NCBI RefSeq assembly: GCF_901827175.1
Contig: NZ_LR594662.1
Span: 4,030,001 to 4,094,000 of the forward strand
Direction of reading: 5' to 3'
DNA: 64,000 nt
Source: Variovorax sp. RA8
Lineage (GTDB): Bacteria; Pseudomonadota; Gammaproteobacteria; Burkholderiales; Burkholderiaceae_C
Shown here: positions 1 to 64,000 of the stretch, one piece after another
Numbering within the stretch: the first letter of the stretch is position 1
How the letters are laid out: every line of letters starts with the position of its first letter
Notes under the pieces: model-generated
Databases searched by the model: none
What the model saw: the letters and a program-made list of their open reading frames with translations, nothing else
What the model was told of the DNA's origin: nothing
Position numbers and translations under genes: made by a program

Positions 1-185
1 TGGCCGGTGAGCATTCCGCCGAGCACGCAAGCGGAGTACGCAACATCGATGTCGTCCTTGCGAAATCCCGACTCGAGGATTGCGGCGCGGGCGGCCGGCC
101 AGGCGAACTCGCGGTGACTCAGTTCGGGGAAGCGACCGAAGGGGACCATGCCGGTCCCGACGACATATGTATTGCGCGTGCTCAT
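1..185 (-). CDS. thiolase-family protein, N-terminal part (runs off the window)
   Basis: The first 61 codons read MSTRNTYVVGTGMVPFGRF and continue with a cysteine in a SACVLGGMLTG context near the window edge. This matches the start of the non-decarboxylating thiolase / SCP2-type acetyl-CoA acetyltransferase family, which forms or cleaves carbon-carbon bonds of acyl-CoA. The start ATG overlaps the stop of the preceding DUF35 gene in an ATGA arrangement, so the two are translationally coupled. Thiolase-DUF35 pairs are a well known association in which the DUF35 protein is an obligate partner. The rest of the gene lies outside the window, so catalytic residues cannot be checked. Confidence 0.8.
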   Translation of the reverse strand, partial: MSTRNTYVVGTGMVPFGRFPELSHREFAWPAARAAILESGFRKDDIDVAYSACVLGGMLTG

Positions 186-601
186 TGGCCACCCTCCGCG
201 ACGAAGAGGTAGTCGATCTCGGCCGCTGTCGCCTCCGCCGTCGGCGCTTTGCCGGGGACGACGGAGACGACCATGTCGCACCTGGGCGGCGCTTCCGGCG
301 TGAAGCCGGTCAAGTGACCGAACACGCGGACCTTCTCGGGGAAGTCCACGTAGCCACCGTATGTCTCCGCCTTGCCGTGCCGAATGGTCGTAAAACTGTA
401 CAAGGTGCCGGCTGCGGAGAGGCGCAGCGGCTCGACGTCCAGCGCCATGCAACCCGGACACACCGTCGTAGGCGGGAACGTGTTGAATCCGCACGAGCGG
501 CACCGCGTACCAAGCAGCCGGACCGCGTCCTCGCGGATTTGCTCCAAGTACGGCAAGACAGTTAGTTGGGTGCGTGGGACGCCATCGGATCGGGCTGACA
601 T
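182..601 (-). CDS. DUF35 Zn-ribbon / OB-fold acyl-CoA-associated protein
   Basis: This 139-residue protein has the size and layout of the DUF35 (Zn-ribbon plus OB-fold) family. A rubredoxin-like CRSC...CPGC pair sits near residues 34-51 and would bind zinc. It is followed by a beta-rich segment (GTLYSFTTIRHG, VRVFGHLTGF) typical of the OB-fold. Members of the family pair with SCP2-like thiolases or enoyl-CoA hydratases and are needed for their activity. The ATGA overlap with the downstream thiolase supports that role. No strong ribosome binding site is seen before the start at 601. The gene is divergent from an IclR regulator, which probably controls it. Confidence 0.85.
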   Translation of the reverse strand: MSARSDGVPRTQLTVLPYLEQIREDAVRLLGTRCRSCGFNTFPPTTVCPGCMALDVEPLRLSAAGTLYSFTTIRHGKAETYGGYVDFPEKVRVFGHLTGFTPEAPPRCDMVVSVVPGKAPTAEATAAEIDYLFVAEGGQ

Positions 602-627
602 AGTCGCTGCGCCTATTTTCGTTTAAC

Positions 628-652
628 GGAATTAATATCCACTCAACGAGTA
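628..652. promoter_or_regulatory. candidate IclR operator in a divergent promoter
   Basis: The short gap between the divergent DUF35 and IclR genes holds two symmetrical elements. One is the imperfect palindrome GGAATTAATATCC (628-640). The other is ACTCAACGAGT (641-651), with four-base perfect arms. IclR-family regulators usually bind such elements and repress themselves and the divergent gene. The sequence CACTCAACGA is nearly repeated as CATTCAACGA upstream of the large catabolic operon at about 16142-16151. The binding protein is inferred, not shown. Confidence 0.4.
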
Positions 653-656
653 TAAT
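651..656 (+). promoter_or_regulatory. TATAAT -10 box of the IclR gene
   Basis: A perfect TATAAT lies at this position on the plus strand. It overlaps the first possible ATG of the regulator gene (655), which would therefore not be transcribed with a usable leader. This argues that translation begins at a later ATG. A good -35 box is not obvious, as expected for an activator- or repressor-controlled promoter. Confidence 0.45.
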
Positions 657-675
657 GGCGCATTGGAAAGTGGAC

Positions 676-1560
676 ATGAGCACAATCCCACCCGGCCTGT
701 CCCACGTGACGGGATGGACCCGGCGCGTCTCGGCGCCCGCTCTCCTGAACATGGCCGCCCACATGGAACATTCTTCGAGCGCCGTTCTGCGCGGTGTGCA
801 CGTCCTGCTTTGCTTGGCTGAAGCGGGCCGCCCGCTCTCGGTAAAGCAGGTGGCGAACGCGCTGCAGCTGCCGACCAGCACGGCGCATCGCATCCTGGTG
901 CTATTGACGAGCGCGCAGTACGTGACCCAAGATGCGGACGACAGTCGCTATCGAATAGGGCCGGGTTTTCTGCGGCCTGCCAGCACCCTGTTGTTGCTTG
1001 GCCCCTTTTACGAAGCTATCGAGCGCGTTCAGCGCGAGCTTGTCGAGCGCAGCGGTGAGTCTGCTTTCTATGGCGCGTACTTATCCGAGACCCGACGTCT
1101 GCGTTTCATCGCGTCACTGCAATCGCATCACGCAATCCACTACGTAACTCGTACAGACCTCGACTATTCGCTGCTGCGGGGCGCTTCAGGTTGGGCGGTG
1201 GCTTCTGTCCTCCCCGAAACGACCGTGCGGGCCGTTTACCTGCGCGAATGCACCGAAGATCAAGATCAAACGCGCCTGCCGGACTGGGCCAACTTGCTCC
1301 GTTCCCTGGCGTCAGTTCGCCGACAAGGCTATGCGGTGAGCGAAAGCCAGCGCGCCGAGGGCGCGCACGCGATCGCCGCCCCAGTCTTCGCCGCCAAATC
1401 GAATGTCGTCATCGGCTGCGTCGGCGTGTCGATGCCCGCTGCCCGCTGGCGACCTGAACTTACCGCGAAGCATATCGATTTGGTGCGACTCGCGGCCGCC
1501 GACCTGTCAGTTGCGGCGGTGTCCTCATTCTCCGGCACCGATGTGGCGATCTGGAAATGA
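676..1560 (+). CDS. IclR-family transcriptional regulator
   Basis: The protein has an N-terminal winged helix-turn-helix (VLLCLAEAGRPLSVKQVANA, then PTSTAHRILVLL) and a C-terminal effector-binding domain typical of the IclR family. The C-terminal signature appears as LRGASGWAVAS and GYAVSESQRAEGAHAIAAPVF. The reading frame is open from 655, but the -10 box TATAAT covers that codon. Starts at 676 (taken here), 751 or 763 are more likely, and 751 would give the usual family length of about 270 residues. It faces the DUF35-thiolase pair and probably controls it together with its own gene. The effector is unknown; in this family it is usually a small aromatic acid or pathway intermediate. Confidence 0.9.
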   Translation: MSTIPPGLSHVTGWTRRVSAPALLNMAAHMEHSSSAVLRGVHVLLCLAEAGRPLSVKQVANALQLPTSTAHRILVLLTSAQYVTQDADDSRYRIGPGFLRPASTLLLLGPFYEAIERVQRELVERSGESAFYGAYLSETRRLRFIASLQSHHAIHYVTRTDLDYSLLRGASGWAVASVLPETTVRAVYLRECTEDQDQTRLPDWANLLRSLASVRRQGYAVSESQRAEGAHAIAAPVFAAKSNVVIGCVGVSMPAARWRPELTAKHIDLVRLAAADLSVAAVSSFSGTDVAIWK

Positions 1561-1604
1561 ACTCGTTCCCCGAGAGCGCGAAGAGCTGCTCCGCACGGTT
1601 CACT

Positions 1605-2438
1605 TCACCGCGGATTCGGGCTTGCCGGAGAAGAACGAGGCGCACCCAGTGCAGACGACAACTGCTGGGCAGATTTCTTGGCTGCGGCAGCCAATGGCTC
1701 AAGTCTGGTCATGTCGAAGCGCGGCTCGGGAATGACAAACCCCAGCGCACCGTAGATCGAGTTGTTCTGGTCGAATACGGGAGCCATCACACTTACCGCC
1801 TCGGGAACGCGTTGTCCCCTCGTAAACCCATAACCCAGTTCGCGAATCGTGCTGAGGGCTAGCTTCAATTCCTCGCGCTTGGGTGGTTCTCTGGAAGGAG
1901 ACCACTTGGACTCGGCGGCCAGGGCTTCATCCATCTTTTCCTCGGGCAAATGAGCGAGCACCGTTCGACCGCTCGCGCCCCAGACCAGCGAAAGTGGCTT
2001 GTGCATATGCCAGCGAAAGCCCAAAGGGTGCGAAGACTCGACGCTTGCGTCGAACATGATCGCGAGTTGCGCCGGCAGGAATTGGGCGAAATGGCAAGTC
2101 TCGTCGATTTCCGCCACGGTCTCGACAAGGATCGCGTGGATCACCTTCGAGAGCGACGTATTCGCCTTTACGAGGGAGCCGATGCGGTACAACTCGGTGC
2201 CGATGCGATAGCCCCGACGCCCTCCTTCCTGGGCGATCAAGCCTTCGCGGGCCATCAGGTCGAGCAGGCGATAAACGGTGGGAACGGGCAACCCTGCCGA
2301 AGTCGCAATGTCCTTCAGAGAAAAAACGTCTCGTTGTTCCGCTGCGAGCCTAAGCAGCAACGCGATGCGCGCAACCGTCCCCGTGTCGCTCGTGGACTGG
2401 GCCGCGCCTCCCGACTCCGTTGATGTGCTTCGTCGCAT
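1605..2438 (-). CDS. IclR-family transcriptional regulator (second)
   Basis: This protein of about 277 residues has a winged helix (FSLKDIATSAGLPVPTVYRLLD) followed by the IclR effector domain, with the signature region LVWGASGRTVLAHL and GYGFTRGQRVPEAVSVMAPVF. The frame extends upstream to 2534, but that would overlap the aldolase gene, so the ATG at 2438 is chosen. It is the last gene of the long catabolic run, about 50 bases after the aldolase stop. It converges with the first IclR gene, with only some 44 bases between the two stops. Two IclR proteins in one island suggests separate control of the upper and the CoA-linked parts of the pathway. Confidence 0.9.
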   Translation of the reverse strand: MRRSTSTESGGAAQSTSDTGTVARIALLLRLAAEQRDVFSLKDIATSAGLPVPTVYRLLDLMAREGLIAQEGGRRGYRIGTELYRIGSLVKANTSLSKVIHAILVETVAEIDETCHFAQFLPAQLAIMFDASVESSHPLGFRWHMHKPLSLVWGASGRTVLAHLPEEKMDEALAAESKWSPSREPPKREELKLALSTIRELGYGFTRGQRVPEAVSVMAPVFDQNNSIYGALGFVIPEPRFDMTRLEPLAAAAKKSAQQLSSALGAPRSSPASPNPR

Positions 2439-2488
2439 GCGGGAATTATGCCCGGCAGGTGCTGGCGTTCCGCGCCAAAACGCAGTCG

Positions 2489-3250
2489 TCACTCGTCGTA
2501 GCCCGGAGAAACGCGGTCCAACAGCCGGATACATGCGGCCCAGTCCTTGCTGCCTGACTTCGCGGGGTCGATGCCCTCGTATTGGACAGCCGCATACTCG
2601 CAGACCTCGGGCTCGATCGTCGTGACGGGCCTACCTCCCGCCAATGCGGCGACCTGTGCGCGACATGCCATCTCGAGGAAGTGATGGTCCACGAACGTCT
2701 GAGGAACGCTGTGCCCGCACACGAGCGCGCCGTGGTTGCGCAGGATTGCGTACCTGCAATGGCCCAGGTCCCGCAGGAGCGGTTCGCGTTGCTCCAGGTT
2801 GAATTCGAAGCCGCCGAATCTGTGATACGCGACCCGTTTGTAGAACGCCATCGCGTGCTGGCTCAGCATCATCAGCCCTTCCTCCTGCGCGGACACCGCC
2901 GTATTCGCGGTCGTGTGCGTGTGGAAGATCACGTTCACATCCGGCCGCGCCGACAGGATACCCGCGTGTATCACGAAGGCGCCGCCGCGGCTAGGCGCAC
3001 TGTCCTGGAATGGCTGCCCGTCGAAGTCGAACTTCTGCAGCGTCGAGGCCGTGACCTCGTCGAACATGAATGTCGTTGGCTTGACCAGATACTGGTTCGG
3101 CGCGTCTGGCACGCGCGCGGACAGGTGGTTGTACGTGAGGTCGTTGACCCCGAAATGCGCGAGCAGCCGGTAGGCGGCCGCGAGTTGCACTCGGACGTTC
3201 CACTCGGCCTCGGAGACACGCTGGCGTGTCGTTTTAAGACTTGCGTTCAT
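2489..3250 (-). CDS. class II aldolase/adducin-family protein
   Basis: The 253-residue protein matches the class II aldolase/adducin fold. The metal-binding HTHTTAN motif is near residue 111. A second region, RNHGALVCG, is the usual C-terminal signature, and a further histidine cluster (DHHFLEMACRAQ) follows. Members are zinc-dependent aldolases, epimerases or decarboxylases such as 3,4-dihydroxyphthalate decarboxylase-type enzymes. In an aromatic catabolic cluster, a decarboxylase or a retro-aldol step is possible. The start at 3250 follows a weak purine-rich stretch (GAAAGA). A gap of about 95 bases separates it from the thiamine-diphosphate enzyme gene upstream. Confidence 0.85.
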   Translation of the reverse strand: MNASLKTTRQRVSEAEWNVRVQLAAAYRLLAHFGVNDLTYNHLSARVPDAPNQYLVKPTTFMFDEVTASTLQKFDFDGQPFQDSAPSRGGAFVIHAGILSARPDVNVIFHTHTTANTAVSAQEEGLMMLSQHAMAFYKRVAYHRFGGFEFNLEQREPLLRDLGHCRYAILRNHGALVCGHSVPQTFVDHHFLEMACRAQVAALAGGRPVTTIEPEVCEYAAVQYEGIDPAKSGSKDWAACIRLLDRVSPGYDE

Positions 3251-3345
3251 GATTTTCTTTCGACAGGTGGATGGTCGATCAGCGTCCGATGCCGCGCACG
3301 GCGGCTGCGTCGGACTGGATCGTGGCCATGGACGCGCCTTCCGCG

Positions 3346-5142
3346 TTACTCTTCGCCGCGTGACAGCGGCGGGTTGGCATAGCCTGTGGCGACGTGTGCG
3401 TCGATGAAGTAGGGTCGTCCTGCCGCGACAATTGCCAGTGCCCGACGCAGCTCTTCTTCAAGCGCTTGCGAACTCGCGACCGGTTCGCCGGCTTCGACAC
3501 CCTGGGCACGCGCGAGTGCGCACAGGTCCACTGCGGGGTCGTCGATGCGCTGTCCGATCCACCGGTTCTTCGGCTCGCGTCCACGCGCCTTCGCTACGGC
3601 TTCCTGGTGGATCTCGTCGTTGAAGTTCGAACGGTTGTTCGATACCAGGAAGAGCGCAGGAATACGATAGTGGGCCGCGGTCCACAAGGCCGTCGCGCCT
3701 TGGATGAAATCGCCGTCGCCCAGCACGCCGATAACGATGCGCCCGCTATCGCGCAAGGCCAGCGCCGCACCCACGGTGAGCCCCGGTCCAGCCGCCAGGC
3801 CGCCGCCGCCGTCATGCCCGAGGAAATCGAGCGGGTCCTGAAAGTGATACACGTCGCCGGCCCAGCCGATGGTGACATGGGCCAGCGTGATCTTCTGGCT
3901 GCCACGCACCTTGGCGAGCGCCACTTCGACGTCGCGCGGCTGCAACTCCTTCTGCGCACCTACGCTGTATTCGGCGGGCTTGTGCTGGTTGAAGCTGCTG
4001 CCGTTCCAACGTTGACCAGGGCGGATTTTCTCCTGGAGGTATGCGAGCAACTGCGACACGAACGTGTCCCCATCGGCCAGGATCGGCACGTCGACCGGTG
4101 GCACGCTGAAGTGGTCCATGCTCCAGCCGTTCTGCATGTAGTTCTCGAGCGATACATGAACGACCTGCGACTTGCACGCCGCGGTGTCGCGCGAAATCTG
4201 CTGAAGCGTCCCGTTCAGCTCTGGCCACTCGAGGCTCACGAGCACGTCGGCGCTTGCCACCACGGACTTCACATGCGGCGACATCCACTGGATCGGCGCA
4301 GATGCATTGAGCGGATGGTCAGTCGGGAAGATCGCGCGTTCGCGGACGGATGTGAGTACGCGCGCGCCGAGCAGTTCGGCCAACTGCACGCGCTTGCCCC
4401 AGGCATCCTGCGTGCGATTGCCTCGACCGAACAACAGCACGGGCTGGCGGCTTTCGAGCAACAGCGCGGCAACGCGCTCGACTTGCGCCTGGCTTGCAGC
4501 GGGCGGAGGCGGCGCCGCAAATCGCGAGAGCTCGGGGATACGCACGGGCATCGCGAGCTTCTCTTCCTGAAGGCCTGCATCCAGGCACATGTACGTGGGG
4601 CCGTGCGGCAGCGTCATGCTCGTCTGCCCGGCGCGGATCATCCCTTCCACGATGGAATCCGCCGAGCGGGGCTCATCGTCCCATTTCGTGAAGTGCCGCA
4701 GCAGCGCGCCCTGGTCCTTCGTCGTGTGGATCCAGTCGATCCAGGGCCGACGTTTCTCCACTGCGACGGGCCCCGTGGCACCGAGCACCAGCATGGGCAC
4801 GCGGTCGCACCAAGCATTGAAAATGCCCATGAGCCCGTGCATCAGTCCGACGTTACTGTGCAGGGCACAGGCCATCATCTTGTCCGTCGCCTTAGCGTAA
4901 CCATGCGCGATCGAGACTGCGTGATCTTCATTGAGGCACAACAGCATCTGCGGATTGCGGTTGCCCAAATAGTTCACGAGGCTGTCATGCAGCCCCCGGT
5001 AACTTGCTCCCGGGTTCAGGGCGATGTACTCGATGCCCAGCCTCTTGAGCATTTCAGCGGCCACATCGCTCGCAAACGCGAGTGGCGGCCGACTCCCTTC
5101 CGGGACTTCGATTGCTTCGTGGTTCACGGATAGCGCACCCAC
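3346..5142 (-). CDS. thiamine-diphosphate-dependent enzyme (acetolactate synthase / benzoylformate decarboxylase-like)
   Basis: At 598 residues this has the three-domain layout of the acetolactate synthase/benzoylformate decarboxylase superfamily. The N-terminal Pyr domain contains the conserved glutamate in CLNEDHAVSIAHGYAK, which protonates the cofactor. The C-terminal PP domain has the ThDP/magnesium motif beginning GDGDF and ending about 28 residues later in NN. Likely reactions are decarboxylation of a 2-oxo acid or carboligation. The next gene upstream is an aldehyde dehydrogenase, as expected if a 2-oxo acid is decarboxylated to an aldehyde and then oxidised, but the substrate is unknown. 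The start is a GTG at 5142 that directly abuts the dehydrogenase stop; a second GTG at 5127 is also possible. Confidence 0.85.
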   Translation of the reverse strand: MGALSVNHEAIEVPEGSRPPLAFASDVAAEMLKRLGIEYIALNPGASYRGLHDSLVNYLGNRNPQMLLCLNEDHAVSIAHGYAKATDKMMACALHSNVGLMHGLMGIFNAWCDRVPMLVLGATGPVAVEKRRPWIDWIHTTKDQGALLRHFTKWDDEPRSADSIVEGMIRAGQTSMTLPHGPTYMCLDAGLQEEKLAMPVRIPELSRFAAPPPPAASQAQVERVAALLLESRQPVLLFGRGNRTQDAWGKRVQLAELLGARVLTSVRERAIFPTDHPLNASAPIQWMSPHVKSVVASADVLVSLEWPELNGTLQQISRDTAACKSQVVHVSLENYMQNGWSMDHFSVPPVDVPILADGDTFVSQLLAYLQEKIRPGQRWNGSSFNQHKPAEYSVGAQKELQPRDVEVALAKVRGSQKITLAHVTIGWAGDVYHFQDPLDFLGHDGGGGLAAGPGLTVGAALALRDSGRIVIGVLGDGDFIQGATALWTAAHYRIPALFLVSNNRSNFNDEIHQEAVAKARGREPKNRWIGQRIDDPAVDLCALARAQGVEAGEPVASSQALEEELRRALAIVAAGRPYFIDAHVATGYANPPLSRGEE

Positions 5143-6633
5143 TCAAAGGCCGATCGTGAACGGATCACGCGGCTTGCCGCTCGTCTCGATCCACACCGTC
5201 TTCGTTTCCTGGTACTCGGAGAGTCCCTCCGGGCCGTTCTCGCGGCCGATGCCGCTCTGCCCATAGCCGCCGAAAGGAGCATAAGGGGCCAGCGTGCGGT
5301 ACGAATTGATCCACACCGAACCCGCGCGGATGCGGCCGGAAACGCGGTGCGCTCTTTGCACGTTCTGCGTCCAGACGCCCGCCGCGAGTCCGTAGCGCGT
5401 ATCGTTCGCCAGCTTCACTGCTTCTTCCTCGGTCTCGAACTCGACGACCGCCAGCACGGGGCCGAATACTTCGTCCTGGAAAATTCTCATGGCAGGCGTG
5501 ACGTTGTCGAGGATTGTCGGTTCGATGAAATACCCGCCGATCTCCGCGGCCCGCGCACCGCAGACCACGCGTGCGCCCTCTTCACGAGCCGTCGTCACCA
5601 TCGACAGTACCTTGTCGAACTGAGGCTTGGTGGCGGCCGGGCCCATTTCGGTGTCCGCCAGCATAGGGTCGCCAAGCTTGATTGTCTTGACTCGATCGAG
5701 GATCCGGTCGATCAACGCCTGTTTGACACCCTTTTGCACAATCAAACGCGAGCCCGCCATGCAAGACTGGCCGGTGGCCGCGAAGATGCCGGAAATGATG
5801 CCGTTCGCGGTGAGGGCCAGGTCACAGTCATCGAACACGACCTGAGGCGACTTGCCTCCCAGCTCGAGGCCGACCCGGGTGAGATTCTTCGCGGCGGCCT
5901 GCGCAATCATCTTGCCGACGCCGTCCGACCCGGTGAACGCGACCTTGTCGATGCGGGGATCAGAGGACAGCAGCTTGCCGACTTCAGGCCCGCCGGAGAG
6001 CACGTTGAACACGCCTCTGGGAAAGCCAGCCTCCTCGACGAGCTCGGCGAAGGCCAAGCTCGATACCGGCGTGTGCTCCGATGGCTTGACGACAAAGGTG
6101 CACCCGGCTGCGAGGGCCGGGGCAAGTTTCCAGTTCATGAGAAAGGCAGGCGAATTCCACGGCGTGATCGCCGCCACCACACCCATGGGTTCCTTCCGCG
6201 TCATCGCAATGAAGTTGGGCTTGTCGCTCGGCAGGACGCGGCCCTGCTCGGAAATGGCAAGGCCCGCGTAGTAGTGAAACCATTCGGGCATGTAGCGCCA
6301 TTGGGCCAGCATCTCGCGGTAGAGCTTTCCATTGTCGGTCGACTCGATGCGGGCGAGATCCTCGGCATTCCTCGCAATGAGGTCGGCCAACCGCCGCATG
6401 AGACGCGCCCTGTATTGCGCGGTCGTCTCGCGCCACTCGCCTTCGTCGAACGCACGGCGTGCCGCTAGCACTGCGGCCTCGACATCCGCCTGCGTCGCAT
6501 TGGGAACCCTTGCCCACACGTTGCCCGTGTACGGGTTGGAGCTATCCAGAGTGCCGCGGTCCGACGCGTCGACCCACTGACCATCGATGAACATCTTCAT
6601 CGCCCGAATTTCGCCAGATTTTCCAAGATTCAT
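5143..6633 (-). CDS. aldehyde dehydrogenase (NAD(P)+-dependent)
   Basis: The protein of about 496 residues is a full-length member of the aldehyde dehydrogenase superfamily. The catalytic glutamate is in LELGGKSPQ and the catalytic cysteine in GQSCMAGSR. The cofactor-binding segments FVVKPSEHTP and VAFTGSDGVG are present, as is the C-terminal EVFGPVLAVVEF signature. It oxidises an aldehyde to the acid in the cytoplasm. The frame is open to 6657, but the ATG at 6633 has AGGAG eight bases upstream and is the better start. It lies between the Bug binding protein and the thiamine-diphosphate enzyme, so its aldehyde may be the product of that enzyme. Confidence 0.93.
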   Translation of the reverse strand: MNLGKSGEIRAMKMFIDGQWVDASDRGTLDSSNPYTGNVWARVPNATQADVEAAVLAARRAFDEGEWRETTAQYRARLMRRLADLIARNAEDLARIESTDNGKLYREMLAQWRYMPEWFHYYAGLAISEQGRVLPSDKPNFIAMTRKEPMGVVAAITPWNSPAFLMNWKLAPALAAGCTFVVKPSEHTPVSSLAFAELVEEAGFPRGVFNVLSGGPEVGKLLSSDPRIDKVAFTGSDGVGKMIAQAAAKNLTRVGLELGGKSPQVVFDDCDLALTANGIISGIFAATGQSCMAGSRLIVQKGVKQALIDRILDRVKTIKLGDPMLADTEMGPAATKPQFDKVLSMVTTAREEGARVVCGARAAEIGGYFIEPTILDNVTPAMRIFQDEVFGPVLAVVEFETEEEAVKLANDTRYGLAAGVWTQNVQRAHRVSGRIRAGSVWINSYRTLAPYAPFGGYGQSGIGRENGPEGLSEYQETKTVWIETSGKPRDPFTIGL

Positions 6634-6698
6634 GATTTGCTCCTTCGCGACGCGCATTCCCGGCCGCTCGATTGCTTGAGTACTTGTGGATGAGAGAA

Positions 6699-7679
6699 TC
6701 AGGCCGGCTCGATGCCGATGCGCTTGAAGAGCGCTTTTGCCTGCGCACGCTCGCGGGCCATCCGCTCACTGGCCTCCTTGCCTGTGAGGACAAGAGACAC
6801 GTTGTGCCTCTCCTCCACCGAGGTGATGTAGTCCTTCGAGGTGAGCACAGCCCGAAGGTCCGCGCCTACCTTCTCCTTCAAGCTGTCGGGCATCGTCCCT
6901 GGGGCCATGAAGCAGTACCAGGCAACCGCTTCCATCGTCGGGTACCCAAGTTCGGCCGTCGCAGGCACGTTCGGCATGAATGGAAAACGCGTCTTCGACA
7001 CCGCCGCAAGCGGCTTGATGCGCCCACCTTGTAGCAGCGCCAACGCACTGGACGGCGTACAGGCCATGAGCGCGACGCGGCCCGCTGCCACGTCCTGCAA
7101 TGCCGGCAAGGTGCCGCTGTATGCGATCTGGTTCAGCTTTAGACCCAGCTGCTCCTGCCAACGCTCCCAGATCTGATGGTGTGGGCCGCCGATCCCGTTC
7201 GTCGCGTAGTCCACCGAACCCGGATTGGACTTCGCACGTGTGAAGAGCTGCTGAATGGAAGGCGAGTCAGGTGGGCCGACGATGACGTAGGGAGAGGCGC
7301 CGACGGAACCCAGGGGCACGATGTCCGTCACCGGGTCGTAAGACAACTTGGCCTTCAGCAAGGGCGCGGAGATCAGTGCGCCATCATCGGCAATCAGAAA
7401 CGAGTGCCCATCACCCGGCGATTTGGAGAGCATCTCGATGCCTATGGCACCCGAGGCTCCCGCCCGGTTCTCCACGATGACCGACTGCTTCCACATGGCC
7501 CCCAGCTCCTTGGCGATCTGCCTGGCCATCAGGTCGGGCACGCCACCAGGCGTGTAGGGCACGATGATTCGCACGCTCTTGGTGGGTTGGAATTGCTGCG
7601 CCAAGGCCGACCTCATTAGCAAGGGACTGGCGATCGCGATTGCGAGAGCGCCAGCGGCGCTCCGACGGGTAAGTGGCAT
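6699..7679 (-). CDS. Bug/TctC-family periplasmic solute-binding protein
   Basis: The protein of about 326 residues starts with a signal peptide (MPLTRRSAAGALAIAIASPL, cleavage likely after ALA-Q). It continues with the family motif VRIIVPYTPGGVPDLMARQIA. Bug proteins bind carboxylic or aromatic acids in the periplasm, as part of tripartite tricarboxylate transporters or as sensors. The ATG at 7679 has AGGAG eight bases upstream, so it is preferred over 7706. No TctA/TctB membrane partners are encoded nearby, which is common for Bug genes of Burkholderiales. Its place inside the operon suggests that it captures the growth substrate. Confidence 0.92.
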   Translation of the reverse strand: MPLTRRSAAGALAIAIASPLLMRSALAQQFQPTKSVRIIVPYTPGGVPDLMARQIAKELGAMWKQSVIVENRAGASGAIGIEMLSKSPGDGHSFLIADDGALISAPLLKAKLSYDPVTDIVPLGSVGASPYVIVGPPDSPSIQQLFTRAKSNPGSVDYATNGIGGPHHQIWERWQEQLGLKLNQIAYSGTLPALQDVAAGRVALMACTPSSALALLQGGRIKPLAAVSKTRFPFMPNVPATAELGYPTMEAVAWYCFMAPGTMPDSLKEKVGADLRAVLTSKDYITSVEERHNVSLVLTGKEASERMARERAQAKALFKRIGIEPA

Positions 7680-7702
7680 GGTGCTGCTCCTGGATGGGTA
7701 AG

Positions 7703-8011
7703 TCATGAATCAAGTGAGACCAAGACGTTTCCGTTCTCGATCCTTATCGGGAACACCCGGATGGATTTGATGCACGGCAGCGCGACGGGCGCCCCGGTGC
7801 GGATGTCAAAGCTGCCATGATGCAGCGGGCATTCGATTTCGTAGCCGTCCAGTTCACCGTCGGACAGCGATGTGCTGCCGTGCGAGCAGCGGTCGTCGGT
7901 GGCGAAGTATTCGCCTTCGACGCGGTACACGGCGATTTCTTCGCCGCGGACCGAACACCAGCGCGCCTGGCCATCCTGCAAATCGGACGCGGCGCATGCG
8001 ATCTCGAACAT
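7703..8011 (-). CDS. Rieske-type [2Fe-2S] ferredoxin of the dioxygenase system
   Basis: This small protein of about 102 residues carries the Rieske cluster ligands CSHG and, 17 residues later, CPLHHGSFD. It resembles the ferredoxin component (NahAb/BphF type) of three-component ring-hydroxylating dioxygenases, shuttling electrons from the reductase to the oxygenase alpha subunit. The start MFEIACAASDL at 8011 is favoured because the frame upstream would overlap the reductase gene. The stop overlaps the 5' untranslated region of the Bug gene. With the reductase and the alpha and beta genes directly upstream, it completes the electron chain. Confidence 0.9.
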   Translation of the reverse strand: MFEIACAASDLQDGQARWCSVRGEEIAVYRVEGEYFATDDRCSHGSTSLSDGELDGYEIECPLHHGSFDIRTGAPVALPCIKSIRVFPIRIENGNVLVSLDS

Positions 8012-8024
8012 GTTTAGAACCCTC

Positions 8025-9026
8025 TCATTGAAAGCGGTCAAAGTGCAGCCGCTCCGGCGGCAATGCATGCCCCGTCACCAGCATCTCTTCCAGCGCGGAC
8101 ATCAGCACCGGCGCACCTGCTGCGTAGAAGCGGTATCGAGGAAACTCGGCTCCGAGCCGGAGCTTCAGGAGTTCTGGCAGGAGACAACGTTCGCCGGTCC
8201 AGTGCGAGTCTTCGGCCGGGTGAGGCGACGAAATGGCCGCATGTACGCGAAGACGGGTGCCAAACCCAGCAAGCGCCTCGATTTCGCGAATGCATGCCAT
8301 GTCCTCCGGACGGCGGCCACCGTAGAAGAACTCCACCGAGCGGCCGGCCGCATCTGCGGCGCGTGCGATCGATAGCATCGGGGCGAGCCCCGATCCCCCA
8401 GCGACGCAGACAAGATCTTCCCTCTCAGCTTCCCTGAAGAACGCCATGCCATAGGGCCCGTCGAGCTCGAATGGGGCACCGAGTTCCGAATCCACGATTG
8501 CTTCGCTGGACTTCCCGCCCGGTACGCGTCGCACGATGAACTCCCAGTCGCCTGAATCGTTCGGCAGGTTGGACATGGAATAGCAGCGGGCGGGAACGCC
8601 CGGTGCGCGCACGATTGCGTATTGCCCGGGAAGAAACTCCGCCGGCCCGTCCGAATGGAAGACAAGCATGCACATGTCGTGCGTCACCCAGCGCTTGGCA
8701 CTCAGGATCGCGTTGAACTTCTGCGGCCTCTGCCCGGCAAGCACTTTCTCGTCTGGCATCACACGGATCACGGCGTCCGAGGTCGCACACGTCTGGCAAC
8801 CGAGGTACCGACCCTTGCGGCGGTCTCGGTCCGTCCATGCGGGCGCCTCCAGCCAGGCGACCTCCACGGTGCCGCTCAGCAGCTCGAACCGACAGCAACC
8901 GCAGCTTCCCGAGTTGCATTCGTACGGAAAGGCAACCCCGGCACGCAGGGCGGCCCGCATCACGCGGTCCCCCAATGACTGCCTGAAGCTCGGCCCGCCA
9001 TCGATTTCGACGCAAACGGATTTCAT
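8025..9026 (-). CDS. dioxygenase reductase, [2Fe-2S] ferredoxin plus FAD/NAD domains
   Basis: The protein of about 333 residues has an N-terminal plant-type ferredoxin domain with ligands in CNSGSCGCCRF and, about 35 residues later, CQTC. A flavin domain (RCYSMSNLP, the FAD-binding RxYS motif) and an NAD-binding domain (CVAGGSGLAPMLSI) follow. The order and length match reductases of the NahAa/BenC type, which pass electrons from NAD(P)H to the oxygenase. The start codon at 9026 overlaps the beta-subunit stop (TGATG). Because a separate Rieske ferredoxin is also present, this looks like a naphthalene-dioxygenase-type (class III) system. Confidence 0.92.
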   Translation of the reverse strand: MKSVCVEIDGGPSFRQSLGDRVMRAALRAGVAFPYECNSGSCGCCRFELLSGTVEVAWLEAPAWTDRDRRKGRYLGCQTCATSDAVIRVMPDEKVLAGQRPQKFNAILSAKRWVTHDMCMLVFHSDGPAEFLPGQYAIVRAPGVPARCYSMSNLPNDSGDWEFIVRRVPGGKSSEAIVDSELGAPFELDGPYGMAFFREAEREDLVCVAGGSGLAPMLSIARAADAAGRSVEFFYGGRRPEDMACIREIEALAGFGTRLRVHAAISSPHPAEDSHWTGERCLLPELLKLRLGAEFPRYRFYAAGAPVLMSALEEMLVTGHALPPERLHFDRFQ

Positions 9027-9520
9027 CAGAAGCAATAGACGTCGACGACGGCAGGGAAGAAGTCATTCTTCACGACGATCTTCTTCCTGCTGATCTTCCA
9101 GGCGCCTTCGTTGCGCAGGGAATATTCGCTGGTGCCGAAGAAAGTGAATTGCTCCTTATGCCTCGGATCGAACACCTGCGTGACCCAAGTTGCGCGCAGC
9201 TGCAGCTTCGACTCCGTGGCGACGCCGATTGACGTCACGGAGCCAAGGATGTGTGCGGTGCGACGCATCGGCGACGAGGCGGGCGATTTGCCGGAGCGAA
9301 TCCGCACTATTCGGTCTTCGAGGCCGGCCCGTGACGCGTAGTAGATGTGAGACAGCTGCGACTGCGGATCGTTCGTCAGCTCGTCCTCGGTGCGCCAAGT
9401 CGGCGCCCAGAACTCACAGTCCGTGGTGAACAGCGCGAGCCAGTCGTCCCAGCGATGATCATCCAGGAACATGCCTTCGTTCTGCAGCACTTGGATAGCT
9501 GCTTCGTTGAGAGTCGTCAC
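9026..9520 (-). CDS. aromatic-ring-hydroxylating dioxygenase beta subunit
   Basis: The 164-residue protein matches the small subunit of ring-hydroxylating dioxygenases (NTF2-like fold). The conserved FLDDHRWDDWLALFTTDCEF segment lies at the N-terminus and a basic SRKKIVVKNDFFP segment near the C-terminus. The subunit is structural and helps form the alpha3beta3 hexamer. The start is the GTG at 9520, which overlaps the alpha-subunit stop (GTGA) and has AGGAGG upstream. The longer open frame to 9874 lies inside the alpha gene and is rejected. Confidence 0.92.
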   Translation of the reverse strand: MTTLNEAAIQVLQNEGMFLDDHRWDDWLALFTTDCEFWAPTWRTEDELTNDPQSQLSHIYYASRAGLEDRIVRIRSGKSPASSPMRRTAHILGSVTSIGVATESKLQLRATWVTQVFDPRHKEQFTFFGTSEYSLRNEGAWKISRKKIVVKNDFFPAVVDVYCF

Positions 9521-10875
9521 ACCTGTTCCTCCTTCGATTGGCCGCTGCCCAAAGCCGGTCGCATCAACTTGACCCACTGGCGGTAGGTCGGGTGGAAGCA
9601 CGTCTCGTTTTGGATGGCCCAGGGGCCCTCCACGCTGTACTTGGGATTGGCTCCTAGCGCCTTCGCGGATTCGCTCGGGCCGACGATCGTCGCGCCCATG
9701 CCGCGCTGATAGCCCTGCATCCAGCCGCCCCGGCCTGAGGCGAAGCCGACCTGGCAGTCCTCGTACACAGTGGTGTCGTCGGGCGTAGCGAAGCCGCTGA
9801 CGTTGAAGAAATCTTCGAACTGCCGCAGGCGGAACGCACGCACTTCCGGCTCTTCGCCGATGGGCGCCATGCAAAACACGCGCATCTCCGTCCTGTTGTG
9901 CGCGAGCGGGCGAAATGTGCGCAGCAGAAGCGATGTCGCATCAGCGATCTGCATGTTGGGGAACACGGTGATGTTGCGCAGTTTCAGCATCCACTGCGCC
10001 GGAGTCTCGCCAAGACGGCCGCGCACTTCCTCCAGGCGCGAGTACACGGGCCGCCGCTCCGGCTGCGGCTGGTTCAACCAGACCATCGTGTGGCCGTTCT
10101 CGAAGCCGAACATCCCGCCGGTCTGCGTCAGCCGCTTCGACCAGTCGAACATCTTCGCTTCGACATTGCCCGCGTTCTCGTTCTCCCGGCGCTGGACGAC
10201 TTCCATGAAGCTCGGATGTGTGGACGTGAGGTGGTAGAAGTCCGTCCCGTTGTCCATCTGGAGCTTCCAGTTCGCATTGAACGTGTACGTGATTCGGCCG
10301 GGTACGAATTCCATTCCCTGCGGGCTCTGTTCCATCGCGAAGTCCAGGAACGTTCGCAACTCCCCCAGGTACTCCGACAGGGGACCCACGTCGGGCGACA
10401 GGCATCCGAAGATCAGCCCCTTGTAGGATTCCATCCGCGCGACCGGGATCAGGTTGTGGTCTTCGCTCTCGAAGCGCGGGGGATAGCAGCCTCCCTGGGC
10501 GTCCTTGATATCGATCGACTTGCCGTTGGTTCCGTAGGCCCAGCCGTGGTAGTTGCAAACGACGAACTTCGTGTTGCCGCTCTCCTTGCGGCACAACACC
10601 GCACCCTTGTGCCTGCAGATGTTCAGAAAGGCGCCAATGCGGCCCTTTCCGTCCCGCATGACCAGGATTGGGCTCGTTCCGATATAGGTCGTGATGTAGT
10701 CGTTGGGCTTGGGGAGCTGGCTCTCGAGCGCGAGAAAACACCATGTCTTCCCGAAGATCTCCTTCTGCTCCAGCTCGAAGATCGCGGGGTCCGCAAAGAT
10801 GTCCGAGTGGACCTGGAACACGCCGTCTTCTGGACGGTCGTCGACGTATGCCTCGACGGGCTTCAATGGATTCAT
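9517..10875 (-). CDS. Rieske non-heme iron ring-hydroxylating dioxygenase alpha subunit
   Basis: The 452-residue protein has an N-terminal Rieske domain with ligands CRHKG and CNYHGWAYG. The C-terminal catalytic domain has the mononuclear iron motif in NGTDFYHLTSTHPS, where aspartate bridges to the Rieske centre and the two histidines bind iron. It adds both atoms of dioxygen to an aromatic ring to give a cis-dihydrodiol, or performs related monooxygenations. Beta subunit, reductase and ferredoxin follow directly. The ATG at 10875 opens the typical N-terminus; only a weak purine-rich ribosome binding site precedes it. The substrate cannot be assigned from the sequence alone. Confidence 0.94.
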   Translation of the reverse strand: MNPLKPVEAYVDDRPEDGVFQVHSDIFADPAIFELEQKEIFGKTWCFLALESQLPKPNDYITTYIGTSPILVMRDGKGRIGAFLNICRHKGAVLCRKESGNTKFVVCNYHGWAYGTNGKSIDIKDAQGGCYPPRFESEDHNLIPVARMESYKGLIFGCLSPDVGPLSEYLGELRTFLDFAMEQSPQGMEFVPGRITYTFNANWKLQMDNGTDFYHLTSTHPSFMEVVQRRENENAGNVEAKMFDWSKRLTQTGGMFGFENGHTMVWLNQPQPERRPVYSRLEEVRGRLGETPAQWMLKLRNITVFPNMQIADATSLLLRTFRPLAHNRTEMRVFCMAPIGEEPEVRAFRLRQFEDFFNVSGFATPDDTTVYEDCQVGFASGRGGWMQGYQRGMGATIVGPSESAKALGANPKYSVEGPWAIQNETCFHPTYRQWVKLMRPALGSGQSKEEQV

Positions 10876-10895
10876 GTTGGTCTCTGTGAAATTGA

Positions 10896-11645
10896 TCAGC
10901 CGTTCTTGTGCTGGTCGGCGCGGATGTCGGACATCGCCCCACTCAGCAGGCTTGCCGCGAGTTCGGCGTTGGTCTGATGGTCCGGCGCACCCGCAGCCCG
11001 CAGGTAGCGCTTGACAGTCTTGAGGGCAACCGGGTGCCTCGCGACGAGATGCCTGACGACGGCGTCGACGCGGGCGCCAAGGTTCTCCGCGTCCACAACC
11101 TCGCCGGCCAGGCCCGCCGCAACGGCACCGCGGCCGTCGATCGTTGCTGCACCGAGCACCAGGCTTGCCGCTGTCTTGAGATGCATGCTCGGCAAGACGG
11201 CAGAGAGCGCCAAGGTAGGCGGAAGATCCTTGTGCATCTCCGGAAGCGAGAACTTCGCGGTCGACGCCACCACCGCGAGGTCGCACGCTGCGATCAAGGC
11301 GCACCCCAAGCCGTGCGCGTCGCCTTGCACTTGCGCGACGGACACGACGTCCGCACTGTGCAGTGCTCGATAGAGATCGAGAATCGGGTCCACCAGTCCT
11401 CGGCGCGTGGATTCAGGGTGTTGTCCACGGGGGGCTCCAGGTTCGACCGCGCGGCCGGCGCAGAAAGTCTCACCTTCGGCGCAGAGCCTCAGAACTTTCA
11501 CGTTGGGTGCTGCCCGCGCGAGGTCGACGATCCATTGGCTCGCTGCCACGATGTCATCGAGCCGGAGCGCATTCCCGGTCTCCGGGCGGCACAAGGTCAT
11601 GCGCGCCTCGCCTGAGGAGATTTCGAAGCGGATTCCGCTGGTCAT
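10896..11645 (-). CDS. enoyl-CoA hydratase/isomerase-family protein
   Basis: The 249-residue protein is a crotonase-fold member. It has the oxyanion-hole regions FCAGRAVEPG and GDAHGLGCALIAACDLAVVA, then the FSLPEMHKDLPP segment typical of the family. The usual catalytic glutamate positions are not clearly conserved, so hydratase, isomerase or hydrolase activity cannot be told apart. Its ATG overlaps the stop of the molybdopterin subunit gene (ATGA). It lies between the molybdenum hydroxylase and the dioxygenase genes. That position suggests some intermediates are CoA thioesters, although no CoA ligase gene is seen in the window. Confidence 0.85.
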   Translation of the reverse strand: MTSGIRFEISSGEARMTLCRPETGNALRLDDIVAASQWIVDLARAAPNVKVLRLCAEGETFCAGRAVEPGAPRGQHPESTRRGLVDPILDLYRALHSADVVSVAQVQGDAHGLGCALIAACDLAVVASTAKFSLPEMHKDLPPTLALSAVLPSMHLKTAASLVLGAATIDGRGAVAAGLAGEVVDAENLGARVDAVVRHLVARHPVALKTVKRYLRAAGAPDHQTNAELAASLLSGAMSDIRADQHKNG

Positions 11646-14023
11646 GATTGCCCTCCTGCGCGCCTTCCGGCGTACGCTTGCGCGTCGCGCAGCTGGCTCC
11701 ACACCTGCTCGGGAACGAGCGGCGAATGCGTGAACGAGACGCCATATTCCTGGAGCGCGTTCTCCATCGCGCTGATGATCGCAGCCGCTGCCGGGATCGT
11801 CCCGCCCTCGCCGGCGCCTTTGACACCCAGTGGGTTCAGCGGCGAGGGAGATTCCAGGTGAATCGCCTGCACGCGCGGCACGTCCGTCGCCATCGGAAGC
11901 AGGTACTCGCCGAAGTTGGTTGTGATCGGCTGGCCCTGCTCGTCGTATTGCATCCATTCCAAAGTGGCGTTGCCGATACCGTGGGCGACTGCGCCCTGGA
12001 TCTGGCCGTCCACGATCATGGGATTGATCAGGTTTCCGCAGTCGTGCGCCATGACGTAGTTGAGGATCCGGATCTGACCGATGTCGACATCCACTTCCAA
12101 TTCGACAACGGCCGTACCGTTGCAGAATGTGCTTTGGGTAGGCGAGAAATACTGCGTGTCCTCCAGGCCCGCCTTCATGCCTTCAGGCAGCGAGAAGCCG
12201 GGCATGCCCTGCGAAAAGCGCGCAAGCTCCGCCAGGCCCATGCTCTTCGCCGGCTCGCCGATGTGCGTGACGCGCGAGTTGCTCAGCTCGAGCAGCTCGG
12301 GGTCGCACGACATCAGGAAGGCGGCGAGCTTCAAGATTCGGACTCGAACGTTCTGCGAAGCCAGATAGACGGAATTGCCTGCCGTCACGGTGATGCGGCT
12401 CGCGAACGTCCCGATGCCCATCGAGACCGCGCTCGTGTCCGCCGTCACCACATCGATCAGGTCGAGAGGCACACCGAGCTGGTCTGCACAAATCTGTGCA
12501 AAGGTCGTCTTGTGGCCCTGGCCCTGCGGCGATGCGCCGGTGAGCACGGAGATTCGGCCGTTCTGCTGGATCCGAACGGTCGCCCCTTCGAATGGCCCGA
12601 GGCCAGTGCCTTCGACATAGTTGGCCAATCCGATGCCGATGAATCGGCCCTCGGCGCGTGCCTTTCTCTGGCGCACAGTGAAGCCTGCGTAGTCCGCGCG
12701 CTCCAGAGCGGCAGCCTGCGTTTGCGGATAGTCCCCGCTGTCGTACCGCATGGGTTTCCCGTCGCGGTAGATGAAGCCCACCTCGTAGGGCATCTGCTTG
12801 GGCTGGATGAAATTGCGCTTCCTGAGTTCAGCCCGATCGATGCCGAGACGATGCGCCCCGCGGTCGAGAATGCGCTCCATGGCAAAGACCGCCTGGGGCC
12901 GGCCTGCCCCGCGCACCGGGCTCGTTGGTCCCTTGTTGGTGAACACCACCTGGAGGTCCACCGACATCGCCGGAATGACGTAGGGGCCCGGCGTCGTCGT
13001 CACCGAGATCCAAGGCATGATGATTCCCCATGGCAACCACGCGCCGTTGTCGTGCACCATCTCGAGCCGCACCCCGCGGATGCACCCATCGTTCTCGAAC
13101 GCGACTTCGATGGTCCACCACTGGTCCCGCTCCTGCGTCGCAGTCAGGAAGTGCTCCCGTCGGTCTTCGATCCACTTCACCGGACGCCCGAGAGCACAGG
13201 CCGCGACGCACACCATTGCCTCTTCGGGATAGAACATCGCCTTGGGCCCGAAGCCGCCGCCTACGTCAAGCATGATCACGCGCAGCTTTTCGGGGTCCCA
13301 CGCCAGAAGCTCGATCAGGCTTTTCTTTTCGAGGTGCGGAGCCTGTCCGGACGACCATACCGTGAGTTCACCCGTTGAAGGATGGAGCTCGGCGAGGTAG
13401 CCGCGCGTCTCCATCGGGTGCGCGGAGCCGCGGTTCTGCCAGAAGGTCTCCTTCACGCGAACGCACTGTCCCTCGAATGCGGCTGCCACGTCGCCGAAAC
13501 CCATCGTTACGTGGGCCGCCAGGTTGTCTGGCGCACCCAGGTGCGCCGTCGGTGAACCCGGCTTCAGGGATTCGAGGGCGTTCGATGCCACCGGCAGCTC
13601 CTCGTACTCGACGACGATGCGATCACAGGCGTCCTCGGCAAGGTAGCGGTTTTGCGCCACGACGAAAGCCACGGGATCGCCAACCGCGCACACTTCCCCA
13701 CAAGCTAGTACACGCTGCGCTCGTAGCTGCCGGATCGCGGGATTCGGCACGAGGATGGGCATTGGCTCCCTGGCGGCTGGCGGGAGGTCGGCCTCGGTCC
13801 AGACCATGAACACTCCTTCCATCGCACTTGCCTGGCTCGTGTCAATGGCGACGATGCGTGCATGCGCGTGCGGGCTCCTCAGCACTGCCATGTGCAGAAC
13901 GCCGGGAATCTTCAGGTCGTCGACGAACGAGCCCTTGCCCTGGAGGAGCTTGCTGTCCTCGGTGCGTCGCACCGGGCGCCCGATGTAGGCGTGTTCGGTA
14001 TTCTCTCTCGCGGCGTGGTTCAC
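11642..14023 (-). CDS. xanthine dehydrogenase-family molybdopterin-binding (large) subunit
   Basis: This subunit of about 793 residues belongs to the molybdenum hydroxylase (xanthine oxidase/CoxL) family. The N-terminus IGRPVRRTEDSKLLQGKGSF is the usual CoxL-like opening. PVRGAGRPQA replaces the AYRCSFR motif of true CO dehydrogenase, so this is not a CO oxidiser. The catalytic glutamate is in GVKGAGEGGTIPAAAA near the C-terminus. Such enzymes hydroxylate N-heteroaromatics, aldehydes or aromatic acyl-CoA with water as the oxygen source. The start is a GTG at 14023 overlapping the stop of the iron-sulfur subunit (GTGA). Confidence 0.93.
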   Translation of the reverse strand: MNHAARENTEHAYIGRPVRRTEDSKLLQGKGSFVDDLKIPGVLHMAVLRSPHAHARIVAIDTSQASAMEGVFMVWTEADLPPAAREPMPILVPNPAIRQLRAQRVLACGEVCAVGDPVAFVVAQNRYLAEDACDRIVVEYEELPVASNALESLKPGSPTAHLGAPDNLAAHVTMGFGDVAAAFEGQCVRVKETFWQNRGSAHPMETRGYLAELHPSTGELTVWSSGQAPHLEKKSLIELLAWDPEKLRVIMLDVGGGFGPKAMFYPEEAMVCVAACALGRPVKWIEDRREHFLTATQERDQWWTIEVAFENDGCIRGVRLEMVHDNGAWLPWGIIMPWISVTTTPGPYVIPAMSVDLQVVFTNKGPTSPVRGAGRPQAVFAMERILDRGAHRLGIDRAELRKRNFIQPKQMPYEVGFIYRDGKPMRYDSGDYPQTQAAALERADYAGFTVRQRKARAEGRFIGIGLANYVEGTGLGPFEGATVRIQQNGRISVLTGASPQGQGHKTTFAQICADQLGVPLDLIDVVTADTSAVSMGIGTFASRITVTAGNSVYLASQNVRVRILKLAAFLMSCDPELLELSNSRVTHIGEPAKSMGLAELARFSQGMPGFSLPEGMKAGLEDTQYFSPTQSTFCNGTAVVELEVDVDIGQIRILNYVMAHDCGNLINPMIVDGQIQGAVAHGIGNATLEWMQYDEQGQPITTNFGEYLLPMATDVPRVQAIHLESPSPLNPLGVKGAGEGGTIPAAAAIISAMENALQEYGVSFTHSPLVPEQVWSQLRDAQAYAGRRAGGQS

Positions 14024-14529
14024 TTCGTCTCCTCGCGTGAGACGGCCATGCCAATTTCCCTGTAGCGTTTTGCGGCCAGGAGCGCTGCGTCCACGATCGA
14101 TTGGTAACCGGTGCAACGACACAGGTTTCCAGTCAATGCGTCCCTGATCTCCGCTTCCGTCGGGTCGGGGTTGTCGCGGATCAACTCAGTGAGCGTGGCC
14201 AGCATCCCCGGCGTGCAGAAGCCGCACTGCAGTGCATGGCATTCGTGGAAAGCCTGCTGCAGGATGGACAGGGTGCCGTCAGGGTTGGCGAGGCCCTCGA
14301 CGGTGGTGATGGCGTGACCGTCCGCCTGCACCGCAAGAGTCAGGCAGGCTCGGGTCGTGCGACCGTCGAACAGGATGGTGCATGCGCCGCACACACCGTG
14401 CTCACAGCCGTAGTGCGTTCCGGTGAGGCCCACATCATGGCGAAGCAGGTCGCCCAGCGTGCGCCGCCCCTCCGTGTTGAGTTCGCGAGGCTTGCCGTTG
14501 ATCTGGCAATGGATCGTGTGCATGCTCAT
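14020..14529 (-). CDS. molybdenum hydroxylase small subunit, two [2Fe-2S] clusters
   Basis: The 169-residue protein has the plant-type ferredoxin cluster motif GCEHGVCGACTI with a further cysteine in RACL. The C-terminal four-helix cluster has CGFCTPGML and CRCTGYQ. This is the standard CoxS/XdhC-like iron-sulfur subunit, which moves electrons from the molybdenum site to the FAD subunit. The start ATG at 14529 overlaps the FAD-subunit stop (ATGA). The gene order FAD, FeS, Mo subunit (coxM-S-L) is the classical one for the family. Confidence 0.95.
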   Translation of the reverse strand: MSMHTIHCQINGKPRELNTEGRRTLGDLLRHDVGLTGTHYGCEHGVCGACTILFDGRTTRACLTLAVQADGHAITTVEGLANPDGTLSILQQAFHECHALQCGFCTPGMLATLTELIRDNPDPTEAEIRDALTGNLCRCTGYQSIVDAALLAAKRYREIGMAVSREETK

Positions 14530-15404
14530 GATGCAGACTCGCCATGCGACATGCGGCTGAAAGCCGTGCGCAGTGCTCTTGCGGCGAGCACGCCCGCAAG
14601 ATGCTGGCGATAGTCGGACGACACATGCGCGTCCGCCATGGCTTCGACGGCACTCGCGACGGATGCAGCTTGCTCGACCAGCGCCTCGTCGGCGGCTTGA
14701 CCCACCGCCGCCGTTTCGAGGTCGTGCAGTCGCACGGGCCCCGCCGCCACGCCACAAAGCGCCACGGCCACCCGGGAAACTCTTCGCCGGGCGTCGCAAG
14801 TCGCGAGTGCCGCGACGCCGACAATCGCGTAGTCGCCTTGGCGCCGCGCGAATTCAGTGAATGACCAGCCGTGGCCTCGAGGCCACAGGTCGCAATCGAT
14901 GCGCGTGAGCACTTCGTCGCCTTCGAGGTTTGGGGTCATGTAGCCGAGGGGCCATTCGTCGATAGAAGCCGTGCGCGTGCCCTTCGGTCCCTGCACCTGC
15001 AGATTCGCTCCCTGCGCCGCGAGGAAACAGGGTTGCTCAGATGCCGGGTCCAGGTGGCACAAGCTTCCGCCTAGCGTTCCGCGGTTTCGGATTTGCGGAT
15101 GGCTGACGAACGAGTACGCCTCGGGGATGAGGGGCGCTGAAGCACGTGCCAGCGGCGACCGCTGGATGTCTCGCTGCCGCGCCATCGCGCCGATCTGCAA
15201 CGACGCCCCAGTCACGTGGATGCCCTGAAGTTCAACGACCGTGTTCAGGTCGATGACGTGCTCTGGTTGTGCGAAGCGGAAATTCATCATGGGTAGGAGC
15301 GTTTGCCCTCCGGCCAAGAGCTTCGCGTTCTCGAGCGTGGAGGCGAGATGAATCGCCTCCTCGACGGTACGAGGGGCGTGATATTGGAAATCGCACGGCT
15401 TCAC
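14526..15404 (-). CDS. molybdenum hydroxylase FAD-binding (medium) subunit
   Basis: At about 292 residues this matches the CoxM-type flavoprotein. The FAD-binding motifs are AGGQTLLPMMNFR near residue 30 and IRNRGTLGGSLCHLDPASE near residue 105. It accepts electrons from the iron-sulfur subunit. The start is a GTG at 15404 (reading KPCDFQYHAPRTVEEA after the start) that overlaps the stop of the CoxG-like gene (GTGA). The open frame extends to 15461, but family members begin with this KPxxFxYxxP pattern. Confidence 0.93.
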   Translation of the reverse strand: MKPCDFQYHAPRTVEEAIHLASTLENAKLLAGGQTLLPMMNFRFAQPEHVIDLNTVVELQGIHVTGASLQIGAMARQRDIQRSPLARASAPLIPEAYSFVSHPQIRNRGTLGGSLCHLDPASEQPCFLAAQGANLQVQGPKGTRTASIDEWPLGYMTPNLEGDEVLTRIDCDLWPRGHGWSFTEFARRQGDYAIVGVAALATCDARRRVSRVAVALCGVAAGPVRLHDLETAAVGQAADEALVEQAASVASAVEAMADAHVSSDYRQHLAGVLAARALRTAFSRMSHGESAS

Positions 15405-16030
15405 GGCGCGGACCCATCGTTCGCGGCTCGAGAGGCACGCCCGAACAGCCTTCCAATCCACGCTTTCAGTGGAGCGACCATCGCCCGGAAGAACAGGGAC
15501 CCCGCGTTCAAGGATTGATGCGGCGCCACGGCTGGAGCGTGGGATACAACCTCGCCAGTTGCGGGCTCGGCATGCGTAGGCAACGCTTGCTGCAAGTTGG
15601 TCGCGAACTGGTTCATCAGCTGGCGCGAGAGCGCCTCAATCATTCCGGCGCCGCGGCCGAATTGCGCAACGCTGCCCGACAGATCGACGATCGACACTAC
15701 GGTTGCAACGGTGCGCCCGGCGTCGCTGGACAGGTGAACGTCGACCGTTGCACTCGCCCCGCCGCGTCCTTTCTTGTCGGAGCCCTGCGCCTTCACAAGG
15801 ACGTGTTTCGTTTCGACGTCGTCCTCTGCGATCTGGAATCGGCCCTCGAAGGTGAACGCCATCGGGCCGAGCTTCACGACGAAATGCGCTTTCCACGAGC
15901 CGTCTTCGTTCTGCCCCAGCAGTTGGGTTCCCGGGAAACATGGCGCCGCCCGTTCCACGTCAGTGAGCAGGGTCCAAGCCGCATTGATGGGGGCATCGAG
16001 CGAAAAGGAAGAGCGGATCGTCAATGACAT
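15401..16030 (-). CDS. CoxG-like SRPBCC-fold protein
   Basis: The 209-residue protein begins with SFSLDAPINAAWTLLTDVER and has ACFPGTQLL and FEGRFQIAE segments. These are the marks of the CoxG (carbon monoxide dehydrogenase subunit G) family with an SRPBCC lipid- or ligand-binding fold. CoxG homologues accompany molybdenum hydroxylases and help recruit or mature the enzyme at the membrane. The last 60 residues are less conserved and hydrophobic-basic, which fits membrane association. It is the first gene of the long catabolic operon; about 80 bases of leader and a set of repeated elements lie upstream. Confidence 0.88.
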   Translation of the reverse strand: MSLTIRSSFSLDAPINAAWTLLTDVERAAPCFPGTQLLGQNEDGSWKAHFVVKLGPMAFTFEGRFQIAEDDVETKHVLVKAQGSDKKGRGGASATVDVHLSSDAGRTVATVVSIVDLSGSVAQFGRGAGMIEALSRQLMNQFATNLQQALPTHAEPATGEVVSHAPAVAPHQSLNAGSLFFRAMVAPLKAWIGRLFGRASRAANDGSAP

Positions 16031-16506
16031 ATCGGTCTCGTCAGCGTGCGGTTCAGTTGGCGCCCACGAGGCGGCCTGCTTGATGCGACTCCGTAGTCGG
16101 CGTCTTGTGGTTCATTAATTCTCATTGAATGGAAGTATTTATCGTTGAATGAACTTTATGCGCAACGTGGTCAGGTGGGCACCCGTGCAAACCCTTGCTC
16201 ACGAGCTGTGCAGCCCTCCAATGCCGCTGACCGATTCGCGCGGCGCGTTGGCTTGTCATTGCTGCTGCCACACCGTCGCACGTCCCTTGGGAGATTCAAT
16301 GGACGCGAGCTATCACGCCTCCGGAAGTAACCCGGCCGGCATTCCGTCTTGACAGGGAGGGTGCGGCGAGGTGGCAGGCCAGCCATCTGCTGTCGGCCAC
16401 TTGCAGGCATCCATACCCCGGACGACGCCCAGCTTCAGTTTTTGGAAACAGTGTTTGAAGCAGCGCCTCGGCGTTCGCCTTGCTCTCGACGCGCTGCCGA
16501 CTTGGC
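16031..16506. other. intergenic stretch between catabolic operon and SRAP remnant
   Basis: Apart from the repeated regulatory elements at 16110-16154, no gene is visible here. Short open frames on both strands lack ribosome binding sites and recognisable motifs. The stretch 16155-16506 lies next to a broken SRAP gene and may contain further decayed coding sequence. Confidence 0.5.
16110..16154 (-). promoter_or_regulatory. candidate operator region of the catabolic operon
   Basis: Upstream of the first operon gene lies an inverted repeat with seven-base arms (GTTCATT at 16110-16116 and AATGAAC at 16148-16154). Inside it are two direct copies of TTGAATG (16125-16131 and 16145-16151) spaced 20 bases apart, two helical turns. 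The minus-strand sequence CATTCAACGATA resembles CACTCAACGAGTA in the divergent IclR promoter near position 640. The layout fits binding of a dimeric or tetrameric IclR protein. The local sequence is AT-rich against a GC-rich background. The regulator and the -10/-35 boxes are not proven. Confidence 0.45.
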
Positions 16507-16746
16507 CTAGCTGATCGGATAGCGCATGGGCTTGATGACCCGCTGCCCTTTCTCCCACACCATGACCGCTGCATAGACGCCCGGGAAGATCCTTGCGTCT
16601 CGTTCGAGGATTTCGCAGCGCGCCAGGCCCGACAACTTTTCGTTGGCCGCCGCGATCTTGTTGGTGGCGATTCGCACGTCTTCGGCGGCTTTCTTTGTCA
16701 CCTTCACCTGCAGCGAGCGCTCGCCATCCACCAGTCGCTTGCGCAT
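16507..16746 (-). pseudogene. remnant of an SRAP (SOS-response-associated, YedK-like) gene
   Basis: About 80 residues in one frame (MRKRLVDGERSLQVKVTKK, then RIFPGVYAAVMVWEKGQ and RVIKPMRYPIS) resemble the middle of the long SRAP-family proteins of Burkholderiales. In those proteins a segment of the form KRLADAERTLQ leads to RIFPGxYAPVM and VxKPMRYxCRPAG. Here the frame stops straight after MRYPIS, so the C-terminal half is missing. The N-terminal half, with the essential cysteine after the initiator methionine, is not found upstream. The open frame continues to 16869, but that part has no family resemblance. It is best read as a decayed fragment at the edge of the injection-system island. 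The match is from memory of the family, not from a search. Confidence 0.55.
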
Positions 16747-16819
16747 GTTGACACTGCCGCGGATGCCGAACATGGCATCGGCTGTGCAACAGCCATCCTT
16801 TGAGAAGAAGAACGTTCCC

Positions 16820-17149
16820 TCAGTTGCTCCTGGTTGTGCGCGGCACACCCCGAGTGCGCAGCGTGCCAACCTTAGGATCGGACGAACGGCGCAAAGACAG
16901 CCGGCCCCAGGCCGCCGTCAATCGTTGCCGCAGAGGCGGCGCCGGCGTGGCGGGCACCGGCAGCAGCTCGGCCGCCTGCGCGGCCGGCAGCCGCGGCGCG
17001 AGCAGGCGAGCGACCTCGCGGTTGCCGAGGGTCTGCTGCAGCCGCAGCACCGTGCGCACGGGAAGCACGCGCCCGGACTGGAGGATGCGCTCCGCCTCCA
17101 CAAGGGCCGAACCATGCGACGACGGGACGCGTGACGGTGTATCAGGCAT
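16820..17149 (-). CDS. small eCIS-associated protein with LQ-x-LGNREV motif
   Basis: The 109-residue protein contains TVLRLQQTLGNREVARLL at about residues 33-50. This is a version of the LQRxxGNRAVxxLL motif that commonly precedes or accompanies DUF4157 domains in injection-system cargo genes. The remainder is proline-, alanine- and arginine-rich and probably disordered. Its ATG overlaps the stop of the Lgt-like gene by eight bases, so it is the last member of the island operon. It may be an adaptor or loading tag expressed on its own. No function is established. Confidence 0.6.
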   Translation of the reverse strand: MPDTPSRVPSSHGSALVEAERILQSGRVLPVRTVLRLQQTLGNREVARLLAPRLPAAQAAELLPVPATPAPPLRQRLTAAWGRLSLRRSSDPKVGTLRTRGVPRTTRSN

Positions 17150-18296
17150 GCAGGGCTCCCTTCTCTCGATCAGGCTGCTGCGCGTCGCGCAGGATCAGGT
17201 GGAAGACGCCGTGGCCGCCGGGCCGAAGCTCGCAGCACGGCTGCGCACGGGCGAGCTGCGTGATCAGGCCCGCCAGCGCCCGCGCTTCGTCCGGCTTCAG
17301 GCGGCGGTCGGCGCGTGACAGCGAATACAGCACGGTCCGCGCCTCGCGCAGCCGGCCCAGCGATTGCGTGGAGATGCCGATGGACTGCGAGGTCCGGCGC
17401 ACCGACACGGCACCCCCCTGCGATGCTTCCAGGCGCCGGACGATGTCGGCCACCTCGCTGGCATGGCGCGGATGCAGCACCGCATGCTGCGCGCGGCGCG
17501 TCCCGGCCAGGACCAGCATCGACACCGCGGCGGCCGCACCCAGCGCGAAGTGCCAGCCCGACCATGGCAACCGCCCCTGCCACTCGCCGAGAAGAGCGCC
17601 CGCGACCAGCAGCAGCGAGGTCCACTGCGCTTCGGAGAAGCGGCCCCAATGGGGCCTTGCATCGTCCCCCCGCAATTCCTCGAGCCAGATGCGCGCGACC
17701 GAATAGCTGACGACGTAGGTCGAGAGCACGGTGCCCGCCGGCCGCCCTTGCAGGAACTGCCAGGTGCCTACGGCCACGATCGAGATGACGACCAGCGCCT
17801 CGAGCACCTGCACCGGGAACAGCCGCACCCCCACGTAGCAGGCAGGAAATCCTTCGGCTGCATGGTCCTCGCCGTAGCGCACGCCCCAGCGATGCGGCCT
17901 GCCGTGGCAGCAGCCCACCATCAGGCAGCCGCAGCGTCCGCAGGCGAGGAAGACGCCGAGCCAGAGGGCGTTCAGGTCGAGGTAGGGCAGGACCGGCAGC
18001 GCGAGCAGGGACAACAGGAGCGCGGCGCTGGCGAGCACTGCCACCTCGTGGTGGTAGTAGATCAACGCCTCCCGGCCCGTCAGGATCTTGCTCACCATCG
18101 CAAGGACAAGAAAAGTGAGGACCCCGGACGCGAGAAGGCCTCCACCCACCCAATGCGAGAGTCCGGCCTCCGAGATCAGCACACCGGCAAGCGCAGTGGC
18201 GAGCACGAGCCCCATGGCGCCGCACAACTTGAAACTGTGCAGCCGCCAGCCGCACAGCACGATCGTCGGTCGAAGTGAAGAACTCACTGGCGTCAT
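17142..18296 (-). CDS. Lgt-like (prolipoprotein diacylglyceryl transferase family) membrane protein
   Basis: The 384-residue protein has about seven hydrophobic segments between residues 10 and 270 and the family-type motif ACGRCGCLMVGCCHGRP with WGVRYG. This resembles Lgt homologues that transfer diacylglycerol to lipoproteins at the inner membrane. A further, probably cytoplasmic region of roughly 110 residues (about 275-384) follows the last membrane segment and is not part of normal Lgt. The housekeeping lgt is expected elsewhere, so this copy may serve the island, for example by lipid modification or as a membrane anchor. It starts at 18296, just after the DUF4157 gene, and overlaps the next gene. 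Confidence 0.7.
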   Translation of the reverse strand: MTPVSSSLRPTIVLCGWRLHSFKLCGAMGLVLATALAGVLISEAGLSHWVGGGLLASGVLTFLVLAMVSKILTGREALIYYHHEVAVLASAALLLSLLALPVLPYLDLNALWLGVFLACGRCGCLMVGCCHGRPHRWGVRYGEDHAAEGFPACYVGVRLFPVQVLEALVVISIVAVGTWQFLQGRPAGTVLSTYVVSYSVARIWLEELRGDDARPHWGRFSEAQWTSLLLVAGALLGEWQGRLPWSGWHFALGAAAAVSMLVLAGTRRAQHAVLHPRHASEVADIVRRLEASQGGAVSVRRTSQSIGISTQSLGRLREARTVLYSLSRADRRLKPDEARALAGLITQLARAQPCCELRPGGHGVFHLILRDAQQPDREKGALHA

Positions 18297-18306
18297 GAAC
18301 GGCCCT

Positions 18307-20547
18307 TCATTTCGGCAGCATCAGCTGGTAGCGAATGATGTTCTCGTCAACGTACTTCTTCTTCTCGGCTTCGGTCGCCGGAATGCGCGTCGCTTCAAAG
18401 AACTTGGCGCGGATCGCCTCCCAGCGCGTCGAGTCGCTGCGCTTCAGCTTGGACAACAGCCTGGCGGGACCTTCGACCTGCTGCAAAAAGTTTTCATGGC
18501 CGACGATGCGCCTGTCCTTCAAGGGTTGGAGGGCCGCGATGAAGTCCTGCGGGGCGCCTTCCGCAGTCACCGCGGCCAGGACCTGGTCGGTCACCATGAA
18601 CGAGTTGCCCGGAAAGTCATCGCAATGCTCGGCGAGCCCGCGCTTGACCTGCTCCTCGGTCAGGTCCGGCTCGAAGGGATGCGCGTCGTAGAGATCTTCC
18701 GCCGGTGTCTTTCCCTTGCGGGTCTTGACGGCGTTCTCGTAGATCCACGCGCCGCGTGCGAGCGCGCTCGTGTTCTTCCAGACCACCTTCGCGCCGACCG
18801 GTGCGTCCTTCCACCGCGAATCGAGACTTCGCTCGTCGAGCCCGAGTTCATGGTTGCCGCTCGTATAGGTGTCCGAATCGAGTCCGGTCGTCTCCTGCGG
18901 CCGCAGGCGCAGATTGCTGAACTTCCTGTCGAACTCGGCATCCGTCAGCGTATGGCGCCATGCGTACAACCACGTCAGCTCGGTGAACAGCGCGCAGTCG
19001 CACTCCCAGCGGTCCAGGTGTGCGAACAGCTCATCGACCGAGACGTGCGGTTCCTTCGTCGGCGCAAAGGCCCCCTGGTACTTGCGCTTCTCTTCGCCGT
19101 AGTCGATGAGGCGCCAGTTCGCCTCGTCGAACTTCCATTCCTGCGGGTTCTTCCCCCTTGGGAACCTGCAGCCCGGCTCCGAGTCCTTCTTGCGGCGCGA
19201 AGCATCGAGGACGCGGAGGCCTTCCTGGAACGCCTGGTCCCAGGTTTTCCGAAGGGCTTTGTCGGTCTGGAGATTCGGCGCGGCGGCAGGCTTCTTGGCG
19301 CTGCCGCTGCAGCGCTGCAGTTGCAGGCCGGAACGCAGGCGGGGCGGTGATGCCTTGGCTGCTGCGTCCCCCTGGCCCTGGCGTCCGCTCCACAACGCCG
19401 TCACGGCACGCACCGCGGCGTTGTCGGCGTCCTTTTCCAGCGCGCTGTCGGCCGGGCCTCTCTTCGCCTGGGGCGGGCCGGCCGCGTGGCCGCGCTGCTG
19501 CAGGACATGCGCGAGTTCATGCGCCATCAGTGCATCGCCAACCAGCGTGCCGGGCCGGTACTCGCCGGACCCGAATGCCACATGCGCTCCGAGCGTGAAC
19601 GCGCGCGCATTGAGCTGCTCCGAGAGCTGCGCCGCCTTTGCATCGGTATGGAGGCGTACGCCGGCGAAGTCCGCGCCGAACGCCGACTCCATGCGCGTGC
19701 GCACCGCGCCCGGCAGGGAACGACCACTGCCGAGCTGATCGCGAACCGACACCGGGTCTGCTTCCCGCGCGCCCCCAGGCCGGGCCTTGAAGAACATCCC
19801 GCCGAACGCGCCGAGCATGCCGCCACCGGGCATCGCGCTGCCCGGCAGGTCCTCGGGCATGCCCACGATCTCTCCCGTGCGGGCCCACGCGTCCACGCTC
19901 CGTGCCACGCGCGCCGTCACGAACGGGATGTAGTCGCGCGCGCTGGCCGCGGAGGCGGCTTCGGGCGCGTACTTGAGGATGGCCCGTTCAAGCTGAGCGG
20001 CGCTGCGCTCTTCGTAATAGCCCAGCCAATGATCGATCCAGGGGCAGCCCTGCGAGTCGCGCCCGGTGCCGCTCAGGCCTGCATCCACCGTCGCGCACAC
20101 ATTGGCGCGCAATGCAGCCATGAATTCGCGCTTGCGCATGCGCCCGCCGGTCAGCTCGGCTTGAGCTTCGTCCTTGTCTTCGGCGATCAGGCTCGATGCC
20201 GCGCCGCGGGGCGCGGCGGCTGGCGCCGCATCGGCCTCTGCGACGCGCGCCTGCGTGGGTGCCCCCGCCGCCGGCGCTTTCGGTGCCAGTCGCAGCTGCT
20301 CCGCTTCTTCCTCGCAGGAAGCGCACTTGCGCCGGATCGAATCCCCGGGCGAGGATGCGGCCGACCACTTCGACGCACGGCGCTCCAGCGCCTTGCCCGA
20401 CATGACCGCGTGCGCCATGCGATCCGCTTCTCGCTCGAACGCGTCGCCAGCAGGTCCGATCGGTTCCTTGAAGGCAGGCGTGGCGGTGCCGCGACAGGCG
20501 TCGCCGCATTTGTGTCGGGGGGTGGAAGCGAACACGGGAGCATTCAA
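18307..20547 (-). CDS. DUF4157 protein, putative eCIS cargo with transglutaminase-like C-terminus
   Basis: The 746-residue protein has a basic N-terminus followed by PIGPAGDAFEREADRMAHAV, then a region with RDSQGCPWIDHWLGYYEE. A DUF4157 domain follows, with HELAHVLQQ (HExxH at residues 343-347). These parts are shared with the neighbouring 587-residue protein. The C-terminal 330 residues are different. They contain WECDCALFTELTWLYAW and, later, GAKVVWKNTSALARGAWIYEN, which recall the catalytic cysteine region and the following region of Bacillus-type transglutaminases; this is a tentative reading. DUF4157 proteins are frequent cargo of contractile injection systems. The start is TTG at 20547 overlapping the previous stop (TTGA). 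Confidence 0.75.
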   Translation of the reverse strand: MNAPVFASTPRHKCGDACRGTATPAFKEPIGPAGDAFEREADRMAHAVMSGKALERRASKWSAASSPGDSIRRKCASCEEEAEQLRLAPKAPAAGAPTQARVAEADAAPAAAPRGAASSLIAEDKDEAQAELTGGRMRKREFMAALRANVCATVDAGLSGTGRDSQGCPWIDHWLGYYEERSAAQLERAILKYAPEAASAASARDYIPFVTARVARSVDAWARTGEIVGMPEDLPGSAMPGGGMLGAFGGMFFKARPGGAREADPVSVRDQLGSGRSLPGAVRTRMESAFGADFAGVRLHTDAKAAQLSEQLNARAFTLGAHVAFGSGEYRPGTLVGDALMAHELAHVLQQRGHAAGPPQAKRGPADSALEKDADNAAVRAVTALWSGRQGQGDAAAKASPPRLRSGLQLQRCSGSAKKPAAAPNLQTDKALRKTWDQAFQEGLRVLDASRRKKDSEPGCRFPRGKNPQEWKFDEANWRLIDYGEEKRKYQGAFAPTKEPHVSVDELFAHLDRWECDCALFTELTWLYAWRHTLTDAEFDRKFSNLRLRPQETTGLDSDTYTSGNHELGLDERSLDSRWKDAPVGAKVVWKNTSALARGAWIYENAVKTRKGKTPAEDLYDAHPFEPDLTEEQVKRGLAEHCDDFPGNSFMVTDQVLAAVTAEGAPQDFIAALQPLKDRRIVGHENFLQQVEGPARLLSKLKRSDSTRWEAIRAKFFEATRIPATEAEKKKYVDENIIRYQLMLPK

Positions 20548-20996
20548 TGAACGCGTCGCCCGTAACGCTCGCGGAACGCGTCCAGCTCGTCGAGCGCAAG
20601 GTACTCGTCACCGAAGTACCCTCCGAAGCGAGAGGTCAGCTTCAGGTGGCCGCCCTGCTCGGACCATGGCCACTGTTCGTCGACCCAACCTTCGCCGGCG
20701 GGGATGCCATGGAATGCAGCGAAGCGCGCGACGCCTCCCGCAGCGCGGGCCGGGGCCGCGTAGACGAACCGCGTCAGGACGTACAAGCGGCTCGCCGCCG
20801 AAACACCGAACTCGCCATGCGCCAGGCGCTCTTCCTCGATGTAGCGCACAACCACCCTGCGAAGCGCGGTGTCGTCCAGCATGGCGAGTTGCCGTGCGGC
20901 TGTCTCGATGCGGCTCGCCTCCGCGGGATCGAGGTCTTCGAGATCGGCCCAGGCGGGCATCGCTCGCAGCACGTTCAAGGCGTTGTCTTCTGTCAT
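20544..20996 (-). CDS. hypothetical protein between two DUF4157 cargo genes
   Basis: The 150-residue protein has no family I recognise. It begins MTEDNALNVLRAMPAWADLE, has an acidic helical N-terminal half, and ends in an aromatic- and glycine-rich part (EQWPWSEQGG, FGGYFGDEYLALDE). The ATG at 20996 has GGAGG eight bases upstream, so the open frame to 21038 is not used. Its stop overlaps the TTG start of the 746-residue cargo gene, which ties their expression. Position and size suit an immunity protein, chaperone or adaptor for a neighbour, but this is inference. Confidence 0.65.
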   Translation of the reverse strand: MTEDNALNVLRAMPAWADLEDLDPAEASRIETAARQLAMLDDTALRRVVVRYIEEERLAHGEFGVSAASRLYVLTRFVYAAPARAAGGVARFAAFHGIPAGEGWVDEQWPWSEQGGHLKLTSRFGGYFGDEYLALDELDAFRERYGRRVH

Positions 20997-21034
20997 CGAC
21001 GTCCTCCGATCGTTCGGCAGCACAGCCGGCGGTG

Positions 21035-22798
21035 TCACGGTGTTCCAACCTGAGTCTGCGGCGTTTTCGCGATGTCATCGTAGTCCACCCTCAGCGTGTG
21101 GTCCTGTGCACTCCCGTCCGACCAACCAGCGGGCGCCGAAGTCATCGTCGGCAGCGACAGGGCGGCCGGCACGGTATGACCCCATGGAGGCTCGGTGAGG
21201 TTGTAGCCCTCGACGATCGCGACCTTGCCGATGATTTCGACGCGACCCTTGGTATTGGCGTTCTCGCTGGTGGTGCGGAACGTGTCGGATTGGTGGGGGC
21301 TGGCCGAAGAGCCGACGTACACCTTGCCATTGCGGGCCTCCCACCCTTCCCAATACTCCAGGCCCGAGTTGTTGGGGACGACCGTACCCGAGGCGTCCTG
21401 GACTGCGCCCTGGAACGTGACGTGCTGGATCACCCAGCCGTTCACGCCAGCACCCACCGACCACTGCACCTGGTACTCGGCGCTCCCGCGCTGGTTGAGC
21501 GCGGTCGCTGCCTTCTTGACCGCGATCGCCACCGGACTCATCTTCATGCTTCCGCGCGAGCATCGCGACAACTGCAGGCCGGATTTCAGTCCCGGGGCCA
21601 TCCTGGCGGCACCATTCTTCAAGCCACCCCACAAGGAGGCGACGACGCCGATCGCGGAGCGATCCGCGTCTTGTTCGAGCTGGCTTTCGCTTCCCGCCGG
21701 CCCCATCGTCGAACGGGCCTCGGGACCGCCCTGCTGCACCACATGCGCCAGTTCGTGTGCGATCAGTGCATCGCCGGCGACGGTGCCCGGCCTGAACTCG
21801 CCGGCGCCGAAGGCAACATGTTGTCCCACCGTGAAAGCGCGCGCGTTGAGGTGGTCCGAGAGCTTCGCCGCGCCAGCGTCCGTATGGAGCCTCACGCCGC
21901 CGAAGGTGGTACCGAAGGCTGATTCCATGCGCGAGCGCAGCTGGCCAGGAAGCGCCTGTCCGACGCCCAGTTTCTGGCGCACCGAGATCGGGTCATCGGG
22001 GCGCGCGCCACCGGCCCGCGCCTTGAAGAACATCCCTCCGAATGAATCGAGCACCGCCCCTCCCGGTGCCTGGATTGTCGGAATGCCTTCCGGCACTCCC
22101 ACGATCTCGCCAGTCTTTGCCCAGACCTGCGCACTGCGCCGAACGCGTCGGGCGACGATCTGGATGTAGTCTTGCGCGTCGCGGGCCGCGCGGGACTCGG
22201 GGGCGTACCGGTGCAACGCCCGTTCGATCTCGGCGCCGCTGCGCGCACCGTAGTATCCAAACCAATGGTCGATCCAGGGGCACCCTTGCGAGTCCCGGCC
22301 GGTACCTGCCAGTGCGGCATCCATATTGGCACAGACGTCGGCGCGCAGCGCTGCAATGAACGCACTCTTGCCCATCTGCCCGGGGCCGGGGGTAGCCTCG
22401 TCGGACACAATGCGCGCCGCCGCGCGGGCGGGGGGTGCTGACCCATCGGCCTCATTCGAAGCGCCTTGTCGCGAAGCGGCCTCCGGCACCCTGTCCGATG
22501 CCGCCGCGGGAGCCGTGGTTCGGGCTGCTTCCGAAGGCGCGTCGTCCCGCGCCGCCAGGCCACGGCGGAGGGTCGAGTCGTCCGGTCGCTCTGCGGCGGC
22601 CCAGCCGCCCGCGCGAGTTGCACACTGCATGTCGCCCGACAACATCGCATCGGCCATGCGATCGGCCTCATGCTCGAAGGCATCGTCGGCCGGCCCCGCA
22701 GGCTTCCGGAACGGGGCGCTTCGCCGGGTCGGCACATGGCCGGCTGCGCCGCGCTGCGTGCTCGCGGCCTGGGTGGCGGTGCTGTTCGTTCGGCTCAT
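21035..22798 (-). CDS. DUF4157 protein, putative eCIS cargo with unknown C-terminal domain
   Basis: The 587-residue protein shares its first 400 residues or so with the 746-residue neighbour: KPAGPADDAFEHEADRMADA, RDSQGCPWIDHWFGYYG, and the DUF4157 domain with HELAHVVQQGG (HExxH at 348-352). After LQLSRCSRGS its C-terminal 170 residues are unrelated. They look beta-rich, with many tryptophans, tyrosines and glycines (YWEGWEARNGKVYVG, VEIIGKVAIVEGYNLTEPPW). I do not recognise that domain. The shared module plus a variable end is the architecture of polymorphic toxins. The ATG at 22798 lacks a clear ribosome binding site. Confidence 0.75.
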   Translation of the reverse strand: MSRTNSTATQAASTQRGAAGHVPTRRSAPFRKPAGPADDAFEHEADRMADAMLSGDMQCATRAGGWAAAERPDDSTLRRGLAARDDAPSEAARTTAPAAASDRVPEAASRQGASNEADGSAPPARAAARIVSDEATPGPGQMGKSAFIAALRADVCANMDAALAGTGRDSQGCPWIDHWFGYYGARSGAEIERALHRYAPESRAARDAQDYIQIVARRVRRSAQVWAKTGEIVGVPEGIPTIQAPGGAVLDSFGGMFFKARAGGARPDDPISVRQKLGVGQALPGQLRSRMESAFGTTFGGVRLHTDAGAAKLSDHLNARAFTVGQHVAFGAGEFRPGTVAGDALIAHELAHVVQQGGPEARSTMGPAGSESQLEQDADRSAIGVVASLWGGLKNGAARMAPGLKSGLQLSRCSRGSMKMSPVAIAVKKAATALNQRGSAEYQVQWSVGAGVNGWVIQHVTFQGAVQDASGTVVPNNSGLEYWEGWEARNGKVYVGSSASPHQSDTFRTTSENANTKGRVEIIGKVAIVEGYNLTEPPWGHTVPAALSLPTMTSAPAGWSDGSAQDHTLRVDYDDIAKTPQTQVGTP

Positions 22799-22828
22799 GA
22801 TGGCGCGTCGATGGATCGGGGCCTGCCC

Positions 22829-24850
22829 TTAGAAGGTCAGCTTCCGCAAAGCCGCCGGGAGGATGTCCGGCCCGTGCGACAGCACCTCGGGATGCGCCCG
22901 GATGATCGCTTCCAGGCGCGCATTCATGTTCATGATCCGGCTCAGCGCAACGTCCGGAGACAAGCCTGGCGGGACCGCATTGCCCAGCGTCTCAGTCACC
23001 CAGCGGTTGTATTCGGGATGATGGCCCCGCATGTTGAAACGATAGGACCTGCCCTTCCAGTCATACCAGCCCCTCAGTTGGCCGTGCTCTGGAAATTCCT
23101 TGATCAGGTTCAGATCTGCATCGACATGCGTGCCCGCTGACTCGAACAGCGCCTTGTTCTTGCTCAGATAGCGCGTGGCAATGTGATGGTCCTCCTCGAG
23201 GCTCACTCCCGCCTGCTTCCGAGTGCGGGTGACGTGCTTGCTCTCCTGCTCCTGGAGAACTGCCTTTTGCTCGAGTTCCTGGCGTTCCGTGAACTCTTCG
23301 AGAACGTGCTTGCGCCGCAGCTCATCGGGGGTCAGCGTCTCGGCTTTCGTTGCCGCGGGACTTGACTTGGGCGCTTCTGCCGCAGGCTTGGCCACGCTGG
23401 CCTCCTTGCCCACGTTGGAAGGATGAACCTTCGGCGGCTTCAGATCCGCCACCGTCGCCGGCGAAGTCCGCGTCGAAGTCACCATGCGCGACTCCATGAC
23501 ATTGGGCAGCGGCCCGGGCGCGCCACGGCCCACGCCGGCCGCTGCCTTCTCCCCCGCACCGACCACCGCCGCCTCGCTGAACAAGCCCACCAGCGCCTCG
23601 AAGGCTTCGACCGCCTTGTTGACCACGCCCTCGAACGCCTTCAAGGCGCCCTTGACCGCGCCGCGCAGCAGCCCCACCGCCTCGACGAAGATGCCCTTGA
23701 GCCAGGTGAACGCCTCGACGGCCTTGCCGGCCACGAACTCGGCGGCCTTGCCGACCAAGCTCGCGCCCTTGGCGATCAGGTTGCCGATCGCCTCGCTGAA
23801 GACCAGCAGGAGCACTTGCGCGATCAGGGTGCCGATGACCTCGCCGATGCCCTTGCCCATCTCGTAGAAATCCTTGCCGAGGAAATCGAACAGCGCGTGC
23901 GCACCGCCGGCGCCGATGCTGCGCGCCTTCGAAAGCGCCATCTGCATCAGGCCTTCGAGAAAGCCCGAGAACTTCTGCACCGTGCCCTTCGGATCGGTCA
24001 CGAAGGCTGCCAGCGAGGTGCCCAGCTCGCCCATCAGCTCACCGAGCTTGAGGTTGAGCTGCGCGACCTTCGCCCGCCGCTCGGCGCTGATGGCGATCCC
24101 GAGGGGTGACCATTTCGCCAGCCAGTCGAGTCCCGCGACGCCCAGTTTCACCAGGCCCACGACGCCCTTCACGAGGTCGGTGATGGGGCTCACCAGGCCG
24201 ATCACCAGGCCGACCAGGTAGCCTCCGTAGAACTTGACCGCATTCCAGGGCCGCATGAGCTCGGAGAGATGGCTCTTCGCGGCATCGGCGCGGCCGGACT
24301 TGACGTCCGACTTCAGCCCCCCGACGAATCCTTCCAGGACCGCCTTGATGAAAGGCCAGGACCGGTCGCTGGTCGCCTTCCGGCCGACAGTGTCGACGAG
24401 GCCGGTGCCCAGGGAGAACTGCTCTTCCTCTTCCGGTGCGCGCTGGATGCGCTGCTGCGCCAGGGCGGGGACCTGCTGCGCGGACGGCTCGCGTGCGTCG
24501 CGTTCATGCGCCGAGTCGCGTGCGTCTACTTGCGGGTTGAGCGAAGCCGCGGCCCAGTGCTGCTGCGCGACGTGCCGAAGCTCATGCCTCAGCAGCGCAC
24601 GGCCCGTCGGCGCCTCAGGGGCGTACCGCCCCGCCGCGAAGGCGATGTCACTGCCGATCGTGTAAGCCGAGGCGTGCAGGGACTTCGCTGCGGCGTTCGC
24701 CGGCGGTCCATCGTGCACCCGGACGTGGCCGAAGCCGAAGCCGTAGCGATCGAAGGCTTCCCGTTGGACGTGGGGAGGAAGCGGCTTGCCGCTGCCGCGC
24801 ACGGCATCGACCGCACGCGCGGCAGGTGTCCGCTTCGCATGGGCGCGCAC
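22829..24850 (-). CDS. DUF4157 polymorphic-toxin-like protein with AHH/HNH-type nuclease C-terminus
   Basis: The 673-residue protein starts with a short DUF4157-like domain (QREAFDRYGFGFGHVRVHDG) whose peptidase motif is HELRH at 89-93. A long middle region (about 190-430) follows, with repeated amphipathic or hydrophobic helices rich in KGA and VGK. A charged linker leads to the C-terminal 120 residues with EEDHHIATRYLSKNKALF and RGHHPEYNRWVTETL. Paired HH motifs of this type mark the AHH/SHH group of HNH-superfamily toxin nucleases. The hydrophobic middle may aid translocation. The absence of an obvious neighbouring immunity gene of known type is notable. It lies directly after the baseplate gene block. 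Confidence 0.75.
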   Translation of the reverse strand: MRAHAKRTPAARAVDAVRGSGKPLPPHVQREAFDRYGFGFGHVRVHDGPPANAAAKSLHASAYTIGSDIAFAAGRYAPEAPTGRALLRHELRHVAQQHWAAASLNPQVDARDSAHERDAREPSAQQVPALAQQRIQRAPEEEEQFSLGTGLVDTVGRKATSDRSWPFIKAVLEGFVGGLKSDVKSGRADAAKSHLSELMRPWNAVKFYGGYLVGLVIGLVSPITDLVKGVVGLVKLGVAGLDWLAKWSPLGIAISAERRAKVAQLNLKLGELMGELGTSLAAFVTDPKGTVQKFSGFLEGLMQMALSKARSIGAGGAHALFDFLGKDFYEMGKGIGEVIGTLIAQVLLLVFSEAIGNLIAKGASLVGKAAEFVAGKAVEAFTWLKGIFVEAVGLLRGAVKGALKAFEGVVNKAVEAFEALVGLFSEAAVVGAGEKAAAGVGRGAPGPLPNVMESRMVTSTRTSPATVADLKPPKVHPSNVGKEASVAKPAAEAPKSSPAATKAETLTPDELRRKHVLEEFTERQELEQKAVLQEQESKHVTRTRKQAGVSLEEDHHIATRYLSKNKALFESAGTHVDADLNLIKEFPEHGQLRGWYDWKGRSYRFNMRGHHPEYNRWVTETLGNAVPPGLSPDVALSRIMNMNARLEAIIRAHPEVLSHGPDILPAALRKLTF

Positions 24851-24877
24851 GTCCTTCTCCGCAAGGCGGCGCCGTCG

Positions 24878-25708
24878 TCACGCAGGCGGCGCCGCGGGCA
24901 CGCCATTCGGGCCGGGCGCAGGCACCGGCGGCTCCACCACGATCGGCGGCTCGTTGCACTTCCACCAATACGGCGCCAGCGACAGCAGCATGCGCCGGCA
25001 GGTGCAGTTGTCGATCTTCGTGACCACGCCCTTGGCGTCGGTGGTCACCTCGGCCAGCACCACCCACGGATCGGTCGGGCACGGGATGCAGTCCGGAATG
25101 CCGCTCGGGCTCAAGAGCCCTTCGAGCTCAGGCGGCTGCGCATGCGAGTCCGGGCAATGATCGAGGACGCAGATCTCATAGCCGTCGCGCCAGCGCGAGT
25201 ACTCGCAGGCCGTATCGTCGCAGCCGCAGCCGACGGCCTGCACGCGCACGGGGCGCGAAGGCATCTCCTTGTAGCGCACGGCGATGTACCACGGCGTGTT
25301 GGCCTCCCGCTCCTGCGGCGTACGGTCGCCGCACAGCGGATCGACGATCTCGTCGCAGGCGTCGATCTCGTCGACTTCCACGCAGCGCGTGCGCACGTCG
25401 AAGCAGATCGCGCGCTCGATCACGATCTCGTCGCCGTAGGGACCGAGGATGTAGCCCGGCTGCACGATCACCTTCCACGGCTTCTTCGCATCGGCCACCC
25501 GCGTGCCGCAGACCACGCCCCAGCCGTGGAGGTAGCGGTTGATGCGCCGGATCTTGTGGCGGAAATAGTCCTGGCCCAGGGTCAGGTCCTCGGAGGTCAC
25601 CAGCTGCCGCGCGAAGAAGCGCGGCCGCTCGATCGAGCCCTTGCCGCTCGCCGCATCGGACGCAGCCGTCGATCCGCAGCCACAGGTGCTTTCGGTCACT
25701 TTTGCCAT
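24878..25708 (-). CDS. eCIS structural/adaptor protein, GQ-L / HGWGVVCG family (copy 1)
   Basis: The 276-residue protein has a cysteine-rich N-terminus (STCGCGSTAAS). It continues with RPRFFARQLVTSEDLTLGQD and INRYLHGWGVVCGTRVA, then a YILGPYGDEIVIER stretch. Proteins with this pattern recur in eCIS loci and are repeated four times in this operon. The rest has many scattered CxC pairs (CGCDD, CTCRR), which could bind metal. The C-terminus is proline-rich. The ATG at 25708 follows GAGGGGAA; the longer frame to 26371 lies inside the next gene. The function is unknown; a baseplate-decorating or cargo-adaptor role is possible. Confidence 0.7.
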   Translation of the reverse strand: MAKVTESTCGCGSTAASDAASGKGSIERPRFFARQLVTSEDLTLGQDYFRHKIRRINRYLHGWGVVCGTRVADAKKPWKVIVQPGYILGPYGDEIVIERAICFDVRTRCVEVDEIDACDEIVDPLCGDRTPQEREANTPWYIAVRYKEMPSRPVRVQAVGCGCDDTACEYSRWRDGYEICVLDHCPDSHAQPPELEGLLSPSGIPDCIPCPTDPWVVLAEVTTDAKGVVTKIDNCTCRRMLLSLAPYWWKCNEPPIVVEPPVPAPGPNGVPAAPPA

Positions 25709-25719
25709 GGTCGTTCCCC

Positions 25720-26493
25720 TCAGTTCCTGCCCGCGCGCCGGTTCTGGGTTTCGTGCACCAGCGAAAGCACGAGTTGCCACAGCACGTCGAGGCTGTAGAC
25801 GATCGGTCGCACCGAGATGTCGATGTGCGAAAGCTCCACGGTCCCCTCGCCCGTAGGCAGGCGGATGTTGGCCAGCGCGATGCACGCGTCGCCGGGCCGG
25901 TCGCAGGGCATGCTCACCCACTCGGCCAGCGCCCGGTAGTTGACGTTGTTGCCCTTGATCAGGTTGGGAATGCTCGGATCGACCGGGATGTCGCGCGCCT
26001 TGCCGGGTTCGATGTGCAGCGCGTAGCCCTCGCGGATGGCGCCGGGCGAGCACCGCTCCGGGCCCTCGCAGCCGCCGGACAGCACCGGCTCCGGATCGGT
26101 CTTGCACTCGTCGTAGCAGATGACGAGATGGGCCCAGTCGTCGTCGCAGCAGCCGTCGTCGCTTCGGCCGTTCCTGCCGCCCTCGCCGGCCTCCTGCGCC
26201 GGCTTCGGCTCGATCGGTATCTTCTTCGAGCGCGATGGCACGACGATCTCGCGGCCGCGCCGGTCGAGCGCCACGCCCGGCAGCACGACCACGCTGTGGT
26301 CGTCCTCGCCGACCTGCACGTCCAGGCCGCAGACCACGCCGAAGCCGGAGATCAGCCGGTTGAGCATCCATTGCTTGCGCTTGAAGTAGGCCTGCTCGGA
26401 CTCGAAATGCCGAACATCGAGCAGCTGCCCATGGAAGTAGCGCGGGCGCGTGAAGCTTCTCACCACGCCTGCTGCCGGATAGTCGTCGTCCAT
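25720..26493 (-). CDS. eCIS structural/adaptor protein, GQ-L / HGWGVVCG family (copy 2)
   Basis: The 257-residue protein opens with RPRYFHGQLLDVRHFESEQA and has LNRLISGFGVVCGLDVQ followed by LPGVALDRRGREIVVPS, the same order as copy 1. An acidic, cysteine-containing insert (SDDGCCDDDW) lies in the middle. The second half includes INVTVP-like beta segments but no known domain. A strong GAGGAG precedes the ATG at 26493. It starts 22 bases after the tail protein I gene stop and is followed 11 bases later by copy 1, so all are co-expressed. Confidence 0.7.
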   Translation of the reverse strand: MDDDYPAAGVVRSFTRPRYFHGQLLDVRHFESEQAYFKRKQWMLNRLISGFGVVCGLDVQVGEDDHSVVVLPGVALDRRGREIVVPSRSKKIPIEPKPAQEAGEGGRNGRSDDGCCDDDWAHLVICYDECKTDPEPVLSGGCEGPERCSPGAIREGYALHIEPGKARDIPVDPSIPNLIKGNNVNYRALAEWVSMPCDRPGDACIALANIRLPTGEGTVELSHIDISVRPIVYSLDVLWQLVLSLVHETQNRRAGRN

Positions 26494-26515
26494 TGCGTTC
26501 TCCTCGTTGAAGAAA

Positions 26516-28660
26516 CTACAGCTGCCTGCCCGTTCCCAGCCGGCTGTCGATGCCCAGCCGCGCGCGCGGCTGGCCGTGCAGCCCCAGCGCGGATTCGCCC
26601 AGTCCGCCCGGCGCGGGGCCGCTGCCGAGCAGGGTGTCGATGCCCAGCCGGGCCTGCCAGCCGATGCGGATGCCCGCGTCGATGACGCGCAGCTCGTACA
26701 GCGTGTGCGCCGGCTTCTCGCGCTCGACGATCGCTCTCACCAAGTCCAGCTTGCCGGCACATGCAAGCTCGCGTGCGTAGAGCCACACGACGAAGCGGTA
26801 GGCGACGGCGTCGAAGAGCGGCGTGCCGAAATCCTCCTGTGCGAGCAGCTGGGCGCCGTCCAGCGTCGCGGTGGTGCCCACCACGGCGCCCTGCGGCTCG
26901 GCCGATGCCAGCACGGTGTTGAAGCCGAGAATCGAATCGCCGCCGTCGACCCAGGTGCCGGCCTCGCCAGGCTTGCAACTCGTCGAGGACGCCGGCATGG
27001 ACCACCAGCCCATGGCCTGCAGCGGCTCGTCGATCCACGCGCGCACGCCGGCCTCGGCGCGCAACGCCTCGCGCAGCCCCTCCACCGTGCCGCGCCTCGC
27101 ATGACGTGCATAGGCGCCCGCGATGGCCTTGCGCTGCGCGTCCTCGCTCGCCGCATCGGGCAGAGAAAGTGCCAGGAAGCTTGCGAGCCAGGGCAGCGCG
27201 TCGTCCGGCGCCGCGGCCGGGTCCACCAGCGCTGGCAGGTCCCGGATGCGGGTTTCGAATTCGTCGAAGAAGCTCTCGAAGAGGCTGACGTAACGCAGCA
27301 GGAAGTTGCCCTTGTCGGGACTCAGCAGCGAAGGCGCGTTGGCGGCCCAGTTCTTCTCGCGATAGATCGCGGGCAGCTGCGGCAGGTAGCCGGCCTGGTC
27401 GAAGTCGAGCCGCGCCTGCGACAGGACAGGCGTCGCCTGGCCATCGTTGGCGAAGCGCGCGCCGATCCACAGCGCTTCCTGGCTTGCGTCGTCGAAGCTC
27501 AGGAAGAAGTCCGTCACGTCGTCGCCCACCGCGCGCCAGGGTGCGGCGAAACGGCCATCGGCGGCCGGCGAAGGCGGTGGCGCGTTCGCGGGGCCTGCAT
27601 GGACGAAGAACTGCACATGCGCATCCACGGGCAGCGCGACGTCGGCGTGCAGGCGGTTCCAGTAATGCGGGATCGTGCCGACCTCGATCGCGCGGCTCCA
27701 AAGCCAGCCCTGCGGCCTGAAGCCCCGGTCGATGCGCAGGCGCAGCGGCGCGACACAGCAGCCGGGCGACACCAGCAGGCCGCCCGAACGATCGGAGGCC
27801 AGTGCGGCCACCGGTCCTTCATAGCCGGCCGCGTGGCCCGCGAACTCGTAGGCCCCCGTGCCGCCGCGCCGCAGCACCGCGATGCGCCGGCGCGCCGGAT
27901 CGCCGATGTAGAGAACGCCGTCGGCCACGGCGAACACGGCCGCGCCGTCGATCGTCGTCTCGGCTTCCTCGACCAGCCCCTGCGCGGTGAAGATGCAGAT
28001 GTGGTGCGTCTCGCCATCCAGCAGGTAAACGAGATCCTGCCCGCCCTGCCGTTCGCAGGCCACCGCGCGTGGATCGCTCACCCGGCCGCTGGCGTGCACC
28101 ATCTCCCAGAACGCGGGCTCCAGGTCCCCTGCGCTGCTGAACCGGTCGGCACGCCTGGCCGTGGTGTCGACGACGTACAGGTTGCCGTCCTCGTCCAGCG
28201 CGATCGAAACCGGCCGCGGGAAGCCGTCGAGGATCTCGACCAGCGCCAGGGTGTCGGTATCGAAGATCTGCACGCGATGGTTGCCGCTGTCCGCCACGTA
28301 GAGCGCGCGCCGGTGCCGGGCCACCACCAGCGCCGCCGGCTCGCGCATCTGCGTGGCGTCCGAGCCCTCCGCGCCGATGCAGGGCGCCGCCTCGGCCTGG
28401 CCGAAGCAGCCCTCGATGCGGCGAACGAGCGAGTGCGCCGGGTCGGAGAAGTAGATGCTGCCCGTCTCGTCGATGGCGACGCCGCCGGGCGGCTGCACCG
28501 ATGCGAGCCGCTCCAGCTGCGGCGGCGGCGCACCTTCGAGCCGGGGCACGGGCATGAGGCGCAGCGCGCCGCCCGCATCCAGTTCGAGGCCGGTCCAGGC
28601 GAAGCCCGGCCAGGTGCCGTCCTGGTTGAGGTGCCTGTAGGGCCGCGTGTCTTGCGTCAT
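26516..28660 (-). CDS. tail protein I-like protein fused to an NHL-type beta-propeller
   Basis: The 714-residue protein has two parts. Residues of about 45-310 hold NHL-like repeats (PGGVAIDETGSIYFSDPA, ALYVADSGNHRVQIFD, VSIALDEDGNLYVVD), which would form a beta-propeller. Residues of about 430-550 match the phage tail protein I / Afp12-type domain, with LPQLPAIYRE, LLRYVSLFESFFDEFETRI and TVEGLREALRAEAG. In contractile systems this domain sits at the baseplate edge next to fibre attachment. The propeller is an unusual addition and could replace a fibre as a binding module. The C-terminal 130 residues are proline-glycine rich (ARLGIDTLLGSGPAPG). Confidence 0.85.
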   Translation of the reverse strand: MTQDTRPYRHLNQDGTWPGFAWTGLELDAGGALRLMPVPRLEGAPPPQLERLASVQPPGGVAIDETGSIYFSDPAHSLVRRIEGCFGQAEAAPCIGAEGSDATQMREPAALVVARHRRALYVADSGNHRVQIFDTDTLALVEILDGFPRPVSIALDEDGNLYVVDTTARRADRFSSAGDLEPAFWEMVHASGRVSDPRAVACERQGGQDLVYLLDGETHHICIFTAQGLVEEAETTIDGAAVFAVADGVLYIGDPARRRIAVLRRGGTGAYEFAGHAAGYEGPVAALASDRSGGLLVSPGCCVAPLRLRIDRGFRPQGWLWSRAIEVGTIPHYWNRLHADVALPVDAHVQFFVHAGPANAPPPSPAADGRFAAPWRAVGDDVTDFFLSFDDASQEALWIGARFANDGQATPVLSQARLDFDQAGYLPQLPAIYREKNWAANAPSLLSPDKGNFLLRYVSLFESFFDEFETRIRDLPALVDPAAAPDDALPWLASFLALSLPDAASEDAQRKAIAGAYARHARRGTVEGLREALRAEAGVRAWIDEPLQAMGWWSMPASSTSCKPGEAGTWVDGGDSILGFNTVLASAEPQGAVVGTTATLDGAQLLAQEDFGTPLFDAVAYRFVVWLYARELACAGKLDLVRAIVEREKPAHTLYELRVIDAGIRIGWQARLGIDTLLGSGPAPGGLGESALGLHGQPRARLGIDSRLGTGRQL

Positions 28661-28666
28661 GGCGTC

Positions 28667-29656
28667 TCAGCCTTCCACGCCGATCCAGTCGACCGTCCAG
28701 TTCGCATCGGTCTGCCGGGTCAACTGTTCCTTGAAGTCCGGCGCCGCCTGCGGATTCGGATCCTCGGGGTTCTCCGGGACCCTCGAGAGCAGCGAGTCCG
28801 GAACGAGCAGCGAGAAATCGAAGCCGGACTTGCTCGCCGCCAGCAGGATGACGAAGCCATCGAGCATGCGTTTGACGTCCCGGTTGTTCACCCGGAAATT
28901 GAATTCCCGGCTCCCCAGCAATTGCGCCGAATAGCACGGCGGTGTGCGAAAGCCCGCTGCCTTGGTGTCGATGCTGGCCGTGATCTGCAGCCCGACCCCC
29001 AGCGAGGTCGGTCCGTTGGGCAGCTTCCATTGCAGCTGGGTCGCGTGGTCGCACGCCATGTACGGCTGCTCCGCCGGCTTGGCATTGCGCCGCTGCGCCA
29101 GCGAGAGGGGCCGGTCCAGCTTGCAGTTGAGCACCTGCGCGCGCGCCAGGCGCAGATGCAGGCCCTTGACCACCGCGTCGCTCAGCGTCTTGTCGATGGG
29201 CAACTGGTCCGGCGGCGCGCCCAGGCGCACCCAGCAGAAGACCGGCGCCTCGCGCAGCCGAATGGCACCCCTCGCAGTGCCGCACACGCCCTCGCGCGTC
29301 TCGGCGGCGTTGAGCGTGTGCTCGTCAGGATAGGAGACGGTCAGATCGAAGAACACCGGCCCGCCAAAGTCGTCGCCCGCGACCGGCGGCACGGGCTCGA
29401 TGACGGTTTCCGTCAGCACGATCTCCCGCCCATCGGCATCGATGGCATAGCCGGGCTGGATGACCACCTGGCGATCGCCCTTGTTGCCGCTGATGGCGAA
29501 GCCGGCGCCGATGCCGGGCTGGTGCAGGCTCTGGTTGTGGAGCCAGCGCATCTGGCGGTTGAGCTCCTCGACGCCTTGAAGGTCCGACGCGAACAGGCGC
29601 TGGCCGTTGAAGAACTGGTTGCGCTCGACGAAACGGGTTTCACCGATGATCGACAT
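28667..29656 (-). CDS. eCIS structural/adaptor protein, GQ-L family (copy 3)
   Basis: The 329-residue protein starts with RFVERNQFFNGQRLFASDLQ and has a diverged form of the second motif (SLHQPGIGAGFAISG), followed by QPGYAIDADGREIVLTE. A later segment reads ASIDTKAAGFRTPPCYSAQL, which is also present in copy 4 as HIDTSAAGFTRTPCYIATI. This links the two as paralogues. The ATG at 29656 lies four bases after the stop of the 942-residue gene and has GAGGA upstream. A baseplate-associated role is inferred from position only. Confidence 0.65.
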   Translation of the reverse strand: MSIIGETRFVERNQFFNGQRLFASDLQGVEELNRQMRWLHNQSLHQPGIGAGFAISGNKGDRQVVIQPGYAIDADGREIVLTETVIEPVPPVAGDDFGGPVFFDLTVSYPDEHTLNAAETREGVCGTARGAIRLREAPVFCWVRLGAPPDQLPIDKTLSDAVVKGLHLRLARAQVLNCKLDRPLSLAQRRNAKPAEQPYMACDHATQLQWKLPNGPTSLGVGLQITASIDTKAAGFRTPPCYSAQLLGSREFNFRVNNRDVKRMLDGFVILLAASKSGFDFSLLVPDSLLSRVPENPEDPNPQAAPDFKEQLTRQTDANWTVDWIGVEG

Positions 29657-29660
29657 GGTT

Positions 29661-32489
29661 TCAGTCCTCGGAAGAGTGGCCCTGCGCGCAAGGGTCGTGG
29701 GTCTGCTGGCCGGGGCAGCGGGCGTGCGGCGCGAACTCCTGCAGGCAGGCGGTCCAGCGAACCGAGAGCTTCTGCTTCTGCGCGAAGGTCGCGAACGCGC
29801 GCGGAAACTCGGTGTTGAAACTGGTGACGAGCGACAGCGTTTCGGGCCGCAAGCGGAAGGTGGTGTTCGCATCCAGCCGCAACAGAGCGACCTGCCCGCT
29901 CGCGGGGTCAGTCAGGAGCGGGAGCACGCCGGCCGACACGAAGCGTCCGCTCAGCAGGTCCAGGCCATAGGCCACCGCCTGCGCCGGGCGCTCCAGGCCA
30001 TCGGTGGTCTTCATGCGAACGAAGGGCTGCAGCTGCGAAGGAAATGTTTGCTGCGCGCCCGGCAGATAGCTGACCGCCGCTGGGCCGACGATGCCGCCGT
30101 CGATCCAGTCCTTCTTCACGATGCCGTCGCCGTGCTCGATGCCGGGCAGCGCGAGGGTCAGGACGTTGCCCGCGACCGCCTCGACCATGCCGGGGTTGGC
30201 GTTGTCGGCATAGTGGTTCAGCATGCCGACCACGTCGCTCTCGCGAAACACGAGCTCGCCATCCACCTCGACCTGGGTCGGGTCGATGTCGCCGACGGCT
30301 GTCAGCGACACCCGATCGCGCCAGTGCACGCAGGCGAGCTGCTGCCCCGGGTTCAGCAGTCCAGGCGATTCGCTGAGCACGGCCAGCGTCCCGCTGGCCG
30401 TGACGACCTGGAACACAGGCCGCACGGCCGCAGCACCCGCAGCCGGCAGCAGCACCACGCTGTCGCCGGCCGCAAGGCGCCCTGGCTCCGCGATCGTGAC
30501 TTGTTCCGGCTGCGCGCCCTGCGCAACCACGGTGACGATGCCCGGAAAGACGCCGACCGCGAGCGTGTCGAGCCGCTTCAGCTCGACGAAAGGCGTCGCC
30601 AGCGTCAGCGTGGCGCCCTGTACGTTCGTGACCGCCACCGGCGCGGAGAACTCGTCGTCGATGCGCAGCACCACGAAGGACCCGGGCAGCGCCGCATTCG
30701 CGCGGCCGACGACGACCCGCGTCGTCGGCGGCACATCGACGGCGCTGACCGTGGTCGCGCAGCGCCAGTTCGCCGCCACGACATGCTCGCCGACCTGCAC
30801 GTTGTCGAGGGGCGGCCACAGCTCGAGTTGCTTCTTGTCTTCATCGATGTCCTTCACGAGCGCGATCTGCCCGGGCCGCCCCACGATCGCCACGAAATCG
30901 CCTTCGGCGAAGGGACCGACGGACTCCACGCTCAGGGTGCTTCGGCTCGCAGGCTCCAGGCTCTGGACCGTGACCGATGCCTCCGCGGGCACGACGCGTC
31001 GGAGCGCGGTGAGCGCCTCGTTCGACAACACGGGCTCGACCTCGATGATGGCGCCGCTGCGGCTCGCCACCTTCGCGACGGTCGCCAGGGGCCGCTTGTT
31101 CTCATTGAGCAGGACAAGGACCATGCCGACGCCGACAGCATGGCTCGCGGGCTTCAGTTCGATCGAGGTCTTCAAACCGTCATCGGACACCCTCGCGCTC
31201 TTCACCTCCACCGAGGCGCTCGGGCGCGCTGCCATGAGCGTGTCTGCCGTGGTCCAGTTTTCGAACGGATCGCCCACCACGAGCTTGCCTTGCGTGACGC
31301 GGTCGACGACGGCAAGCTTGCCGTCCGACATGCGCAACAGGACATCGCCTTTCCTGATTTGCGGCGCGGCAGTGACGGCTGCAAGCACGGCCGGGTCGAC
31401 GGGCTTCACCTCCGTCACCTTCGACATGCGCGGCAGGTTGCCTACCGCCAGCTCGCTGCCTTGCCGCGCGCCGTCGAGCGCCGCCTCCAGCGTGAGCTTG
31501 GACGAATCGCTCTTCAGCACGCGCACCACCTTGTCGGACCGCGGGCGCAGCTGCGCCACCATGTCGCCCTTTCTGAAGGCAGCGGCGGCAGCCACGGTGA
31601 CCTGCAACCGATCACCGACGCCGCGTGTCGTCTCCGTCACGCGCGAGAAATCGGCCAGGGCTTCGTAGCGCCGACGCGCGATCTCCGTCATCAACAACCG
31701 GAAGGTGAACCCGGCCGGGGTGGCATCGGCGACATGCGGGAAGAAGGCCGGCGCAAATTCGGTCTTCGCAAGATTCCACGTCTGGCTCTGGATCGTGGCG
31801 ATGTAGCAAGGCGTGCGCGTGAAGCCCGCGGCCGATGTGTCGATGTGCGTCTGCACGCCGACCACCCGATCGCGCAAGCCGCCCTTGCCGTCGGGCTCCT
31901 GGATGGTCCAGGGCTCCCATGGCGTGTCGCCGCGCACCGTCTCGCCGCGGGCCAGCCGGGGCTTGGCGAGGGGGCGCGCCTGCCGGGGGCGGAATTGCGC
32001 ATCCAGCACGCCCTCGGCATCGAGCCGCGCCAATGCCACGCCTTCCACGGGCTCGCTCTCGCCCCCGGTCCACGCCAGTTCGAAGTCCGCGTCGAGCAGC
32101 AGCGCTTCGTCGGGGATGCAGCCCGGCTCGGACGCCACGCAGCAGGCAGAAGCGCCGGACGAACGCCTGCCGGCCTTGCGCGGCCGCAGCACCAGCCAGG
32201 CGGCTTGCGTCGGCATGTCGATGCGGCGCGGCCGCTGCAGCAGCAGCTCGCGCCCGCGGCAGTCGTAGGCCAGGCCGCACGCGACCTCCCACGTCACCGG
32301 GTCTTCGTCGATGCGCGTCACGCGAAGGCCGAAGGCGACGCCCTCGGTCGAATGCAGCGCGAGGTTGTGCAGGCGGCGCCTGAGCGCGTCGAAGCGGCGC
32401 TGGTCGCGGTCGTCGGCCGCGCGAAGCGTCTGCCCCTGCCAGTAGCGCAGCCGCTCGAACTCGATGCGATGGAGCGTCGACATGGTCAT
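29661..32489 (-). CDS. large eCIS structural protein, GQ-L family (copy 4) with long beta-rich region
   Basis: The 942-residue protein has the family N-terminus (FERLRYWQGQTLRAADDRDQ, then STEGVAFGLRVTRID and GLAYDCRGRELLLQ). About 450 residues of short beta segments follow, in repeating patterns such as GDxVxLLxxx and VEVxxVLS, resembling stacked small barrels. It ends in a cysteine-containing tail (HARCPGQQTHDPCAQG). Its start overlaps the stop of the baseplate gene (ATGA). Size, repeats and position next to the baseplate genes would suit a fibre-like or sheath-decorating component, although no fibre motif was recognised. Confidence 0.65.
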   Translation of the reverse strand: MTMSTLHRIEFERLRYWQGQTLRAADDRDQRRFDALRRRLHNLALHSTEGVAFGLRVTRIDEDPVTWEVACGLAYDCRGRELLLQRPRRIDMPTQAAWLVLRPRKAGRRSSGASACCVASEPGCIPDEALLLDADFELAWTGGESEPVEGVALARLDAEGVLDAQFRPRQARPLAKPRLARGETVRGDTPWEPWTIQEPDGKGGLRDRVVGVQTHIDTSAAGFTRTPCYIATIQSQTWNLAKTEFAPAFFPHVADATPAGFTFRLLMTEIARRRYEALADFSRVTETTRGVGDRLQVTVAAAAAFRKGDMVAQLRPRSDKVVRVLKSDSSKLTLEAALDGARQGSELAVGNLPRMSKVTEVKPVDPAVLAAVTAAPQIRKGDVLLRMSDGKLAVVDRVTQGKLVVGDPFENWTTADTLMAARPSASVEVKSARVSDDGLKTSIELKPASHAVGVGMVLVLLNENKRPLATVAKVASRSGAIIEVEPVLSNEALTALRRVVPAEASVTVQSLEPASRSTLSVESVGPFAEGDFVAIVGRPGQIALVKDIDEDKKQLELWPPLDNVQVGEHVVAANWRCATTVSAVDVPPTTRVVVGRANAALPGSFVVLRIDDEFSAPVAVTNVQGATLTLATPFVELKRLDTLAVGVFPGIVTVVAQGAQPEQVTIAEPGRLAAGDSVVLLPAAGAAAVRPVFQVVTASGTLAVLSESPGLLNPGQQLACVHWRDRVSLTAVGDIDPTQVEVDGELVFRESDVVGMLNHYADNANPGMVEAVAGNVLTLALPGIEHGDGIVKKDWIDGGIVGPAAVSYLPGAQQTFPSQLQPFVRMKTTDGLERPAQAVAYGLDLLSGRFVSAGVLPLLTDPASGQVALLRLDANTTFRLRPETLSLVTSFNTEFPRAFATFAQKQKLSVRWTACLQEFAPHARCPGQQTHDPCAQGHSSED

Positions 32490-34621
32490 TGCACCTCGAT
32501 CTCGTGGCTGCCCGCGGCCACCAGCCAGGTGGGTTGCAGGCAGACGTTGCCGCAGCTGGGCTCGCAGCCCTGCGCCACCAGCTCCAGCGACAGCACATGG
32601 TCCACGCCGGGCGTTTCGTCGATGACCTGCATCAGCTCGGCGCGGTAGACGTCGCGGCCCAGCGGCCAGCCGGTCTTGTCCGGGCCGCCGGTCAGCGGAT
32701 GGAAGAAGGCGTCGATCGCGGCGGCCACCGCGGTGGACAGCCGCGCCTTGTCCTTGCCTTCGAACGCACGCAGCCGCGCGCGCACGGCGACTTCGAGGTA
32801 GCGCGGCGCGCTGACCACCACGCGCGTGCCGATCATGCGTCGCCGGTCCAGCCGCGCGGCGACCGCCTGGATCAGTCCCGCGCTCGGCGAAGGCCTCGAT
32901 GCGGGCAGCGAGGGCAGCACGATGACGCTCACCACGCCCGCGGCGCTCACGCAGGGAAGGCCGGGGTAGAGATTGGGCCGCGCGATGGCGCGCGCGACCC
33001 GCAGGCCCGGCGTCTCGCGTGCCAGCGCTTCGAAATCTTCCACGGTCACCGCGCGCAGGCGGGCCTCGCGCGACTCGATCGCGCGGCCGATCGCATGGCC
33101 CAGCGTCTCGGCAGGCCGCGCGGCTTCCAGTTCGATCGGCGGGCCTGCGGCGATGCGGCCGATCGCACCCGGGTCGGCCAGCAGCACGCGGTTGCGCGGC
33201 GTGTCGGCGATGCCGGACACGCCCGCCATCGCCGGGGCCGGCAGGGTCGACTCATAGAAGGCGAAGAGCAGGCAGCCGGCGGGCGCGACGCGGCCGTGCT
33301 CTCCGTCGCCGAACCTGAGTTCGCCACGGGTCGGGTCGAGCAGGACCTGCGCGTCCGCGCGCTTCGCCGCGGCCAGGTCGTCGACCCGCATCCACGGCCG
33401 CCAGCGCGTGCCCTCGAGGCTGAAGAAGCGCAGCGTGGATTCGACCAGCGGGCTGCGGGCGAGCGTGATCACCTGGCCTGGTTCACCGCTGCCGGCGCCG
33501 GCCAGCGAGGCCTGCACGGTCAGCAGACCGGAGGCACCGGCGGTGGGCGCGACATAGCCGAGCACCATGAAGCGCGGCGCATCGGGGTCGTCGTCGACCG
33601 AGAGCTCGGAGATCTCCCCGCCCTGCATCTTGAGTTGCAGGCCGGTCGCCTGCCCGGGCGTGAACGGGCCCGAGACGACGGCGCCGCGCGCGAGGGTCCA
33701 GGACTGCCAGACCGGCACCGACTGGACCAGCTCGAGGCCGTTGGCCAGCACGCGCGCGGCCCGCGGCGCTTCGTCGAAGGCGCCCTGCACGAAGCGGCAG
33801 CGGAGGTAGCAGAGGGACTCGCTCACCGGGCCGAGGGCCGTCGGCTTCATCGGCTGCCGGGGGCGCAGGCGCACCGCGCCGCTGAGCGTGAAGACGCGCG
33901 TGCCGTCCTGCGCGTCGAGCGGCAGCCAGCGCGCGGACCCGCCCACGTCGGCGAGGTAGTCCCACGCCACGCGTGCGTCATGGTGGCGCAGCGCGCCGTC
34001 TGCGCCCGTCTCGGCCTGGATGCGCCGGCGCTCCTCGAGCCCGGCCAGCGCGCCGTGAATGAAGAAGTAGAGCTGCGTCCACGCGCCCACCGGCAGCGGC
34101 CAGTCGAAGCCCAGGTAGAACTCGGCGCCGGGCCGGGGATATTCGCCGAACAGCGCGATCGCCTCGTTGCGCGTCCACGCGGCTGTGAGGTCCTGGAAGC
34201 CGCTCGCTTCCCTGCGCTGGATGGCGCGCAAGGCGGCCGGTGCGACGTCGATCGGGCCGGTCGATTTCAGGAGCGCCGCCGCACCATCGAGCCGCGCTCC
34301 GGCGAAATCCAGCGACTCGGGGAGCGACACCGGGCCCGCGCCCGCGACGACCCGCAACCCCACCACCACCGTGGCGGGTTGCGGCGGGCTCGGGCGGATG
34401 TCCATCAGCTGCAGCAGGCGGTGCTTCTGGCGGTCGGTCAGGCGGTTGAGCTGGAACACGTCCGTCTCGGCGATCCAGGCGAGCAGCTCCATCAGCGTGA
34501 TGCCGGGGTCGGAGGCGTTGTGGTCCGTCCACTCCGGGGCATACAGCGGAATCAGCGCGCGGCCCTGCTCCACCAGGTCGGACCAGCGGCGATCGTCGAG
34601 ATTGGGCAACGGGATGGCCAT
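32486..34621 (-). CDS. putative baseplate assembly protein (Afp11/12-like, baseplate J family)
   Basis: The 711-residue protein starts with IPLPNLDDRRWSDLVEQGRA and has SDPGITLMELLAWIAETDVF near residue 45, the hallmark of putative baseplate assembly proteins of the gpJ/T4 gp6 type. In the C-terminal third, TVEDFEALARETPGLRVARA and the ARLRAFEGKDKARLSTAV region fit baseplate J domain III. It would form part of the wedge ring that triggers sheath contraction. The ATG at 34621 follows GAGGG; the frame extending to 34966 lies within the neighbouring baseplate gene and is not used. Confidence 0.88.
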   Translation of the reverse strand: MAIPLPNLDDRRWSDLVEQGRALIPLYAPEWTDHNASDPGITLMELLAWIAETDVFQLNRLTDRQKHRLLQLMDIRPSPPQPATVVVGLRVVAGAGPVSLPESLDFAGARLDGAAALLKSTGPIDVAPAALRAIQRREASGFQDLTAAWTRNEAIALFGEYPRPGAEFYLGFDWPLPVGAWTQLYFFIHGALAGLEERRRIQAETGADGALRHHDARVAWDYLADVGGSARWLPLDAQDGTRVFTLSGAVRLRPRQPMKPTALGPVSESLCYLRCRFVQGAFDEAPRAARVLANGLELVQSVPVWQSWTLARGAVVSGPFTPGQATGLQLKMQGGEISELSVDDDPDAPRFMVLGYVAPTAGASGLLTVQASLAGAGSGEPGQVITLARSPLVESTLRFFSLEGTRWRPWMRVDDLAAAKRADAQVLLDPTRGELRFGDGEHGRVAPAGCLLFAFYESTLPAPAMAGVSGIADTPRNRVLLADPGAIGRIAAGPPIELEAARPAETLGHAIGRAIESREARLRAVTVEDFEALARETPGLRVARAIARPNLYPGLPCVSAAGVVSVIVLPSLPASRPSPSAGLIQAVAARLDRRRMIGTRVVVSAPRYLEVAVRARLRAFEGKDKARLSTAVAAAIDAFFHPLTGGPDKTGWPLGRDVYRAELMQVIDETPGVDHVLSLELVAQGCEPSCGNVCLQPTWLVAAGSHEIEVQ

Positions 34622-34625
34622 GGTG

Positions 34626-37600
34626 CTAGCCCTCCGCCTCGTCGAGCCGCAGCAGGATCGGCCCGGCCGCAACCACCTCGTGGTCGCCCACGCGCACCGA
34701 TTCGCCCCGCGGGACCCCGTCGATCGACAGGGCGAGCTCCTCGATGTAGTCCACGCCCGGCGTGCGCTCCAGCTCGGCGGCGATGTCCGACATGAACACG
34801 TCGCGGCCCAGGTCCCATCCGCGCCCGCCCGGGCCGCCGAAGAGCGGGTGCAGGAAGCGTTCGAGCGCAGCGCGCACCGCCTTCTCGACCGTGCCGGCCT
34901 GGCTCGGGTCGGCGGGCGCGATGCGCGCCGAGACGCCGACGGCAAGGTAGCTCGGCCCGGTGACATGGATCCGGTGCAGCGCCGCGATGTCCGCCGGCGC
35001 GCGCGCCTCGATGAACCTTCGCACCTGGTCGCGCAGGCCGAAGGAGGGATAGGGCCGCGGGTCCTTGCTGTAGGGCACGATCAGCACGGTGATCCAGCCG
35101 GGCAACATCTGGCCGGAGGGGCTGCGGCCGGGAATCGCGCGCACGACCTTCACCGCCGGCGAGGCTTCGACGGCGAGCGCCTCGTAGTCGCCCGGCGCCA
35201 GCGCGCGGCCGCGGTGGCGCACGGTGCGGGGGCCGCGCTCCAGCACGGCCGAGGCCGGCTCGCCGTCGGCGCCGCCCTCCGCGGCGCGGGGATTGAAGAC
35301 CTCCTCGATGCCCGTCACCACGCCCAGCAGCTGCGTGATCCTGCGCGCCTCCACATTGCCCTTGGAGCCGCCGCCCACGCTCATCTCTCGCACCAGGATG
35401 GCCGCGCCGGCCGGCGGCACCCGGCCGTTCTCGCCATCGCCGAAGACCAGGCGCCCGACGGCGGCGTCGAGGGCATAGTGCCGCTCCGTGGGGCCGGAGA
35501 AGAACAGTTGCGCACGGCGCTCCCAGCGCACCCAGGCCTCGATCACCTGCTTCTGCCGGTTGCGCCGCAGCCGCAGCGGACCCAGCGTCACCTCGGCATC
35601 CTGGCTCTCGCGCGCGAGCCGCTGCTCCAGCTCGGCCAGCACCGCACCGTCGCCGCCCCAGAGCTCCATCGCCAGGATGCGCCACTCGACGTTGGCGCGG
35701 GCGCCGCCGAGCTCGCGCACTTCGATGCGCTCGCCCGCGAGGATGGGCGTCTGCGTCAGCGAGAAGACTTGGCCGGGCGTGCCGCTGCTGGTGCCCACTG
35801 GCAGGTCGCGCAGCGTGTGGCGCTCCGAGGCCCAGACGGCGTTGGCGTGCAGGCCGGTGCAGACCGGCTCGCCGGGCGGGCCGTCTTCCTTGAGGCGGGC
35901 CCGCATCCAATGGAGCGCGCGGCCGAAGCGGGCCAGCGCGGTGTCGTCGGGCTGCGCCAGCACGCCCACGATGCCGGGCCGGCGCAAGTAGCCGGTCTCG
36001 TCCTCCACCGGCGTACGGCGCCACTGCGCGCCCTCGCCCCAATACTCCCACACCAGCGCCGGCCCCGCGACGCTGCCGGGCGCTTCGACGATGTCGAAGA
36101 ACAGGCCGAGCTGGTCCGCGGGCGGCTTCTTGTCGAAGCCCAGGTACAGCGCGGGCGTGAGGTCGGCGACGCGTTCGAAGGGCGGGAAGGTCGTGCCCGG
36201 CCACATCGCTTCCGACGTCCGGTCCTTGTAGGCGAAGTCGTTGTACGCGAACACGCGCTCGGCATGGAAGGGGCCGTACTGCCACGTGTAGCCGATGGCA
36301 AGGGCCGCGAGCACCGGTGGCTGCGCGGCCACGTAGGTGAAGGTGCTGTCGGGGCCGGCGGGCGGCGCCGCGTCGGTCTTGAAGGCGATGCTCTTCTTGA
36401 AGCCATAGGAGCCGCTCTGCAGGCGCACGCGCACCCAGCGCTCTTCCTTGTCGTTGACCTTGACCGGCTCCATGTCGATCGGCACGGTGAAGTCGATCAC
36501 CTCGGTGCGGTTCAGGTCGAGCTGCGAGTCGACCAGGTTCGAGACCACCGCGAGCGGAGCCCACAGGCGGCCATTCCAGTATTCCCAGGCCACCTGGTGA
36601 GCCAGCGTGTCGGCACCGGAAACGGCCCCCTCGTCCTGCGGCGACAGCGTGCGCGCCAGGTAGAGGCGCACCTTCGCGAGCGGCTTGGTGAAGGCCTCGG
36701 CGTTGGTGAAGTAGAAGGTGGAGCCGGGCTGCGTCTGCTGGCCGAGCGGATAGAAGGGCTTGCTCGGGTCCAGGGCCGTGGCGTCGGCGAAGGCCTGGTC
36801 GGGTGCGAGGCCTTCGATCGACAGGCTGAGGTTCACCACCGGCCTGGCCGCCGAGGCCTGCTCCCGGGGGCGGAGTGTCTGGGCGGGGCCGGAGAACCGG
36901 ATGTCGGCGAAAGTGACCTCGTAGTCGTAGGGGCGGCTGAAGTTGACGTTCGGGATTTCGTAGAGGCCGTCCTTGGCCGTGAGCGACGAGCTGTAGGCCG
37001 GACGGCTCGGGTCGGCGCGATCGGTGAGCTGCACCAGGGCTCGCTCGACCGGTTGGCCCGCATCGTTGGTGACCTTGCCGTGCAAGCGAGTCGTGGCCGC
37101 TTCCGGCACGGCAATGGCGGCGGCATGGAACACGGCGCCGCCCGCCTGTGCCGAAGCCTCGCCCGCCACGGGCTCGGCCACGGCGATCCTTCCGCGCAGC
37201 GCGGCGTTCACCGTGCTCGAAACGCGGATCGTGTCGACCTCCGGCAGCGTCTGGTCGGCATCGGGCGGCAGCGGCTCGGTGAGCCTGGCCCGCAGCCAGT
37301 AGCCCTCGACCTCGTTGACCTTCGTCCTGGCCGCCGATGCGCAGTCGGCCTCCAGCAGGTAGCTGCCGCTTTGCGTGAGCCCGTCGGTGCTGTCGAGGTC
37401 CTCGGCCTGCTGGACGCCGCATTCCTTGCTGCTGGCGACGAAGCCGCGCCAGGTTTCGCCATCCCAGTATTCCCAGACCAGGTCGAGGTGCGAGGCCGCG
37501 CCGTGCTGCAGCTCGAACTCGACCGCGAGCTGCACCTTGCCCGACAGCGCGAGCAGCACCGGGTGCGACAGCAGCAGATGGTGCGGCACCGGCTGGCGCA

Positions 37601-38096
37601 GCCGGGCTGCGAAGGGCTCGACGGGCGCGCCCGTGGCGAAGGCCGCGCTGTGGTCGATGTACTCGTCGCGGCCCGGCCAGAGGCTCACCAGCTGCACGAT
37701 CCTGCCCGCGGTGACGCCGACCGCGCGCTCGGTCTCGAAGAGGATCTGCTCGCTGCTGCCCGCCGGCGGCGCTGCACCCACCGGCGTGCGGGGCGGCGCC
37801 GAGCCGCCGGTGGCCTGCTCGCCGAGCCGGAACACGACCGGCGCGCGCGCCGCCTGGGCGGCGATGAGGCTCAGGCCGGCGGTGTCGAGGAAGGCCAGCT
37901 TCAGCTTGTCGGGCACCTGCCCCAGCCGCTGGGCCAGGGCCTCCAGGTAGCGCGCCGCGATCGCCGCCAGGCCGCGGCCGGCCGTCTTGTCCGCGGCCAG
38001 CCACTCGGGCGTGTAGCCCGCGCGGCGCGCGAGGATGGCGGCGAGCAGCGCTTGCGCGTCCCGGCGGTCCAGCTCGATGGAGGGCTTCGTGTTCAC
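34626..38096 (-). CDS. large putative baseplate assembly protein (Afp11-like, baseplate J family)
   Basis: The 1156-residue protein opens with LLAAILARRAGYTPEW, typical of eCIS Afp11-like baseplate proteins. Baseplate J features lie near the C-terminus: LVFGDGENGRVPPAGAAILV, DYEALAVEASPAVKVVRAIP, and SARIAPADPSQAGTVEKAVR. An internal segment (AATTRLHGKVTNDAGQPVER with a following beta stretch) looks like an inserted carboxypeptidase-regulatory-like domain. It is the larger of two paralogous wedge components. The start is a GTG at 38096 overlapping the gp25 gene stop (GTGA). Confidence 0.88.
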   Translation of the reverse strand: MNTKPSIELDRRDAQALLAAILARRAGYTPEWLAADKTAGRGLAAIAARYLEALAQRLGQVPDKLKLAFLDTAGLSLIAAQAARAPVVFRLGEQATGGSAPPRTPVGAAPPAGSSEQILFETERAVGVTAGRIVQLVSLWPGRDEYIDHSAAFATGAPVEPFAARLRQPVPHHLLLSHPVLLALSGKVQLAVEFELQHGAASHLDLVWEYWDGETWRGFVASSKECGVQQAEDLDSTDGLTQSGSYLLEADCASAARTKVNEVEGYWLRARLTEPLPPDADQTLPEVDTIRVSSTVNAALRGRIAVAEPVAGEASAQAGGAVFHAAAIAVPEAATTRLHGKVTNDAGQPVERALVQLTDRADPSRPAYSSSLTAKDGLYEIPNVNFSRPYDYEVTFADIRFSGPAQTLRPREQASAARPVVNLSLSIEGLAPDQAFADATALDPSKPFYPLGQQTQPGSTFYFTNAEAFTKPLAKVRLYLARTLSPQDEGAVSGADTLAHQVAWEYWNGRLWAPLAVVSNLVDSQLDLNRTEVIDFTVPIDMEPVKVNDKEERWVRVRLQSGSYGFKKSIAFKTDAAPPAGPDSTFTYVAAQPPVLAALAIGYTWQYGPFHAERVFAYNDFAYKDRTSEAMWPGTTFPPFERVADLTPALYLGFDKKPPADQLGLFFDIVEAPGSVAGPALVWEYWGEGAQWRRTPVEDETGYLRRPGIVGVLAQPDDTALARFGRALHWMRARLKEDGPPGEPVCTGLHANAVWASERHTLRDLPVGTSSGTPGQVFSLTQTPILAGERIEVRELGGARANVEWRILAMELWGGDGAVLAELEQRLARESQDAEVTLGPLRLRRNRQKQVIEAWVRWERRAQLFFSGPTERHYALDAAVGRLVFGDGENGRVPPAGAAILVREMSVGGGSKGNVEARRITQLLGVVTGIEEVFNPRAAEGGADGEPASAVLERGPRTVRHRGRALAPGDYEALAVEASPAVKVVRAIPGRSPSGQMLPGWITVLIVPYSKDPRPYPSFGLRDQVRRFIEARAPADIAALHRIHVTGPSYLAVGVSARIAPADPSQAGTVEKAVRAALERFLHPLFGGPGGRGWDLGRDVFMSDIAAELERTPGVDYIEELALSIDGVPRGESVRVGDHEVVAAGPILLRLDEAEG

Positions 38097-38506
38097 CGCG
38101 CGGATCCTTCCTCGAGGTAGAAGGGATACACGAGGTTGTGGTGCGAGTTGGTCGCGCGCACGCGGTAGCTGACCTCGATCAGCACCTTGCCCTCGCCTCC
38201 CGCCGCAGCGCTGGCGCTGACCTTCTCGACGTCGATGCGCGGCTCCCAGTCCACCAGCGACTCGTTCACGCGCTGGCGCAGCGCTTCCATGGTGGCCGGG
38301 TTCAGCGGCTCGAACACGAAGGCCCTGAGACCCGCGCCGAAGTCCGGCCGCATGACGCGCTCGCCGCGGTCGGTGCCCATGATGATCAGGATCGCCTGCT
38401 CCACGTCCTGCTCGTAGGCCGCGGTGGCGGTGAGCCCGGCGTCGATGCCGACCGGGAAGGCCCAGCCCCGGCCGAGGAAGGGTGCGGAAGATCCGGTTGG
38501 GTTCAT
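38093..38506 (-). CDS. gp25/Afp9-like baseplate wedge protein
   Basis: The 137-residue protein belongs to the T4 gp25 / GPW family. It has the typical IIMGTDRGERVMRPDFGAGL motif near residue 40 and FEPLNPATMEALRQRV after it. In contractile tails gp25 is the conserved wedge subunit that nucleates sheath assembly. The C-terminal part (VLIEVSYRVRATNSHHNLVYPFYLEEG) completes the family pattern. It is placed between the PAAR gene and the large baseplate gene, the same order as in the Afp locus. Confidence 0.93.
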   Translation of the reverse strand: MNPTGSSAPFLGRGWAFPVGIDAGLTATAAYEQDVEQAILIIMGTDRGERVMRPDFGAGLRAFVFEPLNPATMEALRQRVNESLVDWEPRIDVEKVSASAAAGGEGKVLIEVSYRVRATNSHHNLVYPFYLEEGSAR

Positions 38507-38510
38507 GCGC

Positions 38511-38792
38511 CTACCCTCCGATCTCGACCAGCGGCATGCCCATGACGATGGGCGCGCCGCAGCCGCTCATGTCGCCCACGCGGGCCGCGGGCCGCCCGCC
38601 GATGAGCACGGTCATGCTGCCCTTGACGAGGGGTGTGGGCGGATGCGGGCCCGCCACCGGCGGCATGGAGCAGGCGTGCATGTCGCCCACTACGGCGGCC
38701 GGCATGCCGCCGATCAGCACCGTTGCCACGCCGGGCCCGGTGACAACGCCCGGATGGGCCGTGGGGTCGCCGACTCTGGCTGCGGGGGGCAT
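38511..38792 (-). CDS. PAAR-domain spike tip protein (Afp10-like)
   Basis: The 93-residue protein has two PAAR-type repeats, MPPAARVGDPTAHPG...VLIGGMPAAVVGDMHAC and later TVLIGGRPAARVGDMSGCG. Histidines and cysteines are placed to hold the zinc or iron at the tip. PAAR proteins form the sharp cone on the VgrG-like spike and can carry effectors; this one is the minimal form without an extension. A perfect GGAGGA precedes the ATG at 38792. It lies directly behind the spike gene. Confidence 0.94.
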   Translation of the reverse strand: MPPAARVGDPTAHPGVVTGPGVATVLIGGMPAAVVGDMHACSMPPVAGPHPPTPLVKGSMTVLIGGRPAARVGDMSGCGAPIVMGMPLVEIGG

Positions 38793-38807
38793 GGTCCGCT
38801 TCCTCCA

Positions 38808-39473
38808 TCAGTTCAGCTTGATCGGCAGGCCCTGCACGCTGCACGGCCCCGACGACTGGATGTTGACCATCGCGCCCTTGATGTCCACCTGCACGCCTTC
38901 CAGCGAGATCTGCGTGGCCTTGAGCTCGATCTTCAGCGCCGACTGCACGCTGACCGTCTGCGAGGCGTTGTCCAGCGCGATGGACAGCGTGCCGGCGGTG
39001 TTCTCGATCTTGATCGAGAGCGGGTCGATGGTGATCTTCTGCTGCGTGCTGCTGGTGATGGTGATGGACTGCGTCAGGTCGTCGAAGACCACCTCGTGCC
39101 CCAGTCCGCCCGCCATGCCGGTCTTGATGACGCGCTTGACCAGGAAATCGCTGGGCAGCGTGAGCGGCGGCCGGTCGGCGGTGCTCCACAGGCCGCCCAG
39201 CACGAAGGCCGCACTCGCATCGTTCTGCGCGAAGGCCACCAGCACCTCGTCGTTGATCTGCGGAATCCACACGAAGCCGCGCCCCGACCCGCCTCCCATC
39301 GAAGGCATGCGCGCCCAGGGCTCCATGGCCGGGATCGACGGGATGCGCACCTGCACCCGCCCCTCGGAGATGGCGTCGAGGTTGTTGGTGACGATGCCCG
39401 GCGCGATGGCGAAGCCTTCGGTCACGGACTCCGGGCCCAGCTGCTCCAGTCGTTCGAACAATGCGTCGTTCAT
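38808..39473 (-). CDS. spike/baseplate assembly protein V-like (gpV, VgrG OB-fold part)
   Basis: The 221-residue protein has the gpV/VgrG OB-fold core (GRVQVRIPSIP, WIPQINDEVLVAFAQND, FVLGGLWS). It then has a repetitive beta-helix-like segment (ITITSSTQQKITIDPLSIKIEN) that forms the spike needle. In Afp-type systems Afp8 unites this with the gpD-like domain; here the gpD-like part is a separate upstream gene. The C-terminus would carry the PAAR tip. GGAGGA precedes the ATG at 39473. Confidence 0.9.
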   Translation of the reverse strand: MNDALFERLEQLGPESVTEGFAIAPGIVTNNLDAISEGRVQVRIPSIPAMEPWARMPSMGGGSGRGFVWIPQINDEVLVAFAQNDASAAFVLGGLWSTADRPPLTLPSDFLVKRVIKTGMAGGLGHEVVFDDLTQSITITSSTQQKITIDPLSIKIENTAGTLSIALDNASQTVSVQSALKIELKATQISLEGVQVDIKGAMVNIQSSGPCSVQGLPIKLN

Positions 39474-39488
39474 GGTGCCCGGTCCTCC

Positions 39489-40682
39489 CTAGACAGAAAA
39501 CTGACCCTGCAGCCGCACCAGCCCGCCGGCGCCCCTGGGTGCGGGAATGGAACCGAACCACACTTCCTTGCGCGCCTGGAAGCTGGTCTTGTAGCCGCCG
39601 CCGTCGATGGTGTGGGTGGCCGAGGTGATGCGGTAGAGGCCGCCGAATTGGGCGCCCAGGCCTTCGAGGTTGACCACGCGGCTGGCCTTGATGCGCGGAT
39701 CGCCGGCGGTGCTGCCAGATCCAGTGAGGCGGTTGTTCAGCTTGGGCAGCAGCTCGCTCAGGATCTTGCGCGGCGCGGTGGCGTAGCTGGCCGGCTTGAT
39801 CGTCGTGACCTTGCCCGGCGCCAGCAGCTCGCCGAGCTCGCCGCCGGGCGTGATGGAGAGTTTGAACATCGCGCGGTCGTAGTCCCAGTTGAGCGCGATG
39901 ACGAAGTCCATCTTGATGCTGTCGACCCAGACGCGCGCGGCCACGCCTTCGATCTCGCCGACCGTGGACAGCCGTGGCGTGAAGTCCATCAGCGAGGCGC
40001 CCCACTTGAGCGTGAGGCTGGGCGCGTAGTCCTGGATCAGGAACTGGAACTTGAGCACCCGGCCGCGCGGCTCGGCCGTGTGGTCGATGTACATCTGCCA
40101 GCCGTTGTCCTTCGCCACCTCGGTGAGGAACTGGAAGTCGTTCACGCCGCTCTGCTTGCGCACCGACATCTGGGCGAACTGCGGAAAGGCGAGGAAGGTG
40201 GCCAGGCCGATCAGCGTCGACAGGGTGCCGCCGACCGGATCGAGCTCGGGGATCAGGCCGTTGGTGCCGCTCACCAGCGCCGCCACGGCGGAATCGGGCA
40301 GCGGGAAGTTGCCGACCGATGGGATCTTGATGCGGAAGGAGCGGTCCTTGGTGCCGATCTGCAGGCGCTGCAGCAGGTCCTGAGCGGTCAGGCGGATCAT
40401 CGGGATGCCGCTCGCGGGGAAGGAGGGCTCGACGCCGGTGATCTCGCCCACGAACACTTCCTCGAGCGGCCCGGGCGCATAGCCGATCGACAGGCGGAAC
40501 GCGTTGTTGACCTGCAGCAGCGGATGGTCGAGCCATTGCAGCGAGGGATTGGCAATGCTCACCTCCACCCGGTCGGCGCCCTCGATCCCGTCGGTGTAGC
40601 TGATGCTGACGATGGAGGCGCGCAATGCAGCGGGGATGGCGTTGCCATCGATGCCGAGCGCAAATTCGGGAGCGAGGCGCAT
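39489..40682 (-). CDS. late control protein D / VgrG N-terminal-like hub protein
   Basis: The 397-residue protein resembles phage gpD and the N-terminal part of VgrG. It has ITGVEPSFPASGIPMIRLTAQDLLQ, SVRKQSGVNDFQFLTEVAKDNGW, and a C-terminal ITSATHTIDGGGYKTSFQARKE. It forms the central hub of the baseplate between tube and spike. The ATG at 40682 overlaps the LysM gene stop (TGATG). The long frame extending to 42179 covers other genes and is not coding. Splitting of hub and spike into two genes is known in several eCIS. Confidence 0.9.
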   Translation of the reverse strand: MRLAPEFALGIDGNAIPAALRASIVSISYTDGIEGADRVEVSIANPSLQWLDHPLLQVNNAFRLSIGYAPGPLEEVFVGEITGVEPSFPASGIPMIRLTAQDLLQRLQIGTKDRSFRIKIPSVGNFPLPDSAVAALVSGTNGLIPELDPVGGTLSTLIGLATFLAFPQFAQMSVRKQSGVNDFQFLTEVAKDNGWQMYIDHTAEPRGRVLKFQFLIQDYAPSLTLKWGASLMDFTPRLSTVGEIEGVAARVWVDSIKMDFVIALNWDYDRAMFKLSITPGGELGELLAPGKVTTIKPASYATAPRKILSELLPKLNNRLTGSGSTAGDPRIKASRVVNLEGLGAQFGGLYRITSATHTIDGGGYKTSFQARKEVWFGSIPAPRGAGGLVRLQGQFSV

Positions 40683-41335
40683 CAGACGGTCACCTCCCCA
40701 CTGGCCAGATCGGTGAAGGGCAGCGCCGGCACGTGCAGGGCCTGGCCCGGCGCGATGCTGCGCGGATCGTCGATGCGGTTGGCGACTGCGATCGGGCGCC
40801 ACAGCGCTGGATCCTCGTAAAAGCGGAAGGCGATGGCCGTGAGCGTGTCTCCGGGCTGGACCGTGTAGGCCTTGCTGAAGTCCGCCGTCTGGCGGTTGAC
40901 TTCCTTGGCCTCGCGCTCGGGATCGATGAACTCGCTGAAGCTCACGGTCACGCGCGCCCGCGTGGGACGGCCGTCTTCCAGGAACTTGATGAACTTCTGG
41001 TTGGCGCGCGCCAGCACGCAGCGCAACTGCAGGGAGCCCCAGGCCACGCGCACCACGGGCGGGGCATGGAGCTGCGAATCGATCTTGAGCAGGTCGACCA
41101 CCTTCTTCGTCTCGTCGCGCACGTCGGTGCGCGCATCGGTGGTGTCGAAGAACAGCTCCATCTCCAGCGTGCGCAGGTTGCCGTGCACGAACTGGAGGAT
41201 GGGCGAGCTCAGCCCCGGGATCGCCTGCGAGGCGTAGTTGTTGTCCTTGTTGAGGCTGTATTCCTCGGGGTTGAACATCACCTCGAACTGCTGTCCGCTG
41301 TGCTCGATGGTGATGGTTGCCTTTGCCAGCGCCAT
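40682..41335 (-). CDS. CIS tube/LysM protein (Afp7-like)
   Basis: The 217-residue protein has the eCIS tube-protein N-terminal domain (VMFNPEEYSLNKDNNYASQA). Its C-terminal LysM domain reads YTVQPGDTLTAIAFRFYEDP and ends with IAPGQALHVP. Afp7/gp53-type proteins join the tube to the baseplate hub; the LysM module is structural here rather than peptidoglycan-binding. The start follows GGAGGG. The order tube-associated, LysM, hub, spike, PAAR matches known loci. Confidence 0.93.
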   Translation of the reverse strand: MALAKATITIEHSGQQFEVMFNPEEYSLNKDNNYASQAIPGLSSPILQFVHGNLRTLEMELFFDTTDARTDVRDETKKVVDLLKIDSQLHAPPVVRVAWGSLQLRCVLARANQKFIKFLEDGRPTRARVTVSFSEFIDPEREAKEVNRQTADFSKAYTVQPGDTLTAIAFRFYEDPALWRPIAVANRIDDPRSIAPGQALHVPALPFTDLASGEVTV

Positions 41336-41338
41336 GGC

Positions 41339-42076
41339 TCAGACCCTCCCCATTCGTTCGCGGTACGCGATCAACCGGCGGTCGATCTGCTGTATCACGA
41401 GGCCGGTGAGCGCCTCGACGCTGACGGCCGGGGCGGCCGCCGGCGCCCTGCCCTGCTCCCATGGCATGGGCGCCGTCTGCGCCGGCATCCATTCGCTGGC
41501 CGGCGCCGCCCCCGCCGGGGCCGGCATGCGTTGCGGGGCGGCCAGCGCCAGGGGCTTCGATGGCGGCACCAGCTCCTGCCGCAGGGCGCGGCGATGCACG
41601 CGCGTGACGATCTCTGCCGCCTGCGCGACCACCCGCGAAGCACCCGGCAGCTGCGCGGCCGGATCGAGCCTCGGCGCGGGAGCCCCATTTCGAGAGCCTG
41701 CGGCCTCGCGCCCGCGATGGCCCTGCGCGAAGACGGGCGGCGGAAAGCGCAGCGCGGGATAGGCGGGACGCTCGCGTTCGACGGCTGCCACCGGTGGCGG
41801 GGCAGTAGCGTCGCCCTGCCGATGCAGCGATGCGCGCGGCGCGTGTACGAGGAGCTCCCGCGTCTGCCGCATCAGCGTCGCCGCCGGCATGCTGACCGGC
41901 CGCACCACGCCGAGGTGCGCATGCACCTGCAGGATCGCCCGCCACGAGGTGACGAGCACCTGCGACACCAGGCCGCCGCCGCGCTGCAGCAGCACCATCG
42001 CGCCACGCGCATGCCAGGCGTCGCGACGGCCGTGCTGCCGCCGCAACTGCCGTGCCCATCCTTGCCATCTGTTCAC
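41339..42076 (-). CDS. eCIS hypothetical protein with C-terminal VIQQIDRR motif
   Basis: The 245-residue protein has a basic, tryptophan-containing N-terminus and a long proline/alanine-rich middle. The only conserved-looking part is the C-terminal VEALTGLVIQQIDRRLIAYRE-type helix. Proteins with this end are often found between the small DUF6760-type gene and the LysM gene in eCIS clusters. The start is a GTG at 42076 with AGGAGG five bases upstream. The role is unknown; chaperone or baseplate linker functions are possible. No tape measure features (long heptads, membrane segments) are visible. Confidence 0.65.
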   Translation of the reverse strand: MNRWQGWARQLRRQHGRRDAWHARGAMVLLQRGGGLVSQVLVTSWRAILQVHAHLGVVRPVSMPAATLMRQTRELLVHAPRASLHRQGDATAPPPVAAVERERPAYPALRFPPPVFAQGHRGREAAGSRNGAPAPRLDPAAQLPGASRVVAQAAEIVTRVHRRALRQELVPPSKPLALAAPQRMPAPAGAAPASEWMPAQTAPMPWEQGRAPAAAPAVSVEALTGLVIQQIDRRLIAYRERMGRV

Positions 42077-42105
42077 GCCGCCTCCTGATCGAAGTTCTGC
42101 TGACG

Positions 42106-42324
42106 CTACGGATTCGCTTCGCTGTTCGCCCGCTCGTTGATCGCCGAGATCTCTTCGACCCAGCGCTGCCGCTGCGCATGCTCGAGCGTCAGCACCTCCT
42201 GCGGCGACCAGTGGAAGTGATAGGCGATGAAGGCTACCTCCCTGTACAGCGCGGGCAGGGGGTAGCCTACGATCCCCCCGGGCTGTTCATCTCCAGCGCG
42301 AACTCGTGGGCGCACTTCGGGCAC
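42106..42324 (-). CDS. small DUF6760-like eCIS protein
   Basis: The 72-residue frame contains VGYPLPALYREVAFIAYHFH and then LTLEHAQRQRWVEEISAINE. This matches the small DUF6760-type proteins that follow the tail assembly gene in many eCIS operons. The true start is uncertain: ATG at 42324 and GTG at 42315 both lie inside the end of the previous gene, an overlap of about 50-58 bases. The core domain begins near the IVGYP segment. The function is not established. Confidence 0.75.
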   Translation of the reverse strand: MPEVRPRVRAGDEQPGGIVGYPLPALYREVAFIAYHFHWSPQEVLTLEHAQRQRWVEEISAINERANSEANP

Positions 42325-42632
42325 TCGGCCTCGATGGTCGCCCGGCCGCTGCGGTTGATGCGGTTGTAGAACTCCTGCAGGTAGGCGAGGTCGGCCGCAT
42401 ACAGCCCCTCGACCACCTTCGGCGTGACCTGCGCCACCGAGCCCAGGCGCGCGATCACGCGCGACAGCAGGATCACCGTGAGGTAGGCCTCGTTGCTCTG
42501 CACGCGCGGGTCCTTCAGCGGCAGGATCTCGTCGGCCGCCGTGGCCAGCCGCATCACGCCCTCGCGGTGAAGATCGCCCTCGGCATCCACGTAGCCGAGG
42601 GGCAGCGTGAACTCGTATTCGGTCTGGAACAT
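42267..42632 (-). CDS. tail assembly-like protein of the eCIS
   Basis: The 121-residue protein begins FQTEYEFTLPLGYVDAEGDL and continues with a region typical of phage tail assembly chaperone-like proteins (MRLATAADEILPLKDPR, LTVILLSRVIARLG). Near the C-terminus there is a CPKC pair (ECPKCAHEF) that may bind metal. It lies directly behind the tube gene, as chaperone-type genes do in phage tails. The start at 42632 follows GGGAGAG. Confidence 0.7.
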   Translation of the reverse strand: MFQTEYEFTLPLGYVDAEGDLHREGVMRLATAADEILPLKDPRVQSNEAYLTVILLSRVIARLGSVAQVTPKVVEGLYAADLAYLQEFYNRINRSGRATIEAECPKCAHEFALEMNSPGGS

Positions 42633-42648
42633 GGCGCTCTCCCTGCCG

Positions 42649-43074
42649 CTATGCGCGTTCGACGCGCTCGCAGCTGACGGTCAGGCTGTCGAGCGAGACG
42701 TCGTTGCCCTTGGCGTTGAAGTCGGGCCCGTCGTACTTGCTGGGCCAGGCACTGAAGAAGTTCCAGCGCACCTTCTCCTGCCCCGCATCGTCCTGCAGGA
42801 TGATCGAGCCGTTGCGCCGGTCGATGGTGCCGTTGATGGCGGCCAGGTGCCAGTCGTAGAGCTCGCGCGAATCCGTCACGCCCCACTTGAGCGTGATGTC
42901 GGGGTAGGAGATCTTTCCGGGCAGCTTGCGCACCGTCGCGGCCTCGCCGCCTTCGCGGTACTCGACCACCTCGATGTTCGAGCCGAAGCCGCTGCATTCG
43001 GAGAAGCCGGCCTGCACGATGCCATCGATCTCGACGAGAAATCGAAAGTTTCTGTAGGGGTCCTTTCTGGCCAT
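42649..43074 (-). CDS. contractile injection system inner tube protein
   Basis: The 141-residue protein matches the T4 gp19 / Afp1 tube family: DPYRNFRFLVEIDGIVQAGF, then GGEAATVRKLPGKISYPDIT, then a WHLAAINGTIDRRNGSIIL segment. It would stack as hexamers to form the conduit that the sheath drives outward. Only one tube gene is seen, in contrast to two in Afp. GGAGAG precedes the ATG at 43074. The gene starts a few bases after the sheath stop. Confidence 0.95.
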   Translation of the reverse strand: MARKDPYRNFRFLVEIDGIVQAGFSECSGFGSNIEVVEYREGGEAATVRKLPGKISYPDITLKWGVTDSRELYDWHLAAINGTIDRRNGSIILQDDAGQEKVRWNFFSAWPSKYDGPDFNAKGNDVSLDSLTVSCERVERA

Positions 43075-43085
43075 GACCGTCTCTC

Positions 43086-44267
43086 CTATTCACCGGTGGT
43101 TTGCTGGATGCGGAAGATCACGAACTCGGCAGGCTTGGTGACCGCCACGCCGATCTCGGTGATGACCTGGCCGAGCTCGCGAAGGCTCGGCGGGTTGGTC
43201 TCCGCGTCGCACTTCACGTAGAAGGCCTGCTTGGGCGTCTCTCCGAACAGGGCGCCGTCGCGCCACTGGTTGTAGAGAAAGTCGCTCACCGAGCGGATGA
43301 TTCGCTGCCACAGCGCCGGGTTGTTGGGCTCGAAGACGACGAACTGCGTGCCCTCGTCGATCGACTCCTTGAGAAAATTCATGAAGCGCCGGACGTTGAG
43401 GTAGGTGTACTCGCCGTTGCGCTTGCCGCCGAGCGTGCGCGCGCCGTACACCATGGGTGCGCCGCCGAAGGGCCGTATGACGTTGATGCCGTCGGGGTTC
43501 AACGCCTTCTGCTTGTCTTTGTCGATGGGGCGCTCCAGGTCGACGATGCCCAGCACCGCCTCGTTGGCCGGCGCCTTGTGCACGCCGCGTGCGGCATCGA
43601 CGCGCGCCCAGATGCCGGCGACGTGTCCGCTCGGCGGCTGGTCGATGAGCTCGGGCTCCGCCCCGCCCGGCACGTACAGGGGGTTGAAGACCTTCAGCCA
43701 TGGAAAGTAGATGGCCCCGTAGCTGAACTGGTCGGGGGTGGCCGGCCCGCCTACGGGCATCGGGCCGCCGTAGATGTCGGCCGGCGTGCTGTCCGAGGCC
43801 GGCAACTTGACGCCGTCGAGCAGCGCCACACGGTCCTGCATGTTGAAGCAGTGCGTCATGATCTGGACCTTGCGGGCGACCGGCTCGACGCCGGGCGCGG
43901 CGACGATCGCGATCTCGTCGAAGGGTTTCAGCTTGTCGAGCGACGGATCCAGATTCGCCATGTCGCCCGCGGCGACGGGCAGCACATAGCAGGCGGTGCC
44001 GCCGTTGTTGAAGAAGCCGAACACTGCCAGCGCCAGCGTGCGATTGGCGGTGGTGTAGATGGGCGTGGTGTCCGTCGGCGCGGCGCCCTTGATGAAGTTG
44101 GCGAACTCGGTCCAGTTGGTGAACTTCTTCGGCTTGCCGACGTCCGCAGGGTCGAGCCGGTCGGCCACGCCGATGAAGGCCGCCGTGCTGGTGCCGACGC
44201 CTGCGATCGGCCTGGCCAATGGTGGGACTTCTTCGACGTACACCCCAGGCGCTTCATAGTTAGGCAT
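43086..44267 (-). CDS. contractile tail sheath protein
   Basis: The 393-residue protein starts YEAPGVYVEEVPPLARPIAG, the conserved tail sheath N-terminus (arm for the sheath mesh). It ends in the C-terminal sheath domain with NGEYTYLNVRRFMNFLKESI, FEPNNPALWQRI and FRIQQTTGE. Sheath subunits polymerise around the tube and contract on firing. A single sheath gene of moderate size suggests a minimal eCIS. GGAGAAA lies nine bases before the ATG at 44267. Confidence 0.96.
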   Translation of the reverse strand: MPNYEAPGVYVEEVPPLARPIAGVGTSTAAFIGVADRLDPADVGKPKKFTNWTEFANFIKGAAPTDTTPIYTTANRTLALAVFGFFNNGGTACYVLPVAAGDMANLDPSLDKLKPFDEIAIVAAPGVEPVARKVQIMTHCFNMQDRVALLDGVKLPASDSTPADIYGGPMPVGGPATPDQFSYGAIYFPWLKVFNPLYVPGGAEPELIDQPPSGHVAGIWARVDAARGVHKAPANEAVLGIVDLERPIDKDKQKALNPDGINVIRPFGGAPMVYGARTLGGKRNGEYTYLNVRRFMNFLKESIDEGTQFVVFEPNNPALWQRIIRSVSDFLYNQWRDGALFGETPKQAFYVKCDAETNPPSLRELGQVITEIGVAVTKPAEFVIFRIQQTTGE

Positions 44268-44285
44268 CGCTAGTTTCTCCTCGAC

Positions 44286-45116
44286 TCAAGTCAGTTGAAC
44301 GTCGTAGCCGCCCAGCGCGGGTGCCGGGACGACGATGGCCCGGTCCTGCGTCACTGCACCCGCCGTGACGCGCAGCGTGAAGTTGCCGCCCGGTATGGCC
44401 GACAACGAGAACCTGCCTTCGGCATCGGTGAGCGTGCTGCGGCCGCGCTCGACGATGCGCACGCTCGCGTTGGCGACCGGCGTCGTGGCCGCATCCCGCA
44501 CCGTGCCGCCGATGCGGAAGAAAGGCGCGTCGAGATCGGCGCCGTCCGGCATGCTCTTCAGCTCGATGCCGCTGGTGATGACGCTCGGGTACTGCGCGGT
44601 GTCGAAGACCTTCAGCGACACGGTGATCGACACGAGGAGCGATGCCTTGATGCGGTTGCCGATCGCGGCCCAGAACTCCGCGGGGTTGCGCACGCCGTCG
44701 GGCTGCACCACCATCATCGGCAGCGGCGGCTTCTGGAGCTGCAGCTGCGGCGTGAGGAAGGCAGGCGGAATGAGGGGCGTGCCGGCGATCAGCTGCAGGA
44801 CCTGGGCCAGCAGCTGGTGCTCCTGCTTGGGCAGGTCGGCGCCGCCCACAGGCCACGCGGTCACGAGATAGAGGCAACTGGCACGGTAGGCAGGCGGCTC
44901 GACGAGGGAATGCCCTCCGACCCGGCGCGTGACGCTTTCGCTGGACCGAAGCTCGAGGTTCTCGCGAACCTCGAACAGAAAGACATTCACCGTCGTCTGA
45001 TCGATCGCGTAGGGATCGGTGGGCCGGTCGAAGCGGATCGCGGCGTCGCGCAAGGGCGGCGGAAGCCCGGGCTGCTTGAGGAAAGCCTCGAGGCTCTCGG
45101 TGACCTCATGAATCAT
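44286..45116 (-). CDS. DUF4255 tail-terminator-like protein with carboxypeptidase-regulatory domain (Afp16-like)
   Basis: The 276-residue protein has the DUF4255 domain in its first 200 residues (VTESLEAFLKQPGLPP, VNVFLFEVRENLELRS, LYLVTAWPVGG). DUF4255 corresponds to Afp16/PVC16, which caps the distal end of the tube and sheath. Residues of about 195-270 form a carboxypeptidase-regulatory-like fold (GGTVRDAATTPVANASVRIV, ADAEGRFSLSAIPGG-type), an addition not present in the Afp protein. The ATG at 45116 follows GGAGGGG; it overlaps the ATPase gene end. Confidence 0.88.
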   Translation of the reverse strand: MIHEVTESLEAFLKQPGLPPPLRDAAIRFDRPTDPYAIDQTTVNVFLFEVRENLELRSSESVTRRVGGHSLVEPPAYRASCLYLVTAWPVGGADLPKQEHQLLAQVLQLIAGTPLIPPAFLTPQLQLQKPPLPMMVVQPDGVRNPAEFWAAIGNRIKASLLVSITVSLKVFDTAQYPSVITSGIELKSMPDGADLDAPFFRIGGTVRDAATTPVANASVRIVERGRSTLTDAEGRFSLSAIPGGNFTLRVTAGAVTQDRAIVVPAPALGGYDVQLT

Positions 45117-47232
45117 CACGCCCCTCCACAGTCAGTGCTTCGACCTGCTGCAGGTAGGGGCCCAGCTCCGCGCCCGCCACGCGGCGTCCCGATTTCTCGA
45201 TCTCGCGCCGCGCCGCCCACAGCAGGTGCTCGGTGCGAAGCTCGCCGCCGTCCGCGGCCGCCAGGAAGGCCGCAGCCACCGCGATGTTCTTCACCGCGCC
45301 GCCGGGCAGCTTGAACTGCGTGGCCATGAACTCGAGGTCGAGGTCCCTGCTGCGCGGTACCTGCGGCGGCCAGATGGACTGCCACAGGCGGCGCCGGCTC
45401 TCCTCGTCGGGAAAGGGAAACTCGACGATGAAGCTGAGCCGCCGCGTGAAGGCGGCGTCGAGGTTCTGGCGCAGGTTGGTCGCCAGCACGCTCAAGCCCT
45501 CGTGCTCCTCCATCTTCTGCAGCAGATAGGCGACTTCGATGTTGGCGTAGCGGTCGTGGGCGTCCTGCACCGTGGTCCGCTTGCCGAAGAGGGCATCGCA
45601 CTCGTCGAAGAACAAGATCGCGTTACCCGCCCTTGCCGCGGAGAAGAGCCTGTCGAGGCTCTTTTCCGTTTCGCCGATGTACTTGCTCACGACCTGCGAC
45701 AGGTCGATCTTGAAGAGCTCCAGCCCGAGATCGTTCGCGATCACCTCGACCGCCATCGTCTTGCCTGTCCCCGGCGGCCCTGTGAAAAGCGCGCTCAGGC
45801 CCTTGCCGAGCGAGAGCTTGCGGTCGAAGCCCCAGTCGCCGTAGACCACGTGCCGCAGGCGCGCCTGCCGGCACACCTCCTTCAGCTGTCCGATCTGGTC
45901 GGCGGGAAGCACCAGGTCGCGCCAGCCGTAGCAGGGCTTGATCTTCTGCGCAAGGGTGCCGGGATCGCGTGCGATCTGCAGCCGTGCGGCCTGCGCCAGC
46001 ATGGAGAGGTCGGCACGCGTGCCGGCCAGTGCCGCCTGCCGGGCCGCATCGCCGGCGGCAGCGCGGATCTGCGCATTGCCGAGCCCATAGCGCGAGGCCA
46101 GCTCGTCGATGCCGCGGTCGTCCAGTTCGATGTGGCGCTCGCGCAGCTCGGTGCCCCATTGGGTCCGGCGTTGCGCGAAGGTCGGCGTGGCGATCGCGAT
46201 CGTCGCCAGGGTCGTGAAATGCGCGCCGCAAGGGCGCTCCCCTGCCGCCACGATGACCTGGGCCGTGTCCTCCAGGCCGGCTTGCAATGCCCTCGCTTCG
46301 CCGCTCTTCTCTGGCGCGAGCAGTGCATCGAAGTCGGAGAGATAGAGGACGGCATCGAGCATCCGGGCCTCGCGCAGCAGCGGGTCGAGCGCGGCATCGA
46401 AGTCGCTGCCGAGCGCTGTCATCCTGCCGAGGTCCACGGCGAGCAGCGGCCTGCGAAGCCTGGCGGCAAGCCTGGCCGCCGCGCCGTCCTTCGCCGCGCC
46501 GGCCGGCCCTTCGAGATAGAAGTGCAACCTTTCGCGGGCATCCAGCGCACGGGCCAGGGCACGGTCGAACGGATCGGTGTCCGAAGCTCGGGGTTCGGTG
46601 GGCATCGCCTCCAGCCGCGCGAACGACGCCAGCCGCGCATCGAGGCCGGGCTGTCCCAGCAGGAAGCGCACCACGGACTCCTCGAGCTTCAGATGGTGCG
46701 CCAGCAATGGCGGGACCGGGCCACCGCCGTCAGGCACCAGCTGCAGCAGCTTGTGGCGCACGAGCGGTGCGTCGCCGGCCAGCCGCCGGCGGCCGACGAT
46801 CTTTGCCTCGCGCGATGCGCACAGGAGATTCAGGGCCAGGTCCACGGTGGGTCGCCGGCGCGTCACATCATCCTGCAGGTAAGCGAAGAGCCGCTCGTAT
46901 CGGAGATCGACCTCCGGCGCGAGCGCGATAAGCAAGAAGTCCAGGTCGATCGCGTCGAGGCCGAAGGCATCCCGCAGCCACGGAAAGCGCGAGCCCGCCG
47001 GCATCGACGTGCCATCGGGTTCGCCGCCTGCGAGGGAGGGCTCGCCGGGGCTGCGCCGAATGAGGCGCTGCACGTCGTCCGCCGTGATGTAGAGACCGCG
47101 ATAGGGTTCCGCCTGCCCGGCCGGGGCGGAGGAGGCTGCGTCGGCCGCGGTGGTGGCCCGCTCCAGCATGCGATCGAGCCGGCCGAGCGCGACCCACAAG
47201 CCTTCCAACTGAAAGTCGGGGACGGCGGTCAA
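45106..47232 (-). CDS. AAA+ ATPase of the eCIS (Afp15-like)
   Basis: The 708-residue protein has an N-terminal region with no known motif and a C-terminal AAA+ module. Walker A GPPGTGKT is at about residues 484-491, Walker B ILFFDECDALFG near 537-548, and an arginine-finger/sensor region FPFPDEESRRRLW follows. Afp15-type ATPases are needed for assembly of the particle. The start is a TTG at 47232 overlapping the winged-helix gene stop (TTGA), with AGGAG six bases upstream. The longer open frame to 47625 overlaps that gene and is rejected. Confidence 0.93.
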   Translation of the reverse strand: MTAVPDFQLEGLWVALGRLDRMLERATTAADAASSAPAGQAEPYRGLYITADDVQRLIRRSPGEPSLAGGEPDGTSMPAGSRFPWLRDAFGLDAIDLDFLLIALAPEVDLRYERLFAYLQDDVTRRRPTVDLALNLLCASREAKIVGRRRLAGDAPLVRHKLLQLVPDGGGPVPPLLAHHLKLEESVVRFLLGQPGLDARLASFARLEAMPTEPRASDTDPFDRALARALDARERLHFYLEGPAGAAKDGAAARLAARLRRPLLAVDLGRMTALGSDFDAALDPLLREARMLDAVLYLSDFDALLAPEKSGEARALQAGLEDTAQVIVAAGERPCGAHFTTLATIAIATPTFAQRRTQWGTELRERHIELDDRGIDELASRYGLGNAQIRAAAGDAARQAALAGTRADLSMLAQAARLQIARDPGTLAQKIKPCYGWRDLVLPADQIGQLKEVCRQARLRHVVYGDWGFDRKLSLGKGLSALFTGPPGTGKTMAVEVIANDLGLELFKIDLSQVVSKYIGETEKSLDRLFSAARAGNAILFFDECDALFGKRTTVQDAHDRYANIEVAYLLQKMEEHEGLSVLATNLRQNLDAAFTRRLSFIVEFPFPDEESRRRLWQSIWPPQVPRSRDLDLEFMATQFKLPGGAVKNIAVAAAFLAAADGGELRTEHLLWAARREIEKSGRRVAGAELGPYLQQVEALTVEGRDDS

Positions 47233-47513
47233 TGCAAGCTCCTGGATGACGATGTGCGGGCTCGGGCTGGGCGCACGGCTCGATAGACCGTCAGGCCATC
47301 GGCGCAGCTCCAGGCTTCGATGCGGCCGCTCGCGAGCAGGCTCTCCAGGGCTGCGGCCACATCGCGGCGCGCGTCGTCGCGGCGCTGGCGCACCAACCAC
47401 CAATCGCAGATGCCTTCGAGCGAATCGCAGGCATCGGGATGGGCGGTGATATAGCGCAGGATGGTCTGCGCCACTTCCTCGATCGACGATGAACAGGATG
47501 CCACGGCCAGCAT
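47229..47513 (-). CDS. winged-helix domain protein at the head of the eCIS operon
   Basis: The 94-residue protein (SIEEVAQTILRYITAHPDAC, then GICDWWLVRQRRDDARRDVA and LLASGRIEAW) has the pattern of a small winged-helix domain. Proteins of this kind often precede the ATPase gene in eCIS loci, as PVC/Afp clusters of other bacteria show. The start is uncertain: ATG at 47513 has GGAG too close, and a GTG at 47504 is better spaced. The open frame goes on to 47633. It may regulate the operon or fuse functionally to the ATPase. Confidence 0.65.
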   Translation of the reverse strand: MLAVASCSSSIEEVAQTILRYITAHPDACDSLEGICDWWLVRQRRDDARRDVAAALESLLASGRIEAWSCADGLTVYRAVRPARARTSSSRSLH

Positions 47514-47832
47514 GCTCCAGTTGAAGGTAGCCGCTAGATGCGCAAAGCGTGCCAGCCAAGCGCAGCGCGCAAGTGCTTGATTTGCCAGTGTTTTGGCGGG
47601 CGCCCTCGCCGAGCGGCGAGTGCAAGGCGACACAGGCCTCGCGGCGGATTTCGATGAGCCGCTGCCCGGTTCGCCCTTGCGCGGCCGCGCGATCGAGGGC
47701 CCCGTGTCGGCAACGACACGGCGTTGCGGAAACTACACGGCCTCCAATACCCCATTTGGATGATGTTCACGCTCAGCGCGCGTTCCTAGAATCGCCGGTC
47801 GATCGACTGGCTCGATCGAAAGGAGCACCAGC
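47514..47832. other. intergenic region between eCIS operon and its activator
   Basis: This 319-base gap separates two divergent transcription units. On the minus strand it holds a -24/-12-like element at 47539-47554. On the plus strand the activator gene is preceded by AAAGGAGCACCAGC, a good ribosome binding site. No other gene is convincing; the upstream part of the winged-helix frame (to 47633) has no recognisable domain. Confidence 0.5.
47539..47554 (-). promoter_or_regulatory. possible sigma-54 (-24/-12) promoter of the eCIS operon
   Basis: Read on the minus strand the sequence TGGCACGCTTTGCGCA begins with a perfect match to the -24 half of the sigma-54 consensus (TGGCACG). A GC follows ten bases after the GG, as required, but the TT before that GC is replaced by GC. 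Transcription would start near 47528, about 15 bases before the first ATG of the operon. A divergent AAA+ activator supports the idea; the imperfect -12 half and the activator's altered loop argue for caution. Confidence 0.35.
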
Positions 47833-48882
47833 ATGGACGAAGGCTGTTCTCTCGAACATGCACAGGCCAGGGCCGGCATCGTGGGCGCGTCCCATAGCTT
47901 CAAGACGGCCATCTCGCTGATGATGCGCTACACGTCGTGCAATGCGCCGGTGCTCATCGTCGGAGAAAGCGGAACCGGCAAGGAACTCGTCGCCCGCGCC
48001 ACGCACTACCTGGGCTCGCGTCGTGACAAGCCTTTCATCCCGGTCAATTGCGGCGCACTGCCTGACGCGCTCATCGAAAGCGAGCTGTACGGTCATGCGC
48101 GCGGCGCTTTCACCGATGCCAGTCGCGCACGGCGCGGTCTTGTCCGTCAAGCCGACGGAGGGACGCTCTTCCTCGACGAGGTCGAAGCACTCACGCCGCG
48201 CGGGCAGGTTACGCTGCTGCGCTTTCTCCAGGACGCTTCATTCAGGCCAGTCGGCGAGGACCAGGTGCAGCACGCCAACGTTCGCGTCATCGCCGCGTCC
48301 AACACCGACCTGCGCGAGCTGGTGCAGCGCGGTGACTTCCGTGCCGATCTCTTCTTTCGACTCGATGTCCTTCGCGTCGAACTGCCGCCGCTGCGTGCGC
48401 GCCCAGACGACCTCGACTTGCTGGTGCCCCACCTTCTGAAGAAGGCAGCACGCACGACCGGAGGTCCTCCCAGGTCAATGAGCAGGGCAGGGTTCGAGCT
48501 TCTGCGTGCGTTCGCGTGGCCGGGCAACGTGCGTGAACTCGAGCACACCCTGCTGAGGGCCTACCTCAGCAGCAGCGGCCTATGCATCGAGGCCGATGCG
48601 CTGCTAGCGAGCGCGCCCGCGCTGGCACATGGCGACGCCGCAGCGGCGGGCACGGTCGTTGCCTCGTGCTCGTCCCTGCGCGAAGCGAAGCGCTCGGCGC
48701 TCAGGGTCATCGAGCGCCGCTTCGTGGAAGAAGCGCTGGCCATGACCAACGGAAACATCAGCGAGGCGGCGCGGCTGTGCGACATGCAGCGCGCCTCTCT
48801 GAGCAAGCTCGCGAAGAAGTACGCGATTCGATGGCCGGTGTGCTCGAATGCCGAGACGACATCCCGCGAGGCAAATCCATGA
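47833..48882 (+). CDS. NtrC-type AAA+ enhancer-binding protein without sensory domain
   Basis: The 349-residue protein consists of an AAA+ domain from residue 15 and a C-terminal Fis-type helix-turn-helix (FVEEALAMTNGNISEAARLC, LSKLAKKYAI). Walker A GESGTGKE is at 44-51 and Walker B TLFLDE at 111-116. The sigma-54 contact loop is GAFTDA (91-96) in place of GAFTGA. There is no receiver or GAF domain, so activity must be controlled by expression or a partner, as in PspF and HrpR/HrpS. It is divergent from the eCIS operon and is the obvious candidate regulator. The change of the last glycine to aspartate may alter or remove sigma-54 dependence. Confidence 0.9.
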   Translation: MDEGCSLEHAQARAGIVGASHSFKTAISLMMRYTSCNAPVLIVGESGTGKELVARATHYLGSRRDKPFIPVNCGALPDALIESELYGHARGAFTDASRARRGLVRQADGGTLFLDEVEALTPRGQVTLLRFLQDASFRPVGEDQVQHANVRVIAASNTDLRELVQRGDFRADLFFRLDVLRVELPPLRARPDDLDLLVPHLLKKAARTTGGPPRSMSRAGFELLRAFAWPGNVRELEHTLLRAYLSSSGLCIEADALLASAPALAHGDAAAAGTVVASCSSLREAKRSALRVIERRFVEEALAMTNGNISEAARLCDMQRASLSKLAKKYAIRWPVCSNAETTSREANP

Positions 48883-49151
48883 CAGGCCTGACTGGGACTG
48901 CATCGACGCGCGGCGTTGCGAGTGCGTCGAAATGCGGTCAGCTCCGACCTCCGTAGGGGCTCCGTTCCAATCCCAGAGAGCAGTGACGCCATTGAGGCTC
49001 CCCTGGCGATCACCGTATGGGGCTGGCGTCTGGGTGGACGGCGCGCGCTGCATGTAGCCCAGGGAACGGGCGCGGATGTCCGCTTTCAGCAAGCCTCTAT
49101 TCAGCCGGAGAGGGGCGCCAAGCCCCGCAATGGGGTAAATTGCCCTTTCCC

Positions 49152-50276
49152 ATGAGCAGCAAGCACATCGTCCCCGTCTCCCAGATCGGCCGCGCGAGCC
49201 GCGGCGCGGCGCTGCCGGAGCACGCGGTGGCGGCGACCGGCGTGCTGCTCGACCGGCTCTCGCGTCCGCTTACCGACCTGCGCGTCAGCGTCACCGACCG
49301 CTGCAACTTCCGCTGCAGCTACTGCATGCCCAAGGAAGTCTTCGACAAGGACTACCAGTACCTGCCGCACAGCGCGCTCCTGAGCTTCGAGGAAATCACC
49401 CGGCTGGCGCGCATCTTCGCCACGCACGGCGTGCGCAAGATCCGGCTCACCGGTGGCGAGCCGCTGCTGCGCAAGAACCTCGAACTGCTCGTCGAACAAC
49501 TGGCGGCGATCCGCACGCCCGAAGGCAAGCCCCTGGACCTCACGCTGACCACCAACGGCTCCCTGCTCGCCCGCAAGGCCGCGGCGCTCAAGGCCGCCGG
49601 GCTGCAGCGCGTCACCGTCAGCCTCGACGGGCTCGACGACACCGTGTTCCGCCGCATGAACGATGTCGACTTCCCGGTGGCCGAGGTGCTCGCCGGCATC
49701 GATGCGGCGCACGCCGCCGGCCTCGGTCCGATCAAGGTCAACATGGTCGTCAAGCGCGGCACCAACGAGCAGGAGATCCTGCCGATGGCGCGGCGCTTCC
49801 GCGGCACCGGCGTCGTGCTGCGCTTCATCGAATACATGGACGTCGGCGCCACCAACGGCTGGCGCATGGACGAGGTCCTGCCCTCGGCCGAGGTGCTGCA
49901 ACGCATCGCCGAAGAGTTCCCCCTGGTGCCGCTCGACGCCACCGCCCCCGGCGAGACCGCCCAGCGCTGGGCCTACCGCGACGGCGGCGGCGAGATCGGC
50001 GTGATCAGCAGCGTGACCCAGGCCTTCTGCCACGACTGCACCCGCGCGCGCCTGTCGACCGAGGGCAAGCTCTACCTCTGCCTGTTCGCGACCAGCGGAC
50101 ACGATTTGCGGCCGCTGCTGCGCGGCGATGCCGACGATGCGCGGATCGCCTCTGCCATCGGCCACATCTGGCAGGGCCGGGCCGACCGCTACTCCGAGTT
50201 GCGCGCGCTGCGCGGCCCCGACACGGAGGCGGCCAGCGGTGCGCGCCGTGTCGAGATGAGCTACATCGGCGGATGA
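49152..50276 (+). CDS. moaA: GTP 3',8-cyclase MoaA (molybdenum cofactor biosynthesis)
   Basis: The 374-residue radical SAM enzyme has the N-terminal cluster motif CNFRCSYC (cysteines 51, 55, 58), TGGEPLLR and the C-terminal second cluster region CHDCTRARL...CLFA, plus a glycine-rich end of the GG type (SYIGG). It rearranges GTP to 3',8-cyclo-GTP, the first step to cyclic pyranopterin. The ATG at 49152 opens the family-typical region; the frame continues upstream to 49017 without conserved sequence. It is the first gene of a moaA-mobA-moeA cluster that would supply the cofactor to the hydroxylase in this window among others. Confidence 0.96.
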
Positions 50277-50286
50277 GCACCGCACG

Positions 50287-50937
50287 ATGAGCGCTCCCGC
50301 CACCATCGCTGCCGGCGAGATCACCGGCCTCATCCTCGCCGGCGGCCGCGGCTCGCGCATGGGCGGGGTCGACAAGGGCCTGCAGAACTTCGACGGCACG
50401 CCGCTCGCGCTGCACGCGCTGATGCGGCTTCAGTCGCAGGTCGGCGAGCTGATGATCAACGCCAACCGCAACATCGCGGCCTACGAATCCTTCGGCGTGC
50501 CTGTCTGGCCCGACGGCCTCGCGGACTATGCCGGGCCGCTGGCGGGCTTCCTGACCGGGCTGGAGCGCTGCGAGACGCCCTACCTGCTCACGGTGCCCTG
50601 CGACACCCCGCTGTTCCCCCTCGACCTGGCCGCGCGCCTCGGCGAGGCGCTGCTCGCGCACGACGCCGAGATCGCCATGGTCAACGCCCCCGAGGCCGCG
50701 GCCGAAGCGGACGGCGCCTCGGCCCTGCGGCCGCAGCCCGTGTTCTGCCTGCTGCGCGCCACCCTGCTCGAAAGCCTGGTGCGCTTCACGCAGGAGGGCG
50801 GCCGCAAGATCGACCGCTGGACCGCCCAGCACCGCACGGCGCTGGTCCCTTTCGACCGTCCGGGCGATGCGCCCGACGCCTTCTTCAACGCCAACACGCT
50901 GGCCGAGCTGCACGCGCTCGAAAGCCAGCGACGCTGA
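50287..50937 (+). CDS. mobA: molybdenum cofactor guanylyltransferase MobA
   Basis: The 216-residue protein has the nucleotidyltransferase motif [19 protein letters not shown] at its N-terminus and [12 protein letters not shown] in the middle. It attaches GMP to molybdenum cofactor to give the guanine dinucleotide form used by the DMSO-reductase family. Xanthine-oxidase-type hydroxylases such as the one at 11642-15404 use the cytosine form, made by a related enzyme (MocA) not seen here. The gene starts 10 bases after moaA, so they are one transcript. Confidence 0.93.
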
Positions 50938-50950
50938 ACTGCTTACTCTC

Positions 50951-51012
50951 ATGAGCCGCACGGCCGCTCCGAAGGCGAATAGCACCGCAGCCCGCAGGGC
51001 GGGGGTTTTTCA

Positions 51013-51016
<4 letters not shown>
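50951..51016 (+). CDS. 21-codon leader ORF coupled to moeA
   Basis: An ATG at 50951 opens a frame of 21 codons (MSRTAAPKANSTAARRAGVF...) that ends in TGA at 51014-51016. The stop overlaps the moeA ATG (51013-51015) as ATGA, a typical coupling arrangement. The frame runs through a terminator-like hairpin. No clear Shine-Dalgarno sequence precedes it, so translation is unproven. Its first six bases after ATG match those of moeA, which hints at a local duplication. It could be a leader peptide controlling moeA, or chance. Confidence 0.35.
50991..51010 (+). terminator. short GC hairpin with T-tract before moeA
   Basis: CCCGC (50991-50995) pairs with GCGGG (50999-51003) around a three-base loop, followed by GG and five T residues (51006-51010). 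It resembles a weak intrinsic terminator or an attenuator, placed only two bases before the moeA start codon. If it works, moeA would be reduced relative to moaA-mobA unless ribosomes on the leader ORF melt it. Confidence 0.45.
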
Positions 51017-52326
<1,310 letters not shown>

Positions 52327-52360
52327 GATTGCGACCCGGAGGGCCGCGCAGGAGACGCGC

Positions 52361-52864
52361 ATGCTCGCAGCCAGAATCGAGTTGATGCAGCAGATGCCGA
52401 TCTTCGGCGCCATCGACGCCGCGACCATCGAGTTCCTGCTCGAGCCCGCGCCGGTGGTCCAGGTCGCTGCCGGCGACTACTTCTGCCGCGAGGGCGACCT
52501 GCCCGACGGCATGTACGTGCTCGAGCGCGGCCGCGTGACCGTGTCGAAGAGCTGGGAAGACCAGCGCCTGCTGCTGCGCCGGCTCGGGCCGGGCGACTGC
52601 TTCGGAGAGATGGCGCTCCTGGACCTGTTCCCGCGCAGTGCTTCGATACGCGCCGACGAGGACTGCAGCGCCATCCGGATCACGCCCGACAACCTGCTGC
52701 GCCTGTTCGAGCACGATGCCGCGCAGTTCGCGCTGATCCAGATGAACATCGGCCGCGAGATCAGCCGCCGCCTGCGCTACACCGACGAGCTGTTGTTTCG
52801 CGCCCGCATGGGCGAAGTGCTGGAGGCGCCGGAACGCCTCGTCACGCGACCGGCCGGACTGTAG
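52361..52864 (+). CDS. cyclic nucleotide-binding-domain protein
   Basis: The 167-residue protein carries one cyclic-nucleotide-binding domain (DYFCREGDLPDGMYVLERGRV, then GPGDCFGEMALLDLFPRSAS with the phosphate-binding cassette). There is no helix-turn-helix of the Crp type after it; the C-terminal helix (NIGREISRRLRYTDELLF) is short. It may sense cAMP or another ligand and act through a partner. The gene follows moeA by 34 bases. It converges with rnhA, with only three bases between the two stops. Confidence 0.88.
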   Translation: MLAARIELMQQMPIFGAIDAATIEFLLEPAPVVQVAAGDYFCREGDLPDGMYVLERGRVTVSKSWEDQRLLLRRLGPGDCFGEMALLDLFPRSASIRADEDCSAIRITPDNLLRLFEHDAAQFALIQMNIGREISRRLRYTDELLFRARMGEVLEAPERLVTRPAGL

Positions 52865-52867
52865 AAG

Positions 52868-53317
52868 CTAGAGCCGCCCGAGCGCCCGCTCCACGCCCTT
52901 GTTGGCCAGCATGTCGGCACGTTCGTTGCCCACATCGCCCGAATGCCCCTTGACCCAGCGCCATTCGATCTGGTGCCCGCCTTCGGACACCAGCTTGTCC
53001 AGCTCCTTCCACAGCTCCACGTTCTTCACCGGCTGCCTGGTCGAGGTCAGCCAGCCCTTGGCCTTCCAGCCGCGGATCCATTCGGTGATGCCCATGCGCA
53101 CGTACTGGCTGTCCAGGTAAAGGATCACCTTGCAGGGCCGCTTGAGCGCGCCCAGGCCCTCGATCACCGCCTTGAGCTCCATGCGATTGTTGGTGGTGTT
53201 GAGCTCGCCGCCGAAGAGCTCCTTCTCGGTGGCCCCGGACTTGAGCCAGGCTCCCCAGCCTCCGGGGCCCGGGTTACCCTTGCAGGCCCCGTCGGTGTAG
53301 ATCTGCACTTCGGTCAA
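52868..53317 (-). CDS. rnhA: ribonuclease HI
   Basis: The 149-residue enzyme cuts the RNA strand of RNA-DNA hybrids. It has the catalytic carboxylates in [17 protein letters not shown] (Asp), [12 protein letters not shown] (Glu), LYLDSQYV (Asp) and the last aspartate in GNERADMLA, with the WVKGHSG histidine loop. The start is a TTG at 53317 overlapping the stop of the methyltransferase gene (TTGA), with AAGGAAG upstream. The longer open frame to 53728 is inside the methyltransferase gene. This rnhA-methyltransferase pair is usual in Burkholderiales. Confidence 0.95.
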
Positions 53318-54120
53318 GAACCGCTTCCTTGTCGTTGTCGTGATCGGTGATGGGGGTGGTGATGGCCCCGGTGTACCTTGCCGGCGATGGGCACCGGCGC
53401 GCTCGCGCGCTGCGCCGCCCGGCGCCAGTCGGCGGACAGCAGCCGCATGCCGCGCACCCGCTTGACGGCGACCAGGAAGTACACGGCGCCGAAGATCGGC
53501 CACCAGCGCTCGCCAAGAGTGTCGAACCATCGGCAGCGCTCGAGCCAGGCCTCGCTGCGCACCGCCGGCCGGTAGATGCCGAAGTCCCCCGATTCGACCT
53601 CGAAGCTCAGGAGGCGCAGCCAGTCGCGCATGCGCCTGTAGCCGATGAAGTCGCCCGAGTCGGGCAGGAACAGCTCGCCGAAGCCCAGCCGCCGGTACAG
53701 GTGCGCACGCCACTGGCGCATGCCCCACAGGCTGGCCGGGTTGAGCCCGCAGATCACCACGCGGCCCTCCGGCACCAGCACGCGCTCGACCTCGCGCAAG
53801 GTGCCGTGCGGGTCGTGGCTGAGCTCCAGCGCATGCGGCAGCACCACCAGGTCGAGGCTGTTGGCCGAGAACGGCAGCGCCGTGAAGTCGGTGAACAGCG
53901 CCGCGCTATTTGTGGCGACCGCAGGGTCGTCCAGGGCCAGCCAGCGATGCGGCATGCGGTTGGTGCGCAGGCCGTCGACCTCGGCCACGCCGAGCTGCAG
54001 CGCGTGGTAGCCGAAGACGTCCGCCACCGCCTGGTCGAAGCGCGACTGCTCCCACGCCAGCAGGTAGCGGCCTGGAGGGGTCTGGAACCACTCGTGCAAA
54101 CCTATAATTTGACCGCTCAT
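53314..54120 (-). CDS. SAM-dependent methyltransferase (class I)
   Basis: The 268-residue protein has a Rossmann-like core, with [20 protein letters not shown] and [20 protein letters not shown] followed by [13 protein letters not shown]. These are the signatures of the methyltransferase family next to rnhA in comamonads. The N-terminus [17 protein letters not shown] is typical of the group. The substrate is unknown. Its ATG (54120-54118) overlaps on the opposite strand with the gloB ATG (54119-54121), so the two genes share the sequence CATG. Confidence 0.88.
54103..54108 (+). promoter_or_regulatory. TATAAT -10 box of gloB
   Basis: A perfect TATAAT lies 11 bases before the gloB ATG, inside the coding start of the divergent methyltransferase gene. 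Transcription would begin about 54115, giving a leader of only some four bases. This predicts a leaderless or near-leaderless gloB-mltD mRNA. The -35 region (near 54080) is poor. Confidence 0.5.
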
Positions 54121-54916
54121 GAAGCTCGTTCCACTGCCCGCCTTCGCCGACAACTACATCTGGATGCTGCAGGATGGGCACAACGCGATCGTGGTCGACC
54201 CGGGAGATGCCGCGCCGGTCTTCGATGCGCTCGCTCGCGGCCATCTGCAGTTGGCCGCGATTCTAGTCACGCACCATCATGCCGATCACACCGGCGGTGT
54301 CGCGGCCTTGCGCAACGCCACCGGCGCGCCGGTCTTCGGCCCTGCGCGCGAAGCGATTCCCGAGCCCCTGACGCGCCTCGCCCAGGGCGACCATGCCGAG
54401 GTCCTGGGCCTTCGCTTCGAGGTGATCGAGGTGCCGGGCCACACGGCCGGCCACATCGCGTACTTCCTGCCGGCCGATGCGGCGAGCACCGCGGCCGGCG
54501 CACCGGCCCCGCTCGTCTTCTGCGGCGATACGCTGTTCTCCGGCGGCTGCGGCCGGCTCTTCGAGGGCACGCCCGCGCAGATGCTGGCCTCGCTCGACGC
54601 GCTGGCTGCGCTGCCCGGCGAAACCCGCGTGTGCTGCGCCCATGAATACACACTTGCTAACCTTCGCTTCGCACACGCCGTGGAACCCGGCAACGCCGTG
54701 CTGACTCAGTACACGGCGCAGTGCGAGGCATTGCGTGCGCGCGGCGAGCCGACGCTGCCCTCGCAGCTTGCCACCGAACGCCAGATCAACCCCTTTCTTC
54801 GCAGCCGCGAAGCCGCTGTCCTGCAAGCAGTCCGCGCGCATGCCAGCCTCTCCCCGCACACCGGCGAGGCCGAGGTCTTCGCCGCACTGCGCCAATGGAA
54901 AAACGACTTTCGATGA
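54119..54916 (+). CDS. gloB: hydroxyacylglutathione hydrolase (glyoxalase II)
   Basis: The 265-residue metallo-beta-lactamase-fold enzyme hydrolyses S-lactoylglutathione. It has the metal-binding motif THHHADHTGG, further ligands in GHTAGHIAYF and FCGDTLFSGGCGRLFEG, and the C-terminal NPFLRSREAA segment typical of glyoxalase II. The start at 54119 opens the family N-terminus KLVPLPAFADNYIWML. Its stop overlaps the start of mltD (ATGA). Confidence 0.96.
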   Translation: MKLVPLPAFADNYIWMLQDGHNAIVVDPGDAAPVFDALARGHLQLAAILVTHHHADHTGGVAALRNATGAPVFGPAREAIPEPLTRLAQGDHAEVLGLRFEVIEVPGHTAGHIAYFLPADAASTAAGAPAPLVFCGDTLFSGGCGRLFEGTPAQMLASLDALAALPGETRVCCAHEYTLANLRFAHAVEPGNAVLTQYTAQCEALRARGEPTLPSQLATERQINPFLRSREAAVLQAVRAHASLSPHTGEAEVFAALRQWKNDFR

Positions 54917-56523
54917 AATTCATCCTTGCTGCCTGCCTTGCCGGCTCGCTGCTGCTCGCGGGCTGCGCGAGCACCACCGGCACGGGTTCCTCTGCCTCGC
55001 CCCCCCTCGACACCGCATCCACCGCATCCACCGCGTCGGGACCCGCCGCGGCTCCGGTCTATCCCGGCGGGGCGCTGACTCCCATCACCTCCGGCACCAC
55101 CCGGTCGCGCTCCGTCGTCACGCTCGCCCCGCCGGCCGACATGTGGGACCGCATCCGCCGCGGCTTCAAGATGCCCGACCTCGACAACGAGCTGGTGCGC
55201 GACCGCGAACAGTGGTATGCGAGCCGGCCCGACTACATGCAGCGCATGACCGAGCGCTCGAGCCGCTACATCTTTCATATCGTCGAGGAGCTCGAGCGCC
55301 GCGACATGCCCACCGAACTGGCGCTGCTACCCTACATCGAGAGCGCGTTCAACCCGCAGGCGGTCTCCAGCGCCAAGGCCGCCGGCATGTGGCAGTTCAT
55401 GCCCGCCACGGGCACCGACTTCGACCTCAAGCAGAACGTCTTCCGCGATGACCGCCGCGACGTCATCGCCTCCACGCGCGCGGCGCTCGACTACCTGCAG
55501 AAGCTCTACGGCATGTTCGGCGACTGGCACCTCGCGCTGGCCGCGTACAACTGGGGCGAAGGCAGCGTGGGCCGCGCCATCGCCAAGAACCAGCGCGCCG
55601 GCCTGCCCACGGGCTACACCGACCTCAACATGCCGGCCGAGACCCGGTACTACGTGCCCAAGTTGCAGGCGGTGAAGAACATCGTCGCCAATCCGGAGCG
55701 CTTCAACGCCGACCTGCCGGTCATCGCCAATCACCCCTACTTCCAGACGGTCACGCTCAAGCGCGACCTCGACGTCGCCCTCGCCGCCAAGCTGGCCGAC
55801 GTGAAGATCGAGGACTTCCGCGCTCTCAATCCCTCCGCCCACAAGCCGGTGCTGCTGGCCGCGGGAACGCCCGAGATCCTGCTGCCCTGGGACAACGCCG
55901 CCGTGTTTCAGCGCAATTTCGAGGCCTACGCCCAAGGCCAATACGCGAGCTGGACCGCGTGGACCGTTCCCTCCACGATGACTGTCGCCGACGCCGCCCA
56001 GCGCTCGGGCATGAGCGAGGCCGACCTGCGCGCCATCAACAACGTGCCGCCGCGCATGCTGATCAAGGCCGGCTCGACGCTGATCGTGCCGCGCGGCGCA
56101 CGCGTGCAGGAGGACGTGCAGGCCACCGTCGCCGACACCGGCCACCTGAGCTTCCAGCCCGAGATCGTGACCCGCCGCACCGTGGTCAAGGCGGGGCGCC
56201 GCGACAGCGTGGCGAGCATCGCCCGCCGCTACAGGCTCAGCCCTGCCAGCGTCGCCGAATGGAACGACGTCAAGACCAGCCATGTCTTCCAGCGCGGCGG
56301 AACGGTGGTGGTCTACCTGCCGGTGCGGGCCGCGAGCGCCGCGCGCGTCGGCCGGGGCGTCGCGGCGCGCAGCCGGCATGACAGCACGGTGGTGGTGACC
56401 AGCAAGCGCGGCGGCGGGGTCGTCAAGACCAGCGCCGCCAAGACGCCGGCAGCCCGATCGGGCTCGTCGAGCAAGATCGTGCGCGAGAAGCGCGGCGGCA
56501 CGCCATCCAAGAAGAAGCGCTAG
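54913..56523 (+). CDS. mltD: membrane-bound lytic murein transglycosylase D
   Basis: The 536-residue lipoprotein has a signal peptide with lipobox LLLAGCAS. An SLT domain follows, with the catalytic glutamate in LLPYIESAFNPQAVSSAKAA and then GMWQFMPATGTDF and LALAAYNWGEGSVGRAI. Near the C-terminus are two LysM-like repeats (TVADAAQRSGMSEADLRAIN; DSVASIARRYRLSPASVAEW). It cleaves peptidoglycan at the outer membrane. The tail after residue 470 is basic and low-complexity. The start overlaps the gloB stop. Confidence 0.94.
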   Translation: MKFILAACLAGSLLLAGCASTTGTGSSASPPLDTASTASTASGPAAAPVYPGGALTPITSGTTRSRSVVTLAPPADMWDRIRRGFKMPDLDNELVRDREQWYASRPDYMQRMTERSSRYIFHIVEELERRDMPTELALLPYIESAFNPQAVSSAKAAGMWQFMPATGTDFDLKQNVFRDDRRDVIASTRAALDYLQKLYGMFGDWHLALAAYNWGEGSVGRAIAKNQRAGLPTGYTDLNMPAETRYYVPKLQAVKNIVANPERFNADLPVIANHPYFQTVTLKRDLDVALAAKLADVKIEDFRALNPSAHKPVLLAAGTPEILLPWDNAAVFQRNFEAYAQGQYASWTAWTVPSTMTVADAAQRSGMSEADLRAINNVPPRMLIKAGSTLIVPRGARVQEDVQATVADTGHLSFQPEIVTRRTVVKAGRRDSVASIARRYRLSPASVAEWNDVKTSHVFQRGGTVVVYLPVRAASAARVGRGVAARSRHDSTVVVTSKRGGGVVKTSAAKTPAARSGSSSKIVREKRGGTPSKKKR

Positions 56524-56559
56524 CCCGGGACGGCGCAGGCACGGCGCTGCAGGAGACCC

Positions 56560-57393
56560 TCAAAGCTTCTCGGTCTCCCCGCTCCTCGGCTGCCATTTCA
56601 TGAGCCGCCGCTCGATGAGGCCCACCAGGCCATCGAGCAACAGCGCAAAGGCGGTGAGCACCGCGATGCCGGCGAACACCGTGTTGACGTCGAAGGTGCC
56701 TTCGGCCTGCAGGATCAGGTAGCCCACGCCGCGCGCCGAGCCCAGGTATTCGCCCACCACGGCGCCGACGAAGGCCAGCCCCACCGAGGTGTGCAGGCTG
56801 GAGAACACCCAGCTGGTCGCGCTCGGCAGGTACACCGTGCGCAGCAGCTGCCGCCGGCTGGCGCCGAGCATGCGCGCATTGGCCAGCACCACCGGGCTCA
56901 CTTCGCGCACGCCCTGGTAGACGTTGAAGAACACGATGAAGAACACCAGCGTGACCGCCAGCGCCACCTTGCTCCAGATGCCCAGGCCGAACCACAGCGC
57001 GAAGATGGGCGCCAGGATCACCCGCGGCATCGAGTTCGCGGCCTTGATGTAGGGGTCGAGGATCAGGCTGGCGGTGGGCGCCAGCGCAAGCCACAGCCCG
57101 CAGGCCAGCCCCAGAAGGGTGCCGATGCCGAAGGCCAGCACGGTCTCGAGCAGCGTCACGCCGAGGTGCAGGTAGATGTCGGCGCGGCCGGAAAGGCCGT
57201 CGGGAAAGAGCGCGTTCGGCGCGATGGCGATCGGCAGGAACCAGCTCCAGATCCGGCCCGCCACCTTGACCGGCTCGCCGAGGAAGAAGGCCACCTGCGT
57301 GTCGCGCGACACCAGATGCCACAGCACCAGCAGCACGACCAGCAGCGCGAGCTGCCAGCCGCGCGCGTTGCCTTCGTTCGGCCGCAGCCTCAT
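56560..57393 (-). CDS. ABC transporter permease (nitrate/sulfonate/taurine type)
   Basis: The 277-residue membrane protein has six hydrophobic segments and the permease motif EAA-like loop ANARMLGASRRQLLRTVYLP near residue 170. Family traits are those of SsuC/TauC/NrtB. It forms the channel together with the ATPase encoded upstream; its ATG overlaps the ATPase stop (TGATG). The substrate could be an aliphatic sulfonate, nitrate or riboflavin/pyrimidine precursor-like compound; the binding protein does not settle it. It converges with mltD. Confidence 0.9.
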   Translation of the reverse strand: MRLRPNEGNARGWQLALLVVLLVLWHLVSRDTQVAFFLGEPVKVAGRIWSWFLPIAIAPNALFPDGLSGRADIYLHLGVTLLETVLAFGIGTLLGLACGLWLALAPTASLILDPYIKAANSMPRVILAPIFALWFGLGIWSKVALAVTLVFFIVFFNVYQGVREVSPVVLANARMLGASRRQLLRTVYLPSATSWVFSSLHTSVGLAFVGAVVGEYLGSARGVGYLILQAEGTFDVNTVFAGIAVLTAFALLLDGLVGLIERRLMKWQPRSGETEKL

Positions 57394-58217
57394 CAGGCGG
57401 CCTTCTTCAATTGCTGCGCATAGCCCTTGAGCACCTCGTCACGCAGCACGCTCCAGATCTGCATGTGCAGCTCGACGAAGCGCGGGTGCGTGCGCACCTC
57501 GGCCACGTCGCGCGGGCGCGCGAGGTCGATGACGAATTCACCGATCGGATGCGTGGCGGGGCCGGCCGAGAGCACCACCACGCGGTCGCTCATCGCGATG
57601 GCCTCGTCGAGGTCGTGCGTGATGAAGAGCACCGCTTTTCTCTTGGCAGCCCACAGGTCGAGCACCTCGTTCTCCATCAGCTGCCGCGTCTGCACGTCGA
57701 GCGCGCTGAAGGGCTCGTCCATGAGGATGATGTCCGGATCCAGCGCCAGCACCTGGGCCAGCGCGGTGCGCTTGCGCATGCCGCCCGAGAGCTCGTGCGG
57801 ATAGCGGTCGCCGAAGCCCGCCAGCCCCACGCGCGCCAGCCACTGCTCGGCCAGCGCCCTCGCCTGCGCATCGGGCATGCCGCGGTACTGCAGGCCGAGT
57901 ATCACGTTGCCCAGCGCACTCCGCCACGGCATCAGCGCCTCGGTCTGGAACATGTAGCCCGCGCGCGTGTTGATGCCCGAAAGCGGCTGGCCGAAGACCT
58001 TCACCGTGCCCGAGGACGGCGCGAGCAGGCCGGCGCCGACGTTGAGCAGCGTCGACTTGCCGCAGCCCGTGGGTCCGACCACCGAGACGAACTCGCCCGC
58101 GCGCACGCGCAGCGAGGTGCCAGCCACCGCGGTATAGCGCTGGCCGCGCTCGTCCTTCGAGCGAAAGGTGCAGCTGATGTCGAGCAGTTCGAGCGCGTGT
58201 TCGGAGTCAGCGGACAT
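57393..58217 (-). CDS. ABC transporter ATP-binding protein (nitrate/sulfonate/taurine type)
   Basis: The 274-residue ATPase has Walker A GPTGCGKST, Q-loop in YMFQTEALMPWRS, signature LSGGMRKR, Walker B ILMDEPFSALD and the switch histidine in VLFITHDLDEA. These mark the SsuB/TauB/NrtD type. It powers the neighbouring permease. The ATG at 58217 lies directly after a terminator hairpin that separates it from the binding-protein gene. The longer open frame to 59417 covers the binding-protein gene in another frame and is not real. Confidence 0.94.
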   Translation of the reverse strand: MSADSEHALELLDISCTFRSKDERGQRYTAVAGTSLRVRAGEFVSVVGPTGCGKSTLLNVGAGLLAPSSGTVKVFGQPLSGINTRAGYMFQTEALMPWRSALGNVILGLQYRGMPDAQARALAEQWLARVGLAGFGDRYPHELSGGMRKRTALAQVLALDPDIILMDEPFSALDVQTRQLMENEVLDLWAAKRKAVLFITHDLDEAIAMSDRVVVLSAGPATHPIGEFVIDLARPRDVAEVRTHPRFVELHMQIWSVLRDEVLKGYAQQLKKAA

Positions 58218-58223
58218 GGGCAG

Positions 58224-58250
58224 AAAAAAAGACCCGGCCGGAGCCGGGTC
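58224..58250 (-). terminator. intrinsic terminator between binding-protein and ATPase genes
   Basis: On the minus strand GACCCGGC (58250-58243) pairs with GCCGGGTC (58238-58231) and is followed by seven T residues (58230-58224), a strong intrinsic terminator. It lies inside an ABC transporter operon, right before the ATPase start. It probably limits ATPase/permease expression relative to the binding protein. Confidence 0.8.
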
Positions 58251-58264
58251 GCGAAAGCGGCAAC

Positions 58265-59302
58265 TCAGGCTTTGAATCGGTCCTTCGCGCGTCGCGCGAA
58301 GTCGTTGGTGTAGGTCTTGGCCAGGTCGATCTTGTCGGCCTTCACGGCCGGGTCGAAGCTGGCGATGGCGGCCAGCGCGGTCTTCGGCCCCTCCGCCGGC
58401 ACGATGCCGTCGGTCGCGATCGCCTCGCGCACCTTGTCGAAGGAGGCCAGGTAGAGCGCGCGGTCGCCGAGCAGGTAGGTCTCGGGCACAGTCTTGATGA
58501 TGTCGCCCGGTCCCGCGGTCTGCAGCCACTTGAGGCCGTGCACGATCGCGTTGGCCAGCGCCTGGCAGGTGTTGGGATGCTTCTGGATGAACTCGGCCGG
58601 CGCGTACAGGCAGGCCGCCGGCATCGGGCCGCCGAACACCTCCTGCGTGCCCTTCAGGGTGCGCGTGTCGCTGATGATCTTCACGTCGCCCTTCTGTTCG
58701 AGCATGGTCATCACCGGGTCGGTGTTGCTGATGGCGTCGATCTGGCCCGAGCGCAATGCCGTCAGCGCGCCGGCCGCCACGCCCACGCCGATGAAGCTCA
58801 CGTCGCTGGCCTTGAGCCCGCCGCGCGAGAGCACCAGGTTGGCCACCATGTTGGTGGACGAGCCCGGCGCCGACACGCCGATCTTCCTGCCCTTGAGATC
58901 GGCAATGCCCTTGTAGCCCGCCATGTTCTTGGTCGACACGCCGATCGCGATCTGCGGCGCGCGGCCCTGCAGCACGAAAGCCTGGAAGACCTGGTTCTTG
59001 GCCTGCAGGTTGATGGTGTGTTCGTAGGCGCCCGAGCACACGTCGGCCGAACCGCCCACCACCGCCTGCAGCGCGCGCGCGCCGCCGGCGAAGTCGGAAA
59101 TCTCGACGTCGAGGCCCTCGGCCTTGAAGTAGCCCAACTGCTCGGAGATGGTGAGCGGCAGGTAATAGAAGGCCGCCTTGCCGCCGACGGCAATGGAGAT
59201 CTTCGGCTTTTCGAGCTTGGCCTGCGCGCGCACCCACAGCGGCACGGCAATGGATGCGGCACCCAAGGTTGCGGCGATGGTGAAGCTTCGGCGGTGGAGC
59301 AT
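58265..59302 (-). CDS. ABC transporter substrate-binding protein (NrtA/SsuA/TauA family)
   Basis: The 345-residue protein has a signal peptide (MLHRRSFTIAATLGAASIAV, cleavage near VRAQA). The fold-typical segments are YYLPLTISEQLGYFKAEGLD, GGSADVCSGAYEHTI, LKGRKIGVSAPGSSTNM and GQIDAISNTDPVMTML. Such proteins capture sulfonates, nitrate, or thiamine-precursor-like compounds in the periplasm. The identity of the ligand is not determined. It is the first gene of the transporter operon; the terminator after it would favour its excess. Confidence 0.92.
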   Translation of the reverse strand: MLHRRSFTIAATLGAASIAVPLWVRAQAKLEKPKISIAVGGKAAFYYLPLTISEQLGYFKAEGLDVEISDFAGGARALQAVVGGSADVCSGAYEHTINLQAKNQVFQAFVLQGRAPQIAIGVSTKNMAGYKGIADLKGRKIGVSAPGSSTNMVANLVLSRGGLKASDVSFIGVGVAAGALTALRSGQIDAISNTDPVMTMLEQKGDVKIISDTRTLKGTQEVFGGPMPAACLYAPAEFIQKHPNTCQALANAIVHGLKWLQTAGPGDIIKTVPETYLLGDRALYLASFDKVREAIATDGIVPAEGPKTALAAIASFDPAVKADKIDLAKTYTNDFARRAKDRFKA

Positions 59303-59549
59303 GCGGTGTGGCCCTCGGGCTCTCTGGGTTCGTTGTGCGAATCGAGCTTAGGGGCGCGTGCCATCTACCTGCATCGGGAACATCCCGTGCGGGTTTCCAC
59401 GTAAACATGAAGACCACTTCGCCGCCGGCTCCTTGCCTTCGTGCAAGAGGCGAACGTGAACACCGATGGGTCCCGTGCCGTCAGGTACTCGAAGGGTGCG
59501 GCACCCCCAGCCCGTTGCAATTTTTCACCGCCACTTCGTGGCCGTGCTT

Positions 59550-59951
59550 CTAGAGGCCGGCGATGAAGAGGATCGCGATGTTGAGCGCGAACGCAAGCGC
59601 CCAGACCGTGCTGCGCGCGGTGCCGAAGCCACGGATGTAGAGCGCGATGTAGACGATGCGCAGGAGCACGTAGGCCGCGGCCAGCATGTCGAGCCGCGCC
59701 TGCGCCGCGCCGAGCTGGTGCGCAATCACCACCGCGCCGATGAAAAAGGGAAGGCCCTCGAAGCTGTTGTTCTGTGCGGCGAGCGCGCGAGCGCGCCAGC
59801 CGGCCTGGCGCTCCATCCAGTTTCGCGGCGCCTGGTTGTCGCGCAGCCTGAAGCTGCCGATCTTCGCGATGTAGGCCGCGAGATAGGGCAGGAGCGCCGC
59901 GACCAGCACGCACCAGTAGGCCAGCGTCAATGGGGGCAGGCGCATGGTCAT
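59550..59951 (-). CDS. MAPEG-family membrane protein
   Basis: The 133-residue protein has four hydrophobic helices, with [20 protein letters not shown] and [19 protein letters not shown] between the first and second. This is the pattern of bacterial MAPEG (membrane-associated eicosanoid/glutathione metabolism) proteins. Activity is usually unknown. The ATG at 59951 overlaps the recR stop (ATGA), so it is expressed with the recombination gene. Confidence 0.9.
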
Positions 59952-60538
59952 CGTCGATCGACCAGCGCGTGCGCGATGGTGCCGAGGTCCACGTACTCGA
60001 GCTCGCTGCCGGCCGGCACGCCGCGCGCGAGCCGCGTCACGGTGAGGCCGCGCTGACGCAGCGCCTCGCCGATGACGTGCGCGGTGGCCTCGCCTTCGGC
60101 AGTGAAGTTGGTGGCGAGGATGACCTCGCTCACCGTGCCGTCGAGCGCGCGATCGAACAGCTTCGACAGGCCGATGTCCTTGGGGCCGATGCCGTCGAGC
60201 GGGCTCAGCTTGCCCATCAGCACGAAGTAGTAGCCGCGGAATGCGCCGGTGCGCTCCAGGGCAGCCTGGTCTGCAGGCGTCTCGACCACGCACAGCTTGG
60301 TGGCGTCACGACGCGCGTCGAGGCAGACGCTGCACACCGGCGCCTCGGTGAAGGTGTTGCAGCGCTCGCAATGCCGCACCTGCGCGGCGGCCTCCTGCAA
60401 GGAGCGCGCCATCCGCTGCATGGCCTCGCGGTCGTGCTGCAGCAGGTGGAAGGCCATGCGCGAGGCCGACTTGACGCCGACGCCAGGCAGGCGGCGCAAG
60501 GCCTCGATCAGGGCATCGAGCGCGCTGGAATCCGCCAT
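59948..60538 (-). CDS. recR: recombination protein RecR
   Basis: The 196-residue protein has a helix-hairpin-helix start ([20 protein letters not shown]), a zinc finger ([16 protein letters not shown]) and a TOPRIM region ([17 protein letters not shown], then LIPLDGIGP-like segment). With RecF and RecO it loads RecA at gaps. The order dnaX, ybaB, recR is conserved in bacteria and is kept here. Confidence 0.97.
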
Positions 60539-60546
60539 GCGGAAAC

Positions 60547-60879
60547 CTAGAAGGGGAGCTTCATGCCAGGCGGCAGGCCAGGCATGCCCGCGGTCAGCTT
60601 GCCCATCTTCTGCTCGCTGGTCTCCTCGGCCTTGCGCACCGCGGCGTTGAAGGCGGCGGCCACCAGGTCTTCCAGCATGTCCTTGTCGTCGGCCAGCAGG
60701 CTGGGATCGATGGTGATGCGCTTGACGTCGTGCTTGCAGGTCATCACGACCTTCACCAGGCCGGCGCCGGATTCACCCTCGACCTCGATGGTCGCCAGCT
60801 CTTCCTGCGCCTTCTTGAGGTTGTCCTGCATCGCCTGCGCCTGCTTCATGAGGCCGGCAAGTTGTCCTTTGTTGAACAT
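60547..60879 (-). CDS. ybaB: YbaB/EbfC nucleoid-associated protein
   Basis: The 110-residue protein matches the YbaB/EbfC family: [20 protein letters not shown] at the N-terminus, and [20 protein letters not shown] in the middle, with a [10 protein letters not shown] end. It binds DNA as a dimer and is usually encoded between dnaX and recR, as here. The gap to dnaX is 37 bases. Confidence 0.96.
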
Positions 60880-60916
60880 CGTTGGTCCTGTCGTCGTTGG
60901 ATGGATAAAAAATGGA

Positions 60917-62755
60917 TCAGGCAGGCCGCAGCGTACCCGGCACGATCCTGGCGTCCCAGTCGCGCATCATGGACTGCACTTCGGGGTCGTTGCGAATCGC
61001 TTCCTCGGCCTCGCGCTGGCGCGCGTCGGCCGCCTGCTTGTTGCGGCGCGCCGGGCTGTCGGTCACGACGCCGATCTCGATGGCGAGCTTCACGCCATGG
61101 CCCAGGGTTGCCAGCGCCACCTGCAGTTTGTCACGGCTGCCCGCCTGGTTGAGCGACTCGCGCTCGACGCGCAGCAGCCACTGGTCGACGTCGCGCGCCA
61201 CGAGCTGCGATTGCAGCGCGAGCTCGCGGGCCAGCGCGTTGATCGCCTCGGCCGCCACCAGCTGAGTGACGGTCGCATACCAGAAGTCGCCCTCCTCGCT
61301 GGGTTCGATGGGCGCCGGAGCGCTCTCGCGGGCGAGGTCGCGCGCGCCGGGCGGCGGCTGCACACGCACCTGCATGGCCAGCACGTGGGCAGCCGAGGGG
61401 GTCGCTTCGGGCGCAGTTTGGGCGACCGCCGGGCGGCCCTCCTCGCGCACCGGCAGGCGGTGGCCGGGCGGCGCGGCACGCGTTGCGCCGGAAGCGGCAG
61501 GGACCGCAGATGCGGCAGATGCGGTGGGTGTTGCCTGAGCCGCCGCGCCAGGCGGGGCTGCCACGACCGCGGGCCGAGGCGCCTGCACGCGCTCCGCCAC
61601 GGCCGCGGGGGCTTCATTCAGAGTTTTTTTTTCCACGCCGGCCGCAGCCGCGGGCTTGAAGGCCAGCAGGCGCAGAAGCACCATGGTGAGCGCCGCGTAC
61701 TCGTCGGGCGCCAGGCCTAGTTCGCCGCGGCCGTGGAGGCACAGGCTGTAGAGGAGCTGCGTCTCGTCGGCCGGCATCGCGGCCGCGAGGCGCGCGGTCT
61801 CGGCTGTATCGGGGTCGCTCGTATCGCCGGGCTCTGCGCGCGAGGGCACCGCCTGCAACACGGCCATGGCCTGGAGCACGGCCGTCATTTCCTCGAGCGT
61901 CGAGGCTGCCGACAAGCCGTCGCGGCGCAGCCCCTCGGCGGTCTCGACCACCGTCTTGCCGTCGCCCTGCGCCAGCGCCTCGATCAGGCGGAACACGTGG
62001 CCGCGGTCCACGCTGCCCAGCATCTGGCGCACGCCGCCTTCCGTCAGCTCGCCGTTGCCGAAGGCAATGGCCTGGTCGGTCAGCGACAGCGCATCGCGCA
62101 TCGAGCCGCGGGCCGCGCGCGCGATCAGCCGCAGCGCATGCGGCTCGGCCGGCACGGTCTCGGTCTGCAGCACACGGGTGAGGTGCTCGAGCACCGTCTC
62201 TGGCGCCATCGGGCGCAGGTTGAACTGCAGGCAGCGCGACAGCACCGTCACAGGCACCTTCTGCGGATCGGTGGTGGCTAGCACGAACTTGAGGTATTCC
62301 GGCGGTTCCTCGAGCGTCTTCAGCATCGCGTTGAAGGCATGGCCGGTGAGCATGTGCACCTCGTCGATCATGAAGACCTTGAAGCGCCCCTGCACCGGCT
62401 TGTAGACCGCCTGCTCCAGCAGGGCCTGGACCTCGTCCACGCCGCGGTTCGAGGCCGCGTCCAGCTCGGTGTAGTCGACGAAGCGGCCCGAATCGATGTC
62501 CTTGCAGGCCTGGCAGACGCCGCAGGGCGCGGCGGTGATGCCGCCCTGCCCGTCGGGCCCCTGGCAGTTGAGCGACTTGGCCAGGATGCGCGAAACGGTG
62601 GTCTTGCCCACGCCGCGCGTGCCGGTGAAGAGATAGGCATGGTGCAGCCGCTGGGACGTGAGCGCGTTCTCGAGCGCCTGCACCACATGCTCCTGGCCCA
62701 CCATCTCGCTGAAGGTCCTGGGGCGGTGCTTGCGAGCGAGAACGAGATAGGCCAT
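60917..62755 (-). CDS. dnaX: DNA polymerase III subunits gamma and tau
   Basis: The 612-residue tau form has the clamp-loader ATPase: Walker A GTRGVGKT at 45-52, the zinc module with C64, C78, C81 and C84, and [20 protein letters not shown] with the DExx box. Arginine-finger and sensor regions follow to about residue 370. The C-terminal 230 residues include a proline/alanine linker and the region that binds polymerase alpha and DnaB. A run of nine A lies at codons 375-378 (61632-61624); slippage there in either direction meets a stop within four codons and would yield a gamma-like protein of 378-380 residues. Confidence 0.97.
61624..61632 (-). promoter_or_regulatory. A9 slippery run in dnaX, likely site of gamma formation
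   Basis: On the minus strand the codons GAA AAA AAA ACT contain nine consecutive A residues. A -1 shift reads AAC TCT GAA TGA; a +1 shift reads CTC TGA. Both frames stop at once. The position falls right after the conserved ATPase domains. This is the same logic as dnaX frameshifting in Escherichia coli and transcriptional slippage in Thermus, both of which make gamma. A GC-rich region that can fold (CCGC...GCGG near 61597-61608) lies downstream. Confidence 0.6.
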
Positions 62756-62878
62756 CGGCGCATTTTAGGTTGCGCCCAAGACGCCGCTCCGATGTCTTCC
62801 GACTAGCTATAGGCCTTTTTACTTATAGATTTTCACCATTTCCCTCCTAGCATGGCGTTGGCTTCCGAGGAGACCGAC

Positions 62879-63997
62879 ATGCCCACTGCGCACCCCCGAA
62901 CCGCGCGCGCGCCCGCGGCCGGCAAAGCCAAAGCCCAGCCGGCCGGCGCGCGTCGCTACTGCATGCAGCCCGTGCAGGCGCCGCGGCAATTCGACAACAG
63001 CGTCTCCGCCGGCCGCGCCGCCGCCATCCTGGCCGCGAGCAGGAAATGGGTGAACGGCACGCAGCTGAACTACTACTGCTACAAGCGCGGCGACGGCGTG
63101 CCGGCTGCCTGGCAGGGCAACAACGCGGATACGGCGGTGGTCGAGGAGGCCTTCGAGGGGTGGGCCAAGCTGGGCATCGGGATCGGCTTCCGCCGCGTCG
63201 AGGCGCCCGAGGATGCGATCGTTCGCATCGGCTTCGACCCGCAGGACGGCTCATGGTCCTACGTGGGCCGCGATGTGCTCAGCGTGCGCGACCCGCTGCA
63301 GCGGACGATGAATTTCGGCTGGCCGCTCAACACCGACTACGGCCGCGACACCGCGCTCCACGAGATCGGCCACACATTGGGCCTCGAGCACGAGCACCAG
63401 AACCCCCACGCCGGCATCACCTGGAACCGGCAGGCGGTGCTCGACTACTTCTCGGGTCCGCCCAACCATTGGCAGGAGCCGCAGATCGAGTGGAACATCC
63501 TGCGCAAGATCCCGGCCTCGGAGGTCAAGGGCACGACCTGGGACCCGGACTCGGTGATGGAGTACCACTTCGAGCCCGGGCTCATCGACGCGCCGGCGCA
63601 GTACCGGGAAGGGCTGGTACCCAAGGGCGGGCTCTCCTACGCCGACAAGGCCTGGGTGGTGGAGTCCTACCCCGGCGTGCGGGCGCCGGCGCTCGGCTCG
63701 CTCAAGGTCGGGTTGTCGCAGCTGCTCAAGATCAAGGCCGGCGAGACCCGCAATTTCGAGTTCGTGCCGCCGCGCACGCGGACCTACAACATCGGTACTT
63801 TCGGTACCTCGGACACGGTGCTGGTGCTGTTCGAGGTGACGCCCGCCGGCAATGTGCAGATCGCGGGCAGCGACGACAGCGGCAGCGACCTCAACGCCCG
63901 CGTGAGTGTGCGCCTGCAGAAGGGCCGCCACTACCTGGTGGGCATCCGCCTCTACTACGCCGACGCGGCCTTCGAGACATCGCTGATGGCCTGGTGA
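62879..63997 (+). CDS. metzincin-type metalloprotease (HEIGHTLGLEH)
   Basis: The 372-residue protein has the metzincin zinc motif HEIGHTLGLEH in the middle and a Met-turn candidate in SVMEYHF about 60 residues later. This places it near the astacin/matrixin group. After the catalytic domain, about 100 residues of beta structure (LKIKAGETRNFEFVPPRTRT, TVLVLFEVTPAGNVQIAGSD) resemble a pre-peptidase C-terminal-like domain. There is no clear signal peptide: the N-terminus is basic and alanine-rich. ATG 62879 has GAGGAG six bases upstream, so it is preferred over 62852. It is divergent from dnaX, with a 120-base gap. Confidence 0.88.
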   Translation: MPTAHPRTARAPAAGKAKAQPAGARRYCMQPVQAPRQFDNSVSAGRAAAILAASRKWVNGTQLNYYCYKRGDGVPAAWQGNNADTAVVEEAFEGWAKLGIGIGFRRVEAPEDAIVRIGFDPQDGSWSYVGRDVLSVRDPLQRTMNFGWPLNTDYGRDTALHEIGHTLGLEHEHQNPHAGITWNRQAVLDYFSGPPNHWQEPQIEWNILRKIPASEVKGTTWDPDSVMEYHFEPGLIDAPAQYREGLVPKGGLSYADKAWVVESYPGVRAPALGSLKVGLSQLLKIKAGETRNFEFVPPRTRTYNIGTFGTSDTVLVLFEVTPAGNVQIAGSDDSGSDLNARVSVRLQKGRHYLVGIRLYYADAAFETSLMAW

Positions 63998-64000
63998 GCC

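Follow-up and report, generated by a model that had tools for sequence, protein, structure and literature searches.

The locus analysed here belongs with the contractile injection systems (CIS) of the eCIS superfamily, for which a set of core domains has been laid down and DUF4157 cargo is described as typical (PMC8213781). The CIS of Streptomyces coelicolor is reported to be cytoplasmic, firing of the Streptomyces system is said to need the membrane protein CisA, and the Streptomyces baseplate wedge (9gtp) is described as two copies of Cis11 (Baseplate J) and one of Cis12 (PMC10066040, PMC12237407). The account of the Anabaena thylakoid CIS (tCIS) places six Cis19 trimers around the cage (PMC8894136). 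For systems with a Tail_P2_I baseplate protein, eBAP3 and eBAP5 fibres are described, with up to four fibres modelled per baseplate and 23.4% of loci counted as multi-fibre (PMC12923769), and in the haloarchaeon Halogeometricum borinquense the CIS is reported to be membrane-bound, Cis12 and Cis13 being proposed as the contacts (PMC11566945).

The present locus occupies positions 16820-47513 of the window, by which we mean the whole stretch of 64,000 nucleotides that was analysed, and consists of 26 genes, all on the minus strand and running from 47513 down to 16820. The overlap between neighbouring genes never exceeds 11 bases, nor the gap 30 (using corrected starts, that of the DUF6760 gene being unsure); the tight packing on a single strand stated in the original prediction is therefore correct, whereas its count of about 22 genes was slightly low. 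One operon unites tube, spike and PAAR, sheath, gp25, Baseplate_J, DUF4255 and AAA ATPase genes, which is the core set of the eCIS superfamily (domains taken as in PMC8213781), and linked to it are three proteins with DUF4157 (eCIS_core) domains, all above the curated cut-off. These three are the only eCIS_core matches in the genome, and the sheath has one match in its own genome. Judged by its gene content the locus is, as had been proposed, an eCIS-superfamily CIS that carries a section of DUF4157 cargo, and we put the probability that it makes one complete contractile injection particle together with its toxins at about 0.8.

Most of these assignments come from Pfam, and the Pfam scores quoted are above the curated cut-offs unless stated otherwise. 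The first frame, gene 0 (47229-47513), would encode a 94-residue protein which lacks a Pfam match and has, by eye, clearly similar residues in Mitsuaria sp. PDC51. It is followed by an AAA ATPase of the Cis15/Afp15 type with a winged-helix domain and a TTG start (45106-47232; PF00004, 107.9 bits; PF22977, 121.9 bits), a Pvc16_N (DUF4255) cap or terminator protein with a CarboxypepD_reg domain (44286-45116; PF14065, 77.4 bits), a single contractile sheath protein of 393 residues (43086-44267; PF04984, PF17482; PDB 8bky, E 4.5e-91) and a T4 gp19-type tube protein (42649-43074; PF06841, 148.6 bits). Next come a chaperone-like tail assembly protein (42267-42632; phrog_508, 33.4 bits), the DUF6760 protein (42106-42270; PF20546, 68.9 bits), the assigned start of which is not a usual start codon, and a 245-residue protein (41339-42076) that has no match in Pfam, NCBIfam or PHROGs and is matched in PDC51 over its C-terminal 28 residues only. 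The remaining tail parts are a CIS_tube protein with a LysM domain, which would be the Cis7-type tube initiator (40682-41335; PF19266, 125.3 bits; PF01476, 36.3 bits), a VgrG/Afp8-like hub (39489-40682), an OB-fold spike (38808-39473; PF04717, 69.7 bits), a PAAR tip (38511-38792; PF05488, 85.9 bits), a gp25-type sheath/baseplate protein, Cis9 (38093-38506; PF04965, 84.2 bits), two Baseplate J proteins, one of the Cis11 type with 1156 residues (34626-38096; PF04865, 48.9 bits; PDB 9gtp_1K, E 1e-41) and one of 711 residues (32486-34621; PF04865, 35.6 bits), and a Cis12-type fusion of an NHL propeller to Tail_P2_I (26516-28660; PF09684, 48.6 bits; PF01436, 46.6 bits; NF053768, 95.8 bits against a cut-off of 860). 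The core parts originally named are thereby confirmed by Pfam, except that the hub has no Pfam match and is recognised by NCBIfam and PHROGs (NF033848, 48.9 bits against a cut-off of 275; phrog_52, 45.8 bits); it is 57% identical to the hub of Rhodococcus sp. WB1. In the assembled particle the LysM-tube protein, hub, spike and PAAR tip would form a piston inside the single-protein sheath, and the baseplate would consist of gp25, two different Baseplate J proteins and one NHL-propeller Tail_P2_I protein, complemented by the cap protein and the AAA ATPase. Pfam, NCBIfam and PHROGs assigned an Afp13/Pvc13-type tail fibre family to none of the proteins that each received.

Because its core parts are homologous to contractile phage tails, the locus could be imagined to be a prophage tail or a remnant of one. 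We consider this extremely improbable and reject it, in agreement with the initial assessment: none of the window proteins scanned, part of the flanking ORFs included, is a head, portal, terminase or integrase protein, the AAA ATPase, Pvc16_N and eCIS_core are all present, and the flanks hold molybdenum-enzyme and cofactor genes. Moreover, the sheath is matched by 105 phage records, all at less than 60% identity and three of them covering 80% of the sheath, with a top identity of 39% among the 20 matches listed. As regards the insertion site, a coxG-like flank gene is present in four of 100 genomes of the genus, this one included, and the other three coxG-like regions lack the right-flank gene, save for distant ABC-transporter matches in two. 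DNA near-matches to plasmids were absent for the operon stretch 16800-41000 and were limited in the left flank to two short 2Fe-2S gene matches.

The mix of accessory proteins had been described as different from the Afp, PVC and MAC layouts; among the relatives found here, the layout is not unique. Almost all of the series is found again, in unchanged order, in Mitsuaria sp. PDC51, and Rhodococcus sp. WB1 has genes 1-19 (ATPase to anchor d, see below) less one in that order, which excludes a chance assembly; in Embleya, too, genes 1-19 less one keep their order, except that a DUF4157-type match follows the ATPase. The locus is of a broadly known kind, in a rare form that soil actinobacteria also have. 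Both named genomes in which this locus was found are Mitsuaria, filed under Roseateles in the Burkholderiales, and the betaproteobacterial host inferred at the outset is thus plausible. In the sheath tree (43 rows, matches of up to 150 residues and repeated sequences having been dropped) the window sheath groups with that of Rhodococcus WB1, apart from the other sheaths of its own genus. Other stretches bearing sheath matches, from two genomes, contain no other gene of the set and, where searched, no anchor domain.

Transcription is probably controlled from just outside the operon. The extent of 16820-47513 stands for the operon itself, but a linked sigma-54 activator (bEBP) on the plus strand at 47833-48882 (PF00158, 207.5 bits), divergent from the operon, extends the locus past 47513. 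Its PDC51 orthologue (67%) has the same divergent place, and of the 14 best matches outside the genome itself, in 100 genomes of the genus, eight lie no more than 2.0 kb from a sheath match, four lie 26-28 kb from one and two are on contigs that lack a sheath match. Facing the operon on the minus strand is a sigma-54-like -24/-12 site (47539-47554) that keeps the GG/GC and 10 of 12 of what we take to be the consensus letters, and a similar site is present in PDC51. Activator and site belong to the CIS locus; going by its position and family, the activator is the probable regulator of the operon, which it would switch on via sigma-54 RNA polymerase. A divergent activator with conserved sites offers a testable switch that could turn on a silent system.

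Four proteins of the operon, first noted as a 'GQ-L' family, are indeed related to one another and can be identified further by NCBIfam and PDB profile matches. They are anchor a (29661-32489; 942 residues), whose long extra region has no counterpart in Rhodococcus WB1, anchor b (28667-29656; 329 residues), anchor c (25720-26493; 257 residues) and anchor d (24878-25708; 276 residues, with a Cys-rich N-terminus). None has a Pfam match, and all four match the NCBIfam family CIS13_fam (NF053767) over 76-87 residues near the N-terminus (E 6.1e-6, 1.6e-7, 9.9e-22 and 7e-13 for a to d). These matches, together with those of three of the four Rhodococcus WB1 anchors and two R. opacus proteins, score 18.7-77.7 bits against a full-length cut-off of 370 and cover the N-terminal domain only; on this profile evidence the anchors share the CIS13 domain and are not filed as NF053767 equivalogs. 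A profile of the anchors (omitting six of the 41 tree rows, four from one locus and one each from two others) finds in the PDB the tCIS crown protein All3314/Cis19 (7b5h_AA, residues 12-91, E 2.3e-9), then 9wt0_a, a chain named PKD domain-containing protein (E 1.9e-4), the remaining six matches having E >0.5. Taken by these profile matches, the GQ-L proteins are CIS13/crown-type baseplate anchors.

The anchor tree (41 rows, one off-frame ORF having been dropped beforehand) resolves into groups a, b, c and d, each with members from the window, Mitsuaria, Rhodococcus sp. WB1 and Embleya in the same gene order. Four such cross-phylum groups indicate four old parts, not fresh copies, and lead us to reject the idea that the GQ-L genes were recently duplicated in tandem. 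Some forks of the tree are open and some of its branches long (Embl_1, 3.3). The only link of Embleya to group b is an open fork (87/85), into which two domains from other CIS of the genus also fall; group d is weakly supported (82/10), and for groups a and c as labelled one clade is recovered in 2% of bootstraps, since the Embleya rows inside them carry separate labels. Among 101 genomes of the genus anchor b is carried by this genome only, and in viral contigs six stretches fit the anchor b pattern, none of which was confirmed. AlphaFold2 applied to anchor c with nine sequences gave no reliable fold (mean pLDDT 38.3). Plausibly, the four anchors form trimers of crown or fibre type attached round the baseplate; three of them would be little more than anchor modules, and anchor a would bear a long extension, exposed so that it might touch the target or the cell envelope.

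Downstream of the anchors lies the cargo block. Cargo 1 (22829-24850; PF13699, 90.8 bits) has an N-terminal eCIS_core and a C-terminus that weakly resembles AHH (HNH-type) nucleases (PF14412, 13.2 bits, below the cut-off of 22.3) and is unlike that of the corresponding Mitsuaria protein. Cargo 2 (21035-22798; PF13699, 102.1 bits) and cargo 3 (18307-20547; PF13699, 104.2 bits) have C-termini without an assigned family, and that of cargo 3 gave no match in the PDB (last 307 residues) or among plasmids (last 317 residues). The 164-residue protein encoded between them (20544-21038), with no family above cut-off and no PDC51 match, is by its position a candidate immunity protein or chaperone. The ATPase might help to load the cargo, which contraction would then drive through a membrane.

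The block ends with a polytopic Lgt-like membrane protein that has an extra C-terminal region (17142-18296; PF01790, 67.4 bits), followed here, in PDC51 and in GD03876 by a gene for a 109-residue protein with an LQ..GN.EV.R.L motif (16820-17149). By gene neighbourhood the Lgt-like protein is CIS-linked in two phyla, in Mitsuaria and in Rhodococcus opacus, the sole match among 72,556 plasmid records lying 69 bp from the R. opacus CIS operon. The two Mitsuaria genomes were found via their CIS, so their Lgt-like genes are no independent test. Aligned with E. coli Lgt and the housekeeping Lgt of the genome, the protein keeps the Lgt fold region with the E. coli positions R143, R239, E243, R246 and Y235, R143 and R239 being invariant in the alignment, whereas the HGGL loop (with H103) is missing and Cys replaces both N146 and E151; in E. 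coli, E151A/Q is reported to be inactive (PMC4728403). It is not an ordinary housekeeping Lgt: such a gene exists separately in this genome (273.9 bits), and E151 and the HGGL loop are lacking from the CIS-linked protein. The retained residues, and the position of the gene as the end of the cargo block both in this locus and in Mitsuaria, would also suit a mere immunity protein or lipid enzyme of the cargo section that plays no part in the machine. We hold this reading to be possible at somewhat under even odds; against it, the R. opacus gene stands beside the cap gene, divergent, and not beside cargo. The loss of residues needed for E. coli Lgt activity leads us to infer a candidate membrane partner of the CIS. 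The stretches examined in Rhodococcus WB1 and Embleya contain no Lgt-like match, and none of the other CIS-bearing relatives searched gave a full one; as several sister loci show no match, not every machine of this kind needs the protein. In the phylum search three to four candidates per genome were scored in the matches listed, and the rarity seen there is a low-sensitivity statement.

Release of the particle from the cell and docking at the membrane are about equally probable. The 'extracellular' label goes beyond the evidence: the closest solved sheaths (8bky, 8bl4) are those of the cytoplasmic Streptomyces coelicolor system, ahead of tCIS and Afp/PVC. Release by lysis, with up to four fibres binding the target and the CIS13-domain proteins as short and long tail fibres, would agree with the fibres modelled on Tail_P2_I baseplates, the long extension of anchor a and the typically eCIS cargo cited above, and we give it not quite an even chance. 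Yet three of the four window anchors, and all four of Rhodococcus WB1, measure 257-335 residues, little above the eBAP3 domain of about 200, and no lysis gene was found among the operon proteins scanned. Docking of the baseplate to the inner membrane by the anchors and the Lgt-like protein, in the manner of T6SS or CisA and with firing on contact or stress, is a tentative alternative, rather below an even chance. Its grounds are the CisA-dependent firing of the Streptomyces system with the nearest solved sheaths, the linkage of the Lgt-like gene to CIS in two phyla, and a relative of anchor c on a Haloferax larsenii plasmid (28% identity over residues 11-251; tblastn), another haloarchaeal CIS being the membrane-bound one of PMC11566945. 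A simple hydropathy scan, however, found no hydrophobic segment in anchors b, c and d and one weak segment in a, outside the anchor domain, so that anchoring through a Cis13 transmembrane helix as in Anabaena is rejected; nor is there a TssJLM-like protein among the locus proteins scanned, and several sister loci have no Lgt-like match.

Most speculatively, the Lgt-like protein might play a part like that of Streptomyces CisA, as the membrane partner for docking or triggering of the baseplate. That the Lgt fold was recruited independently of CisA as dock or trigger, with four distinct TssK- or crown-like adaptors on the baseplate, is in our view unlikely; the TssK-like reading of the anchors has PMC12923769, as far as its account goes, as its single source. 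If true, the machine would be a cell-anchored, contact- or stress-fired Gram-negative injector and not a released eCIS. The locus points to a membrane-protein family, the Lgt-like proteins, for which searches of the open-access literature revealed no connection with CIS. As a single-sheath system whose four anchors stayed distinct across phyla, it bears on the choice of eCIS-type machines between release, docking at a membrane and self-killing.

Set against known systems, the locus differs from T6SS (types i-iii) in having no TssJLM among the proteins scanned. The anchor domain is related to the crown protein Cis19 (All3314) of the Anabaena thylakoid CIS (7b5h), for which the published account gives one crown protein, against four anchors here, and a Cis13 with a transmembrane helix (PMC8894136). 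With eBAP3-type multi-fibre eCIS it shares, as far as their description goes, a Tail_P2_I baseplate with adjoining fibre genes (PMC12923769), and with the Halogeometricum CIS, which has been shown to be membrane-bound, Cis12/Cis13-type parts and DUF4157 effectors (PMC11566945). The Streptomyces coelicolor CIS (type IId) provides the best PDB matches of the sheath and of the first Baseplate J protein (9gtp); it is reported without tail-fibre-like parts, in contrast to the four anchors, and its CisA is described as bitopic, which sets it apart from the polytopic Lgt-like protein. Closest is the locus on the conjugative plasmid pWB1 of Rhodococcus sp. WB1 (NZ_CP015530.1), at 34-80% identity. It lacks a match for the 245-residue protein and, in the examined stretch, for the Lgt-like protein, has an anchor a of 278 residues instead of 942 and carries other cargo, but it shares the order of genes 1-19, the four orthologous anchors and the NHL-Tail_P2_I fusion, and this sisterhood with a conjugative plasmid locus suggests that such machines move between phyla.

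The genome carrying the window comprises 7.42 Mb in four contigs. Between 47513 and 16820, the minus strand of the window encodes 26 genes with next to no intergenic space, which the original prediction had taken for a complete-looking contractile injection system (CIS). The system is real: gene content, gene order, orthology and linkage to a regulator can all be read from the sequence. The locus is complete-looking and rare, and its points of interest are four conserved anchors and a CIS-linked protein with the fold of Lgt (prolipoprotein diacylglyceryl transferase). Pfam matches, all above curated cut-offs, cover the sheath, the tube, a CIS_tube protein with LysM, the OB domain of the spike, PAAR, gp25, two Baseplate_J proteins, a Tail_P2_I domain fused to NHL repeats, Pvc16_N and an AAA ATPase. 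The hub is of the VgrG type, as judged by an NCBIfam match below cut-off and a PHROGs match. Starts were corrected for the ATPase (47232, TTG), the hub (40682), the second Baseplate J protein (34621) and anchor b (29656); earlier searches with these four used starts that were slightly off, the hub query being 33 residues shorter. Against the PDB, the sheath matched 8bky best (E 4.5e-91), followed by 8bl4 and 9ezm, then Anabaena 7b5h and others including Afp and PVC; 8BKY and 8BL4 were deposited by a Streptomyces coelicolor study (PMC10066040). The first Baseplate J protein matched 9gtp (E 1e-41), which is named in PMC12237407, where the wedge is described as two Cis11 and one Cis12.

Relatives were sought by tblastn with 25 locus proteins, that is, all except gene 0 (47229..47513). 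In Mitsuaria sp. PDC51 the locus is nearly entire and in the same order, at 47-96% identity, although the 245-aa protein is matched at its end only, a 164-aa protein has no match, and three cargo genes follow the first where the window has two. The locus of Mitsuaria sp. GD03876 is likewise nearly entire and ordered within the contigs read. Genes 1-19, from the ATPase through anchor d, occur in order on Rhodococcus WB1 pWB1 and in Embleya NBC_00888, in both cases with no tblastn match to the 245-aa protein; in Embleya, anchor a was detected by profile alone, and a DUF4157-type match is inserted between ATPase and cap. The 245-aa protein (41339-42076) sits before the LysM tube gene, its last 28 residues being those matched in PDC51, and a Nostoc plasmid locus has a hypothetical protein of roughly 524 aa at this place.

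A sheath tree of 43 rows joins the window to PDC51 (100/100), then to Rhodococcus WB1 (96/97) and Nostoc (91/84). This group stands apart from a 29-row clade of same-genus, same-family or same-order genomes and one R. opacus row, the support of that clade and of the wider fork being open or modest. Identity to Rhodococcus WB1 (hub 57%, tube 64%, PAAR 80%) exceeds that to other CIS of the same genus (hub 23-28%, tube and PAAR each at most 51%). Searches for anchor b in 101 genomes of the genus (E 1e-20) and 349 of the family (E 1e-15) each found it in a single genome, the one carrying the window, and sheath matches occur in 55 of 198 genomes searched (own included) and in 128 of 72,556 plasmid records. 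The lineage is thus rare and patchy, a distribution consistent with horizontal spread. A CIS is also present on the Nostoc sp. UHCC 0926 plasmid pn3, typed as conjugative; this CIS has an NHL-Tail_P2_I fusion and two sheaths, of which one is close to the sheath of the window (49.5%).

Three locus proteins carry eCIS_core (cargo 1, 22829..24850; cargo 2, 21035..22798; cargo 3, 18307..20547), and a genome search gave no further match. Cargo 2 and cargo 3 have their N-terminal part in common, as seen by eye, and the PDC51 genes that they match are the same. Over residues 1-509, cargo 1 shares 71% identity with its PDC51 counterpart and beyond that it differs, which on sequence grounds is the pattern that swapped toxin ends would give; its end is AHH-nuclease-like, below cut-off (13.2 vs 22.3 bits). 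The PDC51 cargo proteins (3657-10988 of that locus) differ in their ends: by eye, two have further HExxH-like motifs and one has repeats that look LysM-like. DUF4157 proteins usually carry an LQ..(G)N.EV.R(M)L motif close to their N-terminus. In each of the three loci compared, a short gene encoding it lies after the Lgt-like gene (window 16820-17149; PDC51 12702-13067; GD03876 8484-8690), and a Pfam scan of the window copy gave no domain. The DUF4157 cargo would be loaded into the particle.

The CIS lies between two molybdenum-related blocks, as if inserted between related blocks: a molybdenum-hydroxylase-like set (coxL/S/M/G-like, 11642-16030; coxG on a Pfam match, the others by eye) and the cofactor genes moaA, mobA-like and moeA (49017-52326). 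The coxG-like gene occurs in four of 100 genus genomes, own included. GC content is 0.62-0.64 in the left flank (1-16000) vs 0.66-0.74 in the operon (16000-48000). Some 6 kb beyond the regulator, an ORF on the plus strand (54721-56523) encodes a domain resembling lytic transglycosylases (PHROGs 'lytic tail protein', 79.6 bits); no other window protein scanned has a lysis-like domain.

Divergent from the operon is a sigma-54 activator (47833-48882), whose sigma-54 domain starts at residue 16 and therefore leaves no room for a receiver domain. PDC51 has an orthologue (67% identity) at the identical position. Among the 14 best non-own matches in 100 genus genomes (E at most 1.2e-81), eight have a sheath match no more than 2.0 kb away, four have one at 26-28 kb, and two are on a contig with no sheath match. 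Facing the operon, both the window (47554) and PDC51 have a -24/-12-like site that keeps 10 or more of the 12 consensus letters. In seven of nine further loci (L098-L102, L104, L105) a comparable site lies between the regulator and the sheath, on the strand of the regulator. At locus L103 one lies on the CIS side, and none was found at L106, where the regulator is not CIS-linked. The background rate is about 0.065 per kb per strand; because the loci are related, these occurrences are not independent events. The operon may be switched via sigma-54.

The Lgt-like protein (17142..18296; PF01790, 67.4 bits) is alone among the 25 locus proteins scanned in having more than two hydrophobic segments. 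It is full-length in one of 198 genomes, its own (the one further match, with E 6e-4, spans just 33 residues). At E 1e-10 a search of 398 genomes of the phylum hit one, again its own; both Mitsuaria genomes have it. The single match among 72,556 plasmid records is in Rhodococcus opacus, where the gene is divergent from a two-sheath CIS operon, 69 bp from its first gene; a random plasmid match would fall on a sheath-bearing record with a chance of about 0.2% (128/72,556). As this CIS belongs to another branch of the sheath tree, the Lgt-CIS link arose or was passed on across lineages. Of the two CIS13-domain proteins that the plasmid locus also encodes, one has 1140 aa; two BTAD-type regulators adjoin the Lgt-like gene. 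Compared with E. coli Lgt, the CIS-linked family keeps R143, R239, E243, R246 and Y235, but the HGGL loop is missing and Cys occupies the N146 and E151 positions; in E. coli, E151A/Q and R143A/E/K are inactive (PMC4728403). Given the missing loop, the two Cys and a separate full Lgt in the genome, it is doubtful that the protein works as an Lgt, and a lipid-binding or docking role is favoured. The particle would be assembled in the cytoplasm, and a released eCIS and a membrane-docked machine have nearly equal odds. A search of open-access papers found none that names both a CIS and prolipoprotein diacylglyceryl transferase, and of six that mention eCIS together with Lgt, the five listed have titles on other topics.

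The four anchors, which are the GQ-L proteins of the original prediction (a, 29661..32489; b, 28667..29656; c, 25720..26493; d, 24878..25708), share an N-terminal domain matching NCBIfam CIS13_fam, the full-length cut-off of which none of the four reaches. A profile of 35 anchor domains found eight PDB sequences at E of at most 10, only two convincingly: 7b5h_AA (All3314, E 2.3e-9) and 9wt0_a (E 1.9e-4). All3314 is Cis19, the crown protein of the tCIS, which surrounds the cage as a crown of six trimers (PMC8894136). The anchors would sit around the baseplate. In a tree of 41 domains, each anchor groups with both Mitsuaria sequences and the Rhodococcus WB1 protein of matching gene position, and four Embleya proteins join in order, one per group (with Embleya: a 95/93, c 94/89, d 100/98). 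Group b is a four-row group at 100/100, to which Embleya is attached through an open fork (87/85) shared with two domains of further CIS from the genus. In the stretches of other CIS loci that were read, CIS13-type domains number two or three in six other genomes of the genus (G002, G043, G051, G054, G056, G091), two in R. opacus and in each of two same-order genomes, and one on the Nostoc plasmid. The four cross-phylum groups are most simply explained by a single origin of the set that predates the split between the actinobacterial and proteobacterial loci, each member having its own place. Lengths differ: all four are short in Rhodococcus WB1 (275-335 aa), whereas anchor a of the window has 942 aa. 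In a receptor-binding catalogue (PMC12923769), baseplates of the Tail_P2_I type are reported to bear as many as four fibres, and eBAP3 fibres are compared to TssK. A four-fibre baseplate is therefore not new as such; what is new here is the four-way orthology of the anchors across phyla.
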